From an uncultured Flavobacteriales bacterium (GTDB taxonomy: Bacteria > Bacteroidota > Bacteroidia > Flavobacteriales > CAJXXR01): a DNA stretch of 64,000 nucleotides. Made by a program: the position numbers and the translations under genes. Of this stretch, positions 1 to 64,000 are shown piece after piece; the stretch's first letter is position 1; every line of letters begins with the position of its first letter. The notes under the pieces were generated by a model. The model ran no database searches, was not told the origin of the DNA, and saw nothing but the letters and a program-made list of their open reading frames with translations. The stretch is taken from positions 1 to 64,000 of the forward strand of contig CAJXXR010000012.1 in NCBI GenBank assembly GCA_913063375.1, read 5' to 3'.

Positions 1-1
1 C

Positions 2-76
2 AACGGTGACTTCGCTGATCTGAATGTGGATCAAGCTGGTATGAACATCGATATGACATATACTATTACAGATTAA
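2..76 (+). CDS. 3' end of a Gly/Asn-protein paralogue (partial)
   Basis: Open frame entering from the left edge and ending with TAA at 74-76. The 24 visible residues (ending DMTYTITD) align with the last residues of the complete protein at 419-1189 (ending EMTYTITD), including the conserved GDF..L.VD pattern. It is therefore the tail of a tandem paralogue of that secreted protein, followed by its own terminator. Nothing upstream is visible, so domain content and length are unknown. Confidence 0.75.
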   Translation, partial: NGDFADLNVDQAGMNIDMTYTITD

Positions 77-418
77 TTCCTTTTAGAACATCCCTAAAAC
101 TACTTTTAGACTATGGTCTAAAAAAACCGAAGCTTACATCTGTAAGCTTCGGTTTTTTGTATTAAAGGGATTGATGATTATTGATAGGTTGAATTGAAAA
201 TTGAATAGAGATAGTACTTATTTTAGATATTCTAAAACCTATGTTATTATTGGTTTTAGCGTGTATTTTGTTTTAATATATAGTTGTTTCATTTTTATCT
301 TTTCATTTAACCTTTTTATCCTTCCGTTCATCGAAATTTTGAGCCCTTTTTTATAGATGTGTTGTATTCTTGTAATGTAAAATAAGCACTATCATAAAAG
401 TTATTTGATAATTACCGG
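77..418. other. intergenic region, terminator then AT-rich leader
   Basis: Gap of about 340 bases between two tandem paralogues. It holds the hairpin at 121-158; the rest is AT-rich with no open frame and no convincing promoter. The promoter of the 419 gene should lie here, but I cannot place a TAnnTTTG box. Confidence 0.5.
121..158. terminator. bidirectional intrinsic terminator
   Basis: Perfect 12-bp stem CCGAAGCTTACA / TGTAAGCTTCGG with a 2-base loop, flanked by an A-run on the left and a T-run on the right. It lies 45 bases after the stop of the partial gene at 2-76. Confidence 0.85.
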
Positions 419-1189
419 ATGAAAAAAATCACTTACATATTTACTATTTGTTTCCTTTTTGGACTAGGGTCAATCCTAGCTCAAAATTCGAACAATAGTA
501 ATGGTAATGGTAATGCTTACGGCCAAAACAACGCAAACGGAAATAATGCTGGCGGGAACGGGAACGGAAACAACGGGAACGGAAACGGGAATGGCGGAAG
601 TGGCGGTTCTGGAAGCACCGGGAATGGAAACGGAAACAATGGAAACGGAAACGGAAATGGTGGAAATGGTGGAAGTAGTGGAAATGGGAATGGAAACGGT
701 AATTCTTCAGGGAATGGAGTCGCTATCGTTTTTCCGCAGTTAGTTACACTTTCATTAACTTCTTCAACTAGTACAAATATATCCTTTGATTTGACAGCTG
801 ACAATTTAGAAGCTGGTGAGGAATTTATCATTGACGAAGAAAATTCAGAATTGTGGATGCACTATTCATGTATCACTACGGGAGGAAATTCTAGATCAAT
901 CACAGTTGAATCTTTGTCGATACCTTCATTGCCTGGGTTGACTTTGCAGGTTGTAGCTTCTGAACATATCGGAAATGGTGGTGGTCAAGTAGGAGATGCT
1001 ACATCCGTAGTTACTCCATCAGCAACGCCCACGGACATTATTACAGGAATTGGCTCTGCTTTTACAGGTAATGGTAATTCAAATGGACATAATTTAACGT
1101 ACTATCTAGATTATTCTGGTGATTTCTCTGCACTTACTGTTGATGAGGTAAATCAGGTTATAGAAATGACATACACAATCACCGACTAA
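419..1189 (+). CDS. secreted Gly/Asn-rich low-complexity protein
   Basis: A 256-residue exported protein of unknown function. Residues 1-21 form a signal peptide (MKK, hydrophobic core, cleavage after LA before QN). Residues 22-100 are almost only Gly, Asn and Ser in NGNGN-type repeats. Residues 101-256 are a Thr/Ser-rich, beta-predicted domain with one Cys. No T9SS sorting domain is present, so the final location (periplasm, surface or medium) is open. The last residues match the gene fragment at 2-76, so this is a tandem family. The repeats are coded by near-identical AAC/GGN triplets, a DNA structure prone to slippage. The domain has the look of a short fimbrial or coat-type beta sandwich, but I cannot assign a family. 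Confidence 0.75.
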   Translation: MKKITYIFTICFLFGLGSILAQNSNNSNGNGNAYGQNNANGNNAGGNGNGNNGNGNGNGGSGGSGSTGNGNGNNGNGNGNGGNGGSSGNGNGNGNSSGNGVAIVFPQLVTLSLTSSTSTNISFDLTADNLEAGEEFIIDEENSELWMHYSCITTGGNSRSITVESLSIPSLPGLTLQVVASEHIGNGGGQVGDATSVVTPSATPTDIITGIGSAFTGNGNSNGHNLTYYLDYSGDFSALTVDEVNQVIEMTYTITD

Positions 1190-1227
1190 GTTTGGTGTGA
1201 AAACATAAAAGGTCGTTCAACCTTGTA

Positions 1228-1261
1228 GCCGTATTTTGAAAATTCAAAATGCGGTTTTTTT
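1228..1261 (+). terminator. intrinsic terminator
   Basis: Stem CCGTATTTTGAA / TTCAAAATGCGG (12 pairs, one G-T) with a minimal loop, followed by seven Ts. It lies about 40 bases after the stop of the Gly/Asn-rich protein gene. Confidence 0.8.
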
Positions 1262-1596
1262 GTTTCTATATATCAATTTCATTTCCTTATGGTCTGCTGG
1301 GGCATGGTGTAAGTTCGGTAGGTTCAAGAATATGCTATTTGTTTGACTTACTTAGAAAGAAGGTGCCGAGGGAGTAGGAAAGCTCCAATGACATGATTTT
1401 GTATCCTAGGACTATGTATTTAAGATGTTTGAATTCATTTATACATATTAAATAGATGGTTGATGGTTCGATATTCTACAACATTTGATTTAAATAATTG
1501 TATTTCTTATAAGTAATAATTAACTTTAAGTGATTGATTGGTTGAGTATTACGTTTAGTTTGACGATGCGAGACCAGTGGTATATGCTTGAGGAAT
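1262..1596. other. intergenic region with a GC-richer patch
   Basis: About 335 bases with no open frame worth calling. Positions 1290-1410 are clearly richer in G than the flanks and read like a decayed sequence; only a 19-codon minus-strand frame with in-frame stops can be drawn. No tRNA fold was found. The promoter of the desaturase gene should lie in the AT-rich part after 1430. Confidence 0.4.
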
Positions 1597-2667
1597 ATGA
1601 AAAGGAAAATACATTATTCTAATGATGAATTGAATTTATTTGAACAGATCCAGTCTGTGGTAAATGGATATTTAGATGCTAATTCCTCTGGACATCATGC
1701 CAATACTTCTTATTTTATCAAAATTGCATTAATCGGGGGGATATGGATTGCTGCTCTAGGTTGTCTTTTTATGGTTAATTCACTTCCAGAATTATGGGTT
1801 GTTTATGGTGTCTTAGGGGTATTTAATACTTTAGTGTTTTTGAATATTATACATGATGCTGCACATCAATCTATTTTTAGAAGTCGAAGGTATAATAACG
1901 CACTTTTTAATTTACTTAATATTATTGGCGGTAACTGCTATATTTGGAAATTAAGGCATATAAATTCCCATCATCCCTATCCAAATATCCCTGGAGAAGA
2001 TATGGATATTGGTCAATCTGAAGTTGTTAGATTGAATTCAAAAAGTCCCTATAAATGGTTTCATAAATTTCAGCATATTTACATGCCAATTATTTATTTA
2101 AACTATACTTTATTTTGGGTGTTTTTTAGAGATTTCAATGACTTTTGGAAAGGTGATTTTGTTAGAGGAGCCAATAAAACCTATCCAGTACGAGAATGGA
2201 TTTATATGATTTTGTATAAAGTACTCTATTTTTCAATTTTTTTAATACTTCCATATTGGTTGCTTCCATATTCTTTTGGATCTATTTTTTTAGGCTTTGT
2301 CATAATGCATATATTTCAAAGTATCTTATCAGTGATGGGACTATTGACAGCTCATGTGAATGAATATTCTAAATTCCCATTGCCAAATGAATCTGGTATA
2401 ATGGAAGATTGCTGGGCAATACATCAAATAAATAGTACGAATGATTTTGGAACAGGAAATCGAATCATCAACTATACTTTTGGTGGCTTCAATTTTCACG
2501 TTGCCCATCATTTATTTCCGAATATTTCACATATACATTATGCTTTTATCACTCCATTGATAAAAAAGGTAATAGAAAAGAATGGTTTAACCTATCAAGA
2601 AATGGGGATGTTTGAAGCCTTAGTTTCTCACTGGTATTTATTGAAAAAGTATAGTAAAAGGGACTAG
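1597..2667 (+). CDS. membrane fatty acid desaturase
   Basis: Di-iron integral membrane desaturase that introduces a double bond into acyl chains of lipids or acyl-CoA/ACP. The three histidine boxes of the family are present: HDAAH (residues 86-90), HINSHH (121-126) and HVAHH (301-305), with hydrophobic segments around 42-62, 68-85, 205-225 and 230-255. The 356-residue length is normal for the delta-6/linoleoyl-CoA desaturase-like group. An upstream in-frame TTG at 1588 would add three residues; the ATG at 1597 is preferred. It converges with the symporter gene with only six bases between the stops and no terminator. Substrate and regiospecificity cannot be read from sequence. Confidence 0.88.
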   Translation: MKRKIHYSNDELNLFEQIQSVVNGYLDANSSGHHANTSYFIKIALIGGIWIAALGCLFMVNSLPELWVVYGVLGVFNTLVFLNIIHDAAHQSIFRSRRYNNALFNLLNIIGGNCYIWKLRHINSHHPYPNIPGEDMDIGQSEVVRLNSKSPYKWFHKFQHIYMPIIYLNYTLFWVFFRDFNDFWKGDFVRGANKTYPVREWIYMILYKVLYFSIFLILPYWLLPYSFGSIFLGFVIMHIFQSILSVMGLLTAHVNEYSKFPLPNESGIMEDCWAIHQINSTNDFGTGNRIINYTFGGFNFHVAHHLFPNISHIHYAFITPLIKKVIEKNGLTYQEMGMFEALVSHWYLLKKYSKRD

Positions 2668-2673
2668 TGTAAA

Positions 2674-4029
2674 TTATTTTTTATCAAGCATAATTATAAG
2701 CCTTGCAACGATATAACCTGTTATTGCGGAGGATAAACTAACAACAAATATAAAGGGAGTCAGTTGTTTTTGCTGGCTAAGGTTTAGTAGTAAGTAGCTA
2801 CCTAAAAGAAGAAATCCAATTATAAAATTAATTAGTAATAGACGATTGGATGTTTTGGGTTTTAACCAGGTAGCTAAAGTCGGGATTGAAAGTAGCATTG
2901 CAAAAGCAGAGAATATATAAGCCGTTTGAATTAGATTGGCTAAAGTAATTGCCAGAATAGTACCAAGTACCACAAATCCAACAATAGCTTTTCTAATCAA
3001 TTCTTTGGTTTTGTCTTTTGATTCAGTCTTGAAGAAGTCTTGAATAAGTGTTGAAGATGCGGTGTAGATATAGGTATCTATAGACGACATTAAAGCTGCA
3101 AAAAGAACTATTACAATTAATCCTGAAAGACCTTTAGGGAGTAGTACAACCAGTCCATGAATCAAGGCAATATCTGGGTCAATTTGAGGTAATTCTGTTT
3201 TAATCATTAGGCCAATAAAAGCCAAAACTATACCCAGTAAAAGATAAAGTAATATGGATCCAATTAAGCTTTGGGTTAATAGTTTTTTAGACGGAAATGC
3301 ATATACTCTTTGCCAGAGGTCTGGAGAGGCAAAGGGAATGAAAAAGCCAAGGATTATAAAACCGGAAATATCTATTATACTGGCATGAAATGGATCCCAT
3401 TCATGTACAGGTATTTGAATGTCATTTGAAAGGACTAAGGAAAATATAAGTAAAATGGCAATAATGGCTAAATATTGTAAAATATCGGTTTTTACTACGG
3501 CATTAAATCCGGCTAACAATAAGTATATTAAAATAATTAGAGCAACTATACAAACTGCCAATGGGTAGCTAATATGCGTATATAGTGCAAATACCTTTGC
3601 CGTTGCAATCAGGTTTATTAGGAATAAGCCGAACATCGTAATGAGGTTGATTCCAGAGGCCCAATAGGAGCAACTTTTTCCAAATAATTTATAATAGTAC
3701 TCGGCTAAGGTGTAGAATTTACCGTCTGATTTTGCGTGCAATTTTTGTGCAAATGGGATAAAAAGAGTGTATCCAGCAGCAATCCCTATGAAAAACCAAA
3801 TTGCTGAAAAGCTATAAATGTATAATAGGGTAGTGAAAATCATTAATATGCTCCCAGTTTTGGTGGCATTTATAGTTGCGATCCCTGAAATTATACCCAG
3901 TTTCCGATCTGAAATTAAAAAGCTTTCTGTTCCTTGTTTTTTACTTGCTTTAATTCCAATCACAATTAAAAAGAGGAAATAGATTGCTATAAATATATAA
4001 TCTAGAGCTTCAAATGTATACATATACAT
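2674..4029 (-). CDS. sodium:solute symporter family transporter
   Basis: Inner-membrane secondary transporter of the SSS (LeuT-fold) family, 451 residues with about 13 hydrophobic segments spread along the whole protein. Family signs are the N-terminal TES-FL-DRK segment after the first helix, a TINATKTGS stretch in the second helix (related to the AT-S-GS pattern of the family) and the central segment around SPDLWQRVYAF. It is 40-50 residues shorter than PutP or PanF but matches short SSS proteins common in Flavobacteriia. The substrate is unknown. The gene stands alone, convergent with the desaturase. Start at the first ATG; a second ATG two codons later is equally possible. Confidence 0.88.
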   Translation of the reverse strand: MYMYTFEALDYIFIAIYFLFLIVIGIKASKKQGTESFLISDRKLGIISGIATINATKTGSILMIFTTLLYIYSFSAIWFFIGIAAGYTLFIPFAQKLHAKSDGKFYTLAEYYYKLFGKSCSYWASGINLITMFGLFLINLIATAKVFALYTHISYPLAVCIVALIILIYLLLAGFNAVVKTDILQYLAIIAILLIFSLVLSNDIQIPVHEWDPFHASIIDISGFIILGFFIPFASPDLWQRVYAFPSKKLLTQSLIGSILLYLLLGIVLAFIGLMIKTELPQIDPDIALIHGLVVLLPKGLSGLIVIVLFAALMSSIDTYIYTASSTLIQDFFKTESKDKTKELIRKAIVGFVVLGTILAITLANLIQTAYIFSAFAMLLSIPTLATWLKPKTSNRLLLINFIIGFLLLGSYLLLNLSQQKQLTPFIFVVSLSSAITGYIVARLIIMLDKK

Positions 4030-4241
4030 AAGTTACTAAATCTTTGTAAATCCATGGTTAGGCACGGGTGTATTTATTTTGTAAATAGTATTTTTTCATA
4101 TAAATTTTGGAATTGTATTTAGTTTTATCGTAAATTATACTTGTTAAAGGGTTATATCAAGACTCTATATCAAAAATGTACATAGATTCTTATTTACCTT
4201 TTAATTTTATCAATAGTTATATAGTTAAAAATTTAAGAATT

Positions 4242-4865
4242 ATGAAGTATCAAATTATCATTATAAATCAGTCCGGTAAATTTGGAGATGTTTGCCTTTT
4301 TCAAAGGGATCAGGTAATGCATGAGTCTTCATGGGAATCGTTGGCTTGGATCACTCAGATGCTAACTCCTGAAGCAAAACGCGTTTTAAGTTGGGATATA
4401 AGTTATGCTTTGTATTGGAGTAATTTGAATACATTAACCCCTAGGGAAAAGTGTATTCCTAGCGAAATGGTTTTGACCAATGCAGGTGATCAAATAAAAC
4501 TATCCATTCAGAACAGTGTGCCTATTTTTTCAGATCAAGATGGTAAAGGAGAAATGTCAAAATTGATGATTTCAATAGCAGAGGATGTGCCAAATGGCAC
4601 TGTTTCAACTGGTGTTGCTATGAGTGGTAAGCCTTGTTTTATTCAAAGTGCTACCCCTGGTTCCATGCAAAATATTATTCTTAATCCTACTTATTTTTTG
4701 GCTTTTGGGAATATAGAAGAGTCAACCGTATTGGAGGAGGAAATAATTGCTAATGCAATACCCATATATTTTCCACCGAATGTATTTACTATGTATGCAA
4801 CCTTACATCCGGATAATAGTTGGACACTTGCTATAAACGAACCTAATTTAGTAAGCGCATCATAA
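4242..4865 (+). CDS. RhiA-like hypothetical protein
   Basis: A 207-residue protein without signal peptide or membrane segment. The pattern (N-terminal NQSG, then a Cys-Leu-Phe-Gln strand, SLAW-TQ, a W-ISYALYWS segment, then VPNGTVSTGVAMSG and an FLAFG strand) resembles the rhizosphere-induced RhiA family, whose biochemical role is not established. This is a memory-based resemblance, not an alignment. A longer frame starts at 4176, but its first 22 residues look like leader DNA, so the ATG at 4242 is preferred. The stop directly abuts the stop of the convergent csaA-like gene with no space for a terminator. Confidence 0.55.
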   Translation: MKYQIIIINQSGKFGDVCLFQRDQVMHESSWESLAWITQMLTPEAKRVLSWDISYALYWSNLNTLTPREKCIPSEMVLTNAGDQIKLSIQNSVPIFSDQDGKGEMSKLMISIAEDVPNGTVSTGVAMSGKPCFIQSATPGSMQNIILNPTYFLAFGNIEESTVLEEEIIANAIPIYFPPNVFTMYATLHPDNSWTLAINEPNLVSAS

Positions 4866-5210
4866 TTAGCCTATACGTTGCCCGTTTTCAACAGTTTTTT
4901 CTGGTTGAAGAAGGGTAACGGTTTTTTCATCGCCAAGGCAACCTAAAACCAGACATTCACTTTGCATAGTGGCAATTTGTTTTTTTGGAAAATTAATTAC
5001 TGCAATAATCTGTTTTCCTACTAACTCATCTACACTATATTGTTGAGTTATTTGGGCAGAGGTTTTTTTGATTCCGTATGGTCCAAAGTCTATTGTTAGC
5101 TTATAGGCAGGATTTCGAGCTTCTTCAAATTCTTGAGCAGTAAGTATAGTACCAATACGCATTTCAATCTTTTGAAAGTCTGCCCAAGAAATGGGGTTTT
5201 CGTTTTGCAT
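4866..5210 (-). CDS. csaA: CsaA-type tRNA-binding domain protein
   Basis: A 114-residue stand-alone EMAP-II/Trbp111-like OB fold. The protein runs WADFQKIEMRIGTIL, then EEARNPAYKLTIDFG, KTSAQIT, a VINFPKKQI strand and a conserved SECLVLG segment. Members of this family bind tRNA or act as export-related chaperones (CsaA of Bacillus). It is the last gene of a probable three-gene minus-strand operon, 14 bases after the HAD phosphatase gene and preceded by a GT4 gene. No functional link among the three is evident. Confidence 0.85.
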   Translation of the reverse strand: MQNENPISWADFQKIEMRIGTILTAQEFEEARNPAYKLTIDFGPYGIKKTSAQITQQYSVDELVGKQIIAVINFPKKQIATMQSECLVLGCLGDEKTVTLLQPEKTVENGQRIG

Positions 5211-5224
5211 GTTCTTGATACTAA

Positions 5225-5776
5225 TTATTTTTGAAAGGCTTCTGAAAACTTCAGGAGATCTGTAAAGGAAAAGTCGATATTTGGATGTGTCTCATCGGCT
5301 TCATTTCCGACCAAAATGGTGGTCATTCCTGCATTTTTCCCAAATTCCATATCGCTCAAAGTATCACCTACCATTAGGCATTTGTTGAATTGGATGTGAG
5401 GGAATTCATTCTGTGCGGCTATTGCCATACCAATTTGAGGTTTTCTCATAGGACTTTTTTCATTGGCTAATTGGGGAGCGAAATATACCTGGTCAATTTT
5501 GCCACCAAATTTTTCAACCTCAGTCTTTAGAAAACCATGGATATTATCTAGATCCTCTTCGGTCATTAGTTCTTTCCCAATTCCCTGCTGATTCGTAACT
5601 ATTACGGTTGTTCCGAATATTTTACTTAATCTTTTGACAGCGACCAATACGCCGGGTAAAAATTCAAAAGTACCAATGGTTTTGACATAGTCTCCCATTA
5701 GTCTTTTATTTATGACGCCATCTCTGTCAAGAAATAGCGTCCAAGAACTATCAATACTTAAATGCTTAAATTTCAT
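5225..5776 (-). CDS. HAD-IIIA phosphatase, HisB-N/GmhB-like
   Basis: Cytosolic 183-residue HAD phosphatase. Motif I is FLDRDGVIN (nucleophile and acid/base Asp), motif II is the Thr in VTNQQGIG, then the RKP lysine and motif IV GDTLSDMEFG. The layout matches histidinol-phosphatase / heptose bisphosphate phosphatase proteins. The zinc-binding Cys/His loop normally found before the RKP motif is absent (here APQLANEKSPMRKP), so it belongs to the loop-lacking subgroup and the substrate is uncertain. It starts six bases after the GT4 stop, which suggests use in sugar-nucleotide or polysaccharide precursor metabolism. Confidence 0.8.
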   Translation of the reverse strand: MKFKHLSIDSSWTLFLDRDGVINKRLMGDYVKTIGTFEFLPGVLVAVKRLSKIFGTTVIVTNQQGIGKELMTEEDLDNIHGFLKTEVEKFGGKIDQVYFAPQLANEKSPMRKPQIGMAIAAQNEFPHIQFNKCLMVGDTLSDMEFGKNAGMTTILVGNEADETHPNIDFSFTDLLKFSEAFQK

Positions 5777-5782
5777 ACTACG

Positions 5783-6928
5783 CTAATGGCTTTTTTTCAT
5801 TGTCTGGTTGTATAACGAGACAATTTTCCCAGTTAAAATTTCCCAGCTATATTTTTTCTTCTCTTGAATAATGTTCTCTACCATTTGATCCTTGTTCGTG
5901 TCATTGAAATATTTTAATATTCCATCTGTGATAGATTCTGGATTTGGAGAAACTAAATAACCAACTTTGCCATCAGGACAGATTTCTCCTAATCCACCAA
6001 CATTGGTAACAACCATGGCTTTATGAAAGTGATAAGCGATTTGTGTAACACCACTTTGTGTTGCGGATTTGTAAGGTTGAACTACTAGGTCGCAGGCATT
6101 AAAATAATTCGCTACTTCGGAATCGGGAATGAATTTATCTGCTTGAATAATAGTGTTTTGGAGATTGTGCTTCTCAATTAGTTGTGTGTATTTTTCTTTG
6201 TCAGAATAATACTCTCCAGCTATAATCAGTCTGTATTCCTCCTTATCAATTCGATTGGATGCAAATGCTTCAATCAATAAGTCTAAACCTTTATAATCCC
6301 TAATCAGTCCAAAAAACATCAGGTATTTTTTGGTGTTATCTAGGCCTAGTTTGTCAAGGGATTTATTCCTGTCTTCTATTTCTCCAAAATTATCGTAAAG
6401 GGGGTGAGGTGTATAAATCCGTGGTTTTTGGGTGTCAAAAAGATCTAAATCTTTGAGTACACTTTGAGACATAGTCACAAAAGCGTCCACAGGTTTTACA
6501 AAATAGCTACTAAATGCTTTATCTCCAATCCTAGATTCATGGGGAATCATATTGTCAACTATAGTAATTATCTTAGTGTGTTTGTTTTTTTTGATTAATC
6601 TTTGAATGGTACCAAAGCAGGGGCCCATAAAAGGAATCCAAAACCTCGAGATAACTAGATCGGGTTTGTCTTTTTTTATTTTGTTTCCCACTTTTATCCA
6701 ATTCAGTGGATTGATAGAATTGATGGTTCTTTTAATAGTGAAGCTGTGGCTAGCAGGCTCCTCCGAAAATTGGGTTTTCCCAGGGAAAAGAATACTTGGG
6801 TACTGAAGTGTAAAAGTTTGAATTGTCACTTCATGCCCTTCTTCAATTAAAGCCTCTGCTAATCTATTATTAAATGTAGCTATTCCTCCTCTGAATGGAT
6901 ATGCTGGACCAATAATGGTGATTTTCAT
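5783..6928 (-). CDS. family 4 glycosyltransferase
   Basis: A 381-residue GT-B glycosyltransferase. The N-terminal Rossmann domain starts with KITIIGPAYPFRGGI and the C-terminal donor domain carries FGLIRDYKGLDLLIEAF and the PYKSATQSGVTQIAYHF loop with the VVTNVGGLGE strand, where GT4 enzymes bind the nucleotide sugar. It is probably cytosolic and builds surface glycan or lipid-linked sugar. A frame open to 7063 exists, but the first 45 residues overlap the upstream region of a divergent gene and are not family-like; ATG at 6928 (or 6934) is chosen. It leads the operon with the HAD phosphatase and CsaA. Confidence 0.88.
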   Translation of the reverse strand: MKITIIGPAYPFRGGIATFNNRLAEALIEEGHEVTIQTFTLQYPSILFPGKTQFSEEPASHSFTIKRTINSINPLNWIKVGNKIKKDKPDLVISRFWIPFMGPCFGTIQRLIKKNKHTKIITIVDNMIPHESRIGDKAFSSYFVKPVDAFVTMSQSVLKDLDLFDTQKPRIYTPHPLYDNFGEIEDRNKSLDKLGLDNTKKYLMFFGLIRDYKGLDLLIEAFASNRIDKEEYRLIIAGEYYSDKEKYTQLIEKHNLQNTIIQADKFIPDSEVANYFNACDLVVQPYKSATQSGVTQIAYHFHKAMVVTNVGGLGEICPDGKVGYLVSPNPESITDGILKYFNDTNKDQMVENIIQEKKKYSWEILTGKIVSLYNQTMKKSH

Positions 6929-7068
6929 GTTCATTTGCTTAATGCTAACAAATGTAAGGAATTTATCAATTGAAAATTGGTTCAGTTTGGATCCATAATT
7001 GGTGGAATACCACCCTAATGCAATAAATAGTGATTTGTTCGTTTTGAAAATAGACAAAGACAAATGAT

Positions 7069-7371
7069 ATGACTGGTGAAAAATATTTTGAGATTAAATT
7101 GAATAAGGATTTTTGGGTTTTATTATTGAGTGCTATTCTTATCACTGCATTGTTATTCTTTATAGATGAGGGATACTACAATTTTGATTGGATATTAAGT
7201 GCTGGAGCATGGCTGGTCTTTATAATGTATGTAATTCCAATTTTTGCAATTCAACTGGCATTAAATTTTTGGGTTTTTAAAAAAATTAAAGGCCTTAAAA
7301 GGATGGGTCTAAGCCTTGTCTTTGGAACAATAGTGGGATTGATTTTTATTATAACCTCCATATTTGCTTAA
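7069..7371 (+). CDS. small three-helix membrane protein
   Basis: A 100-residue hydrophobic protein with segments at about 16-32, 42-65 and 78-98 and short charged connectors. No family recognised. It is divergent from the glycosyltransferase gene, with about 140 bases between the chosen starts. No partner gene follows within 200 bases. Confidence 0.6.
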   Translation: MTGEKYFEIKLNKDFWVLLLSAILITALLFFIDEGYYNFDWILSAGAWLVFIMYVIPIFAIQLALNFWVFKKIKGLKRMGLSLVFGTIVGLIFIITSIFA

Positions 7372-7539
7372 AACTATTTGAAGCTATCATAAATTATATT
7401 TCAGTTTTTTCCTTTTTCTCTGGGTGTTAAACTCATATTCAAGGAATGTTAGCTATACAGTACCGAATTACATAAATTAAACATGTAATAAAGTCTTACT
7501 TCTTTTTTCAAATATGTATTCTTAGCAATTAGAATAGTC

Positions 7540-7547
7540 TAATTTTG
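7540..7547 (+). promoter_or_regulatory. possible -7 box for the hutD-like gene
   Basis: TAATTTTG fits the Bacteroidota -7 consensus TAnnTTTG and lies 30 bases before the ATG at 7578. No good TTG box is seen 19-20 bases upstream, so support is partial. Confidence 0.35.
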
Positions 7548-7577
7548 AAAAATCATAGCAAAAAATAATACACGGAT

Positions 7578-8165
7578 ATGCATTCAATCATTCATCAATC
7601 GGATAGTTTCAAAACCACTCATTGGGGTGGGGGAAGTACAACAGAATTCATAGTGTACCCTGAAAGTGCAAGTTATATAGATCGAGACTTCTCGTTTCGT
7701 TTGAGTATGGCAACTGTTGAGATTGAAAAGTCAGATTTTACACCGCTTCCTGGAGTTTCGAGAACATTGATGATTTTGGATGGGTCTATGCATTTAAAGC
7801 ATGAAGGTCAGCATTCAGTACATCTTAATAAATTTGACTTTGATAATTTTGAAGGGGGATGGCATACGGTTTCAGAAGGTTGTTGTACGGATTTCAATTT
7901 GATGACAATGGATTCCTGTTCTGGAGAATTGCAAGGGAGAAGTTTGAGCATTGGAGAATTACTGAAAATAGAGAAGGATCCATCCTTCAATCATTATTTA
8001 GTATTTATTTATAAAGGGGAAGTTAATGTTGAAATAGCGGAGGAAAAGAGTGTTCTTAAGAAAAGAGAGCTATTACAAATAGCTCCTGAAGAATTAGCAT
8101 CACTTTCATTAATTTCAAACGTAGAAAGTGAATTGGTAATTGTGAGAATTTCTGAAGGATTCTAA
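7578..8165 (+). CDS. HutD/Ves family protein
   Basis: A 195-residue two-barrel cupin-like protein of the HutD family. Typical features are the N-terminal W-GG-T-E pattern (THWGGGSTTEFIVYP), the FSFRLSMATVE strand, DFTPLPGVSRTLMILDG, and the FEGGWHT and DFNLM segments. HutD proteins are often linked with histidine utilisation, but no hut gene is near, so that role cannot be inferred here. Monocistronic, convergent with the serine ammonia-lyase gene. Confidence 0.85.
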   Translation: MHSIIHQSDSFKTTHWGGGSTTEFIVYPESASYIDRDFSFRLSMATVEIEKSDFTPLPGVSRTLMILDGSMHLKHEGQHSVHLNKFDFDNFEGGWHTVSEGCCTDFNLMTMDSCSGELQGRSLSIGELLKIEKDPSFNHYLVFIYKGEVNVEIAEEKSVLKKRELLQIAPEELASLSLISNVESELVIVRISEGF

Positions 8166-8227
8166 TTGGATTGATTGCGTAGGGCAGAAGCTTTTGATGG
8201 AATTGTATTTCGTTTTGTAGTTATGAA

Positions 8228-8254
8228 AGTTCCCTCCATGGTCTGAAGGGAACC
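8228..8254. terminator. weak hairpin between convergent genes
   Basis: GTTCCCT and AGGGAAC form a 7-bp stem with an 11-base loop between the stops of the hutD-like and sdaA genes. There is no long T-run on either side, so it would be a weak terminator. Confidence 0.4.
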
Positions 8255-8269
8255 TAAATTTATTTATCG

Positions 8270-9676
8270 TTAACACTCTGCTACAGCCACAGAGATATTG
8301 ATAGCTAAGCCTCCTTCTGAAGTTTCTTTGTATTTATCGTTCATGTCGTGAGCTGTGTCTTTCATGGTTTTTATAACCTCGTCAAGAGTTACCTTGGCAT
8401 GATCGGGGTCTCCTGATAAGGCAATTTGTGAAGCTGTTATCGCTTTCATAGCTCCCATTGTATTTCTTTCTATACAAGGAATCTGTACTAATCCGTTGAT
8501 AGGGTCACACGTTAAACCTAAATGATGTTCCATTGCAATTTCTGCTGCTTGCAAGACTTGACCAGTGGATCCACCTTGGCAATAGGTTAAGCCGGCTGCA
8601 GCCATTGCTGATGAAACGCCAATTTCAGCCTGACATCCACCTAATGCAGCTGAAATAGTAGATCCCTTTTTGAATAAGGAGCCAATCTCACCGGCAATAA
8701 GGATAAAGGATTGAATATCCTTAATTGATTTACCTTCACTGAAACAAAGCATATATAAAAGTACAGCAGGAATTACTCCAGAAGCACCATTGGTAGGGGC
8801 AGTTACAACACGTCCAAAGGATGCATTTTCCTCATTTACTGCTAAGGCAAAGCAACTGACCCATTTGGTTACATTTGAAAAGGAATGATCACAGTTTTTA
8901 ATCTGCTCTATCCATTCATCCACATTGTTGTAATCTTTGTCTCCTATAAGGTCAGCATTTATTTTTTGAGCTCTTCTTTTAACGCTTAGTCCTCCTGGTA
9001 AGATACCATCTTTATGACAACCTCTGTAAATACAGGCTTTCATAGTGTGCCATAGAGCATGAATGTCTTCTTCAATTTTTTCTGGACTTCTCCATGCAAG
9101 CTCATTTTTATATACGATATCGTATATAGTAAGGCCAGTTTCTTTAATATATTTTAATACATCTTTTTCCTTCTCTATAGGAAAGGGTAGCTTGATATCT
9201 ACTGCTTCCTGATGTTTTTCATTCTCTTGGGTCACAAATCCTCCACCAATAGAATAATAGGTTTCTTCAACTATTGTATCATCCATAAAATGACCTATTA
9301 TGGTCATGGCATTTGGATGGAATGGTAATTTCTCGTTGAGAAACTCAATGTCTGTAGATGGGTTGAAATTAATTTCATTCGTACCATTGATGTTCAATAC
9401 TTTCTTTGTGCTGATTTCGTCAATATAATGATTGATTTTATCAACATCAATGGTTTTAGAATCATGGCCCGCTAATCCAAGAATTACGGCAATGTCCGTC
9501 CCATGACCTTTACCGGTCTTTGATAAGGATCCATATAATTTGACCTTTATAGCTTTTAATTCTTGCCCATTTATTTGAGTTAAGAAATTTTGAGTTGCTA
9601 CCCATGGTCCCATAGTGTGTGAACTTGAAGGTCCTACACCTATTTTGAATATGTCGAAGACACTGATTTTCTCCAT
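8270..9676 (-). CDS. sdaA: L-serine ammonia-lyase, single-chain iron-sulfur type
   Basis: Deaminates L-serine to pyruvate and ammonia using a [4Fe-4S] cluster. The 468 residues carry the beta domain ([20 protein letters not shown] near the start) and the alpha domain ([16 protein letters not shown], then [18 protein letters not shown] and [18 protein letters not shown]). The cluster Cys residues of the GGCQ, TCDP and IPC motifs are present. A frame extends to 9724, but its 16 extra residues are not family-like; ATG at 9676 is the start. A TAnnTTTG-type box occurs at 9722-9729 on the minus strand (CAAATATA on plus) about 45 bases upstream, a plausible promoter. Confidence 0.93.
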
Positions 9677-10080
9677 TGTTATAACTTTCTGTACGTTGTT
9701 CAAATTCCAAAAATTGCCGGGCAAATATATTGGAAATTTTACTGAAATCAGTTTCTATTTGAAAAATTGAACTATTTGATGTATTGTTCGCAAAAATCCC
9801 ATGTTCATTTTTTATTATGAACAATGCATAAAGGATTGTGGTGAATTTTGTTAATGAATAGGAATTACCACAAAATTACTCAAAATATAAAAAAGATATA
9901 TGGTTTCAATATTTTACTGAAATCGAGTGTCTTATATAGGTTGTTGACTGTTGTAGAAAGCAAGGTGAATGGAGAGGTATATAGTGTTGATTTTGGCGCT
10001 GTCAATTAATAATTTAACTACTAATGTAGCGATGGATATTCTTATTTTAGAAAGGTGAATCAAAATAGCGCCTAAAATGT
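9677..10080. other. divergent intergenic region
   Basis: About 400 bases between the divergent sdaA and cold-shock genes. It contains the probable sdaA -7 box (9722-9729, minus) and a 14-base direct repeat ATTTTACTGAAATC at 9736-9749 and 9911-9924. No convincing coding frame. Confidence 0.5.
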
Positions 10081-10111
10081 TTTGATTTAGAATTCTTTAG
10101 TTATAGGTTTG
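10081..10111 (+). promoter_or_regulatory. Bacteroidota-type promoter of the cold-shock gene
   Basis: TTG (10082-10084) is separated by 19 bases from TAGGTTTG (10104-10111). Both boxes match the TTG / TAnnTTTG consensus of the Bacteroidota primary sigma factor. Transcription would start near 10118, giving a leader of about 25 bases. Confidence 0.75.
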
Positions 10112-10141
10112 CACTTTATTTACAAATAAATTTTTTTTGGC

Positions 10142-10333
10142 ATGGCTAAAGGTACAGTAAAGTTTTTTAATGAAACTAAAGGATTTGGTTTCATCGTAGA
10201 AGAAGGATCAAATCAAGAACATTTTGTTCACGTTTCTGGGTTAATGGACGAAATTCGTGAAAACGATGAGGTTGAATTTGATTTAGAAGATGGAAGAAAA
10301 GGATTGAATGCTGTAAATGTTAAAGTTCAATAA
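10142..10333 (+). CDS. cold-shock domain protein
   Basis: A 63-residue CspA-type OB fold that binds single-stranded RNA or DNA. It has RNP1 (KGFGFIV) and RNP2-like (HFVHVS) motifs and the opening KGTVKFFNETKG. Length is typical of short Bacteroidota Csp proteins. It is monocistronic, with a consensus promoter just upstream and a strong terminator just downstream. The short leader leaves no room for a long cold-responsive 5' UTR of the E. coli cspA kind. Confidence 0.95.
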   Translation: MAKGTVKFFNETKGFGFIVEEGSNQEHFVHVSGLMDEIRENDEVEFDLEDGRKGLNAVNVKVQ

Positions 10334-10360
10334 CATTTGCATTATATATTTTTTTTGATA

Positions 10361-10394
10361 AAAGCCTATCCCTTAATTGGGATAGGCTTTTTTG
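10361..10394 (+). terminator. intrinsic terminator of the cold-shock gene
   Basis: Stem AAGCCTATCCC / GGGATAGGCTT with a 6-base loop followed by a T-run, 27 bases after the stop. Confidence 0.88.
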
Positions 10395-10535
10395 TTGTTG
10401 TAAAAAGTTCCTTTTTCAGTAATTGATAATTATCAGTCCTTTACAGATTTTATTTCCATAGCTTTGAGCTAGTCCCCCTTTTTAATATTTAAATTGAATA
10501 AAAAAGATTTCATCATTTTATAATAGCTTAAAGCA

Positions 10536-10922
10536 ATGATAAATAACGTAAATTATTCCTATTGTAGGAATGAATTAGTATTGGTTCAGGCTTATGACGA
10601 TATACTTTTGGCTGAGGACTTAATAAAATCATGGGACATTCTAATGGAGTCTCAAATGATATCAAAAGATATTCTCGGTGTGGTCTCAGATTATAGAAGT
10701 TGTGATTTTCAAATTGATGTTGCTGACTTTGAATCTATTTATCTATTTATTCGGTCCAATATACATGCTATATTAAATTTAAAATTTGCACTTGTTCTAG
10801 ATAGTCCAAAAGTGGCAATTATTCAATTGTTTATTAAAAGGTATCACTTGGATTCTATTCAAGTATTTTGCTCTATGGAAGCCGCTATGGATTGGATTGA
10901 TGAAGGAAGTAGATCAATTTAG
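10536..10922 (+). CDS. SpoIIAA/STAS-like small protein
   Basis: A 128-residue soluble protein of alternating helices and strands. It is a clear paralogue of the protein at 49091-49468: both start MI..V..SYC, have GV(V/I)SD(Y/F)..C.FQI, then NLK.ALV.DSPKVA, LFI.(R/K)Y and end with A..WI. The DSPKVA strand and overall order suggest the SpoIIAA-like (STAS-related) fold seen in short Bacteroidota proteins with no known function. Single gene with a terminator about 150 bases downstream. Confidence 0.65.
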   Translation: MINNVNYSYCRNELVLVQAYDDILLAEDLIKSWDILMESQMISKDILGVVSDYRSCDFQIDVADFESIYLFIRSNIHAILNLKFALVLDSPKVAIIQLFIKRYHLDSIQVFCSMEAAMDWIDEGSRSI

Positions 10923-11068
10923 TAGGGTCGTATTCTTGCTAAATTTTATGGCCTAGGTTATTTAGAACGTTGTTGGTTTCTTACTTTACCTTTCGATTGT
11001 TGATCTTTGAGGCATTCTGTTTACTACAGAATGAAGGGAGATGAATAAATTAATTTTCATTGAATATG

Positions 11069-11097
11069 AAAAGCCACCCCATTTGGAGTGGCTTTTT
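11069..11097. terminator. intrinsic terminator between convergent genes
   Basis: AAAAGCCAC...GTGGCTTTT stem extended by two C-G pairs, with T-run. It lies between the SpoIIAA-like gene (plus) and the LRR gene (minus) and can serve either. Confidence 0.75.
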
Positions 11098-11166
11098 AGT
11101 GTCATTAATATTTAATTTATATTTAGTCGAAATTCTATTCAAAAACGGCGTATTGTTTTTTTTTGG

Positions 11167-12723
11167 TTAGTCTAAGTGAACGGATGTTTTAATCATTTTT
11201 TTAGTAATTGATCCTGTTTCAGCTTCAATTCGGATTATATAAACTCCTTCTGGAAGTTCATCCGTATGTATGGCATTGAATCCTGATTTAATGTCGTGAA
11301 TCTTTCTCCCTAATGTAGAGTAAATAATTACTCGAATAACTGGAGACTCAGATTCTATATTTATAACAGAACTTACAGGATTTGGATAAAATTTGATTGT
11401 CTCATCTAGTCTCGAAGCATTTTCATTTAAGTCTATACTTGCAATTGTACCTTCTTCAGGAACTTCAAAGATAGAATTTGAAAGATTGGTACAATTAACG
11501 GAATAACTCATATTATTGTCTATTACCCAACTTTCGTTGGCATAGGCCTCATTTACATGAATTACTTGAATACAGTTTAGATCTGGAATATCCATGGCTG
11601 CTAAGTTTCTCAACATAGCGTTTGGTGTAATGTCTAAAGCTGTTATTTTGGTATGTGAAATATTCAAGTCTCTTAACGATAGGTTTTTTGTTAAGTCAAT
11701 ACTCGTGTAATCATTGGATGAGGCATCCACATACATTAACGCAGTATTTTTTGTTAAATCAATGTAAGTGATCTGGTTCTCTTGGACTTCTAATATATCC
11801 AAGTCAACGTTCTCACTTAAATCTACGTAGTAAATGTGGTTGTCATTAACCCCTAAATACCTAAGTCCAGTATTTGCAGTTACATCGATTTCTTGAATTT
11901 CATTGGATGAAAGATGCAATCTTTTAAGCATTGTATTTGCTGAAACATCAATGGTTGTTATATGGTTTAAACTAACGTCCAATCTTCCTAATGCAATACT
12001 TTGTGGAGCCTCTAATGTTGTAAGGTCATTTTCCGATACAATTAAATCTTGTAAGGCTGGATTACCATTTAAGTCAAGTTCTGTTAACATATTGCTAGAA
12101 GCATAAAGCACTTCCAATTCAGGGTTGGCAACTAAAATCAATTCTGAAATTAGATTCTTGCTAACGTCTAATGTTTTAAGTTCTTGGTTTTGTGTCACAT
12201 CTATTGCTCCTATCTGGTTATTTGCAGCAATAACGACTTCCATCCCAGAAATATGGGCGATGCTCAAATTTTCGATCATATTATTTGAACATTCCAGTAC
12301 CATTAGTTCTGTATTCGTATTTAAGTCCAGTTCTACAATTGCATTATCGGAACATTTCAGTTCTATTAAAGCTGTATTTTCTGCTATCTCAAGCGTAATT
12401 ATTCCATTTTTGGAACAGTCAAGTGATTTTAATGCTCCGTTCGCCGATAGGTCTAGACTTGTAATTTGATTGTCTGAGATGTCTAAGACCTCTAAACTAG
12501 TAAAGTCTTGAATCCCTGTTAAGTTAGTAATGTTTTTTTCATGTAAATCTAATGAGGTTAGGTTGATAATGTTTTCAGTTTCAATTTGATCATCAAGTTG
12601 TCCTGCATCGTAGCCTAAATCTATAAGTGCTTGTTCAAAGCTATCATCTGGAATATAGGTAGTTTGAGAATATAGATTAAATGCACAGAACAAAAAGAAT
12701 AAAGTAATCGTTTTACTTTTCAT
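11167..12723 (-). CDS. leucine-rich-repeat T9SS-secreted protein
   Basis: A 518-residue surface or secreted protein. Signal peptide at residues 1-19 (ending LYSQ). Residues 25-50 form a capping segment (IPDDSFEQALIDLGYD). About 16 repeats of 21 residues (L..LD.S.N.I..LDL..N..L) run from about 50 to 395; many carry acidic or Asn residues at the turn. After a Cys-containing cap, the type-A sorting domain starts at KFYPNPVSS (about 445) and ends with MIKTSVHLD. LRR proteins of this kind usually mediate protein binding. Only the N-terminal and C-terminal regions contain DNA of lower repetition. Monocistronic; a perfect inverted repeat lies 55 bases upstream of the start. Confidence 0.9.
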   Translation of the reverse strand: MKSKTITLFFLFCAFNLYSQTTYIPDDSFEQALIDLGYDAGQLDDQIETENIINLTSLDLHEKNITNLTGIQDFTSLEVLDISDNQITSLDLSANGALKSLDCSKNGIITLEIAENTALIELKCSDNAIVELDLNTNTELMVLECSNNMIENLSIAHISGMEVVIAANNQIGAIDVTQNQELKTLDVSKNLISELILVANPELEVLYASSNMLTELDLNGNPALQDLIVSENDLTTLEAPQSIALGRLDVSLNHITTIDVSANTMLKRLHLSSNEIQEIDVTANTGLRYLGVNDNHIYYVDLSENVDLDILEVQENQITYIDLTKNTALMYVDASSNDYTSIDLTKNLSLRDLNISHTKITALDITPNAMLRNLAAMDIPDLNCIQVIHVNEAYANESWVIDNNMSYSVNCTNLSNSIFEVPEEGTIASIDLNENASRLDETIKFYPNPVSSVINIESESPVIRVIIYSTLGRKIHDIKSGFNAIHTDELPEGVYIIRIEAETGSITKKMIKTSVHLD

Positions 12724-13209
12724 AGCCGTAGTTTTTAAAAAAATGAATTATTTATTGACATTCTAAATTTAATCAAATTAACTATGTATTCATAGTTAAT
12801 GCGGCGCCGAGTATTTCTTTTATTGATTGAAAATCAACTTATTAGGTTATAATTGAACAGTGTGTTTATTTTATGCATGGGTAGTTGAAATTTTCAGTTA
12901 TAATATTATTATCAAATGTTGACATGAGGTTGTTTGAGGTGGATTTAAGCCATTGTTTATTATTTGAACGATCGATTTACTCAGGATAGAAGTTAATCCC
13001 CTAGGAGTCATTTAAATATGGTTTAATGGCTTGTTGATTATGTCAGTCTATTGTAAAAAGATGTTTAGATCTGTTCATAATTGAGGGGCTTAAATGGTAT
13101 ACTTTATTTAAATTTGTGGCTTCTAGATTGAATAATATTGACTGGGAATAATAATTATTTAGTATTTAATTTAGCGAGAATTAACCCTATTTCTATAGAA
13201 ATACCAAGA
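12724..13209. other. divergent intergenic region
   Basis: About 490 bases between the divergent LRR gene and the metallophosphoesterase gene. It holds the dyad at 12778-12799 followed by a short GC-rich patch (GCGGCGCCGA). An open frame from a TTG at 13138 only extends the downstream gene. No other coding frame seen. Confidence 0.45.
12778..12799. promoter_or_regulatory. perfect 9-bp inverted repeat, possible operator
   Basis: TTAACTATG - TATT - CATAGTTAA. It lies 55-76 bases upstream of the LRR gene start (minus strand), has no T-run and is far from any stop codon, so an operator is more likely than a terminator. Confidence 0.4.
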
Positions 13210-14043
13210 ATGGAAAGTACCCCAAAATTGAGGCCTTATTTTGTGCTTTTAAAAAGTTTATTCTTTTTATTGATCTTATCCAGTTGTGATAAATTTAATT
13301 ATAGTCCACATGCTGTGGATGTTGATCAGAAATATTCCAATATCAATAGTAATAATATTCAAAGACTTCTGGATAATCCATCTGAAGGTGATACCATAAG
13401 GCTAATCGTACTTGGAGATACGCAACGTTTTTATTATCCCACTGAAAAATTGATTAAAAAAATTAATAAACTTCCTAAAGGTAGTATTGATTTTGTTGTG
13501 CATACTGGGGATTTGGTAGACTTTGGTTTACAAAAAGAGTATAATTGGATTCATGAGCTTCTAAAAACGATGAATTACCCCTATATGGCAGTGATAGGGA
13601 ATCATGATATGGTTGGGAATGGAAAGGAAGTATATCGAAGGATGTATGGAGATCTCAATTTCAGCTTCAAATTTAAACAAACAAAGTTCATTTATATTCA
13701 CACGAATTCCAGGGAAGAAGATTTTAGTGATATGGTGCCTGATGTTGGTTGGCTGGATGCTGAATTATCGGATACAGCTAATTATACAAATGCGATTGTT
13801 GTGAGTCATGTTGCTCCGCATCATAGTGGTGATTTCAGTACTCAATTGGAAACGGAGTATATTCATACCTTAGAAAAGTATAAAAAGACTTTATTGTATA
13901 TAAATGGCCACAATCATAAATACTCTTGGGAGGATGTTTATGAAAACGATATTTGGTTTTTAAACACCTATTCGACTTCGCATGAAAAGGCCCTGATTTT
14001 AAAAATTTGGGATGGTGGGTATGGATTTGAAATATTAGATTGA
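13210..14043 (+). CDS. calcineurin-like metallophosphoesterase lipoprotein
   Basis: A 277-residue lipoprotein. Signal peptide with lipobox LSSC (Cys26) from the ATG at 13210; a frame open from TTG 13138 would bury this signal, so 13210 is chosen. The dinuclear metal site is complete: GDTQ (about 69-72), GDLVD (100-104), GNHD (130-133), then VSHVAPHH and NGHNHK. It hydrolyses phosphate esters, probably in the periplasm. Its TGA overlaps the next ATG by one base (TGATG), and a GDPD gene follows, so the operon looks devoted to phosphoester or lipid headgroup breakdown at the envelope. Confidence 0.87.
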   Translation: MESTPKLRPYFVLLKSLFFLLILSSCDKFNYSPHAVDVDQKYSNINSNNIQRLLDNPSEGDTIRLIVLGDTQRFYYPTEKLIKKINKLPKGSIDFVVHTGDLVDFGLQKEYNWIHELLKTMNYPYMAVIGNHDMVGNGKEVYRRMYGDLNFSFKFKQTKFIYIHTNSREEDFSDMVPDVGWLDAELSDTANYTNAIVVSHVAPHHSGDFSTQLETEYIHTLEKYKKTLLYINGHNHKYSWEDVYENDIWFLNTYSTSHEKALILKIWDGGYGFEILD

Positions 14044-14687
14044 TGAAAAAATTAATGTACAGCCTAATTTGTCTATTTGCGCTTCAAAGTGGTTATAGCC
14101 AGGGAAATAATAGTGTTGGGACTACGCAGGAAATAGGCATAGTAGATCATCTATTGGAATGGATACAACCCACAGCTTTTTCTGCTCAATATGCAGGTAA
14201 TATTGGTTTTGGTTCGGCAGGACCTGTCTGGAATTTATCTAAAGAGAAATTGGAATTATCAGCCCTGGTTGGGTTTTTACCTGAAGCCTATTCACGTACC
14301 GATCATATCATGTTGACGCTTAAGCTCAATTATCATTTTAAAACTAAGATTGTTCTGGATGAAAAAACAGTTATAAAACCATTTAGTTTTGCCATATTGA
14401 GTTCGCGGTATTTCAATGAACATTTTAATCGCTACAAGGATGATAAAAAATATGAGGATTACCACTATAGATGGAGTACTTATGTTCGATATGGTTTTAG
14501 TAACGATATTTATTTATTCAGGACTTTGGATAATGAGTGGTTTAAAAAAGTCGGTGTTTATTTGAATACAAGTATTTGGGATTTGGAGATCAATAGTTTA
14601 ATGGCGCATAAAAACTATAAAAGTGAAGTTGTTCAATTCAAGGATTTAATAACTTTTGGGATTGGATCTACTATATATTTAAGATAG
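14043..14687 (+). CDS. exported barrel-like protein in phosphoesterase operon
   Basis: A 214-residue protein with a signal peptide (residues 1-18, ending GYSQ). The body has alternating aromatic/hydrophobic strands (LELSALVGFL, HIMLTLKLNYHF, STYVRYGFSNDI) and ends in a strand with a final aromatic (STIYLR), which suggests an outer-membrane beta barrel, though it is small. No family recognised. It is translationally coupled to the metallophosphoesterase (start overlaps the stop) and one base before the GDPD gene, so it probably works with these hydrolases. Confidence 0.7.
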   Translation: MKKLMYSLICLFALQSGYSQGNNSVGTTQEIGIVDHLLEWIQPTAFSAQYAGNIGFGSAGPVWNLSKEKLELSALVGFLPEAYSRTDHIMLTLKLNYHFKTKIVLDEKTVIKPFSFAILSSRYFNEHFNRYKDDKKYEDYHYRWSTYVRYGFSNDIYLFRTLDNEWFKKVGVYLNTSIWDLEINSLMAHKNYKSEVVQFKDLITFGIGSTIYLR

Positions 14688-14688
14688 A

Positions 14689-15534
14689 ATGAAGAAAAAA
14701 TTTCAATTTTTGGGCTATTTGGTCTTAGCTTGTATTGTTTCCTTTTATACTTTGGGGGGCGGTTTCGGAAGTCTTGAAGCTGATTTTACAATAGGGGAAA
14801 GACCCATTGTATTTGCACATAGAGGAGTGCCAGTGAATACGGTTGAAAATAGTACTGAATCTTTCGAGTTGAGCTTGAAATTAGGTTTTCGAGCAATTGA
14901 GACAGATATCAGATCGACTAAAGATGGTACCCTTGTTATTTTTCATGATCAGGCCTGTAAAAGATTATTAGGTAAAGAGGGTAAAATTCAAGATTTTACT
15001 TGGGAAGAGGTAAATGATAGTTTCTTGCATCATGAAGGAAAGGCTACCAGAAATAGAATCAAGAGAGTGAAAGAATTTCTAAATGAACCATCCTATTCTG
15101 ATATTGTATACCTAGATCTTAAAAAACCTTCTATCGAAGTGTTGGATAGATTAATTGGAATGGTGGATGAAGGAAATAGTTATAAGAATATCTATATCGC
15201 GGATGAGAATCTATTCTACTTAGCGTATCTGAAATTTCAAAACCCTAAGCTGAATACTATATTAGAGGGCTTTAATAGTGGAAAGGAATTTATCCATTAT
15301 TTGATCCCTAAAAATTTTAAGCCAGATTTTTATGCGAGTTTTCTTTCTGGAGTAGATGAAGATCACATGGAATTCCTAAAGGAAAATAAGTTAGTAGATA
15401 GGCGAATAGTTTATGGGATAAATTCTGAAAATCTAGATAAGGCAAGAGCATTGGGAATCAAACATATCGTATTAGATTATGAACCTACTCAAGGTAGTTT
15501 GTCTGCGGTAGAAGCTAGTTTAATTAAGGATTAA
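14689..15534 (+). CDS. glycerophosphodiester phosphodiesterase family protein
   Basis: A 281-residue exported GDPD with TIM-barrel fold that cleaves glycerophosphodiesters to glycerol-3-phosphate and an alcohol. N-terminal signal or anchor at 8-25. Catalytic and metal residues are visible: HRG (44-46), EN (53-54), ETD (71-73), HD (86-87) and DLKKP. It is the third gene of the operon with the metallophosphoesterase and the barrel-like protein; a strong terminator follows immediately. Confidence 0.9.
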   Translation: MKKKFQFLGYLVLACIVSFYTLGGGFGSLEADFTIGERPIVFAHRGVPVNTVENSTESFELSLKLGFRAIETDIRSTKDGTLVIFHDQACKRLLGKEGKIQDFTWEEVNDSFLHHEGKATRNRIKRVKEFLNEPSYSDIVYLDLKKPSIEVLDRLIGMVDEGNSYKNIYIADENLFYLAYLKFQNPKLNTILEGFNSGKEFIHYLIPKNFKPDFYASFLSGVDEDHMEFLKENKLVDRRIVYGINSENLDKARALGIKHIVLDYEPTQGSLSAVEASLIKD

Positions 15535-15535
15535 T

Positions 15536-15570
15536 AAAAAAGCCTCTTCATATTCTGAAGAGGCTTTTTT
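15536..15570. terminator. bidirectional intrinsic terminator
   Basis: AGCCTCTTCA / TGAAGAGGCT stem with 5-base loop, A-run on the left and T-run on the right, between the convergent GDPD and SerB-SerA genes. Confidence 0.9.
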
Positions 15571-15582
15571 ATTTGTCAAAGT

Positions 15583-17466
15583 CTAGTAGAGCACTCTGAA
15601 TTTTATAGTGTTTGGAATGTTTTTTAAGGCCTCAATAGCATCTTCATTATAATCGTCGTCTACTTCAACAATAGCATATCCTACTGTACTATCGGTCGCT
15701 AAATATTGTCTGGTAATATTCATATTATAATTCAGAAGAATATCATTGATTTTTGCCATTACTCCTGGTACATTTTCATGAATGTGTAGAAACCTGTGTA
15801 CTTTATCTTGGCTAGGAAGTAAAATGCTAGGGAAGTTTACAGAGTCTACTGTATTTCCGTTGTTGATATAGCTCAATATCTTTTTTGGAACAAATGAGGC
15901 AATATCCTTTTGCGCCTCTAAAGTGCTTCCTCCAATATGCGGTGTAAGAATGACATTGTTCAAGCCTTGTAATTCCGTTTCAAAGGCACCGTTTACTCTC
16001 GGTTCAACAGGAAATACATCCACTGCTGCTCCAGATATTTTACCAGACTCTAATGCGCTTTTTAAAGCAGGAATATCCACAACAAACCCTCTGGATAGGT
16101 TAACTAACACCGCTCCTTTCTTCATCATAGCAATCTCTTTTTTTCCAAAGAAATTATGATTTTTGGGTTGATCATCAATATGAATAGATACAGCATCTGA
16201 AACCTTTAGTAGTTCCTCCAGGCTTTGACACCTTGTGGCATTTCCTAAAGCCAATCTATCAGCGATATCGTAATAATATACATCCATACCTATGGATTCA
16301 GCCAATACGGATAGTTGTTTACCGATATTTCCATATCCAATTATCCCCAGTTTTTTTGATCTGATTTCCTGGGCTCCAGTTGCTGTTTTGTTCCATTCTC
16401 CAGCGTGTAATTCATTGTTTCTGTCGAGAATATTTCTCATCAGAATGATGATTTCTCCAAGCGCCAACTCAACGACGGACCTTGTGTTGCTATATGGTGC
16501 GTTGAAGACTACAACACCATTTCTTTTACTAGCTTCTAGGTCAATCTGTTTGGTTCCAATGCAAAAGGCTCCAATTGCCATTAGTTTATCGGCTGCCGCC
16601 AATACTTTTTCAGTAACGGTGGTTTTAGATCGAATACCCAAGACATGGATTCCTTTTATTTTTTCAATTAACGCTTCCTCCGATAGACTATGCGATACCG
16701 TTTCTACCGTAAAGCCATCTTTGGATAATTTATCGAAAGCGTCTGAATGAATATTCTCTAAGAGAAGAATTTTGATTCGATGTTTTGGATAAGAAATGTT
16801 TCTTGGTAATTTATTGATATATAAAAACTCATCCATTGTAGGCGTAATATGATCCGCATTTTCAATGGCCTTTAGGCGTTCAATATTTTCCGTGAAAGCA
16901 AAGAATTTATCAGCAATACCGGCTTCTTTCATTACGAAATCACTGTATCCATCACCTATTACTTGAATCTCACCTTTAAGGTTTAGATTTCTTAGACAAT
17001 CTACTTTACCATTGTGTTTTGATAATACATTTTCGGTATCGAAGCCTATGATTTTATCTTGTTCATCAAAGACGAAGGTGTTGGCATATACACGTTCCGT
17101 TGGAATAGCGAAATCACTGGCTATATCGTCAATGAATTCCTTGAAACCACAAGAAATGATGTATATGTTTTCAGCATTCTTTTCAAAGAATGGCTTATTC
17201 TCTTCAAAGGATTTGGAAATCTTTTGTTTTAACTTCTCCGTCAACATATCAAGATCTGATCTTTTTATGTCGAGAAGGCCTAATCTTCTGGATAAGGATT
17301 CCGTGAAGGAAATTTCACCGTCGATACCAAGATCTGTGATGGATTTAAACTCTTTTATCAAGTGTTCTTTCTGCGGGTTGCCTTCAAAATTGATATCTGC
17401 TAACATATCTAGGGCTTCAACCTGCATGATCGTACTGTCAAAGTCAAAAACAAACGTTTTTTCCAT
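15583..17466 (-). CDS. fused phosphoserine phosphatase / 3-phosphoglycerate dehydrogenase
   Basis: A 627-residue fusion of two serine biosynthesis enzymes. Residues 1-215 are a SerB-type HAD phosphatase (DFDST with Asp8 and Asp10, the ISCGF serine, GDGYSD at 171-176). Residues 230-550 are a SerA D-3-phosphoglycerate dehydrogenase with NAD motif GYGNIG (378-383), Arg459, Glu488 and His510. Residues 557-627 form a C-terminal ACT domain, so serine feedback is plausible. The chain joins the first and third steps of the pathway; the middle enzyme SerC is not in the window. The start at 17466 (MEKTFVFDFD) is chosen over an in-frame start at 17502. A TAnnTTTG box (minus) sits at 17502-17509. Confidence 0.92.
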   Translation of the reverse strand: MEKTFVFDFDSTIMQVEALDMLADINFEGNPQKEHLIKEFKSITDLGIDGEISFTESLSRRLGLLDIKRSDLDMLTEKLKQKISKSFEENKPFFEKNAENIYIISCGFKEFIDDIASDFAIPTERVYANTFVFDEQDKIIGFDTENVLSKHNGKVDCLRNLNLKGEIQVIGDGYSDFVMKEAGIADKFFAFTENIERLKAIENADHITPTMDEFLYINKLPRNISYPKHRIKILLLENIHSDAFDKLSKDGFTVETVSHSLSEEALIEKIKGIHVLGIRSKTTVTEKVLAAADKLMAIGAFCIGTKQIDLEASKRNGVVVFNAPYSNTRSVVELALGEIIILMRNILDRNNELHAGEWNKTATGAQEIRSKKLGIIGYGNIGKQLSVLAESIGMDVYYYDIADRLALGNATRCQSLEELLKVSDAVSIHIDDQPKNHNFFGKKEIAMMKKGAVLVNLSRGFVVDIPALKSALESGKISGAAVDVFPVEPRVNGAFETELQGLNNVILTPHIGGSTLEAQKDIASFVPKKILSYINNGNTVDSVNFPSILLPSQDKVHRFLHIHENVPGVMAKINDILLNYNMNITRQYLATDSTVGYAIVEVDDDYNEDAIEALKNIPNTIKFRVLY

Positions 17467-17687
17467 GGTAATTGAATTTGGGGTTGAAATAAAACAAGTC
17501 ACAAATTTATGTTTTTATGAAGGATTGATATCTTGTTTTCGTTCCAAATTCAACAATAAGGTATTATGTGTTAATATATTCAATTACGGATTTCCGGTTG
17601 TTAGTTTTTAATCAGTTGACTGTTAGTGTTTAGTGCTGTTTAGGTCTGTTTGGTATAGGAAAGGTTAAGCATTGCGTAATAATTAAT

Positions 17688-19646
17688 CTATGAGATGTTT
17701 AATCGGTAAATTACACATCCTTTTTCTCTTTCCTTTTTGACTTTTGGATTGTATTGGAATTTGACTGTATTTTTTCCCTCTCTGAAAAAACTACTTTTTA
17801 GTTTTAGCTGGAAGGTCTGTCTTGCTCTCTTATTTTTGGTTTTCTTAAATTGATCTCCCGTACTAAGATTCACATTTACTTTTGTTTTATTATTGATCAA
17901 TAGATAAAGTTCATTGTTGTAGTCTAAGCCTTGTGCCTCTATATTAAGTGTTATTATTTTTTTGTCCTTTTTTTTCAAGTTTAGCTTGTATTCAGAAGAT
18001 TGATTTTTGATGCCATCACGCCCCAATTCCTCCAAAATATAATTTTTCGCCAACCTCGGTTTATGCTTATCCCAGCTAAATACCTTGATAAATTCATTCC
18101 CCAAATCATAGTGATAATTCAAGTTTTGAATAATGAATTGTCTGGCTATTGGATCTGTTAGTACATTTTCAAAATAATAATCGGCGAATAGCCATCCTCT
18201 TTCATTTTGATTAAAAAGGTTTACTATTCCCTGTAAACTTTTGGTATTGGTTGCACCATTTTCGACCGTTAATGGAATGTATTTATGTTGATTTACATCG
18301 TACTTTCTTTGTCTAAAAGGATAGATCGTTCTTTCTTTTGAGCAGTCGAGGTAGAATCTAGTACTATTTCGGTTGGTGGACATTAAGATGTCATTTTCTT
18401 GGATAAGATTTTTCACTCTAATCGCTGGCTCTTTCCAATTTGCAAAATTCCAATGAGATAGTTGTTTAGGAACTACGCGGCCATGTTTTTTTCCCATGAC
18501 TAATTTGTAGTTTTCAGAGATAGGGCATAAAGATACAATGGCTAAGAGGGATACTGAGAATACAAGAGTTGGTTTGTTTTTGATTATTTTTTTTGCTACA
18601 AATTGAACTATTCCATCAATGAAAAAGGCAATTGAAATAAGGAATATTGGATAAATTCCTATAAGGTATCGTGGTAGTACTGGTTCTCTAAAAATGAAAC
18701 TCATCAAGAGTAGTATGGGGATAAAGAAGCTAAAAATGAAAATACCTGCTTGGGGTTTTTTCAAGATAGCCCAAATGAATCCAAAAAAGCCAAGTATATA
18801 AAAGTGGTTATAATCGAATTTTAAAACATCCAAGTAGAGGTTCCAGGAATGGAGAGGTTTTGTTTTAAATAATTCAGCTAAATAATCCCAATTTGGAACT
18901 ACCCATTCAACTATTTTTTTTGGTAGGAATAGACTTAGAATTGGGCGAAGAAGATCTCCAAAGAATGGTAAAAGAATAAATAAAAACAATAATATGGCTG
19001 GTATTAACGCTAAATTATATTTGGTCAAAAAGCCATTCCATTGGTACTTTTTTGTAAAGTACCTGACCTGAATGTGAAGTGCAATAATATAAAATGCATA
19101 ACCGAAAAGTAAAAAGAAAGCCAAGTTATGTGATAGTAAAGCTGCGAGAAATGCGCATAAAAGTAAGCTGCTTTTTTTTATGGCTTGTTTTTGATGCTGG
19201 TCATATTTATACAATTGATGGAGTATATATAGACAGACTAACATAAAGAATGCAAAAATGGCATAATTCCGAGCAATACGGGACCAAAATATATGATATT
19301 GGGAAAGAGCTAATAGTAACGCACTGTAAAGACCTATTGTTGGATTGAAAAGAGATTTAGCCAATTTGAAAATTAGAAAAATACTCGCTAGACCAAAAAG
19401 TACACTCGGAAACCTAGCCCAGAATTCATTGGATTCAAATAGGGCATAGAAGGGACTGATGAATAAGGTTAATAGCACTCCATTATTGTCATTGGTAAAT
19501 ATGGAAGCTCCATTATGCACAAAGTCATTTGCTCTGAGTACATGCACATATTCATCTACCCATAAACTGAGATAATCTAAGTTTACTATTCTGAATGTAG
19601 CAGCTATTAATAGAATGACTGCTAATAGGATGGTTTCTTTTTTCAT
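17688..19646 (-). CDS. GT39-type membrane glycosyltransferase
   Basis: A 652-residue polytopic protein of the GT-C superfamily that transfers sugar from a polyprenyl-phosphate donor on the periplasmic side. The first loop holds the catalytic acidic pair (WVDEYVHV, near residue 36), followed by the SRIARNYAIF segment; 10-11 hydrophobic helices fill residues 5-370. The C-terminal 280 residues are soluble and probably periplasmic. Its neighbour, nine bases upstream, is a DPM1-like GT2 that would make the polyprenyl-phosphate sugar donor. Acceptor (protein, lipid A or glycan) is unknown. Confidence 0.85.
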   Translation of the reverse strand: MKKETILLAVILLIAATFRIVNLDYLSLWVDEYVHVLRANDFVHNGASIFTNDNNGVLLTLFISPFYALFESNEFWARFPSVLFGLASIFLIFKLAKSLFNPTIGLYSALLLALSQYHIFWSRIARNYAIFAFFMLVCLYILHQLYKYDQHQKQAIKKSSLLLCAFLAALLSHNLAFFLLFGYAFYIIALHIQVRYFTKKYQWNGFLTKYNLALIPAILLFLFILLPFFGDLLRPILSLFLPKKIVEWVVPNWDYLAELFKTKPLHSWNLYLDVLKFDYNHFYILGFFGFIWAILKKPQAGIFIFSFFIPILLLMSFIFREPVLPRYLIGIYPIFLISIAFFIDGIVQFVAKKIIKNKPTLVFSVSLLAIVSLCPISENYKLVMGKKHGRVVPKQLSHWNFANWKEPAIRVKNLIQENDILMSTNRNSTRFYLDCSKERTIYPFRQRKYDVNQHKYIPLTVENGATNTKSLQGIVNLFNQNERGWLFADYYFENVLTDPIARQFIIQNLNYHYDLGNEFIKVFSWDKHKPRLAKNYILEELGRDGIKNQSSEYKLNLKKKDKKIITLNIEAQGLDYNNELYLLINNKTKVNVNLSTGDQFKKTKNKRARQTFQLKLKSSFFREGKNTVKFQYNPKVKKEREKGCVIYRLNIS

Positions 19647-19655
19647 CTCAATGAA

Positions 19656-20399
19656 TTAGGTTAGCCTTCTTTTTACAATCAATTTTATTGTATTTAGAAT
19701 TGTTTTTCTAATGTCCATTTTACTTCTTCCCTCCTTGAGGTCATAGCGCAAAATGAAAGGAACTTCACCAAAAATGATCCCATCAATTTTTCTCAATTTC
19801 AATAAAATATCAACCATGCTTTGAAAGCCTTCCTGATCTATAAAGCTAGATTGGTATCTGTCCATGGCTTGATGTAAAACCGAAGCTCTAAATGCTCTAA
19901 ATCCACAGGTGAAATCTTTCACTCCCTTGATAGGTAACAGTATTCTAAATATCCATGAGGCTACAAAGGAATACAGTTTTCTAATAAAAGTAAGTCCTAT
20001 AACCCTTGAGTTGGGTTGGTATCTGGACGCTATCACGACATCAAACCCTTCTTGGATCATTCTATTCATTCTTAGGATTAACCCAGGGGTATGTGTATCG
20101 TCTGCATCCATGGTGATGACAATATCTTCTGCATTTGAAATATTGGATGCATGATAGAGTCCATCTCTAATAGTACAACCTAGTCCCATATTCACTGCAT
20201 GATTTAAAATTTCGATAGGGTAAATTTCTTGAAGTTCCTGGACAACTTCTAAGGTTTTATCTTGAGAACCATCATTGACAACGATTACTTGATAATTGAT
20301 GCCGAAGGTTGTCATATGTTTGTCAATTCTCTGGAGTAATTTCCCGATACTCAATTCTTCATTATACGTAGGAAGCACGATATATACCTTGTTTTTCAT
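19656..20399 (-). CDS. family 2 glycosyltransferase, dolichyl-phosphate mannose synthase-like
   Basis: A 247-residue GT-A enzyme: YIVLPTYNEELSIG start, VVNDGSQDKT, NMGLGCTIRDGL, the DADD metal motif, ASRY and the FTCGFRAFR segment typical of the DPM1 group. It lacks the C-terminal membrane helices of ArnC/GtrB, so it is probably a soluble or peripheral enzyme that loads a sugar on polyprenyl phosphate. First gene of a two-gene operon with the GT39 protein, its likely user. Confidence 0.9.
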   Translation of the reverse strand: MKNKVYIVLPTYNEELSIGKLLQRIDKHMTTFGINYQVIVVNDGSQDKTLEVVQELQEIYPIEILNHAVNMGLGCTIRDGLYHASNISNAEDIVITMDADDTHTPGLILRMNRMIQEGFDVVIASRYQPNSRVIGLTFIRKLYSFVASWIFRILLPIKGVKDFTCGFRAFRASVLHQAMDRYQSSFIDQEGFQSMVDILLKLRKIDGIIFGEVPFILRYDLKEGRSKMDIRKTILNTIKLIVKRRLT

Positions 20400-20679
20400 C
20401 TATGGCTGATTTTCAAAGTAAAAATATGTCCAATCTATTTTGGAATGTATCCCATGATTTAATGAAAAAAAACTCCCTAAAAATTATACAATTCGAATCT
20501 AGGGAATCTGTTATATGGTTGATCGGTAGGTGTTTGTTGTTTTTAAGGGTCCTCTAATTTGGGGAGTGGAGGTAATATATAGTGAACTATGAATTAGTGA
20601 ATAATCGGATTAATAGCTTGAATTTTTCATTTCTCCGTTCTATATTCGTTCAACGACATTTCAACTAAAAAGATATTAC

Positions 20680-21135
20680 ATGAAAGAAATAGGCTTCTTA
20701 ATGATTAGTTTGTCTTTATTGATAAGCTCTTGTGATAGTATTTCGTCCGCCTCAAAGCAGGTGGCTAATAAAGGAGGTGAGGTTGTAGGAGAACTTTCTA
20801 CTGAGTTTGTTGATGGGATTTCCGAAGGGATTGATGGGACTTTGAAATGTGAAATAAAGCTATCTGATATTCTGAAGGAAAGAGGAGTGGTAATGGGGGT
20901 ATATTCCGTTGAAAATGGTGTAAATGGAGGAGCTAATAATTTACTAACAATGTATCTTATTTTTGAAAAGGACATATCAACCTTGATGCATTTAAAAGTG
21001 TTAAATACTGAAGGGTTGGAAACAGGTAGATCAAGTTTAAAAATTGAAGCTAAGGCTGGGGAGGCAGATTATTTTGACTTTACTTTTAATAGACGAACTT
21101 CGATTGAAAATAGAAGTATAATATTGATAAATTAA
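20680..21135 (+). CDS. small lipoprotein, unknown function
   Basis: A 151-residue protein. Signal peptide with lipobox ISSC (Cys18). The mature part starts with a Ser/Ala/Lys-rich linker, then a Gly/Glu-rich stretch and a beta-rich domain ending NRSIILIN. No family recognised. About 280 bases from the divergent glycosyltransferase operon. A lipoprotein facing the periplasm or outer membrane is the safest call. Confidence 0.65.
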   Translation: MKEIGFLMISLSLLISSCDSISSASKQVANKGGEVVGELSTEFVDGISEGIDGTLKCEIKLSDILKERGVVMGVYSVENGVNGGANNLLTMYLIFEKDISTLMHLKVLNTEGLETGRSSLKIEAKAGEADYFDFTFNRRTSIENRSIILIN

Positions 21136-21344
21136 TATATTCATTTTGAATTACTCAAGGGGTATGGTAGTTATTTTTTTCGTGCTTGTCTCTCGTGAAT
21201 TTTCAACAAGTGTGTGCTGGCTCAAATAATAGGAGGGAGTATGGTCCGTCTACTTTTTCTAAACTATTAGATGGTAGGGTTCTTATTGTTTATATGCGTT
21301 CTTTTGTATAATTCGTATAGATATGCAGCATCAAAATTGAATTC

Positions 21345-21554
21345 ATGAAAAAAGACAAAAAATATAGAATTATAGAATTGTTATTGGGATGGATAGTAGG
21401 CTTTTCCTTTATGTTATATCTAAATATTTCTTTTCATGAAAGAGCGAATCCAATTGTATACACCCTTATACAATGTACGCTTCTTTTTGGCTTTGTTTTA
21501 ACTACTGATTATTTTATTGAAAAATGGAAAAATAGAAAATCAAAAGGAGTGTAA
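21345..21554 (+). CDS. small two-helix membrane protein
   Basis: A 69-residue protein with hydrophobic segments at about 11-27 and 38-56, basic at both ends (MKKDKKYR and KWKNRKSK), so both termini probably face the cytosol. No family recognised. The ATG fits and no other start is in range. Confidence 0.5.
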   Translation: MKKDKKYRIIELLLGWIVGFSFMLYLNISFHERANPIVYTLIQCTLLFGFVLTTDYFIEKWKNRKSKGV

Positions 21555-21708
21555 TTCAAAGAGAATTATTTTAATACAATTATTGGTGTTGCTTTATATA
21601 ACGACGGTAATTATTTATCAAATCTTCTGGCAATTTTTTACAGTAGTAAATAATAAAAATGTGTATAAAGTGGATTTAATATTTGTAGAATTCTTAATTT
21701 ATATATAA
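21517..21708 (+). CDS. possible overlapping small membrane protein
   Basis: A 63-residue frame that starts at a TTG inside the previous gene and overlaps it by 38 bases. It has one hydrophobic segment (ILIQLLVLLYITTVIIYQIFW in part) and very AT-rich codons. Translational coupling is possible, but the frame may also be chance in AT-rich DNA. Confidence 0.25.
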   Translation: MKNGKIENQKECNSKRIILIQLLVLLYITTVIIYQIFWQFFTVVNNKNVYKVDLIFVEFLIYI

Positions 21709-21853
21709 ATATCCCATTTTGTATTAATGTTATTTATAGTTGTAAGGCTTTGTTTTTCATAGTGTTAAGTTGGTTGTTTTTGTGAATTTCGTCTATTTTT
21801 TTGTACCTTATAAGTGCTTGTTTATCAGCATTGATGAAGTTTAAAAAGGGGAT

Positions 21854-22450
21854 GTGAAATTGTATAAGGGTAAAACGTGGACCAAAAAGTTATCTAAATG
21901 GATATTTGTTTTCACTTATCTATTATTGGGTATCGTTATTCTTGTTCCTGGATTTTTATTTGAAGAGTTCTATTTTTTCAAGACTTCTGCCATTGGAATA
22001 CTCCAACCAATCTTTGCAATCGCATGGGTTGTTTTTTTTATGTATAATTTGAGATGGTTATTTCGAGAGCTTCATAAGTATATTTTAAGAAGGAAATATT
22101 TAAAGGGTATTAAAACAATCCTCAAGGAATTGGATGAAAAGGAGCGGGCTGTTTTGAGAGAATTTCATTTTAGAAACAGGTCTATTATTCATGTCCCATT
22201 TGATGATGAGGTCATAAAAAGCTTGTGTATGAAGGGAATTTTAATCCCAACACCCAAATTGGCAAAAGTAGAAGGTTTACAGGGAGAATTACAGCCTGTA
22301 TTTTTGAATACAAAGATCAAAATTAAAATGAATAGAAGGGTTTTGGGAATAAAACTATTCATGGATCAGGGTAGAAAGAAATCCTTTATAAATGCGAATA
22401 GGCCCCATTGGGTATATACTAATGATAGGCTTGAAGATCTATTTAATTAG
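21854..22450 (+). CDS. SieB-like (superinfection exclusion B family) membrane protein
   Basis: A 198-residue protein with two hydrophobic segments (about 13-34 and 43-64) and a cytosolic domain of about 125 residues (LKGIKTILKELDEKERAVLREF..., then VIKSLCMKGILIPTP). This two-helix plus soluble-domain layout, the EKE..VLREF helix and the later L..KGIL strand recall the SieB family, first described as a phage lambda and P22 exclusion protein and also present outside prophages. The assignment is from recalled motif order only. Start is GTG (21854); the nearest upstream ATG frame is closed by TGA. No phage genes are nearby. Confidence 0.5.
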   Translation: MKLYKGKTWTKKLSKWIFVFTYLLLGIVILVPGFLFEEFYFFKTSAIGILQPIFAIAWVVFFMYNLRWLFRELHKYILRRKYLKGIKTILKELDEKERAVLREFHFRNRSIIHVPFDDEVIKSLCMKGILIPTPKLAKVEGLQGELQPVFLNTKIKIKMNRRVLGIKLFMDQGRKKSFINANRPHWVYTNDRLEDLFN

Positions 22451-22579
22451 CGATTAAAATATATGAAATGATTCTCAGGAATAATTTTGGTTAACTGAAT
22501 GCGCTTAAATTTTTCTAAAGAAGAATTAATAGGATTATATTGCAAATCAGTTAAAGTCAAATTTAATTAGTCCCAATTT

Positions 22580-23131
22580 ATGAAATCAATTATAGTTTTT
22601 ATTTTCTTTTTTACTTTTCAGTTTTCATTTTCTCAAGAATTGGAGCATAAAGAATATCATGAGAATGGTAGTTTAAAAGTAGAATATGCTGGTAAAAAGG
22701 ATGTTCCACATGGCCAAGTACGTATTTATTATCCTACAGGTGAATTACAAGCGGAATTCAGCTGTATAGAAGGTAAACAACATGGTATTTCCAAAATTTA
22801 TTATCAGTCTGGTAAGCTTTTAAAGGAAATGATATTTGAAAATGGGGAGCAGGTAGGAGCCATGAAAATTTATTATCAGAATGGTAGTGTAGAAGAAATT
22901 TGTTTTATCATAAATGGTGCTAAAACAGGGGCTTATCAATACTTCTTTGATAACGGTCAAATTCAGTTGGATGGTTTCGTAAAAGAAAATCAACTGGATG
23001 GGATGTGTACGCATTATGATATCTCTGGGAAAGTCATCAAAAAAGGAAAGTATAAATTGGGGAAGCCTGTTGGTACCTGGATGGAGTATGATGCCTTAGG
23101 GGGGACTCAAAAGGAATATGGGAATGATTAA
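22580..23131 (+). CDS. secreted MORN-repeat protein (YwqK-like)
   Basis: A 183-residue exported protein with signal peptide 1-19 (ending FSFSQ) and six to seven MORN-type repeats of about 23 residues (YHENGSLK, YYPTGELQAE, YYQSGKLLKE, YYQNGSVEE, FFDNGQIQ, MEYDALGG). Such proteins are common in Bacteroidota and are often labelled YwqK antitoxin-like by similarity, but the repeats only imply a binding surface. No toxin gene is adjacent. Confidence 0.8.
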   Translation: MKSIIVFIFFFTFQFSFSQELEHKEYHENGSLKVEYAGKKDVPHGQVRIYYPTGELQAEFSCIEGKQHGISKIYYQSGKLLKEMIFENGEQVGAMKIYYQNGSVEEICFIINGAKTGAYQYFFDNGQIQLDGFVKENQLDGMCTHYDISGKVIKKGKYKLGKPVGTWMEYDALGGTQKEYGND

Positions 23132-23277
23132 GCTTATAATAACGCCTTTAATTGGTCCTTCTATTTTGATTTTTCCTCTTGAGAATTTAATTTACTTATT
23201 GTAATTTTATAGATTCACCTCCTGTGTTATTTAGATAGGGCTTTAGTGAAGTTAATTAGACTATTCGATAAAAATTT

Positions 23278-24405
23278 ATGTTGTACAAAATTCTAAGTTT
23301 GTTAGGATTGATGAGTTTGATTCATGGTGTTCTATTGGGAACTATACTAATGTATCTCTCTTCCAATAAAAAGCCTTCTCTTGTTTTAGGTGCTTTTTTA
23401 TTGGCTTTAGGCCTTTCTTTTCTTTCTCCTATGTTGTTGGATTACGGACTTCTAGAAGATACACCATCTTGGATGTTTTTGCCATTTAGATTTTACTTTT
23501 TGGCATTTCCACTCCTATTTATATATGTTAAGAGCCTTCGTTCAAAATTGACATTTAGTTCTATCAAGGTTCACCTTTATCCTGGGATTCTAGAGTTTAT
23601 TCTTTTTAGTATAGCCTTTTTTATTTTTGATGGGGAGACGAAATTAGAATTGTTCAAATCGGACTATTTCACTGGCTATATTCTGGCGGCTAACATATAC
23701 AGTTTGCTTTATTTGCTGAAAATACTGCTCTTGATTAAGGAAAATAGAGAGCAAGTGAATGCCTATCACTCAGATGTGGAAAATAAACTTTTAGCATGGT
23801 TAAAACCTATCATACTTGTTTTTCTAGCGATGACATTTAGTGATTTGATATTGATGATTGTTCAGCAAGGTTTAAAAGTAGATCTTAATTTCATGTATGA
23901 AAATCTGTTGATAACTTATGCTGTACGTGGTGTTTTGTTTTTGGCATTGACCTATTGGTTAGCCTTTTTTGGAATGAAGCAATTCTATATTGGACCTTTG
24001 GTAAGAGGTGAGGAGAAAGTTGAAGTGGTTGGCCAAGATGTTGAAATAGAAACAGAGACTAGCGAAGAGTTTGGAAATATTTATGAACAGCTACTGGGGC
24101 TGATATCTCAATCTAAATGTTATACAGATGAAGACCTGACAATTGTGAATTTGGCAGACCTGAGCCATGTTCATTATCGGAAACTATCTAAAGTGATTAA
24201 TAGTGAAGCGGGCTGTAATTTCAATACTTTCATAAATAAATATAGGGTAGAGGAAGCCAAAAGAATAATGAGAGAAAATAATAGGCCGGGTGGTTTAACC
24301 TTGGATGTTGTTGGTCAAGAGGCTGGTTTTAAGTCTCGAAGCTCTCTGTATGCAGCCTTTAAAAAATTTGAAATGAATACTCCGGCCTCTTTTATGAAAA
24401 ATTAG
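23278..24405 (+). CDS. membrane-anchored AraC-family regulator (copy 1)
   Basis: A 375-residue regulator. Residues 1-230 contain seven hydrophobic segments (a 7TM-like sensor module), a charged linker follows, and residues 265-375 are an AraC/XylS DNA-binding domain with both helix-turn-helix units (LADLSHVHYRKLSKVIN and LDVVGQEAGFKSRSSLYAAFKKF). It probably senses a membrane or external signal and binds DNA directly from the membrane. The next gene (24524) is a paralogue with nearly identical DNA-binding helices, so both may recognise the same sites. Confidence 0.88.
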   Translation: MLYKILSLLGLMSLIHGVLLGTILMYLSSNKKPSLVLGAFLLALGLSFLSPMLLDYGLLEDTPSWMFLPFRFYFLAFPLLFIYVKSLRSKLTFSSIKVHLYPGILEFILFSIAFFIFDGETKLELFKSDYFTGYILAANIYSLLYLLKILLLIKENREQVNAYHSDVENKLLAWLKPIILVFLAMTFSDLILMIVQQGLKVDLNFMYENLLITYAVRGVLFLALTYWLAFFGMKQFYIGPLVRGEEKVEVVGQDVEIETETSEEFGNIYEQLLGLISQSKCYTDEDLTIVNLADLSHVHYRKLSKVINSEAGCNFNTFINKYRVEEAKRIMRENNRPGGLTLDVVGQEAGFKSRSSLYAAFKKFEMNTPASFMKN

Positions 24406-24523
24406 TACCATATATTTCTCTAATGTGATTTTAAATTAAATATAAGATGATGTATATTGACCTTTTGATTCGATATTCTAGTCAAAGTTTATCATTTTTT
24501 ATAATAAACAGTTTGTAGATATT

Positions 24524-25675
24524 ATGACTATTTCTGATTTACTGGAAGTTTCAGGATTTTTTAATTTACTAAGCTTAGCACATGGTGTTATTTTGGGAAT
24601 TATCCTTGTAGTATTGGCCTCAAAGAAAAGGCCCTCTTTACTATTGGGAATCTTTTTGATTGTATTCGGTCTTTCAAGTTTGAATCTGGTTTTGTCAGAT
24701 TTCAGATATAATTTTACTCATCCACAATATATTTTTCTTCCAGTTAATTTCTTTTTTTTAACGACTCCAGTACTTTTTCTCTATGTTAAAGGGATTATTG
24801 GTAAAGTTGTATGGAAGAGGGATATAAGGCATTTAGTGCCGGGTATTGTTGAGTTTTTTGTTTTTTGTTTCATGTTCTTCTATTTGAGTCCTGAACAAAA
24901 ATTACACTATAATTATTCCAACTATGCATTTGTTTTTGTCTCGGTAGCAAATATATATTGCATCTTTTATTTAGTGAAAATCTTGTTGCTAATTAAAAAG
25001 AATCGAATTGCCGTAGATAACTACTTCTCTAGTAATTCAGGGAAATTATTAAAATGGCTAACACCGATTATATATTGTTTACTGGTTATTTTTATTGTGG
25101 ATCAGGTATGGGGTCTGATGTATCAATTCTTCGGTTTAAAATTAAAAGCGCTATATAGACCAATGGTCGTATTTTATATTGCACAAAGTGCAGTAGATAC
25201 GCTGTTTACTTATTGGTTGACATTTTTTGGAATACGACAGTATTATATCATTTTTAATCAAACCTCTGAGGAAATAATTGTAAATGAGAAATCTGAGGAA
25301 CAAAGTATTATTTCTCAAATCGAACATGAATATGCGCTGGCTTACCAACGGTTATTAGAAATAATTAGTGATTCAAAATGTTATACAAACGAAGAGTTAA
25401 CCATTGTCGATTTGGCGGATTTGGTGAGTATACATTATCGAAAATTGTCTAAAATAATCAACCAAGAGGCAGGCGTCAATTTTAATACTTTTATTAACAA
25501 ATATAGAGTAGAGGAAGCTAAAAAGATTATGAAAGAGAACAATAGACAGGGAGGTTTAACCTTGGATGTTGTTGGTCAAGAGGCGGGTTTTAAATCTCGA
25601 AGTTCACTATATGCCGCTTTTAAAAAATTTGAGGATAAAACACCTGCGAAATTTATGCATTTACCCGGAACGTAA
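24524..25675 (+). CDS. membrane-anchored AraC-family regulator (copy 2)
   Basis: A 383-residue tandem paralogue of the gene at 23278. The HTH part is strongly conserved (same LDVVGQEAGFKSRSSLYAAFKKFE stretch in part, same FINKYRVEEAK), while the seven-helix N-terminal part has diverged much more. This suggests the same DNA target read through two different input modules. The gap to copy 1 is 118 bases, so a separate promoter is possible. A hairpin terminator lies 24 bases after the stop. Confidence 0.88.
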   Translation: MTISDLLEVSGFFNLLSLAHGVILGIILVVLASKKRPSLLLGIFLIVFGLSSLNLVLSDFRYNFTHPQYIFLPVNFFFLTTPVLFLYVKGIIGKVVWKRDIRHLVPGIVEFFVFCFMFFYLSPEQKLHYNYSNYAFVFVSVANIYCIFYLVKILLLIKKNRIAVDNYFSSNSGKLLKWLTPIIYCLLVIFIVDQVWGLMYQFFGLKLKALYRPMVVFYIAQSAVDTLFTYWLTFFGIRQYYIIFNQTSEEIIVNEKSEEQSIISQIEHEYALAYQRLLEIISDSKCYTNEELTIVDLADLVSIHYRKLSKIINQEAGVNFNTFINKYRVEEAKKIMKENNRQGGLTLDVVGQEAGFKSRSSLYAAFKKFEDKTPAKFMHLPGT

Positions 25676-25698
25676 ATACATTCCGATTCAATTACTTC

Positions 25699-25722
25699 AA
25701 GGGCCTTATGGCCCTTTTCTTT
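25699..25722 (+). terminator. intrinsic terminator of the AraC pair
   Basis: AAGGGCC - TTAT - GGCCCTT stem followed by a T-rich tract, just after the stop of the second AraC gene. Confidence 0.8.
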
Positions 25723-25901
25723 TTATATATACTTCCATTTAACAATTATATCAACTATTTCTTCCTGAATTCGCCTATTCGGATATATCGGTTTCTTTTT
25801 CAGACAGGACGAGCCTTCCCATTTAATACTTTTGCTACAGATTATGAGTGGTCATAAGTTATGATCTAATTATAACAGCAGAACATATTTGTTATAAGCT
25901 C

Positions 25902-25922
25902 ATGGGATTTATCCCATTTTTC
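25902..25922 (+). terminator. hairpin with T-run, possible terminator or attenuator
   Basis: ATGGGAT - TT - ATCCCAT perfect 7-bp stem followed by TTTTT. It is 180 bases after the AraC terminator and 490 bases before the giant gene, so it could also act in a leader transcript. Confidence 0.45.
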
Positions 25923-26299
25923 CAATTGATGCGTGTGATTGGTTATCCACGATATTTAGTATTCCTTCTTTATTGGTATCAAGAAGGTGTTTAAGGTGAA
26001 GAGCTGAAGTGGAAGTATCGTATAATTTTTGTTTGGGGTTTTGGTTTAGGTAATTGAACGATGAACTTAATAGATACTTTCACTTCGGTTTTTATTATTT
26101 AAGCTACCCTCTTCAGATTTTATTTCTTTCCAACACCAATTCATTTTTCGCTAATTATTAGGGTTGTTTCCATCTAATGTTAGCCCTTTTTCACATGTAT
26201 TTCAATCTTTTTTCAAATGGAATTCAGCAAGGCTGGTTTTTATACGTTTTTATAAGATTAGTCCTTAAGTCCCGTAAAATAGGCGGTTTTCTTTTCTTC

Positions 26300-26311
26300 G
26301 ATTCGCGAATC
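26300..26311. promoter_or_regulatory. 12-bp perfect palindrome upstream of the giant gene
   Basis: GATTCGCGAATC, centred about 105 bases before the ATG. It is GC-richer than its surroundings. A dyad operator for a dimeric regulator is possible. Confidence 0.35.
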
Positions 26312-26410
26312 CGCACATTTTGGTGCTAAATCTGGACATGTTTTACAAGCTACCGCCTCTATCTTTGGCCTTTATGTCAAAAACATTTTCTATAACCTAA
26401 ACTTTGAACT

Positions 26411-29400
26411 ATGATTAAAAATTTATTACGGCTGACAACCGTGTTTTCTGTTTTTGCATATTCCCTTATTTCAGCGCAGGGGATTTGTAATTATAGTCAA
26501 TCCTCTTTCGGATCGGATAATTCCAATTTTGTGGAATTTAATAATTTTGACTGTGCTGATACAGTTACCAATGGTTTTATAACTAGTACTGATTTACATG
26601 TAAATGCACTTGGGACTTGGTGCCCAAGTTGGTATGATTTTGATGTTGAGGTTAACGGTTCAGTCGTTGCTCAAAATCTTTGTAATATTGGTTCTGTAGA
26701 TTTATCTACTTACGGGGTTGACATTAATAATTTGACTAGTGTAAAAATATCATCAAATAATAATGACAATTTCCCCGATAATTTAACCCTTTCGGCTACT
26801 TTAGATATCACTTATATTGTTACTACTTGTCCACCTCCATCAGGTGTAATCTTTTCCAATTTAAACCCAACTACGGCAAATGTAGCTTGGTCTTCAAATG
26901 GATCTGAGGCTTTATGGAATATAGAAGTTGTTAACCTAACAGCTGGAGATACTGCAACGGGTGTGGCTACTTATACAGGTGTTACTGTAAATCCATATTC
27001 TCTTTCTGGTTTATTACCAGAAACGAATTATGCCGTATATATTCAGGCAGACTGTGGACCTTTTAATACAACACCTCAGAGTGATTGGTCTTTTGAAGGG
27101 AATTTTACAACTCCACCAACATGTGCTCCTTTAGGTTCGATTTCTATTGATTCTGTATCAGAATCTACGGTTTCCCTTTCTTGGGCGCAAGCAGGTTCCG
27201 AAACTTCTTGGGATATTGAATTGATCAATACTTCAAATATTCCTGCAGATACTTTTTCCTATACGCCTACAAACGCAGGCCTATCTTCCAATTCACCTAC
27301 AATTACAGGTTTAACGCCTTCCAGTGATTATGAGGTGATCGTTCGTGCGAATTGTGGTGTAATAGATGGACCAAGTGCTTGGACTACCGTATACAGTTTT
27401 ACAACTGTTGCAACTTGTCAAGCTCCTGTATCATTGAATCAAAATTTTACGGGATTTGATGCAATCAACTATACATGGATTGCTGTAGATAATGAATCGA
27501 TGTGGGATGTTGAAATAGTTAACCTAACCTTAGGGGAGGTTGCTTCAGGTATTCCAGATGATTCGACTACAACGACCGCATATATGGCATCTGGATTAAC
27601 AGGTAGTACACAATATGCATTTTATGTAAGAGCAAATTGTGGTGGTACAGATGGTGTTTCTGAATGGTTAGGGCCATTCAATAGAACTACACGTTGTGAT
27701 CCAGCAGTAACGCCTTATTTGAATGATGTGGAGTCCTTTACTAATTCTGTAGCAGGGCCTGTTGGAAGTTGTTGGTTGAACTGGCCAAATTTAAACTATC
27801 AATATAGATGGAATATAGACGGAAATGGTTCAACTCCTTCTGGAAGTACTGGGCCTTCTGGTGCTGCTAGTGGATCTAAATATTTTTATGTAGAAGCATC
27901 TAGTGGTCCTACTGGCGCTGTGGCTCCATTGACCTCTCAGTATATTGATTTATCCAACTTAACGAATCCTGCTCTTTCCTTTAAATACCATATGTATGGA
28001 TCCAATATAGAATCCTTGAATGTGGATATTTTCAGTAATGGAGTTTGGTATGATGGCGTATATTCATTAATAGGGCAACAGCAAACTTCTTCTGCAGCTG
28101 CTTGGATGGAAGCACATGTTAATCTAGCTGCTTATGCAGATACTATTCTAGTTCGTTTTAGAGCAATTAAAGGAAATGGATATTTTGGAGATATTAGTTT
28201 AGATGATATAAAAGTTGATGAAGGATTGTCATGTTATCCTCCAACCTCTCTAGTCACTTCCAATGTACTTGCTGATTCTGCTACCTTATCATGGACTGAA
28301 AACAATCTTACAGTTCCAGCTGGTGGATATTTAATTGAGTACGGATTGGCTGGTTTTGCTCAAGGTACAGGTAGTTTTGTGAATTCTACAGATACCTTTG
28401 TTACCCTGAATTCATTAATTCCTGGTGAAGGATACGAGTTTTATGTTCAAGCTATTTGTGTAGCCAATGTAGATTCTAGTGCTTGGTCTGGGAATGGGAG
28501 TTTTACTACGCTATGTGCAGCTATGGCTGCTCCTTATTTTTATGATGTAGAATCACAGGTTGTTACTACTCAGGGAAATAATTTTATCAATTGTTGGGAT
28601 GGAGACAATACAGCCTTTAGTTGGGATGTAGATAATAATGGTTCTACAACATCTGGTAATACTGGTCCTTCAGGGGCATATAGTGGAAACGCCTATTATT
28701 TTGTTGAAGCTTCAGGTGGACCTAATTTTACTGCAATAGCGAAATTGTCTACTCCTGAGATAGATCTAAGTGCGTTAATAATTCCAACGCTTGAGTTCCG
28801 TTACCATATGTATGGTGGAAATATGGGGACACTTCACGTGGATGTATTTGATACTATATGGCACAATGAAGAATTTTCTTTAGTTGGGCAACAGCATACT
28901 TCTCCAACTGCTCCTTGGTCATTGGCTTCGGTAGATCTTTCTGCATACTCTGGAATTGTAACGATTCGTTTCCGTGGAATTAAAGGAGGTGGATATATGG
29001 GTGATATGAGTATCGATGATATTCATGTTAGAGAGCTTCCAAATTGTTTTGCTCCTTCTGTGGATATTACTTCTACTGGTACAACAAATGTTTCTGGGAC
29101 GATAGACTCCATAGGTACTTTTGGTACTCAATGGTATATAGAAACAGTGGATATTACGAATGGTGGTGTACCAACAGGTATTGCTACAGATACAACTACG
29201 ACGCTTAACTTCAGTTTAACGGGATTAAATCCTGCTACGGAATATGCAATGTATATTCAGTCAGATTGTGGTGCTGACTTAAGTGATTGGGGTGTTGAAT
29301 ATTTCACAACTGATTGTGCGCCTATAGGTGATTTTGAAACTAGTTTCGAGAGTTTAGACGCTGGAAATGATACATTGATTTGTTGGGATTATAGAAAATC

Positions 29401-32400
29401 CAACTATAATAACAATAGTGCCTCTGTACAGGTTGGTAGTAGTAATTCATTAGCTTGTGATGGAAATAAGTACATTAGAATGTACAATTCAAATCAAGCT
29501 TGGTTGAGATCCTATTTGATCACACCTGAATTGAATAATATTACTGCTGGAACAAACATCCTTACTTTCTGGGCTAGAAATGGGTCTACTTGGGCTCCAA
29601 ATTCACCTTTTGAGGTGGGTACAATTTCAAATGCCGATAGTTTAAATACGTTCACATCCTTGTATTCTGGTTCTGTAGGTGTTACATGTGATTCTATTAC
29701 AGTTCCTTTCTTATCTTATACAGGAACAGATACTCGAATTGCTATCAGATTTACACCTGCTTCTACTTTTGATTATCTTTATATCGATAAAGTAAAATGG
29801 GGACCAGGACCTGATTGTGCTATGCCAGTAGGGTTTAATGTTCTAGATTTATCAGATGAAGAAGTAAGTTTAGATTGGTTGAATATCAGTCCAGATTCTT
29901 CATGGAACCTTGAATTGGTAGATGTTTTAGATACTTTAGATGTATATGATAGTATTCCTACGGATACTGCCTTTACACATCCTTTCACAATTGATGGATT
30001 ATCTGAAAATACCATTTATGATGTGTATTTAACGAATCCTTGTGATACAACAGGACAGGCTGTACAATTGACTTTTGTAACTCCATGGGCAAACAATCTT
30101 GGTGTTACCTCTATCGTTTCTCCTGCAACACAGGGTTGTAATTTAGATGACTCTATGCAAATTGAAGTTACAATCAACAACTTCGGTGGTCAGATGCAGT
30201 CAGGATTCCCAGTAGAATTGAGTTGGGATGATTCTATCTACTTTAATGTAGGAACTTTCATGGATACGCTTCTTCCAGGAGAATCAGCGAATTTTGTGAT
30301 CGATGGATACTATGACTTTAGTGCAGCTTTAGATTCAGCATTTTGGGTACAGACGGCCTTGGCTTCTGATTCATCTTCTGTAGATAATAATTCCAATTCT
30401 TCAGTTACCAACTTAGGTAATATGTATATCAATGTACAGGTAAATACTGGGCAGTATGCAGGTGAAGTTTGGTGGCAGGTTTTAGATACTGTTAACAATA
30501 TAAATGTATACACATCTGGTCCTCCTTCTGGATATTCAAACTACAATACCTACAACAAAGAGGTTTGTGTGTATGCTGGTGGTGATTATGTGATGAATGC
30601 TTGGGATACCTATGACGATGGATGGAATGGTGGTACCTATTCTATCACTCGATGTGGTGGAATTGTCATAGCAGACAACGGTGGTAATGAAGTTACCAAT
30701 GGTTATGGTGGAGTATCTGGATCTGATCTGGAAGTTCAAGAAGGTTTCCATGTAGATGAATGTCCAGATGATGATTTGGCTGTTATGTCTATTGATGGTT
30801 TATCTAGTGCTTGTGGATTAGGCGTTGAGGTAGGAACAGTTACCATTATGAACTTCGGGAACAATGATGTTTTAGCGAATGACGCTATAGCACAGTATCA
30901 GTTCAATAATTCAGGTCTTTGGATTGATTTCTGGGATTTCGATACAGGATTGGCATCTCAAACCGATACGGTATTTACTATGCCAGGTGTTGATATGAGT
31001 TTTGCTGGTACCTATACTATTGAGGTACAAATTGTATTTGCAGCTGATGAGGATACTACTACAAATTACCTATCTGTAGTAACTACAAGTGTTCCAACAC
31101 TTACAACTGATTCTACTACTTTCAATTATGACAATGGTGGTTGGACTTCTGATGCAATAAATGGAGTAAATAATTCTTGGGAATATGGTGTTCCAACAAC
31201 TACCGTTGCTGGAAATGGAAATGATCAAGAAGTTTGGGCTTCAAATTTATCAGGGGATGCTTCCTTAAATGAGTTGTCTTATCTATTATCACCTTGTTAT
31301 GATTTCTCTTCTTATACAGAAGATGTTGAAATTGAATTTGACTTTGTTAGAACAAATAGTGCGCACAATTTCAGATTACAGAAATCAATCAATGGTGGTA
31401 CAGGCTGGACGAATGTTTGGACTGCATCTAATAATACAAATACATGGACACATAAAATCCGTGTAGTTTCTGGATTAGCAGGTGAGTCTGATGTGAAATT
31501 CAGATGGAGATACCAATCGAACTGGTTGAATCCAGTTGAAGGATTTGCATTTGATAACTGGGAAGTAAAAGAGCATATTCCTTATACAGATGCTTCTCTA
31601 GCTAACCTTACTGTGGCTGGAAATCAAGTTTCAAGTCCTGTATCATTTGATCCAACAGTATTCGATTATACTTATGCTGTTCCATTTGGAGCTACAAACT
31701 GGAATGTTGGAGCAAATGTTAATGCTCCTTTCTATACTAGTATTTCCATTGATCAAGTATCTACTCTTCCAGATACAGCTACTGTTACAGTGATTGCGGA
31801 AGATACTTTGTATTCTGCAGTATATACTGTGTATATTACACAAGAGCCAGCTTCTACAGATGCTACTTTATCAGCATTAAATGTAAGTAATAACGCTGTT
31901 CCTGGATTCAACCCGGATACATTGTGTTATACTATGACCTATCCTTATGGTTCTGCATTTACCCCATCTATTACGGCTGTAGCGAATCATCCAAATGCAA
32001 CGGTTTCTATTTTAAATGTTGCTATTCCTGGTACTGCTTTTATTACAGTTACTGCAGAGGATGGTATTACAGTGAATGTATACTGTATCAATTATGAAGT
32101 ACAATCATTGTCTTCTAATGCATTTATGGCGGACATTCAAATGGATGCTGTGTCATTACCTGGATTCGTTGCTAATACCTACTGGTACTATGTAACCTTG
32201 CCAAATGGTACTACGGCTATGCCATTTATGACTTATCTTACAGCTGATGCAAATGCATCTGTTTCTTATTCACCTGCCTCATTACCACTTACAGATACTG
32301 CTGTATTTGAAGTGACTGCTCAGGATGGTGTTACTATGGAGACGTATTATGTTGTATTTGATGAGGCTGCTAGTAGTAATGCTAACTTGTTAGACCTTAC

Positions 32401-33199
32401 TGTCAACGGTGGTACAATTGCAGGATTTGATGCTGCAGTATTCATCTATGATGTTGAGTTGCCGTATAATTCACCAATTCCAAACTTGGATGCAATGGTT
32501 GAAGATACAACTGCTACAGTTGTAACGGTTGATGCTCCTTCTGTTCCTGGTACATCTATTGTAACAGTTACAGCTGCGGATGGAACTGAATTAGTATACT
32601 ATGTAAACTGGTCTTATGCTCCTGCAAATGATGATGCTACCTTAGATTCATTGATAACCAATGCTGGTTACTTCTGTATCATTGTAGGATCAGATACTTC
32701 TGCTGCAATGGTATTGTCTCCAGTAGATGATAATTCTTACAACCTAACAGTTGGTACTGGATTTGCTTCATTGGTTAACTTAACCATAGTACCTACTGAT
32801 CCAAATGCAACAGTTGTAATCTCTGGTTCTGCAACAGTAGCTCCTTATGGTACTATTATCATAACCGTTACTGCAGAAGATGGTTCTACCCAAGAAGTAT
32901 ACACTATCAATGTAGTATCTGATGACTGTTCTATTGGATTGGATGAGGCTATTTTGGGTCAAATCAATGTTAGTCCAAACCCTTCTAACGGTATCTTCTT
33001 TATAGAGACGCCAGCTGACTTGAACAACTATACAGTTTCTGTAGTTGATCAGATTGGTAAGGTTGTTTACAAGGACGTTGTTGTGGAAGCTACAATGGAA
33101 AAAGTAATGGATCTTAGTACATTGCCAGCAGGAATGTACAATATGAGAATTAGTACTGCTAGCGACTTTATCGTTAAACGTATTTCAATTATCAAATAA
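26411..33199 (+). CDS. giant multidomain T9SS adhesin (Fn3, MAM-like, cadherin-like)
   Basis: A 2262-residue surface protein. Signal peptide 1-22 (ending SAQ). Domain order by sequence: N-terminal beta domain 24-138; three Fn3 modules 139-427; MAM/choice-of-anchor-like 428-606; Fn3 607-700; second MAM-like 701-877; Fn3 878-966; anchor-type jelly roll 967-1135; Fn3 1136-1226; CARDB-like 1227-1335; a DTYDDGWNGG domain 1336-1451; CARDB-like 1452-1560; jelly roll 1560-1722; five cadherin-like sandwich repeats 1723-2170 (each ending in VTAEDG...VY). The type-A sorting domain starts at INVSPNPSNG (about 2184) and ends RISIIK. It is probably a surface adhesin or gliding-related filament. A strong terminator follows. 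Codon use is biased to GAT/GGT/ACT like a highly expressed gene. Confidence 0.9.
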   Translation: MIKNLLRLTTVFSVFAYSLISAQGICNYSQSSFGSDNSNFVEFNNFDCADTVTNGFITSTDLHVNALGTWCPSWYDFDVEVNGSVVAQNLCNIGSVDLSTYGVDINNLTSVKISSNNNDNFPDNLTLSATLDITYIVTTCPPPSGVIFSNLNPTTANVAWSSNGSEALWNIEVVNLTAGDTATGVATYTGVTVNPYSLSGLLPETNYAVYIQADCGPFNTTPQSDWSFEGNFTTPPTCAPLGSISIDSVSESTVSLSWAQAGSETSWDIELINTSNIPADTFSYTPTNAGLSSNSPTITGLTPSSDYEVIVRANCGVIDGPSAWTTVYSFTTVATCQAPVSLNQNFTGFDAINYTWIAVDNESMWDVEIVNLTLGEVASGIPDDSTTTTAYMASGLTGSTQYAFYVRANCGGTDGVSEWLGPFNRTTRCDPAVTPYLNDVESFTNSVAGPVGSCWLNWPNLNYQYRWNIDGNGSTPSGSTGPSGAASGSKYFYVEASSGPTGAVAPLTSQYIDLSNLTNPALSFKYHMYGSNIESLNVDIFSNGVWYDGVYSLIGQQQTSSAAAWMEAHVNLAAYADTILVRFRAIKGNGYFGDISLDDIKVDEGLSCYPPTSLVTSNVLADSATLSWTENNLTVPAGGYLIEYGLAGFAQGTGSFVNSTDTFVTLNSLIPGEGYEFYVQAICVANVDSSAWSGNGSFTTLCAAMAAPYFYDVESQVVTTQGNNFINCWDGDNTAFSWDVDNNGSTTSGNTGPSGAYSGNAYYFVEASGGPNFTAIAKLSTPEIDLSALIIPTLEFRYHMYGGNMGTLHVDVFDTIWHNEEFSLVGQQHTSPTAPWSLASVDLSAYSGIVTIRFRGIKGGGYMGDMSIDDIHVRELPNCFAPSVDITSTGTTNVSGTIDSIGTFGTQWYIETVDITNGGVPTGIATDTTTTLNFSLTGLNPATEYAMYIQSDCGADLSDWGVEYFTTDCAPIGDFETSFESLDAGNDTLICWDYRKSNYNNNSASVQVGSSNSLACDGNKYIRMYNSNQAWLRSYLITPELNNITAGTNILTFWARNGSTWAPNSPFEVGTISNADSLNTFTSLYSGSVGVTCDSITVPFLSYTGTDTRIAIRFTPASTFDYLYIDKVKWGPGPDCAMPVGFNVLDLSDEEVSLDWLNISPDSSWNLELVDVLDTLDVYDSIPTDTAFTHPFTIDGLSENTIYDVYLTNPCDTTGQAVQLTFVTPWANNLGVTSIVSPATQGCNLDDSMQIEVTINNFGGQMQSGFPVELSWDDSIYFNVGTFMDTLLPGESANFVIDGYYDFSAALDSAFWVQTALASDSSSVDNNSNSSVTNLGNMYINVQVNTGQYAGEVWWQVLDTVNNINVYTSGPPSGYSNYNTYNKEVCVYAGGDYVMNAWDTYDDGWNGGTYSITRCGGIVIADNGGNEVTNGYGGVSGSDLEVQEGFHVDECPDDDLAVMSIDGLSSACGLGVEVGTVTIMNFGNNDVLANDAIAQYQFNNSGLWIDFWDFDTGLASQTDTVFTMPGVDMSFAGTYTIEVQIVFAADEDTTTNYLSVVTTSVPTLTTDSTTFNYDNGGWTSDAINGVNNSWEYGVPTTTVAGNGNDQEVWASNLSGDASLNELSYLLSPCYDFSSYTEDVEIEFDFVRTNSAHNFRLQKSINGGTGWTNVWTASNNTNTWTHKIRVVSGLAGESDVKFRWRYQSNWLNPVEGFAFDNWEVKEHIPYTDASLANLTVAGNQVSSPVSFDPTVFDYTYAVPFGATNWNVGANVNAPFYTSISIDQVSTLPDTATVTVIAEDTLYSAVYTVYITQEPASTDATLSALNVSNNAVPGFNPDTLCYTMTYPYGSAFTPSITAVANHPNATVSILNVAIPGTAFITVTAEDGITVNVYCINYEVQSLSSNAFMADIQMDAVSLPGFVANTYWYYVTLPNGTTAMPFMTYLTADANASVSYSPASLPLTDTAVFEVTAQDGVTMETYYVVFDEAASSNANLLDLTVNGGTIAGFDAAVFIYDVELPYNSPIPNLDAMVEDTTATVVTVDAPSVPGTSIVTVTAADGTELVYYVNWSYAPANDDATLDSLITNAGYFCIIVGSDTSAAMVLSPVDDNSYNLTVGTGFASLVNLTIVPTDPNATVVISGSATVAPYGTIIITVTAEDGSTQEVYTINVVSDDCSIGLDEAILGQINVSPNPSNGIFFIETPADLNNYTVSVVDQIGKVVYKDVVVEATMEKVMDLSTLPAGMYNMRISTASDFIVKRISIIK

Positions 33200-33225
33200 G
33201 TAGGTTCTTATTATATAATCCCCTT

Positions 33226-33258
33226 AAAGGGCTAACCAATTGGTTAGCCCTTTTTTTA
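33226..33258 (+). terminator. intrinsic terminator of the giant adhesin gene
   Basis: AAAGGGCTAACCA - AT - TGGTTAGCCCTTT stem followed by a T-run, 27 bases after the stop. Confidence 0.9.
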
Positions 33259-33427
33259 TGGCATATTGTTAAGCCAAAAAAAACTTGTTTCTTCTAATGG
33301 GAATATACCATAGGTTGGGCTATTACATGATTATTATATAGAATTGGATTTAGCAGTGGTAGGTCTTTTTGAATATAATTTATTATTGAAATTTTGTTAT
33401 ATTGTAAGTATCAAATGAAATAAAATC

Positions 33428-34048
33428 ATGAAATATATATTTGTTCTAATACTAGTACTAAATACCGGTTTTACACTGAATGCTGAAGTTTCAATTTTTA
33501 ATAACTTTTCCGATAGTATTCCCTGTCCAGATAGCCTTGTTTGTGATATAACTGTGGATGGTGTAACCATTGATGGATTTCATCCAGATACGCTACATTA
33601 TACTTTAGTATTACCGGATTCTATTACAAGCTTACCCATTGTGAGTTTTATTCCTTGCGATTCTTTATCCAATCCTATAATAACGTATACTCAAGGAACA
33701 CTACCCTTGCCAGATATAGTCTATTTTGAAATCCAAGAGGATACTTGTTTTACTCAATATAGTGTACTTCTAACTACCGAGTTGATGAATATAGTAGAGG
33801 GAGAAATGCCAGTGTTTAGTTTATATCCTAATCCAGCTTATGAATCTGTGAATATCCAGTTAAATTCTGAACTGATAACGCATTGTGAAGTACTTGATCT
33901 ATCTGGAAGATTGGTGGAATCTATTCCTCTTTTGGAAGGGCAAAAAAAGTATGTTTTGGATGTACAGGATTATGGTTCTGGAATACATTTTATTGAAGTG
34001 TTTCAAGGGAAAGAAAGGATACAAACTGAACAACTAATAATAAAGTAA
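33428..34048 (+). CDS. short T9SS protein with one cadherin-like module
   Basis: A 206-residue exported protein: signal peptide 1-19, one cadherin-like sandwich module about 35-122 (DSLVCDITVDGVTIDGF...DTLHYTLVLPD), then a type-A sorting domain from FSLYPNPAYES to the terminal EQLIIK. It is the minimal member of the family at 41480, 43281 and 46411, and its module resembles the five C-terminal repeats of the giant adhesin 200 bases upstream. It is followed after 30 bases by an exported protein gene. Confidence 0.82.
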   Translation: MKYIFVLILVLNTGFTLNAEVSIFNNFSDSIPCPDSLVCDITVDGVTIDGFHPDTLHYTLVLPDSITSLPIVSFIPCDSLSNPIITYTQGTLPLPDIVYFEIQEDTCFTQYSVLLTTELMNIVEGEMPVFSLYPNPAYESVNIQLNSELITHCEVLDLSGRLVESIPLLEGQKKYVLDVQDYGSGIHFIEVFQGKERIQTEQLIIK

Positions 34049-34078
34049 GCAAAGAATATAAATTCAATTAATAATAAG

Positions 34079-34888
34079 ATGAAAAATTATACCCTCTTAA
34101 TAATCCTATGTTTTGTATATGGCATAAGTTCCGCTCAAGAAACGAAGGAATCTCTTTTTTCAAAAATGAAAACTTGGGAATATGAGTGGAGCGTTGGAGT
34201 TGGAATGGATGTGCTGGGGGCTGGAGAATCTTTAAAACAGCAGTTCAAAGAGGATGGGTTTGTAGAAAAAACAATGCGTATTTTTAATACTGCAGGTAAT
34301 CCAAAATCTTCCAGTCGTCCAAGCTATGAGATAGATTTGAAGGCATTTGTAAATGAGCAAAATGGATTCTCTATAAGTTTCGCCAAAATAAGAAGTGATA
34401 GGGTATTTGGATTCGATTCACTAGAAGTGAATAATGGGTGGCTATGGCCAGAGTTCGGTTTAGGGAATATGATTAAAATTTACGATAAAAGTTACGCTAC
34501 CACACTTAATTATATTTATCGAACTAAAAATAAAATGCATTATTTTGAGGTTGGACCAAGTCTGATGAATCAAAAAATAACAGTGAAATTAACAGGGAGA
34601 AAGTCACGTATTACTAGAATCTATAAAGGTGGTTTTCACCTTAGTTACCAAATTTATTTACAAAGAGTGAATACGTTTTTTTCTGCTCTTAAATTATCCT
34701 ACCGGTGGTTTCCTAGTTCTAATTTCGGTCCCTATACGGCAGAGTATGACCCGAAATCTGATATGTTACCAGGTCCTATTTTCTCAGTTTTTAATCAAGT
34801 AAAGGGGCCTAGTCATAGTTTCAATATTCAGGTAGGTTTTGGAAGGAAATGGCTTTCAGGGAAAAGAAAGGCAAAGATGAAAAGGTAA
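34079..34888 (+). CDS. exported protein of unknown function
   Basis: A 269-residue protein with signal peptide 1-19 (ending SSAQ). The body has amphipathic strands rich in aromatic residues (WSVGVGMDV, ISFAKIRSD, NYIYRTK, HYFEVGPS, FHLSYQIYL, LKLSYRWF, FNIQVGFGRKW) that fit an outer-membrane barrel, and it ends in a Lys/Arg-rich tail. No T9SS sorting domain. It lies 30 bases after the short cadherin-like gene and 45 bases before a small membrane protein gene, so it is probably in the same transcript. Confidence 0.65.
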   Translation: MKNYTLLIILCFVYGISSAQETKESLFSKMKTWEYEWSVGVGMDVLGAGESLKQQFKEDGFVEKTMRIFNTAGNPKSSSRPSYEIDLKAFVNEQNGFSISFAKIRSDRVFGFDSLEVNNGWLWPEFGLGNMIKIYDKSYATTLNYIYRTKNKMHYFEVGPSLMNQKITVKLTGRKSRITRIYKGGFHLSYQIYLQRVNTFFSALKLSYRWFPSSNFGPYTAEYDPKSDMLPGPIFSVFNQVKGPSHSFNIQVGFGRKWLSGKRKAKMKR

Positions 34889-34933
34889 TTGAATGTAAAT
34901 CGGCGGAAGTTAATAGCTGAATGTGAATCTAAA

Positions 34934-35149
34934 ATGGAAAGTATGAAAAACAAATATGGAATATTAGCGAGTTTGTTTATCCTTCTTTTCGGAACAGGGT
35001 TTATGATGGGGGTCTATTATATTTCCGATGTTAATGAGTTTGGATTTTATGATATGACCAATTTGAAAACTCATTTATTGGCTTCTTTTGGAGTGGGTAT
35101 CCTTCCAATTCTTGGACTTATGATCCATAATAAATATTTCTCCAAATAA
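34934..35149 (+). CDS. small two-helix membrane protein
   Basis: A 71-residue protein with hydrophobic segments at about 9-29 and 46-64 (counted from the ATG at 34934). A TTG at 34889 would add 15 charged residues that do not look natural; 34943 is another possible ATG. No family recognised. Last gene of the short cluster that starts at 33428. Confidence 0.5.
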   Translation: MESMKNKYGILASLFILLFGTGFMMGVYYISDVNEFGFYDMTNLKTHLLASFGVGILPILGLMIHNKYFSK

Positions 35150-35343
35150 GATTTCTTCTCCTCTGGTATTGGATTTACTAAGGGATTATATTGCAATTAT
35201 TCTATAGATTGACGTCCATTCCTTTTATAGATTGTGTATTTCATTGAGAGAATGCTAATGGTTGTTGAATCTATTTTTGAAAATTGTTTAAATACAATAT
35301 CTTGAAGTAGAATTAATTATAGAAATCCTAGTCCCTCGAATTT

Positions 35344-36990
35344 ATGAAAACTATTTACACACTTATAGTCCCCTTCTTTTTTACTCTTTTATCCTCGAGA
35401 GCACAGCAGTCAGTAGGATTATTTACTAATACGGCTGAATCGTTTAATGGTTATACCCTTTTTGGTCCTCAGGATAGTAAAACAACGTATTTGATAAATA
35501 ACTGTGGAGAAAAAGTACATAGTTGGACAAGCGAATATTATCCTGGTTTATCATCCTATCTTTTGGAAGATGGAGCACTACTGAGAACTGGTAGAATCCC
35601 TGGAATGGGTGGAGGTAGTGGTATTGTTGAGATGTTCGATTGGGAAGGAGATGTCATTTGGAGTCATTCAGTTTCAGGAACACATGGAAGACAACATCAT
35701 GATATCGAATTACTGCCAAATGGAAATATATTATTGATTGTATGGGATAAGCGACTACAACCTGAAGTGACTCAAGCCGGAAGTTCGACTTCTAATAGTT
35801 ATATAAATTCTGAACAAATTGTAGAGATTCAACCCGATTTGATTAATGGTGGAGCCTCAGTTGTTTGGGAATGGAAGGCTTGGGATCATTTGGTTCAGGA
35901 TTCTGATAGTGACAAAGATAATTTTGGGAGCATAGCTGATAAGCCAGAAAGAATTGATATCAATTTTCTAAGCCTTAATAGCACTGATTGGTTACATTTT
36001 AATGGGGTAGATTATAATAAAGAGTTGGATCAAATAATTATCAGTGTGCATAATTTTAGTGAATTTTGGATCATAGATCACTCAACTTCAATAGCAGAAG
36101 CTTCTGATTCCTTAGGTGGATTATATGGTCAAGGTGGAGATGTATTATATCGCTGGGGAAATCCACAGGCTTATAACCAAGGAACTGATGCTGATCAAAA
36201 ACTATTCTTGCAACATGATACCCATTGGATTCCAGATTCATTATCTGATGCAGGAAAGATAATTTTATATAATAACCAAGCAGGGACACCATTCGGTGAA
36301 AATTACTCAACCGTGAATATTGTTGAGCTACCTGCGGACTCAAGTGGTTTTTATCCTTATTCTGGTGGGGCATTTGGACCAACTAGTTTCGATTGGACTT
36401 ATCAAGCTCCTAATGCAACAGATTTCTATTCTAATATTATTTCTGGTGTACAGCGATTGGAAAATGGAAATACGCTGATATGTGAAGGAGTAGGAGGTCG
36501 TTTTTTTGAAATTGATACCAATGGAGTAATTGTTTGGGAATATATAAACCCTGTGAATGATTTGGGGCCTATCCTACAGGAAACTATTCCAACAGATAAC
36601 AATGTGTTTAGATGTATTAGATATTCTCCTCAATATTCTGCATTTGAGGGGGAAGATTTGATCCCTCAAGGTTATATAGAATCTGGATCTAGTTATGATT
36701 GTGATTTATATTCATTAAACATTCTTGAGGAAAGTCCAATTGAAACATTGATCAATATAAGTCCGAATCCTGCTGAAAAAAGTATTCAGATAAATTTAGA
36801 TAACAGTTCTATAAAGGGGTTCAATTTGGTAGTTTACAATATCAGTGGACAAGTATTATTAAAAGAAAAATATTTGAATTTAAATGAACCTATTCAACTA
36901 AACATTGAACCATTGAAAAATGGTATTTATACGATTGTTATACGTAGTGAATTTGAGGTTGTATCAACTAAATTGATTGTAAATAAATAA
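35344..36990 (+). CDS. arylsulfotransferase-like propeller T9SS protein
   Basis: A 548-residue secreted protein: signal peptide 1-20, a six-bladed ASST-type propeller at about 25-455, and a sorting domain from NISPNPAEK to LIVNK. Family marks are YTLFGPQDSKTTYLIN, the repeated VHSWTSEY and VIWSHSV strands, HGRQHHDIELLPNGNIL and LQHDTHWI, with histidines at the places used by arylsulfate sulfotransferases. It may transfer sulfate between aromatic acceptors at the cell surface, or be a non-catalytic relative. It is the first gene of a three-gene operon with the YHYH protein (five bases) and a small exported protein. Confidence 0.8.
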   Translation: MKTIYTLIVPFFFTLLSSRAQQSVGLFTNTAESFNGYTLFGPQDSKTTYLINNCGEKVHSWTSEYYPGLSSYLLEDGALLRTGRIPGMGGGSGIVEMFDWEGDVIWSHSVSGTHGRQHHDIELLPNGNILLIVWDKRLQPEVTQAGSSTSNSYINSEQIVEIQPDLINGGASVVWEWKAWDHLVQDSDSDKDNFGSIADKPERIDINFLSLNSTDWLHFNGVDYNKELDQIIISVHNFSEFWIIDHSTSIAEASDSLGGLYGQGGDVLYRWGNPQAYNQGTDADQKLFLQHDTHWIPDSLSDAGKIILYNNQAGTPFGENYSTVNIVELPADSSGFYPYSGGAFGPTSFDWTYQAPNATDFYSNIISGVQRLENGNTLICEGVGGRFFEIDTNGVIVWEYINPVNDLGPILQETIPTDNNVFRCIRYSPQYSAFEGEDLIPQGYIESGSSYDCDLYSLNILEESPIETLINISPNPAEKSIQINLDNSSIKGFNLVVYNISGQVLLKEKYLNLNEPIQLNIEPLKNGIYTIVIRSEFEVVSTKLIVNK

Positions 36991-36995
36991 GCGAT

Positions 36996-38192
36996 ATGGA
37001 TACGAAAAGATTGATTTTATGGATTTTTGTTTTGATGCCATTTCTAAATTCAAATGGTCAATGTAATTCAAGTGCAATATTTGCAAATGACAGTACTAAT
37101 GCCTTCTGTTTTGAAATAGAGGATCATGTTAGAAAATGTTATACCAATGATATACCGTCTCATGAGTATGGACCTTTTGGAGGTAACGGGGCTATTGTCG
37201 CTCAGGATTTTGAATATTCAATGTGTCGCTACCCTGAATTAGATACCGAAACTTCCAATCTATTTGAGGATACCACTTCACAGCTTTGCGCTGGAGGGGT
37301 GGTCTTTGGGGTGTCGAATATCGGAATTAATTATTCTCCTTTTGCACGATTGTATTTTGTGAATCCTTCTACGTCTGAAGAAAATTTAAATTTTCATGTT
37401 GAAGCAGATTTTACATTGAATATGGATCTCAATGGTGGGCATGTAAATGTTCTAGGAAGGTATCATTACCATACTGCCCCAATAGACTATATAACGAATG
37501 ATCTCAATGTAGATGGAAATAGTCATTCTCCTCTTTTAGGTTATGCAGCAGATGGCTTTCCGATCTATTATAGGTATTTATATACTAATCCATTGGATTC
37601 AACTGCAGGTGTATCTTCTTTCGAGAGTAGTTATGTGTTGAAGACAGGGAATCGAAGTGGAGATGGAATCAGTGCTCCCAACGGTGCTTTTGATGGGACT
37701 TATTTTGAGGATTTTGAATTTGTTGGAATAGCATCGGATTTGGATGAATGTAGTGGTAGATATGGAGTGACACCCGAATACCCTGAGGGTACTTACTATT
37801 ATGTGTTGACGGATAATTGGCCAAATATACCCCGTTGTCATAAAGGGAAATTCGTAGATAATTCTTTTAGAATAGGTCCCAACTGCCCAGATTCAGAAGC
37901 AGCTACTGATTGTAGTATTGTCCCAATTTTAGACCTAGATGATCATACCTTCAGTTTGGATTATGATCTATATCCAAATCCTGCAGTAAATAAGATTATA
38001 ATTGAACTTGCGGATAATTTACAGGATGATGTCAGTGCCATTCGATTGTACAATATTCATGCAAAAACTGTTTTTAAAGCAGATTGTTTTCAAGAAGAAA
38101 TTTCGGTAGAGGGATTTCCTCCTGGCACCTATTTTATCCAATTCAATTTTGGTAATGATCAGCTTACTAAAAAAATCATTATTCAAAATTAG
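36996..38192 (+). CDS. YHYH-domain T9SS protein
   Basis: A 398-residue secreted protein: signal peptide 1-22, a YHYH domain from about 60 to 300 with the naming motif at 156-159 (LGRYHYHT), a GYAADGFPIYYRY strand and a Cys-containing end, then a type-A sorting domain (DLYPNPAVN ... IIIQN). The function of YHYH proteins is not established; the histidine cluster suggests metal binding. It is coupled to the arylsulfotransferase-like gene. Confidence 0.85.
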   Translation: MDTKRLILWIFVLMPFLNSNGQCNSSAIFANDSTNAFCFEIEDHVRKCYTNDIPSHEYGPFGGNGAIVAQDFEYSMCRYPELDTETSNLFEDTTSQLCAGGVVFGVSNIGINYSPFARLYFVNPSTSEENLNFHVEADFTLNMDLNGGHVNVLGRYHYHTAPIDYITNDLNVDGNSHSPLLGYAADGFPIYYRYLYTNPLDSTAGVSSFESSYVLKTGNRSGDGISAPNGAFDGTYFEDFEFVGIASDLDECSGRYGVTPEYPEGTYYYVLTDNWPNIPRCHKGKFVDNSFRIGPNCPDSEAATDCSIVPILDLDDHTFSLDYDLYPNPAVNKIIIELADNLQDDVSAIRLYNIHAKTVFKADCFQEEISVEGFPPGTYFIQFNFGNDQLTKKIIIQN

Positions 38193-38195
38193 CCT

Positions 38196-38651
38196 ATGTT
38201 TTATTTGATCTTTGCATTAAATTATTTGTTACTAGCTCCTATGCATATAGGACAAATTGCTGAGTTTCATTATAGCCTTGATGGAGATGAAGTAAAAATG
38301 AGGTTTATGATTGACCAAGATGAAATCAAACATTTTGAATTTGACAACGATTGTGACTTTGAAAATTTGATAGCCTTATGTACTGCTAATTATATTAATG
38401 AGAATAGTACTTTGGTAATCAATCATGAGGCCTTAATGTTTGAATTAGAGAGTGCTCATACCGATTCTGGGCATTTAGTTGTTATCCAAACGGCAAAATT
38501 TAAGTCCCGTGAGGTAGATCATATATATATTAAAAATGACTGTTTTTATTCAATAGATCATCACTATAGGAATAGGGTGGTGTTAGATATTGATGAATTT
38601 TCTGGTTCATATCTATTGACGAATCATAAGACCGAGATATGGCTTGAATAG
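38196..38651 (+). CDS. small exported protein, DUF6702-like
   Basis: A 151-residue protein with an N-terminal hydrophobic stretch (signal peptide or anchor, residues 2-18). The rest is acidic and His-rich, with a LINK-like pattern: strand FHYSLDGDEVKMRFMID, Cys at about 65, KNDCFYSIDHHYRNRVVLDI, then SYLLTN. This order resembles DUF6702 proteins that occur near metal or phosphate genes in Flavobacteriia; I cannot confirm the family. Three bases after the YHYH gene, last gene of the operon. Confidence 0.55.
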   Translation: MFYLIFALNYLLLAPMHIGQIAEFHYSLDGDEVKMRFMIDQDEIKHFEFDNDCDFENLIALCTANYINENSTLVINHEALMFELESAHTDSGHLVVIQTAKFKSREVDHIYIKNDCFYSIDHHYRNRVVLDIDEFSGSYLLTNHKTEIWLE

Positions 38652-38687
38652 TATTGATGACAAGATTTTCTATTACATTAAATAAAT

Positions 38688-38721
38688 AAAAAATCTCCTT
38701 AATAAATGAAGGAGCTTTTTT
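38688..38721. terminator. intrinsic terminator between convergent genes
   Basis: CTCCTT - AATAAATG - AAGGAG stem extended by an A-run pairing with a T-run on the right; it separates the small exported protein gene (plus) from the TlpA-like gene (minus). Confidence 0.8.
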
Positions 38722-38751
38722 GAATTGGTCTATCAAGGTATGGTTAATTAT

Positions 38752-40005
38752 CTACCAATCTAGCATGGTATATGCCTTGATAAAAAACGCCTTGTTTTCA
38801 CCTGGTAGCCTAACGAATTTGTTATCTGGAGAGATTAAAAATGTAGTAGGGTATTTATCGACCTCCAATTGATTTAATTGGGGCCTACCAATTATCATTA
38901 CGGGGAAGTCATATTTATTTTTTCCCATGAATCGTGATACTTTTTCAGGCTCATCATTACAAAGTGTTATGAATTCTATAGGATTTGCATTTAATTTTTT
39001 AAATGCCTTCTGCATTTGTACAAAATGAGGCAATTCTTTTACACAAGGCTTACACCAGGTTCCCCATACATCTATTATTTTCCAAGTACCTTTGTTTCCC
39101 ACCGAATCTATATATGCGTTTATATCAGCACCTGGATTAAATTGTTTCCAATCTTTTTGACTTTGATTATACCAGTTTTTCTTAATGTCGTCCTTGTTGC
39201 GGTATATAGATTTTAGCCAATTTAAATTTTTATCAGTTATGTGATTGGCAACCAGCTGAGTCCCGTAATTTTCTTTGGTTGTTCCATTCTCCATTTGTTC
39301 AATAATACCTTTTTGGTACTCGAACTTATTTGGGAAAAAATCGGGAAACTTGTTAAAAATAAATCGATCTATAAAAGCTTGGTCTGTAGGATTACATGGT
39401 ACGTTAAATATATCATCCAAGGTATTTAAACCTAATTCGTATCGTTGTTGTGCGTATATAAATCTTAAGTAATTTTTCACTGCACTGATGCCATTATTTG
39501 GTGCTACAGTATTGATGTTTTGCCTCGATAATTTATCTATCCAATCTTGGGTTTCTGAACTTGAAAATTGGAGTTTATTTTGTAGTTCGAAAAATCCGAT
39601 AGTATTAAATTGAGCACTATAATAATTTTTTCCTGCCGCTAGGTTTATAGTTTCGTACAACTCATTTTTAAAAGCGATAAGTTCTTCCTTATTTTGACAA
39701 TCTTGTATTTGTAGTATACGGTAGAATGGGCTGATTTGGTCTTTTGAAGAAACTGAACTTTTAGCATATTCCTCTATTAAAAGTTCAGCTTTTAGACTAT
39801 CTTCTATTGCGTGCTGCATAATTAATCCAAAAGTCATATCGAAAAGATTTGGAGCATTACTCAATGAATCGAAATATATCACACTATTTTTATAGTCTTC
39901 ATTTTTGTAGTGTTCACGTGCCTTTTGCAGCCAATGGAAGGGGAGTTGGGCAGTACAATTAGCACCAAGAAGAAGCACAATAAATAGTTGAAGGTAATAT
40001 TTCAT
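38752..40005 (-). CDS. TlpA-like thioredoxin-fold protein
   Basis: A 417-residue exported protein. Signal peptide 1-19 (ending CTAQ). Residues 20-290 form a helix-rich domain without recognised motif. Residues 295-417 are a TlpA/ResA thioredoxin fold with redox motif WCKPC (Cys318, Cys321), the conserved KYPTTFLISPDN with cis-proline, and a late YTMLDW end. It probably reduces disulfides or handles thiols of exported proteins in the periplasm. It lies on the minus strand inside the surface-protein island, so a role in maturation of those proteins is possible but unproven. Confidence 0.85.
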   Translation of the reverse strand: MKYYLQLFIVLLLGANCTAQLPFHWLQKAREHYKNEDYKNSVIYFDSLSNAPNLFDMTFGLIMQHAIEDSLKAELLIEEYAKSSVSSKDQISPFYRILQIQDCQNKEELIAFKNELYETINLAAGKNYYSAQFNTIGFFELQNKLQFSSSETQDWIDKLSRQNINTVAPNNGISAVKNYLRFIYAQQRYELGLNTLDDIFNVPCNPTDQAFIDRFIFNKFPDFFPNKFEYQKGIIEQMENGTTKENYGTQLVANHITDKNLNWLKSIYRNKDDIKKNWYNQSQKDWKQFNPGADINAYIDSVGNKGTWKIIDVWGTWCKPCVKELPHFVQMQKAFKKLNANPIEFITLCNDEPEKVSRFMGKNKYDFPVMIIGRPQLNQLEVDKYPTTFLISPDNKFVRLPGENKAFFIKAYTMLDW

Positions 40006-40201
40006 AAAAAATTTATTATTTGGATTCTTAATAATATATCAAAGGTGTAATATAATACATCTTTTAGTAAGCTCATAAAATTTAAGCATTTTGAAAAGGA
40101 TATTGTTTTGAATGAAAGGGAACATTATCTTTATTTTAATTTTTTTTCACTGTTGCCTGTAATAATTCTTGATTTCCACCACTAACTAAGAAAAACCTAG
40201 C

Positions 40202-40684
40202 GTGAGTAGTGATTTCTATATAGCATCCATTTTACCGTATTCAGGTATAATTATTAAAATCTGTAGGGCCTATACAAATTCCCAAGAAGATTTTGAAGAT
40301 TATTACCAGGAGGTCTGTCTTCAAATTTGGAGAAGTAAAGACAATTTTCGTGCAGATTCTGAATGGTCCACTTGGATCTATAGAATCTCATTAAATGTCT
40401 GTCTAACCTTATTGAAGAAGAATAAAACTAAGGGACAGGAGTTTGTTTCAGACAGTCTTCCGACTGAACTTACAGATTCGAATCCTAGTTTTAGTGATGA
40501 AGTACATGATAAATTGTATGCTGCTATCCGGCAATTATCCGAGGTAGATAGAGCTGTCATTATGTTGTACCTAGAAGAAAAGTCATATCAAGATATTGCA
40601 GAAATAATTGGTACCAATTCTAACAATATCGGTGTGCGAATTAGCAGAATAAAGGAACGTTTAAAAAAATTATTGGATGGATAA
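40202..40684 (+). CDS. sigma-70 family (ECF-type) RNA polymerase sigma factor
   Basis: A 160-residue two-domain ECF sigma factor. Region 2 is visible at about 8-75 (YYQEVCLQIWRSKDNF, WSTWIYRISLNVCLTLLKK) and region 4 at about 102-158 (AVIMLYLEEKSYQDIAEIIGTNSNNIGVRISRIKERLKKLL). Start is GTG at 40202. The next gene overlaps its end by eight bases and codes a membrane protein that may be its anti-sigma factor. Confidence 0.9.
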   Translation: MSSDFYIASILPYSGIIIKICRAYTNSQEDFEDYYQEVCLQIWRSKDNFRADSEWSTWIYRISLNVCLTLLKKNKTKGQEFVSDSLPTELTDSNPSFSDEVHDKLYAAIRQLSEVDRAVIMLYLEEKSYQDIAEIIGTNSNNIGVRISRIKERLKKLLDG

Positions 40685-41333
40685 GTCAATTGAAAACATG
40701 TGGAAAGAAGCTTTTTTGAAAAGCGATGCATTGGTAGCACCTAAGATCAACAATTTATACAACAAGAAGTCCCAGCATATTGTTGATAAATTCAAACGAA
40801 TGTTTAAAATCAATCTGAGCGCAATATTTGTGTTTGCCTTCATAGTGCTGATTGCCTCATATCTAACGGGAATTGTATATCTGGGAATTGCGATGTTCCC
40901 GCTTTTTATGACGGTGGTAATAGTGAACCAAAAACTGTATAAAAGTATAGTAGATGTGGATAATAGCCTAGATAGTTATCATTACCTCAAAAGTTTTGAT
41001 ACCTGGTTGAAGAAGTCAATCGATGTCAATACTAAGCTATCTAGATTCTTGTATCCGTATGTATTACTAGCGCTAATTGTCGGTTTTTGGTTTGTTAAAG
41101 AGGATGGAGTATTCTTAGGAAATATATTTTTATCCGATCTTATTGCAGATAAACCCGATTTGTATTTAGTATTTGGATTGCCGCTTATTGGTATAATCGC
41201 CTTGGTATTCCTATTAGGATTTCTAGCCTTTATTGGTGGTAAATTGTATTTATTTGAAATGAATGCTATTTATGGGAAGGAAATTTCAAAATTGGATGAG
41301 CTTATTACGGATATGGAAGAATTACGGAATTAG
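40677..41333 (+). CDS. membrane protein coupled to the sigma factor (possible anti-sigma)
   Basis: A 218-residue protein with a cytosolic N-terminal helix (MDKSIENMWKEAFLK, residues 1-40), four hydrophobic segments (about 43-61, 64-80, 121-139, 165-187) and a Lys/Glu-rich C-terminal tail. Layout and overlap with the sigma gene fit membrane partners of ECF sigma factors in Flavobacteriia. There is no zinc-binding ZAS motif (HxxxCxxC), so it is not a classical anti-sigma. A terminator follows. Confidence 0.7.
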   Translation: MDKSIENMWKEAFLKSDALVAPKINNLYNKKSQHIVDKFKRMFKINLSAIFVFAFIVLIASYLTGIVYLGIAMFPLFMTVVIVNQKLYKSIVDVDNSLDSYHYLKSFDTWLKKSIDVNTKLSRFLYPYVLLALIVGFWFVKEDGVFLGNIFLSDLIADKPDLYLVFGLPLIGIIALVFLLGFLAFIGGKLYLFEMNAIYGKEISKLDELITDMEELRN

Positions 41334-41378
41334 ATTACCTTATTCAGTTTTGATTACTAATAGATGATTCTTATTTAT

Positions 41379-41415
41379 AGACAAGTTTCTAGATGTCTAG
41401 AAGCTTGTCTTTTTT
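41379..41415 (+). terminator. intrinsic terminator of the sigma operon
   Basis: AGACAAGTTTCTAGA - TG - TCTAGAAGCTTGTCT stem (15 pairs, one G-T) followed by TTTTT, 45 bases after the membrane protein stop. Confidence 0.9.
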
Positions 41416-41479
41416 CTCTATTTTACAAAAGTTATATTGTTATATATTTTCATATCTTAGTTGAATAAAATTTAATATG

Positions 41480-42382
41480 ATGAAACATTTATACCTTTTG
41501 ATAGTGCTTTTGGTCACTTGTTTTTCTATTCAAGCCAAGAATTCATATTCCGAATTTACCCAAGAATCAAGTCTGATGATAATTGATTCTGTAGTATGTG
41601 ATATATTTATAGATGGTGTTGCCATTCCAAATTTCACACCACTTGATACAGTGTATGATGTGGTGATCCCTTCAAGCGGAACACTCCCAATTGTTACCTT
41701 TGGGTTTTGTAATAATATAACACTTGATACTGCAATGATTACTCATGCAGTTGGAATTCCAGGTACTTCCACCTTTTATTTATCTACTTCTGCAGGTGCT
41801 GTAACGTATTATATCAATTGGGGACCAGCTCCTCCTTCTCCCATTGCAACTTTAGATTCTGTGTATACAGATGCAGGTTTCTTTTGCAGTTCAGGTAACC
41901 CGATGGGTATAGCAGTTGAAGGCAGTGTTATGGCTATTGAACTCGGCGATACAGCATCGTCTTTGGTAAATTTGATCATTGTTCCTACGGATACAAATGC
42001 AACTTATGTTGTGTCAGGTTCTGGGACGGTAGCTCCTTATGGTACTATTATCATTACGGTTACAGCTGAAGACGAGGTATCTACGGAAGTTTATGAAGTT
42101 ATTATTTTTACCTATTGTCCTTTGAGTATAGGAGAAAATATTCAGAATACAGTTACAATATCTCCGGTGCCTGCATCAGACATTATTAATATAGGTTTTG
42201 ATCAATTAACTGAAGGTACTGTTCGTTTAGTGGATATTTTTGGTAGAAGATTAGTAGAAAAAGAAATAATAGCAGAATCAGAAATTAGCTTTGATGTCTC
42301 AAGTTATGCCTCGGGGATTTATTTTATTGAATTAATGGTAGCGGGTAGAAAAGTCATGAGTGAAAAGTTGGTGATTGAATAG
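41480..42382 (+). CDS. short T9SS protein with two cadherin-like modules
   Basis: A 300-residue exported protein. Start at the second of two adjacent ATGs (41480), which aligns its signal peptide (MKHLYLLIVLLVTCFSIQA) with that of the 46411 gene. Module 1 about 32-115 (VCDIFIDGVAIPNFTPLDTVYDV), module 2 about 120-212 (ATLDSVYTDAGFFC...VTAEDEVSTEVYEV), sorting domain 220-300 (TISPVPASD ... SEKLVIE; note PVP instead of PNP). Module 2 is strikingly similar to the last repeat of the giant adhesin, including a run of 26 identical bases. Confidence 0.82.
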   Translation: MKHLYLLIVLLVTCFSIQAKNSYSEFTQESSLMIIDSVVCDIFIDGVAIPNFTPLDTVYDVVIPSSGTLPIVTFGFCNNITLDTAMITHAVGIPGTSTFYLSTSAGAVTYYINWGPAPPSPIATLDSVYTDAGFFCSSGNPMGIAVEGSVMAIELGDTASSLVNLIIVPTDTNATYVVSGSGTVAPYGTIIITVTAEDEVSTEVYEVIIFTYCPLSIGENIQNTVTISPVPASDIINIGFDQLTEGTVRLVDIFGRRLVEKEIIAESEISFDVSSYASGIYFIELMVAGRKVMSEKLVIE

Positions 42383-42410
42383 GAAAAAAGGTTCTTTTAA
42401 AATTTACTAA

Positions 42411-43163
42411 ATGAAAACTGGTTATTTGCTGTTAAGTTTGATTTTAATATTGGTAATCTATTCGTATTGGTATGTGAAAAATACTGAGAAAACTAAGGAT
42501 GAAATCAAGGACTTTAGTTTGAATGTTCAAAAAGAGCAACCAATTAATATGATAGAAGACCAACCAATTGGTTTTGGTTATAAATGTATTTGGTTTGCAG
42601 TCAAAACAACCGATAAGGAACGAGTGTCTAAAATTATAGGTTTAAAAAAACAAATGCCATCTAACTGGGAATACGGTATTAAAAGAGCTTATGAAAATTC
42701 AATATTTATTAGCCCTGAAATTCAAGGCTGGACCTTTGTAGTAGGTTGGGGATTGCCAGATGGAAGTTCTACGAGTAGTATGTCTGAAGTAACGACACTA
42801 TTGAATGCATTGAGTAAAGAATTTGGTGAAGCACAATTCTATGTCAGCCATAGGGTGGTAGAATATCATGGTTGGATAAAGTCATGGGAAGGTCAAATAG
42901 TACGATCCTATTTCTACCTAGGAGAACAAGTTAAGAATATTGAAATATTTGGTGAGGCTACAGAGGTTGAAAAGGGCTATAAGCTAGTGAATACTTTTTC
43001 TAAGGAAGCTCAACACGATAGCTATTGGGATAGAGAAGATTTAACCTACCCAGATGAAGAATTGGTCATGAGAATAGCCGATTCATGGAGTATTGATCCA
43101 TCTAAATTAGAAGAATATAAGGGATCAAATGGACTTGGAATACTTGGCGTTAGACAAAGGTGA
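42411..43163 (+). CDS. membrane-anchored hypothetical protein
   Basis: A 250-residue protein with one N-terminal hydrophobic helix (4-24) and a soluble domain with many Trp and Tyr. Motifs such as WTFVVGWGLPD, LNALSKEFGEAQFYVSHRVVEYHGW and DLTYPDEELVMRIADSWSIDP recall a widespread uncharacterised family of bacterial proteins, but I know no function for it. It lies between two cadherin-like T9SS genes, 28 bases after the first. Confidence 0.65.
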   Translation: MKTGYLLLSLILILVIYSYWYVKNTEKTKDEIKDFSLNVQKEQPINMIEDQPIGFGYKCIWFAVKTTDKERVSKIIGLKKQMPSNWEYGIKRAYENSIFISPEIQGWTFVVGWGLPDGSSTSSMSEVTTLLNALSKEFGEAQFYVSHRVVEYHGWIKSWEGQIVRSYFYLGEQVKNIEIFGEATEVEKGYKLVNTFSKEAQHDSYWDREDLTYPDEELVMRIADSWSIDPSKLEEYKGSNGLGILGVRQR

Positions 43164-43280
43164 TTCAGAACTCTCTTTGAGTACTCTATTAGTGAGATCT
43201 GTATGACAGGAAATGATTATAATGCTTAGTGCTATTGTTAGATAATTTATTATATTGTTGTAAATAAAACCCTTTATATA

Positions 43281-44153
43281 ATGAGAAATTTATCGTTTAT
43301 TCTTTTGTTTTTTAGTGTAATACATTCTACTTGGGCCAATGGGTCATATTTCATACAATCCTCTTCTTCTTGTCCGGATACCGCATTGTGCGATCTTACA
43401 ATAAATGGAGGCACCCTTGTCAATTTTGGAAGTGTCAATACTTGGGATGTAGAAGTATCTCCACTAGTAACCAGTTTACCAGGTGTGGGATACTTCCTTT
43501 GTGATACTTCCCTTTCTGTTTCCTATACGGAAGCAGTTTTACCTTTACCAGATACTACAGAAATAATAGTTTACTGTCCAGATGGAGATTCAGCGATCTA
43601 TAGCATTTATTGGAATTATGCGCCGTCCAATAACGCTTTATTAGATAGTTTGTTTTTTAGTGAAGGGGAGCTTTGTCCTGAATTCAATCCAGATTCCTTA
43701 AGCTATGTTTTAGAATTAGATTCATTAACTGGATTTATGCCAATGGCGAATGCTTTCCTGGCTGATTCAAACGCTACTGTAGTAGTCACAAATGCTAGCA
43801 TTCCTGGTGAGATGACTATAGTTGTAACAGCAGAAGATGGTGTTACGACTACTGCCTATACGATACTAATAGGAGGTGATTGTGATTTGGGAATAGATGA
43901 GATGAATGATATGTTGGCTATAGCGCTCTTTCCTAATCCCGTAGAAAATATACTAAATATTCATTTGGATGGTTCGTTTTCAAGAAAGCTATCCTTGGTA
44001 GAACTCTCTGGTGGGGTTTTACAGACTGTTGAAATAGTGGAAGGTCAAAAAGAGTATCAATTAGATGTCTCAAATTATCCATCTGGAATTTATTTTATAC
44101 AGATGCAGAATGATGGAGAGATGCTTAAAAGTGAAAAGTTGATTATTAAGTAA
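43281..44153 (+). CDS. short T9SS protein with two cadherin-like modules
   Basis: A 290-residue exported protein: signal peptide 1-19 (ending TWAN), module 1 about 30-110 (LCDLTINGGTLVNFGSVNTWDVEV), module 2 about 112-200 (ALLDSLFFSEGELCPEFNPDSLSYVL ... VTAEDGVTTTAYTI in part), and a type-A sorting domain from ALFPNPVEN to SEKLIIK. Paralogue of the 33428, 41480 and 46411 genes. Thirteen bases after its stop lies a Cys-containing small secreted protein gene. Confidence 0.82.
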   Translation: MRNLSFILLFFSVIHSTWANGSYFIQSSSSCPDTALCDLTINGGTLVNFGSVNTWDVEVSPLVTSLPGVGYFLCDTSLSVSYTEAVLPLPDTTEIIVYCPDGDSAIYSIYWNYAPSNNALLDSLFFSEGELCPEFNPDSLSYVLELDSLTGFMPMANAFLADSNATVVVTNASIPGEMTIVVTAEDGVTTTAYTILIGGDCDLGIDEMNDMLAIALFPNPVENILNIHLDGSFSRKLSLVELSGGVLQTVEIVEGQKEYQLDVSNYPSGIYFIQMQNDGEMLKSEKLIIK

Positions 44154-44166
44154 GTATTTCGAGAAT

Positions 44167-44385
44167 ATGAAAAAATATCTGATTGTTATTTTTGTATTTT
44201 CCTTGTCAATTCTCTTTTCTTCCAGTAATACTGGGGAGGTTTATATATGTCTTGGGAAGTATGCAAAGAAGTACCATCTTGTTAATACTTGTAGAGGATT
44301 GAATAATTGTAAAGCAGAGATTAATAATGTCACTTTGGAGAATGCAAAGCGAAAAGGTAGAACTTTATGCGGTTGGGAAGATTGA
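44167..44385 (+). CDS. small secreted Cys-motif protein
   Basis: A 72-residue protein with signal peptide (1-20) and a mature part of about 50 residues holding four Cys (28, 42, 48, 68) and His37: YICLGKYAKKYHL, TCRGLNNCKAEI, then KRKGRTLCGW. This compact pattern recurs in short Bacteroidota proteins and could be a small metal-binding or disulfide fold (Ada-like). Function unknown. Co-directional with the T9SS gene just upstream. Confidence 0.65.
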   Translation: MKKYLIVIFVFSLSILFSSSNTGEVYICLGKYAKKYHLVNTCRGLNNCKAEINNVTLENAKRKGRTLCGWED

Positions 44386-44579
44386 TCATAATCCTTGACG
44401 CTTGAAAATAGATTAATACTTTACTCCTTTATATTTAGAATTTAACAGTTAAAATTATTAGTGATTGAAGCCATATTGTTTAGAATTCTATAAAGAGAAA
44501 GATGTTTGTTTTTTGACTATTTTTATGTAATGCCGTTGTTATAAGAATTAGTATATTAGAACAAATGAAACATTTTATA

Positions 44580-46325
44580 ATGAAATATATAATTCTTTTT
44601 TTGACCCTGATGAGTGCCAACATTTCAGTTTTTGCTCAAATTGAATCTTTTGGATGGGCTAAACATTTGGAATCGGATAATTATACTTCTGCTTACGCTT
44701 CTCAACTTGATGATCAGGGAAATTTAATTGTTGCTGGTGTATTTCGAGGCACCATTGATGTTGACCCTGGTGTTGGTGTCGATACATTGAATAATAATTG
44801 GGTCAATTGGATTAATTGGTCATGGTACACGATTGGCAATTCGGATGGAATAGTAGCAAAATATACACCAGAAGGTACTTTGGTATGGGTGAAGAAATTT
44901 GAGACCTTTGGAAGTTTAATAGTCAATTCAATTCAATTCGATGAAGACCAAAATATAGTGCTGGCTGGATATTATCATGGATTGATTGATTTTGATCCAG
45001 GGCCGGATACGGCTTTGTTTGTTGGGGAACAATACTATGACCCCTATGCATTTGTGATGAAGTTGGATAGTGTAGGGAATTTGATTTGGGTGAATGAATT
45101 TCATCATTCAAGAATTAACTCCATGGATATTGATGAAAACGGCAATATTTATTCAACTGGAGTATTTAATGAAAATGTAGATTTTGATCCTAGCGATGAT
45201 GAATATTACCTATATTCTGGATTTATGAATACTCCCGAAACCTTTGTTTTAAAATTAAATGAAAACGGTGAGTTAGTCTGGGTAAAACAGTTTCCTTGTT
45301 ATGTGCAGGTAAATTCAGCTCAAAATCTAGTTTTAGATGATGATGAAAATATGGTGATTTCGGGTAAATTATCTGGACCAACAGATTTTGATACTGATAG
45401 TACAGACCAATTTATTCTCGGAGAGCCATCGGTTCACAGTATATACTTTTGTAAACTGGATAGTAGTGGTGCTTTTATTTGGGCAAAGAGTATGAAATGT
45501 AGTGAGCTCGCTACTCCTTCAAGTGCTGTTGTTGATAGTATGAATAATAGTTATACTGCTATAAATTTTATAGATAGCGTGAATATAGATACTGGGAATG
45601 CTGTTCTAAATATAGAATCCCAAGGGGGAAGAAACGCTCTAATATTGAAGTTAGACAGTTCAGGAAATTATATTTGGCATGAAGCCTATCTCTCTATATA
45701 TGATATTGGAATTATGGATATTGAAATTGATATTTTAGGTGCTGTTTATACAACAGGGTATTTTAGGGAGGAAATTGACTTTGACCCTAGTGCAGATAGT
45801 CTCTTTTTAAGTACGGACAGTTTGGGGGCATTTATCCATAAGTTGGATACGGAAGGCTCCTTTCAATGGGCCCATAAATTAACCAGTGAAAATGGATATG
45901 TTTGGGCCCGTTCTTTGTGTGTAGATGATAGTTTTGAAGTATACACTTCGGGGGTATTTACGGGATATACGGATTTTGGAATAGGAATGGTAAATCAATC
46001 TATAGATGGAGGAGAAATGCCGGATATTTTTATGCATAAAATCAACCAATCTATTTCAACGGTAGGAGTACAAGAAAATATACATGTTAATTCAATTAAT
46101 TTAAGCCCAAATCCTGCTAAATCAATAGTTAGGATTCAAAGTAATTTCAATACCAATGCAGCGCTTTATCTTGTTGATTTATTTGGTAGGGAAATAGTGC
46201 AATTGGATTTTAAGGATGGAGATGAAATGAGTTTTGATGTTTCAAATTATCCTTCTGGAATATATTTTATTCAAGTTTTGGTTGATGGAGAATTAATTCA
46301 AAGTGAAAAATTAATTGTAGAGTAA
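44580..46325 (+). CDS. SBBP-type propeller T9SS protein (copy 1)
   Basis: A 581-residue secreted protein. The start at 44580 (MKYIILFLTLMS) aligns with the paralogue at 58984; an ATG at 44565 would add five residues. Signal peptide to about residue 20 (ending VFAQ). Residues 21-500 contain about ten blade repeats of a beta propeller (DDQGNLIVAGVFRGTIDVDPG, DIDENGNIYSTGVFNENVDFDPS and similar), each with G.(F)..(V/I)DFDP. The type-A sorting domain runs NLSPNPAKS to SEKLIVE. Function unknown; the Asp-rich turns suggest calcium binding. Confidence 0.85.
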   Translation: MKYIILFLTLMSANISVFAQIESFGWAKHLESDNYTSAYASQLDDQGNLIVAGVFRGTIDVDPGVGVDTLNNNWVNWINWSWYTIGNSDGIVAKYTPEGTLVWVKKFETFGSLIVNSIQFDEDQNIVLAGYYHGLIDFDPGPDTALFVGEQYYDPYAFVMKLDSVGNLIWVNEFHHSRINSMDIDENGNIYSTGVFNENVDFDPSDDEYYLYSGFMNTPETFVLKLNENGELVWVKQFPCYVQVNSAQNLVLDDDENMVISGKLSGPTDFDTDSTDQFILGEPSVHSIYFCKLDSSGAFIWAKSMKCSELATPSSAVVDSMNNSYTAINFIDSVNIDTGNAVLNIESQGGRNALILKLDSSGNYIWHEAYLSIYDIGIMDIEIDILGAVYTTGYFREEIDFDPSADSLFLSTDSLGAFIHKLDTEGSFQWAHKLTSENGYVWARSLCVDDSFEVYTSGVFTGYTDFGIGMVNQSIDGGEMPDIFMHKINQSISTVGVQENIHVNSINLSPNPAKSIVRIQSNFNTNAALYLVDLFGREIVQLDFKDGDEMSFDVSNYPSGIYFIQVLVDGELIQSEKLIVE

Positions 46326-46410
46326 ACATAGCTAATTTGCATATTGATTGGTTCAATATGTACTTATTAGATAATTGTTTACTTTTAACAGTAAATTAAA
46401 CATAATTAAA

Positions 46411-47565
46411 ATGAAGCATTTATACCTTTTAATAGTACTGTTTTGTACTAGTTATTCAATACAAGCAAATACCAATATTTCAATATTCGAACAGCAAGAA
46501 TACCAGACTTCCTCTGATTCTATTGTTTGTGATATTTCTGTATATGGCGTTTCTATACCAGGGTTTACGCCTTTGGATACCATATATGATGTTACCATAC
46601 CGTATAATTCACCCATTCCAGTAGTTGAAATAATGTTTTGTGATACGAACGATATAATCATTGTGGATATTGTGGATGCCACAGTAGTACCTGGTACTTC
46701 CACTTACAGTATTAATTCTAGCCAAGGTAATATCACATATTATATCAATTGGATATATGAGTTACCTTCATCGGATGCGGATTTAATATCTCTTACAGGT
46801 ATAACAGGATATTTATGTCAACCATTTCATCCCGATAGTTTAAATTATCAATTTGCAGTGGGGGCGGGGTTCATGTCTTTAGCAGGGCTTTCGGCTGAGC
46901 CTTCAGATTCCCTGGCTATGTTAACGCTTACAGGATCTGCTACTGTTAGCCCTTATGGTACTCTTGTTATTATGGTTACTGCCCAGGATGAAATTACAAC
47001 AAAAGTGTACACGGTGGAAATAGTAGAATCTTGTCCTCCTAATTTTGATTTAATATTATTATCAGATTCCAATGCTATATGGTGTGAAGAATTTTCAAGT
47101 GATCAATACATCTACTATGTACAAGTTGATTCCTCCTTTACCAAATTTCAGATATTAGAAAATATAAGTGGGGTAGATACTTCTGCTGAAATTGCTGTTT
47201 ATATTTCTCCAGAGGATCCAGAAGATTATATTCAAATAGGTATTGAAAGCTTTGGTTCTATGTTTTATTATGAAGTTTATTTGGTTGATTCATGTCCTCC
47301 ATTATCAATTGGGGAATTGATAGAGAATTCAATTATCTTATACCCTAATCCTTCAAGTGATATCGTAAATATCCACGTTGAAAATGATGACCAGGCTACA
47401 TTAACCATATTGGATGTCTCTGGAAGGTCTGTTAAGGAACTCATTATTGAAAAGGGAGAAGAAGCCGTTCAAATAGATGTTTCAAAATTCCCAAAAGGAA
47501 TGTATTTCATTCAATTATATGAAAATGGCAAGCTGCTTATGAATGAAAAGTTGATGGTAGAGTAA
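46411..47565 (+). CDS. short T9SS protein with three cadherin-like modules
   Basis: A 384-residue exported protein. The ATG at 46411 gives signal peptide MKHLYLLIVLFCTSYSIQA, matching the 41480 gene; a TTG start at 46375 is rejected. Three modules (about 30-115, 120-215, 216-300) each begin with a Cys and end in a (T/Q)(V/I)Y strand; the sorting domain starts ILYPNPSSD and ends NEKLMVE. Module 2 keeps the SPYGTLVIMVTAQD segment shared with the giant adhesin. A strong terminator closes the island. Confidence 0.82.
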   Translation: MKHLYLLIVLFCTSYSIQANTNISIFEQQEYQTSSDSIVCDISVYGVSIPGFTPLDTIYDVTIPYNSPIPVVEIMFCDTNDIIIVDIVDATVVPGTSTYSINSSQGNITYYINWIYELPSSDADLISLTGITGYLCQPFHPDSLNYQFAVGAGFMSLAGLSAEPSDSLAMLTLTGSATVSPYGTLVIMVTAQDEITTKVYTVEIVESCPPNFDLILLSDSNAIWCEEFSSDQYIYYVQVDSSFTKFQILENISGVDTSAEIAVYISPEDPEDYIQIGIESFGSMFYYEVYLVDSCPPLSIGELIENSIILYPNPSSDIVNIHVENDDQATLTILDVSGRSVKELIIEKGEEAVQIDVSKFPKGMYFIQLYENGKLLMNEKLMVE

Positions 47566-47621
47566 TACTTTATTTTATAGCTTTTTATCGTTCTCAAGCA
47601 TTTTTCAATTTACCCAATATC

Positions 47622-47655
47622 AAAAAAGCTCCTCATTTGCGTGAGGAGCTTTTTT
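47622..47655. terminator. bidirectional intrinsic terminator
   Basis: AAAAAAGCTCCTCA - TTTGCG - TGAGGAGCTTTTTT stem between the T9SS gene (plus) and the metal operon (minus). Confidence 0.9.
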
Positions 47656-47742
47656 GATAGGCTCATTGAGCACTAACCGAGGTCTATCATAATAGTCTTC
47701 AAGCCGGTTTTAGGGGGGTGTTTTGTTTATGTACCCCCTAAG

Positions 47743-47964
47743 TTAACAACAGTCGTTTTTACCACATGAATTATTCTCCTGAATAGGAGGGCAAGGTATC
47801 GTTCCATAGGAGCAATATACACAGCAGTCAGTACCGGTAGGTTTTAATACCTCTTTACAATTTTCACATTCATAGAAGTATTGGCATGCATCTGTTGGCA
47901 TAACTTCTTCTTTCGAATGTCCACATTTTGGGCAAGTGATAATGGATTTCAGTTGGATGCTCAT
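47743..47964 (-). CDS. GDCCVxC-type small metal-binding protein
   Basis: A 73-residue cytosolic protein with ten Cys: CPKCGHSKEE near the start, then YECENCKEVLKP, TGTDCCVYCSYG and a Cys-rich end (SCGKNDCC). This is the GDCCVxC family (here TDCCVYC), usually found with MerT-like transporters. It overlaps the merTP-like gene by four bases and is the last gene of the operon. A role in binding or passing a soft metal (mercury, copper or similar) is inferred from context. Confidence 0.82.
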   Translation of the reverse strand: MSIQLKSIITCPKCGHSKEEVMPTDACQYFYECENCKEVLKPTGTDCCVYCSYGTIPCPPIQENNSCGKNDCC

Positions 47965-48560
47965 TTTATGGTAGATTGGGTCGTTTTGTATCCAGTGGAT
48001 TCAATAGCGGTAAGAATATCTTTAATATCTACTCTTGAGCTGTCGAATTGAATGTTGGAATTAGCTTCTTTGTATGAAGTTTGAATTTGTACAATACCTT
48101 CAAGTTGGTTTACAGCATGGTTAACATGTTGTTCACAGGCATCACAGGTCATGCCTTCAATGTCCACTTTTAAAGTTTGAATGTGATGACTTTGTACTAC
48201 GATTGTTTTTGTAGGCTCATCTTGAAAAAAGAGGAAGCTATAATATGGAAATGCCAACATGGCTATAGCAAAGAAAGTAACCAAGCCAAGAAACGTTTTT
48301 CCTTTTGTAAATGAGCTGCTGGATGCTTCATCACAGCCACAATCTACTTCATTTTGGGGCTTAAGTTTATTATACCAAGCATAGGCTAGTACTAGTATAG
48401 TGAGACCTATAAGGTAAGGTCTAAATGGTTCCATCCAGCTAAAGGTAGATGCTAAGCCAGAAGCACCAGATACTATGGCTAGAACAGGCATCACACAACA
48501 TAGTGAAGCTCCTATTGCTGTTAGTATACCTGTAAATAAAATTTTCTTGTCTTTTTTCAT
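47961..48560 (-). CDS. merTP: MerTP-type mercuric/heavy-metal transport fusion
   Basis: A 199-residue inner-membrane protein: MerT part at 1-115 with the vicinal Cys pair in the first helix (SLCCVMP, Cys21-Cys22), a cytosolic CGC motif (Cys74, Cys76) and a third helix at about 92-111, followed by a MerP-like HMA domain at 125-195 (EGMTCDACEQHV, Cys139, Cys142). Such fusions are common in Bacteroidota and import Hg(II) or move related metals. No merA reductase gene is in the window, so the metal fate is unclear. It overlaps the regulator gene by four bases (ATGA type). Confidence 0.88.
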   Translation of the reverse strand: MKKDKKILFTGILTAIGASLCCVMPVLAIVSGASGLASTFSWMEPFRPYLIGLTILVLAYAWYNKLKPQNEVDCGCDEASSSSFTKGKTFLGLVTFFAIAMLAFPYYSFLFFQDEPTKTIVVQSHHIQTLKVDIEGMTCDACEQHVNHAVNQLEGIVQIQTSYKEANSNIQFDSSRVDIKDILTAIESTGYKTTQSTIK

Positions 48561-48931
48561 TTAGATAAGGCTTCTTTTGGTATTGCTACATTGGAAAGAA
48601 TCATGGAAATGATAGGCACGTACTCAGCTGAAATGGAGTAGTTAATTAGTTGAGCTACTCGCTGTGTTTTAAGGATGTTTTTATCCTTTAATTTCCGTAG
48701 ATGTTGAGAGATTGCGGATACACTTACTCCTAAAATGTCACTAAGATCACATACACAAAGCGGTCCTTCTTTTTGTATGAGAAATATGATTTTCAATCTT
48801 ACCTCGTTTCCCACGAGACTTAGGGTATTGGATAACTGGCTTAGGGCACTATCAAAGTGATTAAGATAGCTTTTACAATTTTCTAATTGCTTTGTATTGG
48901 CATCAATTCGTATACAGGTTCTTTTATCCAT
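48557..48931 (-). CDS. ArsR/SmtB-family metal-responsive repressor
   Basis: A 124-residue winged-helix repressor. The DNA-binding helices are at 40-90 (GNEVRLKIIFLIQ, VSAISQHLRKLKDKNILKTQR). The metal site LCVCDL (Cys59, Cys61) is in the recognition helix region, as in ArsR/CadC-like sensors, with extra Cys6 and Cys19. It is the first gene of the operon and probably represses it until metal binds. The TAACTTTG -7 box ends only a few bases before the ATG, so the transcript may be leaderless. Confidence 0.88.
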   Translation of the reverse strand: MDKRTCIRIDANTKQLENCKSYLNHFDSALSQLSNTLSLVGNEVRLKIIFLIQKEGPLCVCDLSDILGVSVSAISQHLRKLKDKNILKTQRVAQLINYSISAEYVPIISMILSNVAIPKEALSK

Positions 48932-48935
48932 ATCA

Positions 48936-48970
48936 CAAAGTTACTTATTTAAGCAATTGCTAAAGTAAGT
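48936..48970 (-). promoter_or_regulatory. operator and -7 box of the metal operon
   Basis: A 28-base imperfect palindrome (48943-48970) has half-sites ACTTATTTAAGCAAT and ATTGCTAAAGTAAGT, with 13 of 15 paired positions matching and the core AAGCAATTGCT. It adjoins a minus-strand -7 box TAACTTTG (48936-48943) just before the arsR start. Such dyads are the usual binding site of ArsR/SmtB repressors. Confidence 0.7.
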
Positions 48971-49090
48971 TTTTGTTATAACATTGTATCTATAGTTTAG
49001 AATTCTTAAATTTATTAAAGAATGATAAAAATGTATTTTGAGATTATTTTTTGTGATGTTATTGTAGCGTAATTTATCCTATAACATAAA

Positions 49091-49468
49091 ATGATAGATA
49101 AAGTAAGATTTTCTTATTGTGAAAAAGATATTGTATTAATTAAATCCTTCAATGGAGGGATTTCTTTACAAGAATATATAAATGCATGGCGAAAAGTTAG
49201 AGGTCTACGAATGCTACAGAAAAATGTGAAAGGAGTAATATCTGATTTTACAGATTGTGAATTTCAAATTGAAGAGGAAGAGTTGGATGAGTTATTTATT
49301 TTTTTTCAGAAGAATATAAATTTCATTGTAAATTTGAAGTTGGCTTTGGTAATTGATTCACCAAAAGTTGCAGTAATGACGCTGTTTATACAAAAGTATA
49401 AAATAGATCAAATCAAGATTTTTTCGTCTAAAATACCAGCGTTGAATTGGATTCATTCTGATTCTTAA
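49091..49468 (+). CDS. SpoIIAA/STAS-like small protein (paralogue)
   Basis: A 125-residue soluble protein, paralogue of the one at 10536-10922. Shared residues include SYC, GVISDF..CEFQI, NLKLALVIDSPKVA and a final LNWI. The two genes lie almost 39 kb apart, so this is not a tandem copy. Function unknown. Divergent from the metal operon, but no shared site beyond the arsR operator is apparent. Confidence 0.65.
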   Translation: MIDKVRFSYCEKDIVLIKSFNGGISLQEYINAWRKVRGLRMLQKNVKGVISDFTDCEFQIEEEELDELFIFFQKNINFIVNLKLALVIDSPKVAVMTLFIQKYKIDQIKIFSSKIPALNWIHSDS

Positions 49469-49585
49469 TTCATTCTGTGACTATTTTGTGTACTCCTTTT
49501 TTGGATCGAAGCAGGATTGAAATTATTTGGAATGTACCTGTTTGACAACTCTTTTGGAGATTTGCTGATAGAGGGGGTATGTCTT

Positions 49586-50839
49586 TTAGAGTGTTGTTAA
49601 CAATAGATTCTTTTTATTCTCTAGATATTGTTTCTCAAATAAATTGGAGCAACCCTGTATGGCGAAATTAAGTTCTTCTAGTGCTTTTTGAATATCTCCA
49701 CACTTTTCATGATACGCAGAATAACAACCATTCAGGAGGTATCCTCTTTGATTTAATGTTGCTCTATTGATTTGGTCTAATGTTGTTTTTGCTTTTTTCA
49801 ACTGATTTATTTGCAGGTAAATATTTGCTTTCGACAGGAGGATGCTATCAGAAGGCATTATTTGATACATCTCTTCATAAAGGGTTAATATCCTTTGCCA
49901 GTTGGTGTGCTTAAAATCGATTGCCTTAACATGCTCTGATGCTATTGCGGCCTCTATATAATAAATGGATGGATCATCAAATTCTCTAGACTTTCTCAGT
50001 GCATCATTACCTAGTACAATAAGGGGTAAATACCATTTAGACCTATCCTGGTGTTTTAGGTCGATAATTTCCTTATTTATAAGTTTAGAATCTAATCGAG
50101 AAGCATGAAAGCAAAGCAGTGCGAAAAGAGCATAGAGACTTCCAGACCTAAAATTTTCTTTCAAGAGCAACAGCTTGCACAACCGAATTGCTTCACCGCA
50201 AAGATCTTTGCTTACTAGTAAATCCGGTTTTGTAGAATGAAAACCTTCATTAAAAATCAAGTAAATAATTTGAAGAACACCTGACATCCGAGGTTGAATT
50301 TCATCTCGCGTAGGGTAGTCTAGTGTAATGTTTAAATCTTTTATTTTTTGTCTTGCTCTAACCAGGCGTTTTTTTATCGTTTCTTCATTTTGAAGAAGTG
50401 CAGCGGCTATTTCTTTCATAGAGAAACCGGAAATTGCTTTAAGAGCAAAGGCGATTTGTTCTTTTTTTGAAAGGGCAGGATGACAAGCAACAAAGATCAT
50501 TCTCAACTGGCTATCGGCAACTTCGTGATCTAAAAAAAAGTCGTTAATCTCTAATGTTATTGTTCCATGGCTGATTTTAACCTGTCTTTTCTTTTCAGCA
50601 TTTATTTGGCGAAAAATATCAATAACCCGGTTTTTAGCAGCTTTCATCAACCATGCCTCTGGATTTTCAGGTAGTTTATCGCGCCACTTAATGGATGCTT
50701 TTAGGAAGGTATCCTGTACAGCATCTTCTATTAGCTCTAAGTTGGATAAACCAAATATCTTAGACAAAATGGCGACCATCTTTCCAAACTGATGTCTGAA
50801 AAGATGGTCAACAATTTTATGGTTATTCTTACTTGTCAA
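49586..50839 (-). CDS. ECF42-type sigma factor with C-terminal extension
   Basis: A 417-residue ECF sigma factor. Regions 2 and 4 occupy about 1-170 (LIEDAVQDTFLKASIKWR, EAWLMKAAKNRVIDIFR, ISGFSMKEIAAAL). The remaining 245 residues are the helical TPR-like extension of the ECF42 group (with IYLIFNEGFHS in the DUF6596 part). In this group the extension controls activity and no anti-sigma factor is known. It overlaps the DGPF protein gene by 11 bases, the conserved partner of ECF42. Confidence 0.9.
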   Translation of the reverse strand: MTSKNNHKIVDHLFRHQFGKMVAILSKIFGLSNLELIEDAVQDTFLKASIKWRDKLPENPEAWLMKAAKNRVIDIFRQINAEKKRQVKISHGTITLEINDFFLDHEVADSQLRMIFVACHPALSKKEQIAFALKAISGFSMKEIAAALLQNEETIKKRLVRARQKIKDLNITLDYPTRDEIQPRMSGVLQIIYLIFNEGFHSTKPDLLVSKDLCGEAIRLCKLLLLKENFRSGSLYALFALLCFHASRLDSKLINKEIIDLKHQDRSKWYLPLIVLGNDALRKSREFDDPSIYYIEAAIASEHVKAIDFKHTNWQRILTLYEEMYQIMPSDSILLSKANIYLQINQLKKAKTTLDQINRATLNQRGYLLNGCYSAYHEKCGDIQKALEELNFAIQGCSNLFEKQYLENKKNLLLTTL

Positions 50840-51176
50840 ACTTTATTATTTCTCTAATTTCTACTGACCCACCAAGATCATAATCAGGGTAATCCTCTGC
50901 TATTTTCATAACTTCTTCAAAACTATGAGCAGCAACCGTATAGTATCCTCCAACTAATTCTTTGCTCTCTACAAATGGGCCATCTGATTCAACGCGATCA
51001 GCTCCTGAAACACGTTTACCTTTAGCTACAAGTGCTGCACCACCTTTTAATATACCTTGTTCCTGCATTTTATCGCCCCAGCTAAACCATTTTCCCATTT
51101 GCTCTTGAAGCTTTTCTGGAGATAGACCCAACTCTTCGTAATCAGCCCCTATAAAAATCATCATAAATTCTTTCAT
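50829..51176 (-). CDS. YCII/DGPF-domain protein
   Basis: A 115-residue cytosolic protein of the YCII family with the DGPF signature at 65-68 (ESDGPFVESKELVGGYY). These proteins are the constant neighbours and likely targets of ECF42 sigma factors; their reaction is unknown. The gene overlaps the sigma gene start and lies 67 bases after the VOC gene stop. Confidence 0.9.
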   Translation of the reverse strand: MKEFMMIFIGADYEELGLSPEKLQEQMGKWFSWGDKMQEQGILKGGAALVAKGKRVSGADRVESDGPFVESKELVGGYYTVAAHSFEEVMKIAEDYPDYDLGGSVEIREIIKFDK

Positions 51177-51243
51177 TGTATCTTTTTTAAGTTGATTTAA
51201 ATTTTAAAATCTTGTTCTTTTTGAAATCTCACCCCTTAGGGTT

Positions 51244-51621
51244 TTAGTTTCTTGAGTGAAAGGCAACTCGGTTTCCCTCTGAGTCAATAAATTGAGCCAT
51301 AAACCTATTAGGTCCCATGGCTGTTTTAGGAACAATTATTTTTCCACCAGCATGCTCCACTCTGGATAATGGAGCGGATAGATCGTCGCCGCCATTTAAG
51401 TAAATTAATGAACCTTTGTCAGATGGCTCATAGCCTGGGCCAAATGCTATTCCTCCACCAATTCCGTTTTCCCAATCGGCAGGGAAAAAGGCCATGGTCA
51501 TGCCTACTTCTTCCATGGACATGGTTTCCATTTTTGCATCGAGTACTTCTTCGTAAAAAGATTTTGCTCGGTCAAAATCTTTTGCTGGAATATCAAACCA
51601 GTTAATGGCGTTTTTCATCAT
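51244..51621 (-). CDS. VOC-family (glyoxalase-like) protein
   Basis: A 125-residue protein with two beta-alpha-beta-beta-beta modules of the vicinal-oxygen-chelate fold: INWFDIPAKDFDRAKSFYEEVL, then GGKIIVPKT and FIDSEGNRVAFHS. The substrate is unknown. It is the first gene of the ECF42/DGPF cluster, where VOC proteins are often found. Start at ATG 51621 or 51618. A CAAATTTA (-7 box TAAATTTG on the minus strand) touches the start, so the message may be leaderless. Confidence 0.85.
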   Translation of the reverse strand: MMKNAINWFDIPAKDFDRAKSFYEEVLDAKMETMSMEEVGMTMAFFPADWENGIGGGIAFGPGYEPSDKGSLIYLNGGDDLSAPLSRVEHAGGKIIVPKTAMGPNRFMAQFIDSEGNRVAFHSRN

Positions 51622-51967
51622 TCAAATTTATGTGTTAAACCTTATTTAATATATAACGAAACTGATTTTCGATCCAGGGACATTATTTAAAGGTTTTTTT
51701 GAATGATTGTTATTACGTCCAATTTGCTATTATTTCAAAGAGTTGAAAATAATGTTATTATAATTGATAATTGAAGTAAAGTTATTTTTATTTTAGGTGA
51801 GAAATAGGTGCCTTCAGGCTATTCTAATCTAACTATCGTTAATAGCGGTATTATAAGATACTTTAAAACTTGATGAAATATTTTTTAAAGTACTTGAAAA
51901 GGGATAATATGGCTTATTCTCTTGAATAACAATCCGAGATTAATCAAAGAAAAATTGAGCATAAAAA
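51622..51967. other. divergent intergenic region
   Basis: About 345 very AT-rich bases. It holds a possible minus-strand -7 box (51623-51630) and a 10-bp inverted repeat TACTTTAAAA / TTTTAAAGTA (51859-51868 and 51883-51892). No coding frame. Confidence 0.45.
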
Positions 51968-52474
51968 ATGAAAATAAATTATTTACGCGGTAAATTACTT
52001 GGGAACTATCAGGAGTTTATAGGTTTTGGTGTTTTTTTGATGGTGTTTACAGAAATTGGAGGATTGAATTTTTTTAGTTCATTATGGATTATTTTGGGAT
52101 TGGTTATAATTACTGGGAAAGATGGAATTGAATTTGAACCCAAAGCGCAATTTTTGAAGGAATATTACCAAATTTTGTGGGTGAATTTTGGTTTATGGAA
52201 GTCCTATCATGATTTCCCTTTTATCGCCGTTTTAAAAAGTACTGAAATAAGAAGGCATCAAAGCATGTATTCTGCTGTCGAAACAGCGGACAGGAAGGTG
52301 TTCTACGATATTTTCCTGATGGATAAATCACATAGAAAGAAAATTTTAATTAAAAGGTTTAAAGAAGAAGGTGACGCAAATCTTCAAAGTCAACAAATTT
52401 GTAAGGAATTAGGGCTAGAATTTACGGTTTATCGGCCAGTGATAAGTGCAAGAACACGAAGAAGGAGGCGGTAG
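51968..52474 (+). CDS. membrane-associated hypothetical protein
   Basis: A 168-residue protein with one or two N-terminal hydrophobic segments (about 17-31 and 36-48) and a basic C-terminal domain ending in Arg-Arg-Arg repeats (TRRRRR). No family recognised. Single gene. Confidence 0.55.
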   Translation: MKINYLRGKLLGNYQEFIGFGVFLMVFTEIGGLNFFSSLWIILGLVIITGKDGIEFEPKAQFLKEYYQILWVNFGLWKSYHDFPFIAVLKSTEIRRHQSMYSAVETADRKVFYDIFLMDKSHRKKILIKRFKEEGDANLQSQQICKELGLEFTVYRPVISARTRRRRR

Positions 52475-52649
52475 TTAAGTGAATTTGGATTGTAAGCCGT
52501 TTTGACTGTTTTTATAGTTTTTTGAATAGTGCATCAGAAAAAGAAAGTAGGACTTAAGATCATTAAGTTACATTCTAACTACTATGGATGATATACACTA
52601 ATTGAATTAGAAGAACGTTTTATTATTACTCTGATAAAAGTTTAAATAA

Positions 52650-53735
52650 ATGAAGCAATTGAAATCCATAATACTATTTACATGTGCTATTATTATCAAC
52701 TCTTGCTCAAGTGAGACCACAAATGTGGTACTAAAAGAACCTGAAATTAAATTGGATAAAATTGATTTTCTTGACAAATTTAGAGAAGTAGACCAGTTAT
52801 TTGCATCACTTTCTACGGTGTCGCAGAAATTTTCAGTGTCTTCAAAAATGGATACTACAATAGTTGGGGAGAATGGAACTAAAATTAGTTTGGTACAGGA
52901 TCAACTTGAAACCATTGGTGGAGGTTCATTTGAAGGTCTAATTGAAATTGAATTGTTAGAATTAATGGATATTCCCAGTATGCTATTGCAAAATGCACCC
53001 ACTGTTTCCAATGGGGAATTACTAACAACTGGTGGAGCTTATTATTTGAATATGACTTCTGATGGGACGCAGCTTAAAGTGAAAGATGGTAAAGGGGTAA
53101 AAGTTGAGTTTCCAATATTAACAGCTGATAAGATGTCTGTTTTTTCTGGAGAAAGGGATCGTTTTGGTGTTCTAAATTGGGAGTCAACACAAGAAGAATT
53201 AACGCTAAAAATAGCCCAAGCAAAAGAGCCTTATATTGAAAGTGCTATAGTTATAGAGGAAGATTTTGAGCCTGAATTTGAATATGATAGTATCTATAGA
53301 GAAGGGATACTATCAGACGAAGAAGCAAAGATTCAATTGAAAGCAGCAAAATTTCAACAGAAAATTTATAATTGGATAAATGTGTTGAATTTTGGTTGGA
53401 TAAATGTTGATGAATTTTATAAATCACGTGATCCTAGATCCAGTATACGATTAATTGTGGAAAATGATTCAATTGAATCTATTCGTTTTTATGTTGTATT
53501 TGAAGAGCTTCAAAGTTTTATGGGTGAAAACTATTGGAAAGGAAGAGCAAAGGAAGTTAAGTTTAGTAATATTCCAGTAAATATGAATCTTCAAATTATA
53601 GGAGTGGGTGTAAAAAAGGAAACACCTTATATTTTTCAAACGAGAGTGAATTCTTCTACTGATAAAAAAATAAAAGTTAATTTAAAGGCAACTACGCTAG
53701 AGGAAATACGAGGTATACTAGTTAATTTAAAATAA
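52650..53735 (+). CDS. lipoprotein, unknown function
   Basis: A 361-residue protein with lipobox INSC (Cys19). The mature part is mixed alpha/beta and acidic, without cysteine, with a segment FSVSSKMDTTIVGENGTKISL near the start that looks like an immunoglobulin-like strand set and a long Glu-rich helix near 205-230. No family recognised. It stands alone, convergent with the EF-hand remnant. Confidence 0.6.
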   Translation: MKQLKSIILFTCAIIINSCSSETTNVVLKEPEIKLDKIDFLDKFREVDQLFASLSTVSQKFSVSSKMDTTIVGENGTKISLVQDQLETIGGGSFEGLIEIELLELMDIPSMLLQNAPTVSNGELLTTGGAYYLNMTSDGTQLKVKDGKGVKVEFPILTADKMSVFSGERDRFGVLNWESTQEELTLKIAQAKEPYIESAIVIEEDFEPEFEYDSIYREGILSDEEAKIQLKAAKFQQKIYNWINVLNFGWINVDEFYKSRDPRSSIRLIVENDSIESIRFYVVFEELQSFMGENYWKGRAKEVKFSNIPVNMNLQIIGVGVKKETPYIFQTRVNSSTDKKIKVNLKATTLEEIRGILVNLK

Positions 53736-53786
53736 CTAGCTGGCTTATAACCCAAAGTCTGTTGACATTGTAGTGAACTAAATAAT

Positions 53787-54095
53787 TTAGTTCACTATGT
53801 TATATTCAATGGTTCGAAATACCTCTTTATTAAAGTCAACAAAGAAATAATGAATTTTATCTTTTTTATTAAATTCCCCATTTCTATCTATGTCTTCAAT
53901 GGTTCTAAAGTATAGTCGATTTTGAATTTTTATTATTTCCCAATCAATCAACTCTTGTAATTCTGGAGTTAATTTGTGAAAATCCATGCCATTTATATTA
54001 CTTACAAAAAGGGCTTCCACATCTTTATTGTCAAGTTTCTTATCTTTATTAGTGTCTTTGTCTGAAATTGTAAAAGATTGTCTGATTGGTAGTGA
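53787..54095 (-). pseudogene. EF-hand calcium-binding protein remnant
   Basis: A minus-strand frame with two EF-hand-type loops, DTNKDKKLDNKD (upstream) and DIDRNGEFNKKD (downstream). The only start in the frame is a GTG at 54020, which lies after the first loop; the frame continues upstream to a stop at 54096-54098 without ATG, GTG or TTG. Past that stop the same frame still reads NLYDSIKNYNKIGNSKG. There is no signal peptide. It is therefore most likely the end of a longer calcium-binding protein that has lost its 5' part. A functional 77-residue protein from the GTG cannot be excluded. Confidence 0.5.
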
Positions 54096-54316
54096 TCAGC
54101 CTTTTGAATTTCCGATTTTGTTATAGTTTTTAATCGAATCATATAAGTTGGATAACGTTGGTTATTTTTAGAAATTCTTATGGATTAAAATGATTAATTT
54201 TCAGTCGTATTTTAGCTGAAAATATTTAAAGAGTTCAGGTATTCAACGCTTTGTGGAATGTTATTTTTTTTATACATTCAAATTATATTTTTAATTGATA
54301 AATTAAATATCCACTT

Positions 54317-55372
54317 ATGAAAAAGAGATTTACTTCTGTTTTAATAGCAGTTCTGGTATTATTTTCATCCAACTTGATTGCTCAAACAAATATGTTTACT
54401 GTGAGTCCATATGACACCTATTTTAGGACCGTAGATACAACTAGTATGACCGTTCTAGATTCTGTTCTTTTAACCTCTTCTGTTGGTACAATTACTGGTG
54501 GTAATGGTTTATCTGTACGTCCTTGTTCTGGTGAGGTTTATATAGCATATAAAGTTAGTGGATTTACAAATAGACAATTAGGTATTGTAAATCCATTGTC
54601 AGGAGTAATCAGTCCTGTAGGAGATATGGGAGATAAAGCGGCTAGTATCGCTTTTGGTGATTATAATCATTTGTACGCAGTCACAGGTGATGGTGGTAGT
54701 AATTCTGAAAAACTTTTTAAGGTGAATCTTACCACAGGATTAATGACCTTTTTTAGTAATTATGGGAATGGATCTGATGGGGAAAGTATTGCTTTCTGTT
54801 CAGATAATGGAAAAATATATCACTGGAGTGGACGTGATACTAATCCCGCTATGGAATCTACGGATACCATAACAGGTGTAACCACTTCAATAACGCGTAC
54901 TGGATATAATTATGATGAGGTTTTTGGGGCCGTTTATATAGGTTCTGGTGAATTTTTATTAACAAATTTGGATATGGAAACTATCCTCGTTGATACGACT
55001 GGTTTTGCGGTATTGACAGGTAGTACTACCTATTACTATAAGGGCTTAGCATTTCCTATTACTCCCTCTTTAGAATGTGAAATATTTGATTTTTCAGCTA
55101 TTCAAGAACAGGCAAAGGATTATACAGGTGCTGCCTTGGATTTAGATACTGTTTTTTCTATAATTTTCTTATCGGAACAAGCTGAGGTAGAATACACCCT
55201 TTATAATGATGAAGGAACGGAAATGAGTAATGATTCTATTAGCAATGTAACGACCTTCCAATTGGATATGAGTGCGTATGATCCAGGGACGTATTATTTA
55301 CATGTTATAGCTGATGGTACTGTCCATGTTGTGAAAATTGTAATTCCAGGGATTCCTGAAGAAGAGGGGTAA
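54317..55372 (+). CDS. secreted propeller-like protein with T9SS-like tail
   Basis: A 351-residue exported protein with signal peptide 1-22 (ending LIAQ). Residues 25-245 contain repeated strands (GNGLSVRPCSGEVYIAYKV, IAFGDYNHLYAVTGDGG, IAFCSDNGKIYHWSG) that fit a beta propeller. The last 90 residues resemble a sorting domain (FSIIFLSEQAEVEYTLYNDEG, DMSAYDPGTYYLHV, VHVVKIVIPG) but lack the PNP motif and carry an acidic tail EEEG. Whether it is exported by T9SS is therefore uncertain. A strong terminator follows. Confidence 0.7.
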   Translation: MKKRFTSVLIAVLVLFSSNLIAQTNMFTVSPYDTYFRTVDTTSMTVLDSVLLTSSVGTITGGNGLSVRPCSGEVYIAYKVSGFTNRQLGIVNPLSGVISPVGDMGDKAASIAFGDYNHLYAVTGDGGSNSEKLFKVNLTTGLMTFFSNYGNGSDGESIAFCSDNGKIYHWSGRDTNPAMESTDTITGVTTSITRTGYNYDEVFGAVYIGSGEFLLTNLDMETILVDTTGFAVLTGSTTYYYKGLAFPITPSLECEIFDFSAIQEQAKDYTGAALDLDTVFSIIFLSEQAEVEYTLYNDEGTEMSNDSISNVTTFQLDMSAYDPGTYYLHVIADGTVHVVKIVIPGIPEEEG

Positions 55373-55445
55373 TGTAGGGATGACTTTTCGTACTTCTTGT
55401 AATCTCTTTGTATGCCTACAATAATCTATCAAACCATTTAATAAC

Positions 55446-55479
55446 AAAAAAGCTTCTCAGTAAATGAGAAGCTTTTTTT
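55446..55479 (+). terminator. intrinsic terminator
   Basis: AAGCTTCTCA - GTAAA - TGAGAAGCTT stem with A-run and T-run, about 75 bases after the stop of the propeller-like protein gene. Confidence 0.88.
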
Positions 55480-55609
55480 GTGGGGTTTTCCCAAAGCTTC
55501 GGAAGTACACTTGAATAAGAATATGGATTCATTTGGGCAGTAATAGCATCACTTTCTTTTTTTGTGGTTACAATATCTAACTTTCAGGAATAAACTCATT
55601 CAAATTTCG

Positions 55610-55617
55610 TAAATTTG
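55610..55617 (+). promoter_or_regulatory. possible -7 box of the metal-uptake operon
   Basis: TAAATTTG fits TAnnTTTG and lies 10 bases before the ATG at 55628, which would give a nearly leaderless message. The TTG box is not clear. Confidence 0.4.
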
Positions 55618-55627
55618 CAACCATCTG

Positions 55628-55972
55628 ATGAAGATTTGGACTTATATATTAACCATTACAGTGATCTTTCTCTCGGTAAAACCAGGAATAGACACTATTA
55701 CGTTTTCGTCAGAAAGCCAGCAAACCTGTTGCTTAAAAAGTACGTACAATCCAATTTCTGAAAATCATGAATCGGATAACAGGAGTGAACAAGAATCAAA
55801 CGGAATGTGTAATCCATTTCAGGCTTGTTGTTCATGCAATTTGGTAGATGTAGTTTTCCCTTTTTATCAAACGCTAAGAATGGGGATTTCATCCGAACAG
55901 TATTTTGGTTATCAATCATTTATTTCTTCTAATTTCATTTCTGACTTTTGGCAACCGCCTCAATTTGTTTAA
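55628..55972 (+). CDS. DUF6660-like small Cys-rich exported protein
   Basis: A 114-residue protein with an N-terminal hydrophobic segment (5-17, signal peptide or anchor) and Cys residues at 34, 35, 61, 67, 68 and 70 (TCCLK, MCNPFQACCSC). The pattern and its place before an HMA protein and a TonB receptor match DUF6660 proteins of Flavobacteriia. It probably binds a soft metal in the periplasm. Seventy-odd bases separate it from the HMA gene, in the same orientation. Confidence 0.7.
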   Translation: MKIWTYILTITVIFLSVKPGIDTITFSSESQQTCCLKSTYNPISENHESDNRSEQESNGMCNPFQACCSCNLVDVVFPFYQTLRMGISSEQYFGYQSFISSNFISDFWQPPQFV

Positions 55973-56044
55973 CAACATTTTCAATTACACAAAAGAACTA
56001 AGTCTTCGGTTCAATTTTCAGTTAAACAACTTAAAATCAGAGAA

Positions 56045-56392
56045 ATGAAATTTTCAAATCTTTTAGTATTGGCTTTTATATTTATGTTAGCCTCTACAAC
56101 CACTAGTATTGCTCAAACAACTAATGAAGAAGTACAAGTCACAGAAACTACACTAAAAATTACTGCCAAGGTAAAAGGAGTTACTTGTTCAACAGATCTA
56201 AAAACGATTTCGGGAAATGTTGAAAAATTGGAAGGCGTTAGCACTTGTACAGTTGGGAAAGCAGGCGCTACAAGTACTTTTGAGATAGAATATAATCCAG
56301 CTTTGATTACAGAGGAGGAAATATATGCTGCCATCCAAAATACAAGTGGTTGTAAAAATCCAGACGATAGGCCTTATAAGGTAAAACAGTAA
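56045..56392 (+). CDS. periplasmic HMA-domain protein with altered metal motif
   Basis: A 115-residue exported protein: signal peptide 1-24 (ending SIAQ) and one HMA-like ferredoxin fold at 36-105. The usual GMxCxxC metal motif reads GVTCSTD (Cys48, Asp51), so the second Cys is replaced. Other Cys are at 68 and 103. It lies 64 bases before the TonB receptor gene and is probably a periplasmic partner for the same metal or ligand. Confidence 0.82.
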   Translation: MKFSNLLVLAFIFMLASTTTSIAQTTNEEVQVTETTLKITAKVKGVTCSTDLKTISGNVEKLEGVSTCTVGKAGATSTFEIEYNPALITEEEIYAAIQNTSGCKNPDDRPYKVKQ

Positions 56393-56456
56393 ACAGATGT
56401 AAGGTAAAGTGTAATTTGAATTGCGCTTTGCTCTTCCATTATTTAACTAAGTAACA

Positions 56457-58682
56457 ATGATAAAATATCTAATCATTGTTGGTTTACTGTTTCCGTATGC
56501 CTTGTTCTCACAAAGTATTTTAGGAAAAGTAACCGACGAATATAATGAACCGCTTGTAAGTGCTAGTGTGTATTGGGCAAATACAATAGTAGGAACAACG
56601 ACGAATGTTAATGGTGAATTCGAACTTTCTACGAAAAATATATCGCCAAAATTACTTATAGCTAGTTACGTTGGTCATACTGCCGATACGCTCAAAATTA
56701 CGAATCAAACATTTGTTAATTTCAAGTTAAAAGGGGCTCAAACGATCGATGAAATCGTTCTTGAAAGTCAGAAAGACGGCGTTATTATTTTAAATAAATC
56801 CCCGATAAAGACAGAACTGATTACACAGACTGAATTGGGTAAAACTGCATGTTGTGATCTGGCCGGTTGTTTTGATACACAAGCGACGGTTCAGCCTCAA
56901 ACAACGAATGTAATCACCAATTCAAAAGAACTTCGTATTCTAGGTCTATCTGGTGTTTACAGTCAAGTTTTGATTGATGGGTTTCCAATGACTCAAGGTT
57001 TGACCTATACCTATGGTATTAGTAGTATTCCAGGTACTTTGGTGGATAATATCTATGTTTCAAAAGGAGCTAATAGTGTTTTACAAGGGTTTGAAAGCAT
57101 TAGTGGACAAATAAATGTAGAAACCAAGGAACCTGACAATACAGATAAACTTTTGCTGAATGCTTATATCAATTCCTTTGCGGAAAAGCAGTTGAATGCC
57201 AACTATGCGTTTAAAAAAGGTAAATGGAGTAATTTGACAGCTGTGCATTCTGTGCAGCCAGCAAATGAATCTGATAGGGATAATGATAATTTTCTCGATG
57301 TTCCTAAGCTCACTCGATATATGGTTTTCAACAAACTTAAATATGGAAATGAGAAGGACTGGGGTTGGAAAAGTAGTATTGCCTTACGATTCGTTAATGA
57401 ACAGCGAATTGGTGGACAAACCTTTTTTAATGAAGATACCGACCAAGGAAGCAATTTGGTTTATGGACAAACTGTAAATATAAACCAACCTGAAATTCAG
57501 ACAAAAACCGGATTTCGGTTAAACGACCGTAACAACTTTGTTTTGTACGTTTCAAGCTTTTATCAAGATCAAAAATCCTATTTTGGAACTGTAAAATATG
57601 ATGCGAATCAGACTAGTTTGTATGGAAAACTACTGTATGAATATTCTTATGGTGAAAACTCTTTAAAAACAGGGTTCAGCTATCGACATTTGAATTTGGA
57701 TGAGGATATCGCGTTTACAGATAATTCATTACAAAGAACCTATGAAGGTAGCTATTTGAGGCAAGAGAAAATAGCAGGCGCATTTGCTGAAAACACCTTG
57801 AAATTCTTAGATGACAAACTAACTTGGATTACTGGATTACGTGTGGATAATCATAATCAGTTTGGTACTAAAGTGACCCCTCGTACACTGTTGAAATGGG
57901 ACCTTGCACCAAATACAATTGTGCGTGCAAATATTGGAACAGGATGGCGAACAGTAAATTTATTTAGCGAAAACATCAATCTACTTGTAAGTTCAAGAGA
58001 TATTGTTTTTGCTGAAGAATTACAACCTGAAAAAGCTTGGAACTCGGGGATCAACCTTACTCAGAAATTTAATGGAAAGAATGTTTCAGGTTTCTTTAGT
58101 ATGGACTATTACCGAACCGATTTTCAGAACCAAATTTTCCCCGATTATGATTCAGACCCAACAAAGGCAATCATTGAAAATTTTGAAGGAAAAAGTGTAA
58201 GCAATACTTTTCAAGCAGAAGTATATCTTAAATTATGGAAACAATTTGAATTTAAGACTGGTTACAGCTTCTTAGATGTTTATAAAGAGGTTGATGGACA
58301 AAAGATTCTTCTTCCTTTTAATTCAAGACATAAGGTGGTTACAACTTTAGGGTATAAACCTTTATCCAATAAATTTCACATTGATATGAACTTCCATTGG
58401 TATGGTGAACAGCGATTGCCAAATACGCAAGGTATTCCAGTTGATCTTAGAGGACCTGATTATTCAGAAAATTATGTACTTGTAAATTCTCAGGTCACTT
58501 ATAACTTCAAGAAATATGAATTGTATGCTGGATGTGAGAATATTTTTAATTTTAGGCAAGAACGACCAATTACAGGATGGCAAGACCCATTTGGACAGTA
58601 TTTTGATACCAGTTCTGTTTGGGGCCCCACTCGAGGAAGGGAATTGTATGTAGGATTCAGATATAGTATTTCAAAATCCTAA
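56457..58682 (+). CDS. TonB-dependent receptor with Cys-rich plug
   Basis: A 741-residue outer-membrane receptor. Signal peptide 1-19, a CarboxypepD-reg-like domain 20-95, a plug domain about 115-225 and a 22-strand-type barrel to the C-terminal aromatic strand. The plug contains TACCDLAGCFDT (Cys132, Cys133, Cys138), a motif not usual for siderophore receptors and suited to a soft metal such as copper or mercury. With the DUF6660 and HMA genes it forms a three-gene set for metal or metallophore uptake across the outer membrane. The ligand is inferred. Confidence 0.9.
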   Translation: MIKYLIIVGLLFPYALFSQSILGKVTDEYNEPLVSASVYWANTIVGTTTNVNGEFELSTKNISPKLLIASYVGHTADTLKITNQTFVNFKLKGAQTIDEIVLESQKDGVIILNKSPIKTELITQTELGKTACCDLAGCFDTQATVQPQTTNVITNSKELRILGLSGVYSQVLIDGFPMTQGLTYTYGISSIPGTLVDNIYVSKGANSVLQGFESISGQINVETKEPDNTDKLLLNAYINSFAEKQLNANYAFKKGKWSNLTAVHSVQPANESDRDNDNFLDVPKLTRYMVFNKLKYGNEKDWGWKSSIALRFVNEQRIGGQTFFNEDTDQGSNLVYGQTVNINQPEIQTKTGFRLNDRNNFVLYVSSFYQDQKSYFGTVKYDANQTSLYGKLLYEYSYGENSLKTGFSYRHLNLDEDIAFTDNSLQRTYEGSYLRQEKIAGAFAENTLKFLDDKLTWITGLRVDNHNQFGTKVTPRTLLKWDLAPNTIVRANIGTGWRTVNLFSENINLLVSSRDIVFAEELQPEKAWNSGINLTQKFNGKNVSGFFSMDYYRTDFQNQIFPDYDSDPTKAIIENFEGKSVSNTFQAEVYLKLWKQFEFKTGYSFLDVYKEVDGQKILLPFNSRHKVVTTLGYKPLSNKFHIDMNFHWYGEQRLPNTQGIPVDLRGPDYSENYVLVNSQVTYNFKKYELYAGCENIFNFRQERPITGWQDPFGQYFDTSSVWGPTRGRELYVGFRYSISKS

Positions 58683-58769
58683 GCCTATGCTGAAGTGAAT
58701 AATGCCACAACCTAAGTAGTGTGATTAATGACCTCTTAGGTACTATTTTAAAACGTGAACTATTCGTGT

Positions 58770-58801
58770 AGCCCTCTCTGTATAAGAGAGGGCTTTTTTT
58801 G
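58770..58801 (+). terminator. intrinsic terminator of the receptor operon
   Basis: AGCCCTCTCT - GTATA - AGAGAGGGCT perfect 10-bp stem followed by a run of Ts. Confidence 0.92.
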
Positions 58802-58963
58802 TGTCTTTACTTTTTTTTGATATGCTTTTAGAGTTTTGATTAAGTATTGAAATCATCCTTTTAATAAATGGTTTCGACTTAGAAAGACCAATTTGCCATC
58901 CATCTTCTTTGACGGCATGTATGAAATGAATACATTGTTAGATATTTTTAATATTTTATTTTT

Positions 58964-58982
58964 CAATCTTTCAATCTTTCAA
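58964..58982 (+). repeat. short tandem repeat at a start codon
   Basis: Two copies of CAATCTTT and a partial third end one base before the ATG at 58984. A pyrimidine-rich repeat in this place could change leader length by slippage. Confidence 0.6.
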
Positions 58983-58983
58983 A

Positions 58984-60756
58984 ATGAAATACATACATCT
59001 ATTTTTACTACTAGTTTCTTTCAACTTTTCTGCGTTGGCTCAAATTGAATCTTTTGAATGGGTTAAAAATTTGCAGGCAGATGATAATATTTATAATACT
59101 GCTTCACAACTGGATGATCAGGGTAATTTATTTGTAGCTGGGAAATTTAACGATAGCCTGGACCTAGACCCAAGTACAGGCTGGGATTTATTGAACTCCA
59201 TAGATTTATTTTATTCCGAATTGATTGGAAGTGATTCTGATGGATATTTAGCTAAATATTCGCCAGAGGGAACGTTATTATGGGTAAAGCAATTTGAATC
59301 ATTTGGCAATGTTATGATAAATTCAATACAATTTGATGAAATGCAAAATATTGTCATTGCAGGTGTTTTTAGAGGAAAAGTAGATTTTGACCCAGGTCCG
59401 GATTCAACCTTTTATACTTCCCCAGAAACAAATGCCCAGCATGCTTTTATTGCGAAATTGGATAGCGTTGGGGATTTTCTTTGGGCAATTGAGTATCCAA
59501 ATTCAGCTGTATTATCAATGGATATTGACGGCTTGGGGAATATTTATTCTACTGGATATTTTCATGATAACATCGATTTCGATCCAAGTGAAGCTGAATT
59601 TTTCCTTTATTTAGGATACTTCATTAGCTCGGAAACTTTTATACTGAAACTAGATGGTAATGGTCAGTTTGTTTGGGTTAAAAAAATTAATGGTTCCATT
59701 CCACATCCCTATCATTATAATTTGGGATACCATTTAGCGTTGGATAATGATTTTAATATTATGATTTCCGGGAATTCCATTGGCCCAGCAGACTTTGATC
59801 CAGATAATACTAATCAGTATATTCTAGGAGAACAAGAAGCTCAGATTATATATTTTTGCAAATTAGACAGTAGTGGTACTTTTTTATGGGCTAAGAGTAT
59901 TGATTGTGGATTAGATATAGGCCCTGGAAGTCATTTAACCAATGCCAGCAGTTCAATTATTGATGGTATGAATAACAGTTATACTGCGATTAATTTCGGA
60001 GATAGTCTGAATATCAATACAGGTCAAGAAACCCTTAATATAACATCATTAGAGTATGGTAATACCCTAATATTAAAGCTAGACAGTTCAGGGAGTTATT
60101 TATGGCATAAATCCTTTTTGAGTACATATTATGGTATAATTTGGGATATAGCAGTTGATCAATTAGGGGATGTATATTCAACGGGAATTTTTGGTGATGA
60201 AATGGACTTCGACCCTGGTGTAGATAGTTTTATTTTGGTTGCCGACAGTATGGGGGGAGCATTTATAAATAAATTGAATAGTGATGGGGCCTTTCAATGG
60301 GCACATAAAATAACCAGTGAAAATGGAAATGTAGAAGGGTTAGCCCTGTGTGTTGATGACAGTTTTGAAGTGTATACTTCTGGTGTATTTGCTGGATATA
60401 CGGATTTTGGAATAGGTACTCCTAACCAATTTCTAGAAGGAGGACTTCAATACAGTGTTTTCATTCATAAAATTAGTCAATCGATTTCAACGGTTGGAAT
60501 TGAAGAGTATCCTGACCCCCTTTCTCTTAATATATGCCCTAACCCTGCTAGATTTAATGTTAACATTAAATGTGATTTAATGAACAATGAAGCGCTGTAT
60601 TTTGTTGATTTATTCGGAAGGAAAATTGAAAAATTGGACCTTAAGGGTAAAGATGAGATTAGTTTTGATGTTTCTAGTTATCCTTCAGGAATGTATTTTA
60701 TACAGGTAGAAATTGATGGGAAACTATTACAAAGTGAAAAGTTTATAATAGAGTAA
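58984..60756 (+). CDS. SBBP-type propeller T9SS protein (copy 2)
   Basis: A 590-residue paralogue of the 44580 gene with the same layout: signal peptide to about 20 (ending ALAQ), about ten blades with DFDP turns, then sorting domain NICPNPARF to SEKFIIE. Long blocks are nearly the same in both proteins (FEVYTSGVFAGYTDFGIG in part, WAHKITSENG, STVGIEE). The CTD has one Cys in the PNP strand (NICPNPA). It lies 18 bases before a barrel-like protein gene, probably one transcript. Confidence 0.86.
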   Translation: MKYIHLFLLLVSFNFSALAQIESFEWVKNLQADDNIYNTASQLDDQGNLFVAGKFNDSLDLDPSTGWDLLNSIDLFYSELIGSDSDGYLAKYSPEGTLLWVKQFESFGNVMINSIQFDEMQNIVIAGVFRGKVDFDPGPDSTFYTSPETNAQHAFIAKLDSVGDFLWAIEYPNSAVLSMDIDGLGNIYSTGYFHDNIDFDPSEAEFFLYLGYFISSETFILKLDGNGQFVWVKKINGSIPHPYHYNLGYHLALDNDFNIMISGNSIGPADFDPDNTNQYILGEQEAQIIYFCKLDSSGTFLWAKSIDCGLDIGPGSHLTNASSSIIDGMNNSYTAINFGDSLNINTGQETLNITSLEYGNTLILKLDSSGSYLWHKSFLSTYYGIIWDIAVDQLGDVYSTGIFGDEMDFDPGVDSFILVADSMGGAFINKLNSDGAFQWAHKITSENGNVEGLALCVDDSFEVYTSGVFAGYTDFGIGTPNQFLEGGLQYSVFIHKISQSISTVGIEEYPDPLSLNICPNPARFNVNIKCDLMNNEALYFVDLFGRKIEKLDLKGKDEISFDVSSYPSGMYFIQVEIDGKLLQSEKFIIE

Positions 60757-60773
60757 TAGTTAAATTAATAAAG

Positions 60774-61442
60774 ATGAGAAGATTTACTTTAGGTATAGCC
60801 TGTTTATGCTGTTTCAACTTATATGCCCAGAATATTGAGGTTGTAGGTGGCGTTAATCAAAATAATTTTTATGACTCTTTCGGCGTTGAAAATTTTAGCG
60901 ATCATTCTAGTTCATCTTATTCTTCTGGTTTAGGATACACCTTTGGAGTGGGGATTGAGGAGTTAAAAATAGGTTGGTTGAATCTGAGATTCACACTTGG
61001 CTTAGAAAGATATTCTGGTGAAATAGAATTAAGTGAAGAGTCATATGTTTGGAGCCAAAGTCTAGAAGCCGAAATTGAAAAGACCGTTTTTTCCTTTGGA
61101 TTTTATCCTTTAAATTTTAAAATTCTAGATAAGATTGATGTGAATTTGGGTTCTGAGGTATCCTGGTTAATAAATGAGAATGTCAAAGGAACTACCAGTG
61201 TTTATGGCGATTTGGTGCAATATGAAAATAAGGATTTAAATGATTTTGATGATGAATTCAATAGTCAAACTTATTTTGGATTTGCAGGAAGACTAGCGTA
61301 TGATATTAAGCTATCAGAAAAATTTACATTATCACCACAGTATGTTTATTACTTGGGCTTATTGGAGGAATTTGAAGGGTTTCTGGGGAATACATCTTCA
61401 TTTAGACAACATTTTAGTATTGGCATTCAAAAAGCCTTATAA
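60774..61442 (+). CDS. outer-membrane barrel-like protein
   Basis: A 222-residue exported protein with signal peptide 1-19 (ending NLYAQ). The body has a series of amphipathic strands (LGYTFGVGIEEL, LNLRFTLGLERY, KTVFSFGFYPLNF, VNLGSEVSWLI, FTLSPQYVYYLGLL) and ends with QHFSIGIQKAL, consistent with an 8- to 10-strand barrel. No T9SS sorting domain. Close to the propeller gene (17 bases between), so it may help to hold or export it. Confidence 0.72.
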   Translation: MRRFTLGIACLCCFNLYAQNIEVVGGVNQNNFYDSFGVENFSDHSSSSYSSGLGYTFGVGIEELKIGWLNLRFTLGLERYSGEIELSEESYVWSQSLEAEIEKTVFSFGFYPLNFKILDKIDVNLGSEVSWLINENVKGTTSVYGDLVQYENKDLNDFDDEFNSQTYFGFAGRLAYDIKLSEKFTLSPQYVYYLGLLEEFEGFLGNTSSFRQHFSIGIQKAL

Positions 61443-61591
61443 TTATCACATCTGATATTGTTTCATAGTTTGCAATAGTTACAATCTTATAGATTCTCCT
61501 TAGTTATTAAGAGGGCTTTTGATTTTTTGCTGATGATTGAAGAGACAAAACTTTGGTGTTCTGCTAACCCAGCTATACGTTTTGCATGTAG

Positions 61592-62581
61592 TTAGTTTTG
61601 GTTTATTTTCATTTCAATTGCACTATGTTCTTTTTCGCAAACCCAAATTTTTCGTGTGAATTTTGATTTTCCTCTTTTTTGAACTGTGCAAAAATCATGA
61701 ATTTTTAGCCCTGATTTTTTGATTATTGTTCCAATATCTGAAATGGATACAATTACAATCCGACCTGTTAGTTTTGCTGTTGATTCAATGATATTTTCGG
61801 TGATAGAATCAGTGGAGTAACTGAATAAATTATACGGAAGGTCTATGATAGCGGCACCGTACTTTTTGTCCAAGTACTTAACATCTGAACAATATACGGT
61901 AGACGTATAATTAAAATGAGCAAGGTTTTGTCTTGAGTGTTGACAAGTTTTGGCGTTAATGTCACATCCTTCTATGTTGAAGCCTGAAATACAAGCTTCT
62001 AACATTATTGTACCTACTCCGCAACAAACGTCCAATAGATTATTATCCGTTTTCCCTGTTGATGCCATGCTAACCAGGGTTTTAGCAATTATCATGCATA
62101 TAGAATTGCTAAATGAACAAGGTTTTTTGTTGTGTTTAAGCCAGGCGGTATTCTGTTTTGTTAAAACTCCGAAATACCATAAATTTTGGTAATGGCATAT
62201 AGCGTATGTAATGGAAGGATTATTAAAATTGGGAAAACCGTCTATCCGATATCCAATATCTTTTAACTTTTCACGTCTTTCGGGTCTTTCTGCAGCATCA
62301 CCATCCAATTTCAGGTATTCTACTTTAAATCCTTCAACACGAATATTTTTTCCCTGGATGGTTTTTAATAGTTCGGGATAATTCTCTGAGGACGCAATTA
62401 TCTCAAATCTGTTTTTTATAAAAGGGCTTATCGAAGGATCAACTTTGACATTCGAAAACAGTACTTTATTCCTTTCTTCTTTATCAAAAATTTGCCTTGA
62501 TTCCAACTTACATAACTCGTTATGATGATAGTCGTATTTAAAGGAATATATGTAGTTGTTATTGTGAGTCAATTGTGTCAA
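61592..62581 (-). CDS. TRM11-family SAM-dependent methyltransferase
   Basis: A 329-residue protein: N-terminal domain to about 160, then a Rossmann methyltransferase with SAM loop LLDVCCGVGTIMLEA (about 182-196), GCDINAKTC, and catalytic IIDLPYNLF, the D(L/P)PY motif used for N-methylation of RNA bases. This order fits TRM11-like proteins that modify tRNA guanosine, but the THUMP part is not clear. The start is TTG at 62581; the frame is closed upstream by a stop within five codons. A TAACTTTG -7 box (minus) at 62604-62611 supports this start. Confidence 0.8.
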   Translation of the reverse strand: MTQLTHNNNYIYSFKYDYHHNELCKLESRQIFDKEERNKVLFSNVKVDPSISPFIKNRFEIIASSENYPELLKTIQGKNIRVEGFKVEYLKLDGDAAERPERREKLKDIGYRIDGFPNFNNPSITYAICHYQNLWYFGVLTKQNTAWLKHNKKPCSFSNSICMIIAKTLVSMASTGKTDNNLLDVCCGVGTIMLEACISGFNIEGCDINAKTCQHSRQNLAHFNYTSTVYCSDVKYLDKKYGAAIIDLPYNLFSYSTDSITENIIESTAKLTGRIVIVSISDIGTIIKKSGLKIHDFCTVQKRGKSKFTRKIWVCEKEHSAIEMKINQN

Positions 62582-62623
62582 GTAGGTGCTTTTTTAATTG
62601 CATCAAAGTTATTCAATGAAAGC

Positions 62624-62665
62624 TATAATGCTGCTAAATAACATAGGTTATTTAGCAGCATTATA
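62624..62665. repeat. perfect 19-bp inverted repeat (hairpin)
   Basis: TATAATGCTGCTAAATAAC - ATAG - GTTATTTAGCAGCATTATA. A T-rich stretch follows only on the plus strand. No gene on the plus strand ends here. It may be a terminator for an unseen transcript, or a protein-binding or structural dyad 43 bases before the methyltransferase start. Confidence 0.75.
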
Positions 62666-62825
62666 TTTTATTCCAAATCTATGAGTTCATTGGGACTCTT
62701 AATAATTAAAATATTGTTAATTATAACTCTCGTGCATGTTGCGCATGGGAAGTAATAAGTATACCTACAGCATTTTTTTAAAGTATCCATAAACAAAAAT
62801 CTACTCTAATAAATGAGAAGCTTTT

Positions 62826-62900
62826 CGGTGGGACCACTTGGGTTCGAATCATGAATTATTTGATTATGAGGAAACTGTCTTTATGGGTTTAGTTTATTGA
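62826..62900 (-). pseudogene. degraded tRNA-like sequence (CAT anticodon)
   Basis: Read on the minus strand, a T loop TTCGAAC, a 5-base variable region and an anticodon loop CTCATAA (anticodon CAT, plus positions 62866-62868) occur at the exact tRNA spacing. The T stem pairs at only 3-4 of 5 positions, the anticodon stem at 2 of 5, and the acceptor and D arms are lost. It looks like a dead tRNA-Met/Ile(CAT) copy next to a decayed terminator. Confidence 0.4.
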
Positions 62901-63105
62901 CTTATTGATTTACACGCTTACTCTGATATAATTTTAGGGTTTGGTAAGGTATTGAAGTCGTGGTATACATAAATATAGTGTGACTTCAAAAGACTAAATT
63001 ACAGCCCAAATTATTTACAGATTTCAGACTTTGCAAAGAGATGATTAAGTAATATGCATAGGGTATCCTTACTTTACTTATAGCTTTTTTAAGTATTACT
63101 AATAC

Positions 63106-63741
63106 TTAAAAAAGATGGACATAACCTACTTGAAAGAGAAGGAGCTTTCCTTCCATATTGTAATCACCGGCGTCGAAGCTGTTTATTTTTAAATCGGCAT
63201 CAAGAAGTACATATTTTACCGCAAAGTCTATACCTATTTTCTGGCTAAGGAAATAGGTGGCTCCAAGAGAACCTCCATAGCTAACAAGGTTATAATCTGA
63301 GTCATCCTGATTTACCATTGCATAACCAGCAAAGATAGAACCATATGGTCTTACAGGTCCTTCCTCTCCAAAGTAATTTTTAGCGTATACTTCTATCCCT
63401 TTTGAATCAACCTCAATAGATGTCTCGTCATCATCATAAGATACTTTTTCTTGTAGTGCATTTTTAGCTCTAACTACCGTAAGGCCTGCTCCCAATTCCA
63501 AATTTTCAGCGGTGATAAAACCCAATCGTACTTGAAGTTCAAAAGCGGAACTCTCCGATTTAAGGGTTCCTGATGTGGAACTTTTTAATGTTTCTTCCTT
63601 AGAGTAGCCTCCTAGGCTAAACGAAAATGTGGTCTTTCCTTTTATTATAGGGTTATTTTGGTCCTGAGTTTTTGTAGTATCTGAAGTGTTTTGAGCCATT
63701 AAGCTAATTGGTAGCAATAGTAGGAATAGTAATTTCTTCAT
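63106..63741 (-). CDS. outer-membrane beta-barrel protein
   Basis: A 211-residue exported protein: signal peptide 1-17 (MKKLLFLLLLPISLMAQ). The mature part has a Thr/Gln-rich N-terminus and about eight amphipathic strands (TTFSFSLGGY, FELQVRLGFI, LELGAGLTVV, IEVYAKNYFG, YGSIFAGYAMV, GSLGATYFLS, GIDFAVKYVLL, LLFQVGYVHLF) with a terminal Phe, as in OmpW/OmpX-size porin-like barrels. An in-frame start at 63780 is less likely. Single gene, function unknown. Confidence 0.82.
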   Translation of the reverse strand: MKKLLFLLLLPISLMAQNTSDTTKTQDQNNPIIKGKTTFSFSLGGYSKEETLKSSTSGTLKSESSAFELQVRLGFITAENLELGAGLTVVRAKNALQEKVSYDDDETSIEVDSKGIEVYAKNYFGEEGPVRPYGSIFAGYAMVNQDDSDYNLVSYGGSLGATYFLSQKIGIDFAVKYVLLDADLKINSFDAGDYNMEGKLLLFQVGYVHLF

Positions 63742-63842
63742 TTTATATTTCTTATTAAGCTTTGTCAAATTTTCATCCAATTTATCAATTAATCCTTAGA
63801 ATATGATAGAGACAATCGATTATATTGATATGATCAAAAGAT

Positions 63843-64000
63843 ATGTTCAGTACTGTTGTCCTTAGGCATTGTACGTTTATATTTGGTCTCAGCTCCTACC
63901 ATACTTTGCCTGGACAACAGGTTGGCTCCACTCCCATATATGTAGGTTTTGGAAGCATGGGAAATGATAAGCCTGGTAAAACGACTGAAATAATTTTAGC
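63843..64000 (+). pseudogene. UGT-like glycosyltransferase fragment, N-domain missing, open at right edge
   Basis: From the ATG at 63843 the frame stays open to the window end (52 codons). Its last 25 residues (STPIYVGFGSMGNDKPGKT and following) match the start of the C-terminal donor domain of sterol/UDP-sugar glucosyltransferases (P-VYVGFGSM pattern). In intact enzymes this motif comes after an N-terminal domain of about 200 residues; here it is preceded by 30 unrelated-looking residues and, before the ATG, by an in-frame TGA (63831-63833). So this is a 5'-truncated gene, probably a pseudogene or a deletion product. The right part lies outside the window. Confidence 0.55.

Follow-up and report, generated by a model that had tools for sequence, protein, structure and literature searches.

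A locus on contig C12 of an uncultured Flavobacteriales bacterium raises the question of whether short secreted proteins can serve a giant adhesin as a store of exchangeable modules. The stretch analysed here (64,000 nucleotides, hereafter the window) belongs to a genome of 2.46 Mb that is 83% complete and contains 109 matches to T9SS sorting domains. It encodes a giant T9SS surface protein, gC12, and four short proteins, which are named below by their start positions. A preliminary description of this DNA proposed that all five proteins share cadherin-like modules, that a run of 26 identical bases between two of the genes points to recent exchange or gene conversion, and that the short genes could act as a module reservoir for the giant. 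The genes and domains concerned are the following.

26411..33199, + strand: giant T9SS surface protein gC12 (2262 aa), an open reading frame in the window
31583..32917, + strand: five tandem cadherin-like modules of gC12 (residues 1725-2169), which start at 31583 (m1), 31853 (m2), 32111 (m3), 32372 (m4) and 32627 (m5)
32963..33196, + strand: type A T9SS sorting domain (CTD) of gC12, a profile match above the cut-off
33428..34048, + strand: short T9SS protein 33428 (206 aa), one module and a CTD
41480..42382, + strand: short T9SS protein 41480 (300 aa), two modules and a CTD
43281..44153, + strand: short T9SS protein 43281 (290 aa), two modules and a CTD
46411..47565, + strand: short T9SS protein 46411 (384 aa), three modules and a CTD; the nearest short sister of 41480

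From its N- to its C-terminus, gC12 comprises a hydrophobic N-terminus, fn3 repeats, a MAM-fn3-MAM cassette, further fn3/beta-sandwich domains, the five cadherin-like modules and a type A CTD. The architecture given in the preliminary description is borne out: the tail of the giant consists of five modules of the same type as those in the short proteins, and the latter carry one, two, two and three modules, respectively, each set followed by a type A CTD. In particular, the m4-m5-CTD end of the giants aligns with 41480, 43281 and 46411, and 33428 has a single module. The sorting-domain profiles PF18962/TIGR04183 (Por_Secre_tail) match the C-terminus of all five proteins above both cut-offs; as for a Sec signal, hydrophobic N-termini are visible by eye in the giant and the shorts, and the structural model of 41480 has a predicted N-terminal helix. 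The term 'cadherin-like' holds as a description of the modules but not as membership in PF12733 ('Cadherin-like'), as the gathering cut-off of 24.2 bits is missed both in the giant (best score 22.6 bits) and in the shorts (21.9 bits for 46411, 15.4 bits for one other and no match in the remaining two). An AlphaFold2 model of 41480 (12 sequences; mean pLDDT 77.5, pTM 0.45) contains two all-beta modules, putative beta-sandwiches, and a CTD-like domain. The latter matches the solved CTDs of mirolase, NucA, RemA and RgpB, and module B matches 8yk1 (Z 8.3, rmsd 2.7 over 84) and 4het (Z 7.7, rmsd 2.7 over 85) at Z values near the level of unrelated sandwiches. gC12 is probably an adhesin with a stalk beside the sorting domain that is made up of its five terminal beta-sandwich modules, and giants and shorts presumably function at the surface. 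A terminator-like hairpin (33226-33253) lies between gC12 and 33428.

Two giant paralogs of gC12 are present in the same genome, gC11 (2246 aa, contig C11) and gC16 (2110 aa, contig C16). The genus is represented by this one genome and the family by this genome and G001, which has one giant (2247 aa) with five tail modules. Identity to gC12 is approx. 50-70% outside the middle for gC11 and approx. 33% for gC16. The tail modules, five in each protein, are colinear in all four giants, and in the module tree each module of gC12 is joined to the gC11 module at the same position, while m1 unites all four giants; the positional pairing is starred for m1, m2 and m5 and weaker for m3 and m4. Since the giant modules pair by position, they have not been homogenised within a gene, and concerted evolution of modules within one gene, which had been a candidate, is ruled out by this tree. 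A stretch of gC12 at 27200-27235 is identical to gC11 over 36 nt, which exceeds what codon-usage randomisation produced (0 of 300). The following regulatory genes lie upstream of gC12.

23278..25675, + strand: two tandem AraC-type regulators (23278-24405 and 24524-25675) with a probable membrane N-terminus and HTH_18 matches

A homologous AraC-type regulator is found upstream of gC11 (locus L037, 16785-17924, - strand), and the three regulators are 36-50% identical among themselves. Since two of the three giants, gC12 and gC11, have such a gene directly upstream, regulator and giant were probably duplicated together. Via the HTH, these regulators show a weak similarity to YSIRK-adjacent surface antigen regulators, and a match to a SieB-type superinfection exclusion protein (21854-22450) lies near them. 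A search for invertible promoters near the giants returned only weak inverted repeats of 12-14 nt.

Two exact copies of the 26-nt sequence GTAGCTCCTTATGGTACTATTATCAT, and no more, are present on the + strand of the window: one starts at 32837 in m5 of the giant and one at 42029 in 41480. The identity between 32837-32862 and 42029-42054 is exact, as had been reported, and the surrounding protein segment is indeed almost the same (33 of 39 residues). When synonymous codons were randomised with both proteins held fixed, a run of this kind had a P of approx. 0.0007 for the pair and 0.005 for the 10 tail-gene pairs. Over m4-m5, however, codons for the same residue are identical between gC12 and 41480 in 30 of 70 cases, with 29.8 expected from codon usage, and in the patch described below in 17 of 33, with 13.0 expected, silent sites being at or near saturation both inside and outside it. 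The codons directly flanking the run have third-base mismatches, and there silent differences resume; moreover, five of the eight codons in the run (GCT CCT TAT GGT, ATC) are shared with gC11. The permutation test for silent runs gave a P of 0.028, uncorrected, and a 3SEQ-type test on nucleotides, in which the giant was taken as the child, a P of 0.006 over several triplets. Recent conversion of the 26-nt block is rejected on the silent sites. A parallel search for conversion of sorting domains among 23 cargo genes found long runs only between recent tandem paralogs, apart from one identical run of 23 nt that joins the sorting domains of two different cargo genes.

Between gC12 and 41480 there is no conversion tract with few synonymous differences, but there is a bounded patch of higher identity around the run.

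32765..32881, + strand: patch in m5 of the giant, common to 41480 (39 codons, 78% nucleotide identity), which holds 32837-32862
41957..42073, + strand: giant-type patch in the second module of 41480, which holds 42029-42054

Outside this 117-nt patch, nucleotide identity between gC12 and 41480 drops to 40% and 37% in the flanks, and residue identity to approx. 30%. Along 41480, the nearest relative changes. Informative residues that 41480 shares with gC12 only or with 46411 only are divided 14:0 inside the patch and 17:51 outside (Fisher P 1e-7), and in a permutation scan for a change of nearest relative P is under 5e-5. In columns common to both giants and not to 46411, 41480 sides with the giants in 13 of 17 cases inside and in 8 of 82 outside (stratified by conservation, P 7e-11). 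Elsewhere 41480 is closer to 46411 than to gC12, with identities of 0.49 vs 0.29 in module A and 0.40 vs 0.29 in the CTD. The alignments are small, and the patch was defined after the data had been seen, for which the permutation scan allows; its left edge is soft because the alignment is poor over the first half of module B. On these sequence comparisons, 41480 looks like a mosaic produced by one old transfer of a patch between itself and m5 of the giant, in either direction, and we infer copying rather than selection as the cause. The earlier proposal of exchange or gene conversion is to that extent upheld, but not the word 'recent'. Of the 117 bases of the patch, 91 are identical between gC12 and 41480 and 92 between gC12 and gC11 (silent codons, 17/33 vs 20/33), with bootstrap values of 0.47 and 0.51 for which pair is the closer. 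Since the two pairs are equally diverged here, the transfer would be about as old as the duplication of those giants. The patch was probably copied once, around the time of the duplication that gave the two giants, and the 26 identical bases would be its best-preserved core.

The most serious competing account involves no exchange at all: the 39-residue segment would be constrained in the giants and 41480 and relaxed in the other shorts, and the identity of the 26 nt would be due to chance, given favoured codons and a conserved peptide. Several of the observations above are in keeping with it, namely the modest excess of identical silent codons in the patch, the codons of the run that recur in gC11, and the values of the silent-run and 3SEQ-type tests, the former uncorrected and the latter taken over several triplets. 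Comparable runs also exist elsewhere (the 36 nt between gC12 and gC11 and the 23 nt between two cargo sorting domains), m1 shows that local peaks of conservation occur in this module family, and in module B the pairing of 41480 with 46411 survives an AU test (P 0.48). It is harder to reconcile with the way in which 41480 agrees with the giants inside the patch and not outside, even when columns are stratified by conservation, and with module A, where 46411 is closer than 41480 to the giants, the reverse of the patch. An account without exchange is considered unlikely, although it carries real weight, and one old transfer remains the preferred reading of the patch.

A second departure from simple descent is found in the middle of the giant.

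27719..29026 (approximate), + strand: central MAM-fn3-MAM cassette of foreign type (giant residues ~437-872)

Identity between gC12 and gC11 is approx. 0.70 before the cassette, 0.27 over residues ~437-872 and 0.51-0.66 after it, with cassette edges near domain borders. Across the same region, identity between gC11 and gC16 stays at 0.36, and gC11, gC16 and G001 share another type of cassette, unlike that of gC12. No other copy of the gC12 cassette was found in its own genome (83% complete), nor in G001 at E 1e-40; cassettes of this type are present in 46 other genomes of the order, nearly all of family f8, with approx. 43% identity for the best full-length matches. In the cassette tree, gC11, gC16 and G001 split from gC12 and the foreign cassettes with 100/100 support, and an AU test rejects the pairing of gC12 with gC11 (P 3e-6). 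The same test does not reject one clade of gC12 and the other three giants (P 0.24), and an old cassette that diverged very fast is thus an alternative. The foreign reading rests on the similarity to adhesins of other families, and by these comparisons the cassette is likely of foreign origin and swapped into gC12. In GC3 it resembles the sequence around it, and in codon usage it deviates only slightly; because both are near normal, the event would be old or the donor similar. The short genes were also considered as donors of this odd cassette and were set aside, as no other copy exists in the genome. The large swap in gC12 is that of the central cassette, not of the tail modules, and the giants may have diversified by replacement of the whole MAM-fn3-MAM cassette with one of foreign type. 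A more far-reaching view, in which shorts and giants exchange sub-module patches over evolutionary time, the shorts act as a slow, non-silent store, and whole cassettes are imported from other families, appears quite improbable.

As to the origin of the short genes, their m4-m5 nucleotide identity to the giants is 0.47-0.53, and outside the 41480 patch short and giant modules are mostly approx. 25-41% identical, with no near-identical pair. In the module tree, the first modules of the shorts cluster (92/84), and the second modules of 41480 and 46411 stand beside m5 of gC12 and gC11. More members of the short family are found on contigs C25 (two, 72% identical) and C1 (two), as two tandem pairs of short genes with module and CTD, at 1541-2167 and 4149-4778 of locus L082 and at 7752-8873 and 8991-9878 of locus L040. 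The C25 pair, with an exact run of 35 nt at 72% identity, stems from a more recent duplication than those in the window. The short family was found in 1 of 296 genomes of the order, this genome itself, with lone module matches in three others; these are open frames of 518-534 aa, and the two inspected are different T9SS-type proteins. With the m4-m5 pair as query, GTDB contigs yielded only two matches, both remote, and a literature search on the module family of shorts and giants found no paper. Each short gene is complete, with a start and a sorting domain of its own, and the family is restricted to this lineage; the shorts are not a silent reservoir. The simplest reading is that they arose within their own lineage from a giant, by way of its 3' end: the two-module shorts are best read as old copies of the m4-m5-CTD end of the giant that would then have diverged as separate, complete genes, and the one- and three-module genes may have the same origin.

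The opposite direction, in which the shorts would predate the tail and fusion with one of them would have given the giant its end, draws on the fact that colinearity alone does not give a direction; however, G001 has a full giant with five modules and otherwise only sorting-domain matches to a 46411 query, and m1 pairs across all four giants, which makes a fusion very unlikely. Recent or continuing gene conversion, with the shorts as a module reservoir for the giant, is the least credible of all, as the exact 26-nt identity and its rarity under codon randomisation are set against silent mismatches in the adjoining codons, the lack of any near-identical short-giant module pair, intact positional orthology of the giant modules and the completeness of the short genes; at this locus the reservoir idea is contradicted on these grounds. 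Overall, giants and shorts would constitute an old family of T9SS-exported surface proteins, with shorts derived from the giant end, one old patch copy and one cassette replacement, and this combined explanation is judged fairly probable.

Other repeats and paralogs occur in the same genome. The genes at 44565-46325 and 58984-60756 are paralogous T9SS cargo genes, 68% identical in DNA over 1.8 kb, the first with a weak beta-propeller match. Dispersed intergenic repeats are found in the window at 62731-62912, 55410-55523 and 47603-47732, and on locus L041 at 5618-5896, 10350-10590, 12387-12662 and 14648-14790. By eye, some of these repeats have a terminator-like stem and then a stretch that, on the reverse strand, resembles part of a tRNA; ARAGORN called no tRNA there. 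A separate repeat family of approx. 300-400 nt, 75-84% identical, is present on contigs C1 and C11 (L040 3643-4217, 15809-16349 and 17452-17839; L083 13706-14286).

A close parallel is that of Kgp, RgpA and HagA of Porphyromonas gingivalis, which are likewise modular surface proteins, exported by the T9SS and equipped with a conserved sorting domain at the C-terminus. The same module families occur in several of these genes, which differ in their set of domains through replacement of modules (PMC5266723). There, shared adhesin modules are classed at >90% identity, the repeats of one gene are identical to each other and to those of other genes, and combinations vary by strain (PMC5266723). In contrast, the shared modules described here are far more diverged and are cadherin-like rather than cleaved-adhesin domains, and the genus comprises one genome. 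Borrelia vls resembles this locus as an idea, in that segments pass between partial copies and a surface gene that is expressed; however, vls silent cassettes are promoterless, approx. 90% identical to the expressed gene and placed in one array (PMC11499132), whereas the shorts are complete open reading frames with their own start, a hydrophobic N-terminus and a CTD, and have approx. 47-53% DNA identity over the tail. Fibrillar adhesins of the CshA/B and PAD family are similar in that large adhesins diversify by domain exchange between members and taxa (PMC10952558), but they differ in domain types and are not a T9SS cargo family as such.

The domains of these T9SS adhesins have evolved in an ordinary manner, with one old patch and one old replacement of a cassette. 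For work on such families, where silent sites are saturated, a stretch of identical bases in two paralogs says little in favour of recent conversion, and a change of nearest relative along a gene is a stronger test. For the biology of the family, the locus indicates how T9SS surface proteins may diversify in an unstudied lineage: the stalk modules are inherited vertically, the small relatives are confined to the lineage, and the part that is replaced would be the central MAM-fn3-MAM region.
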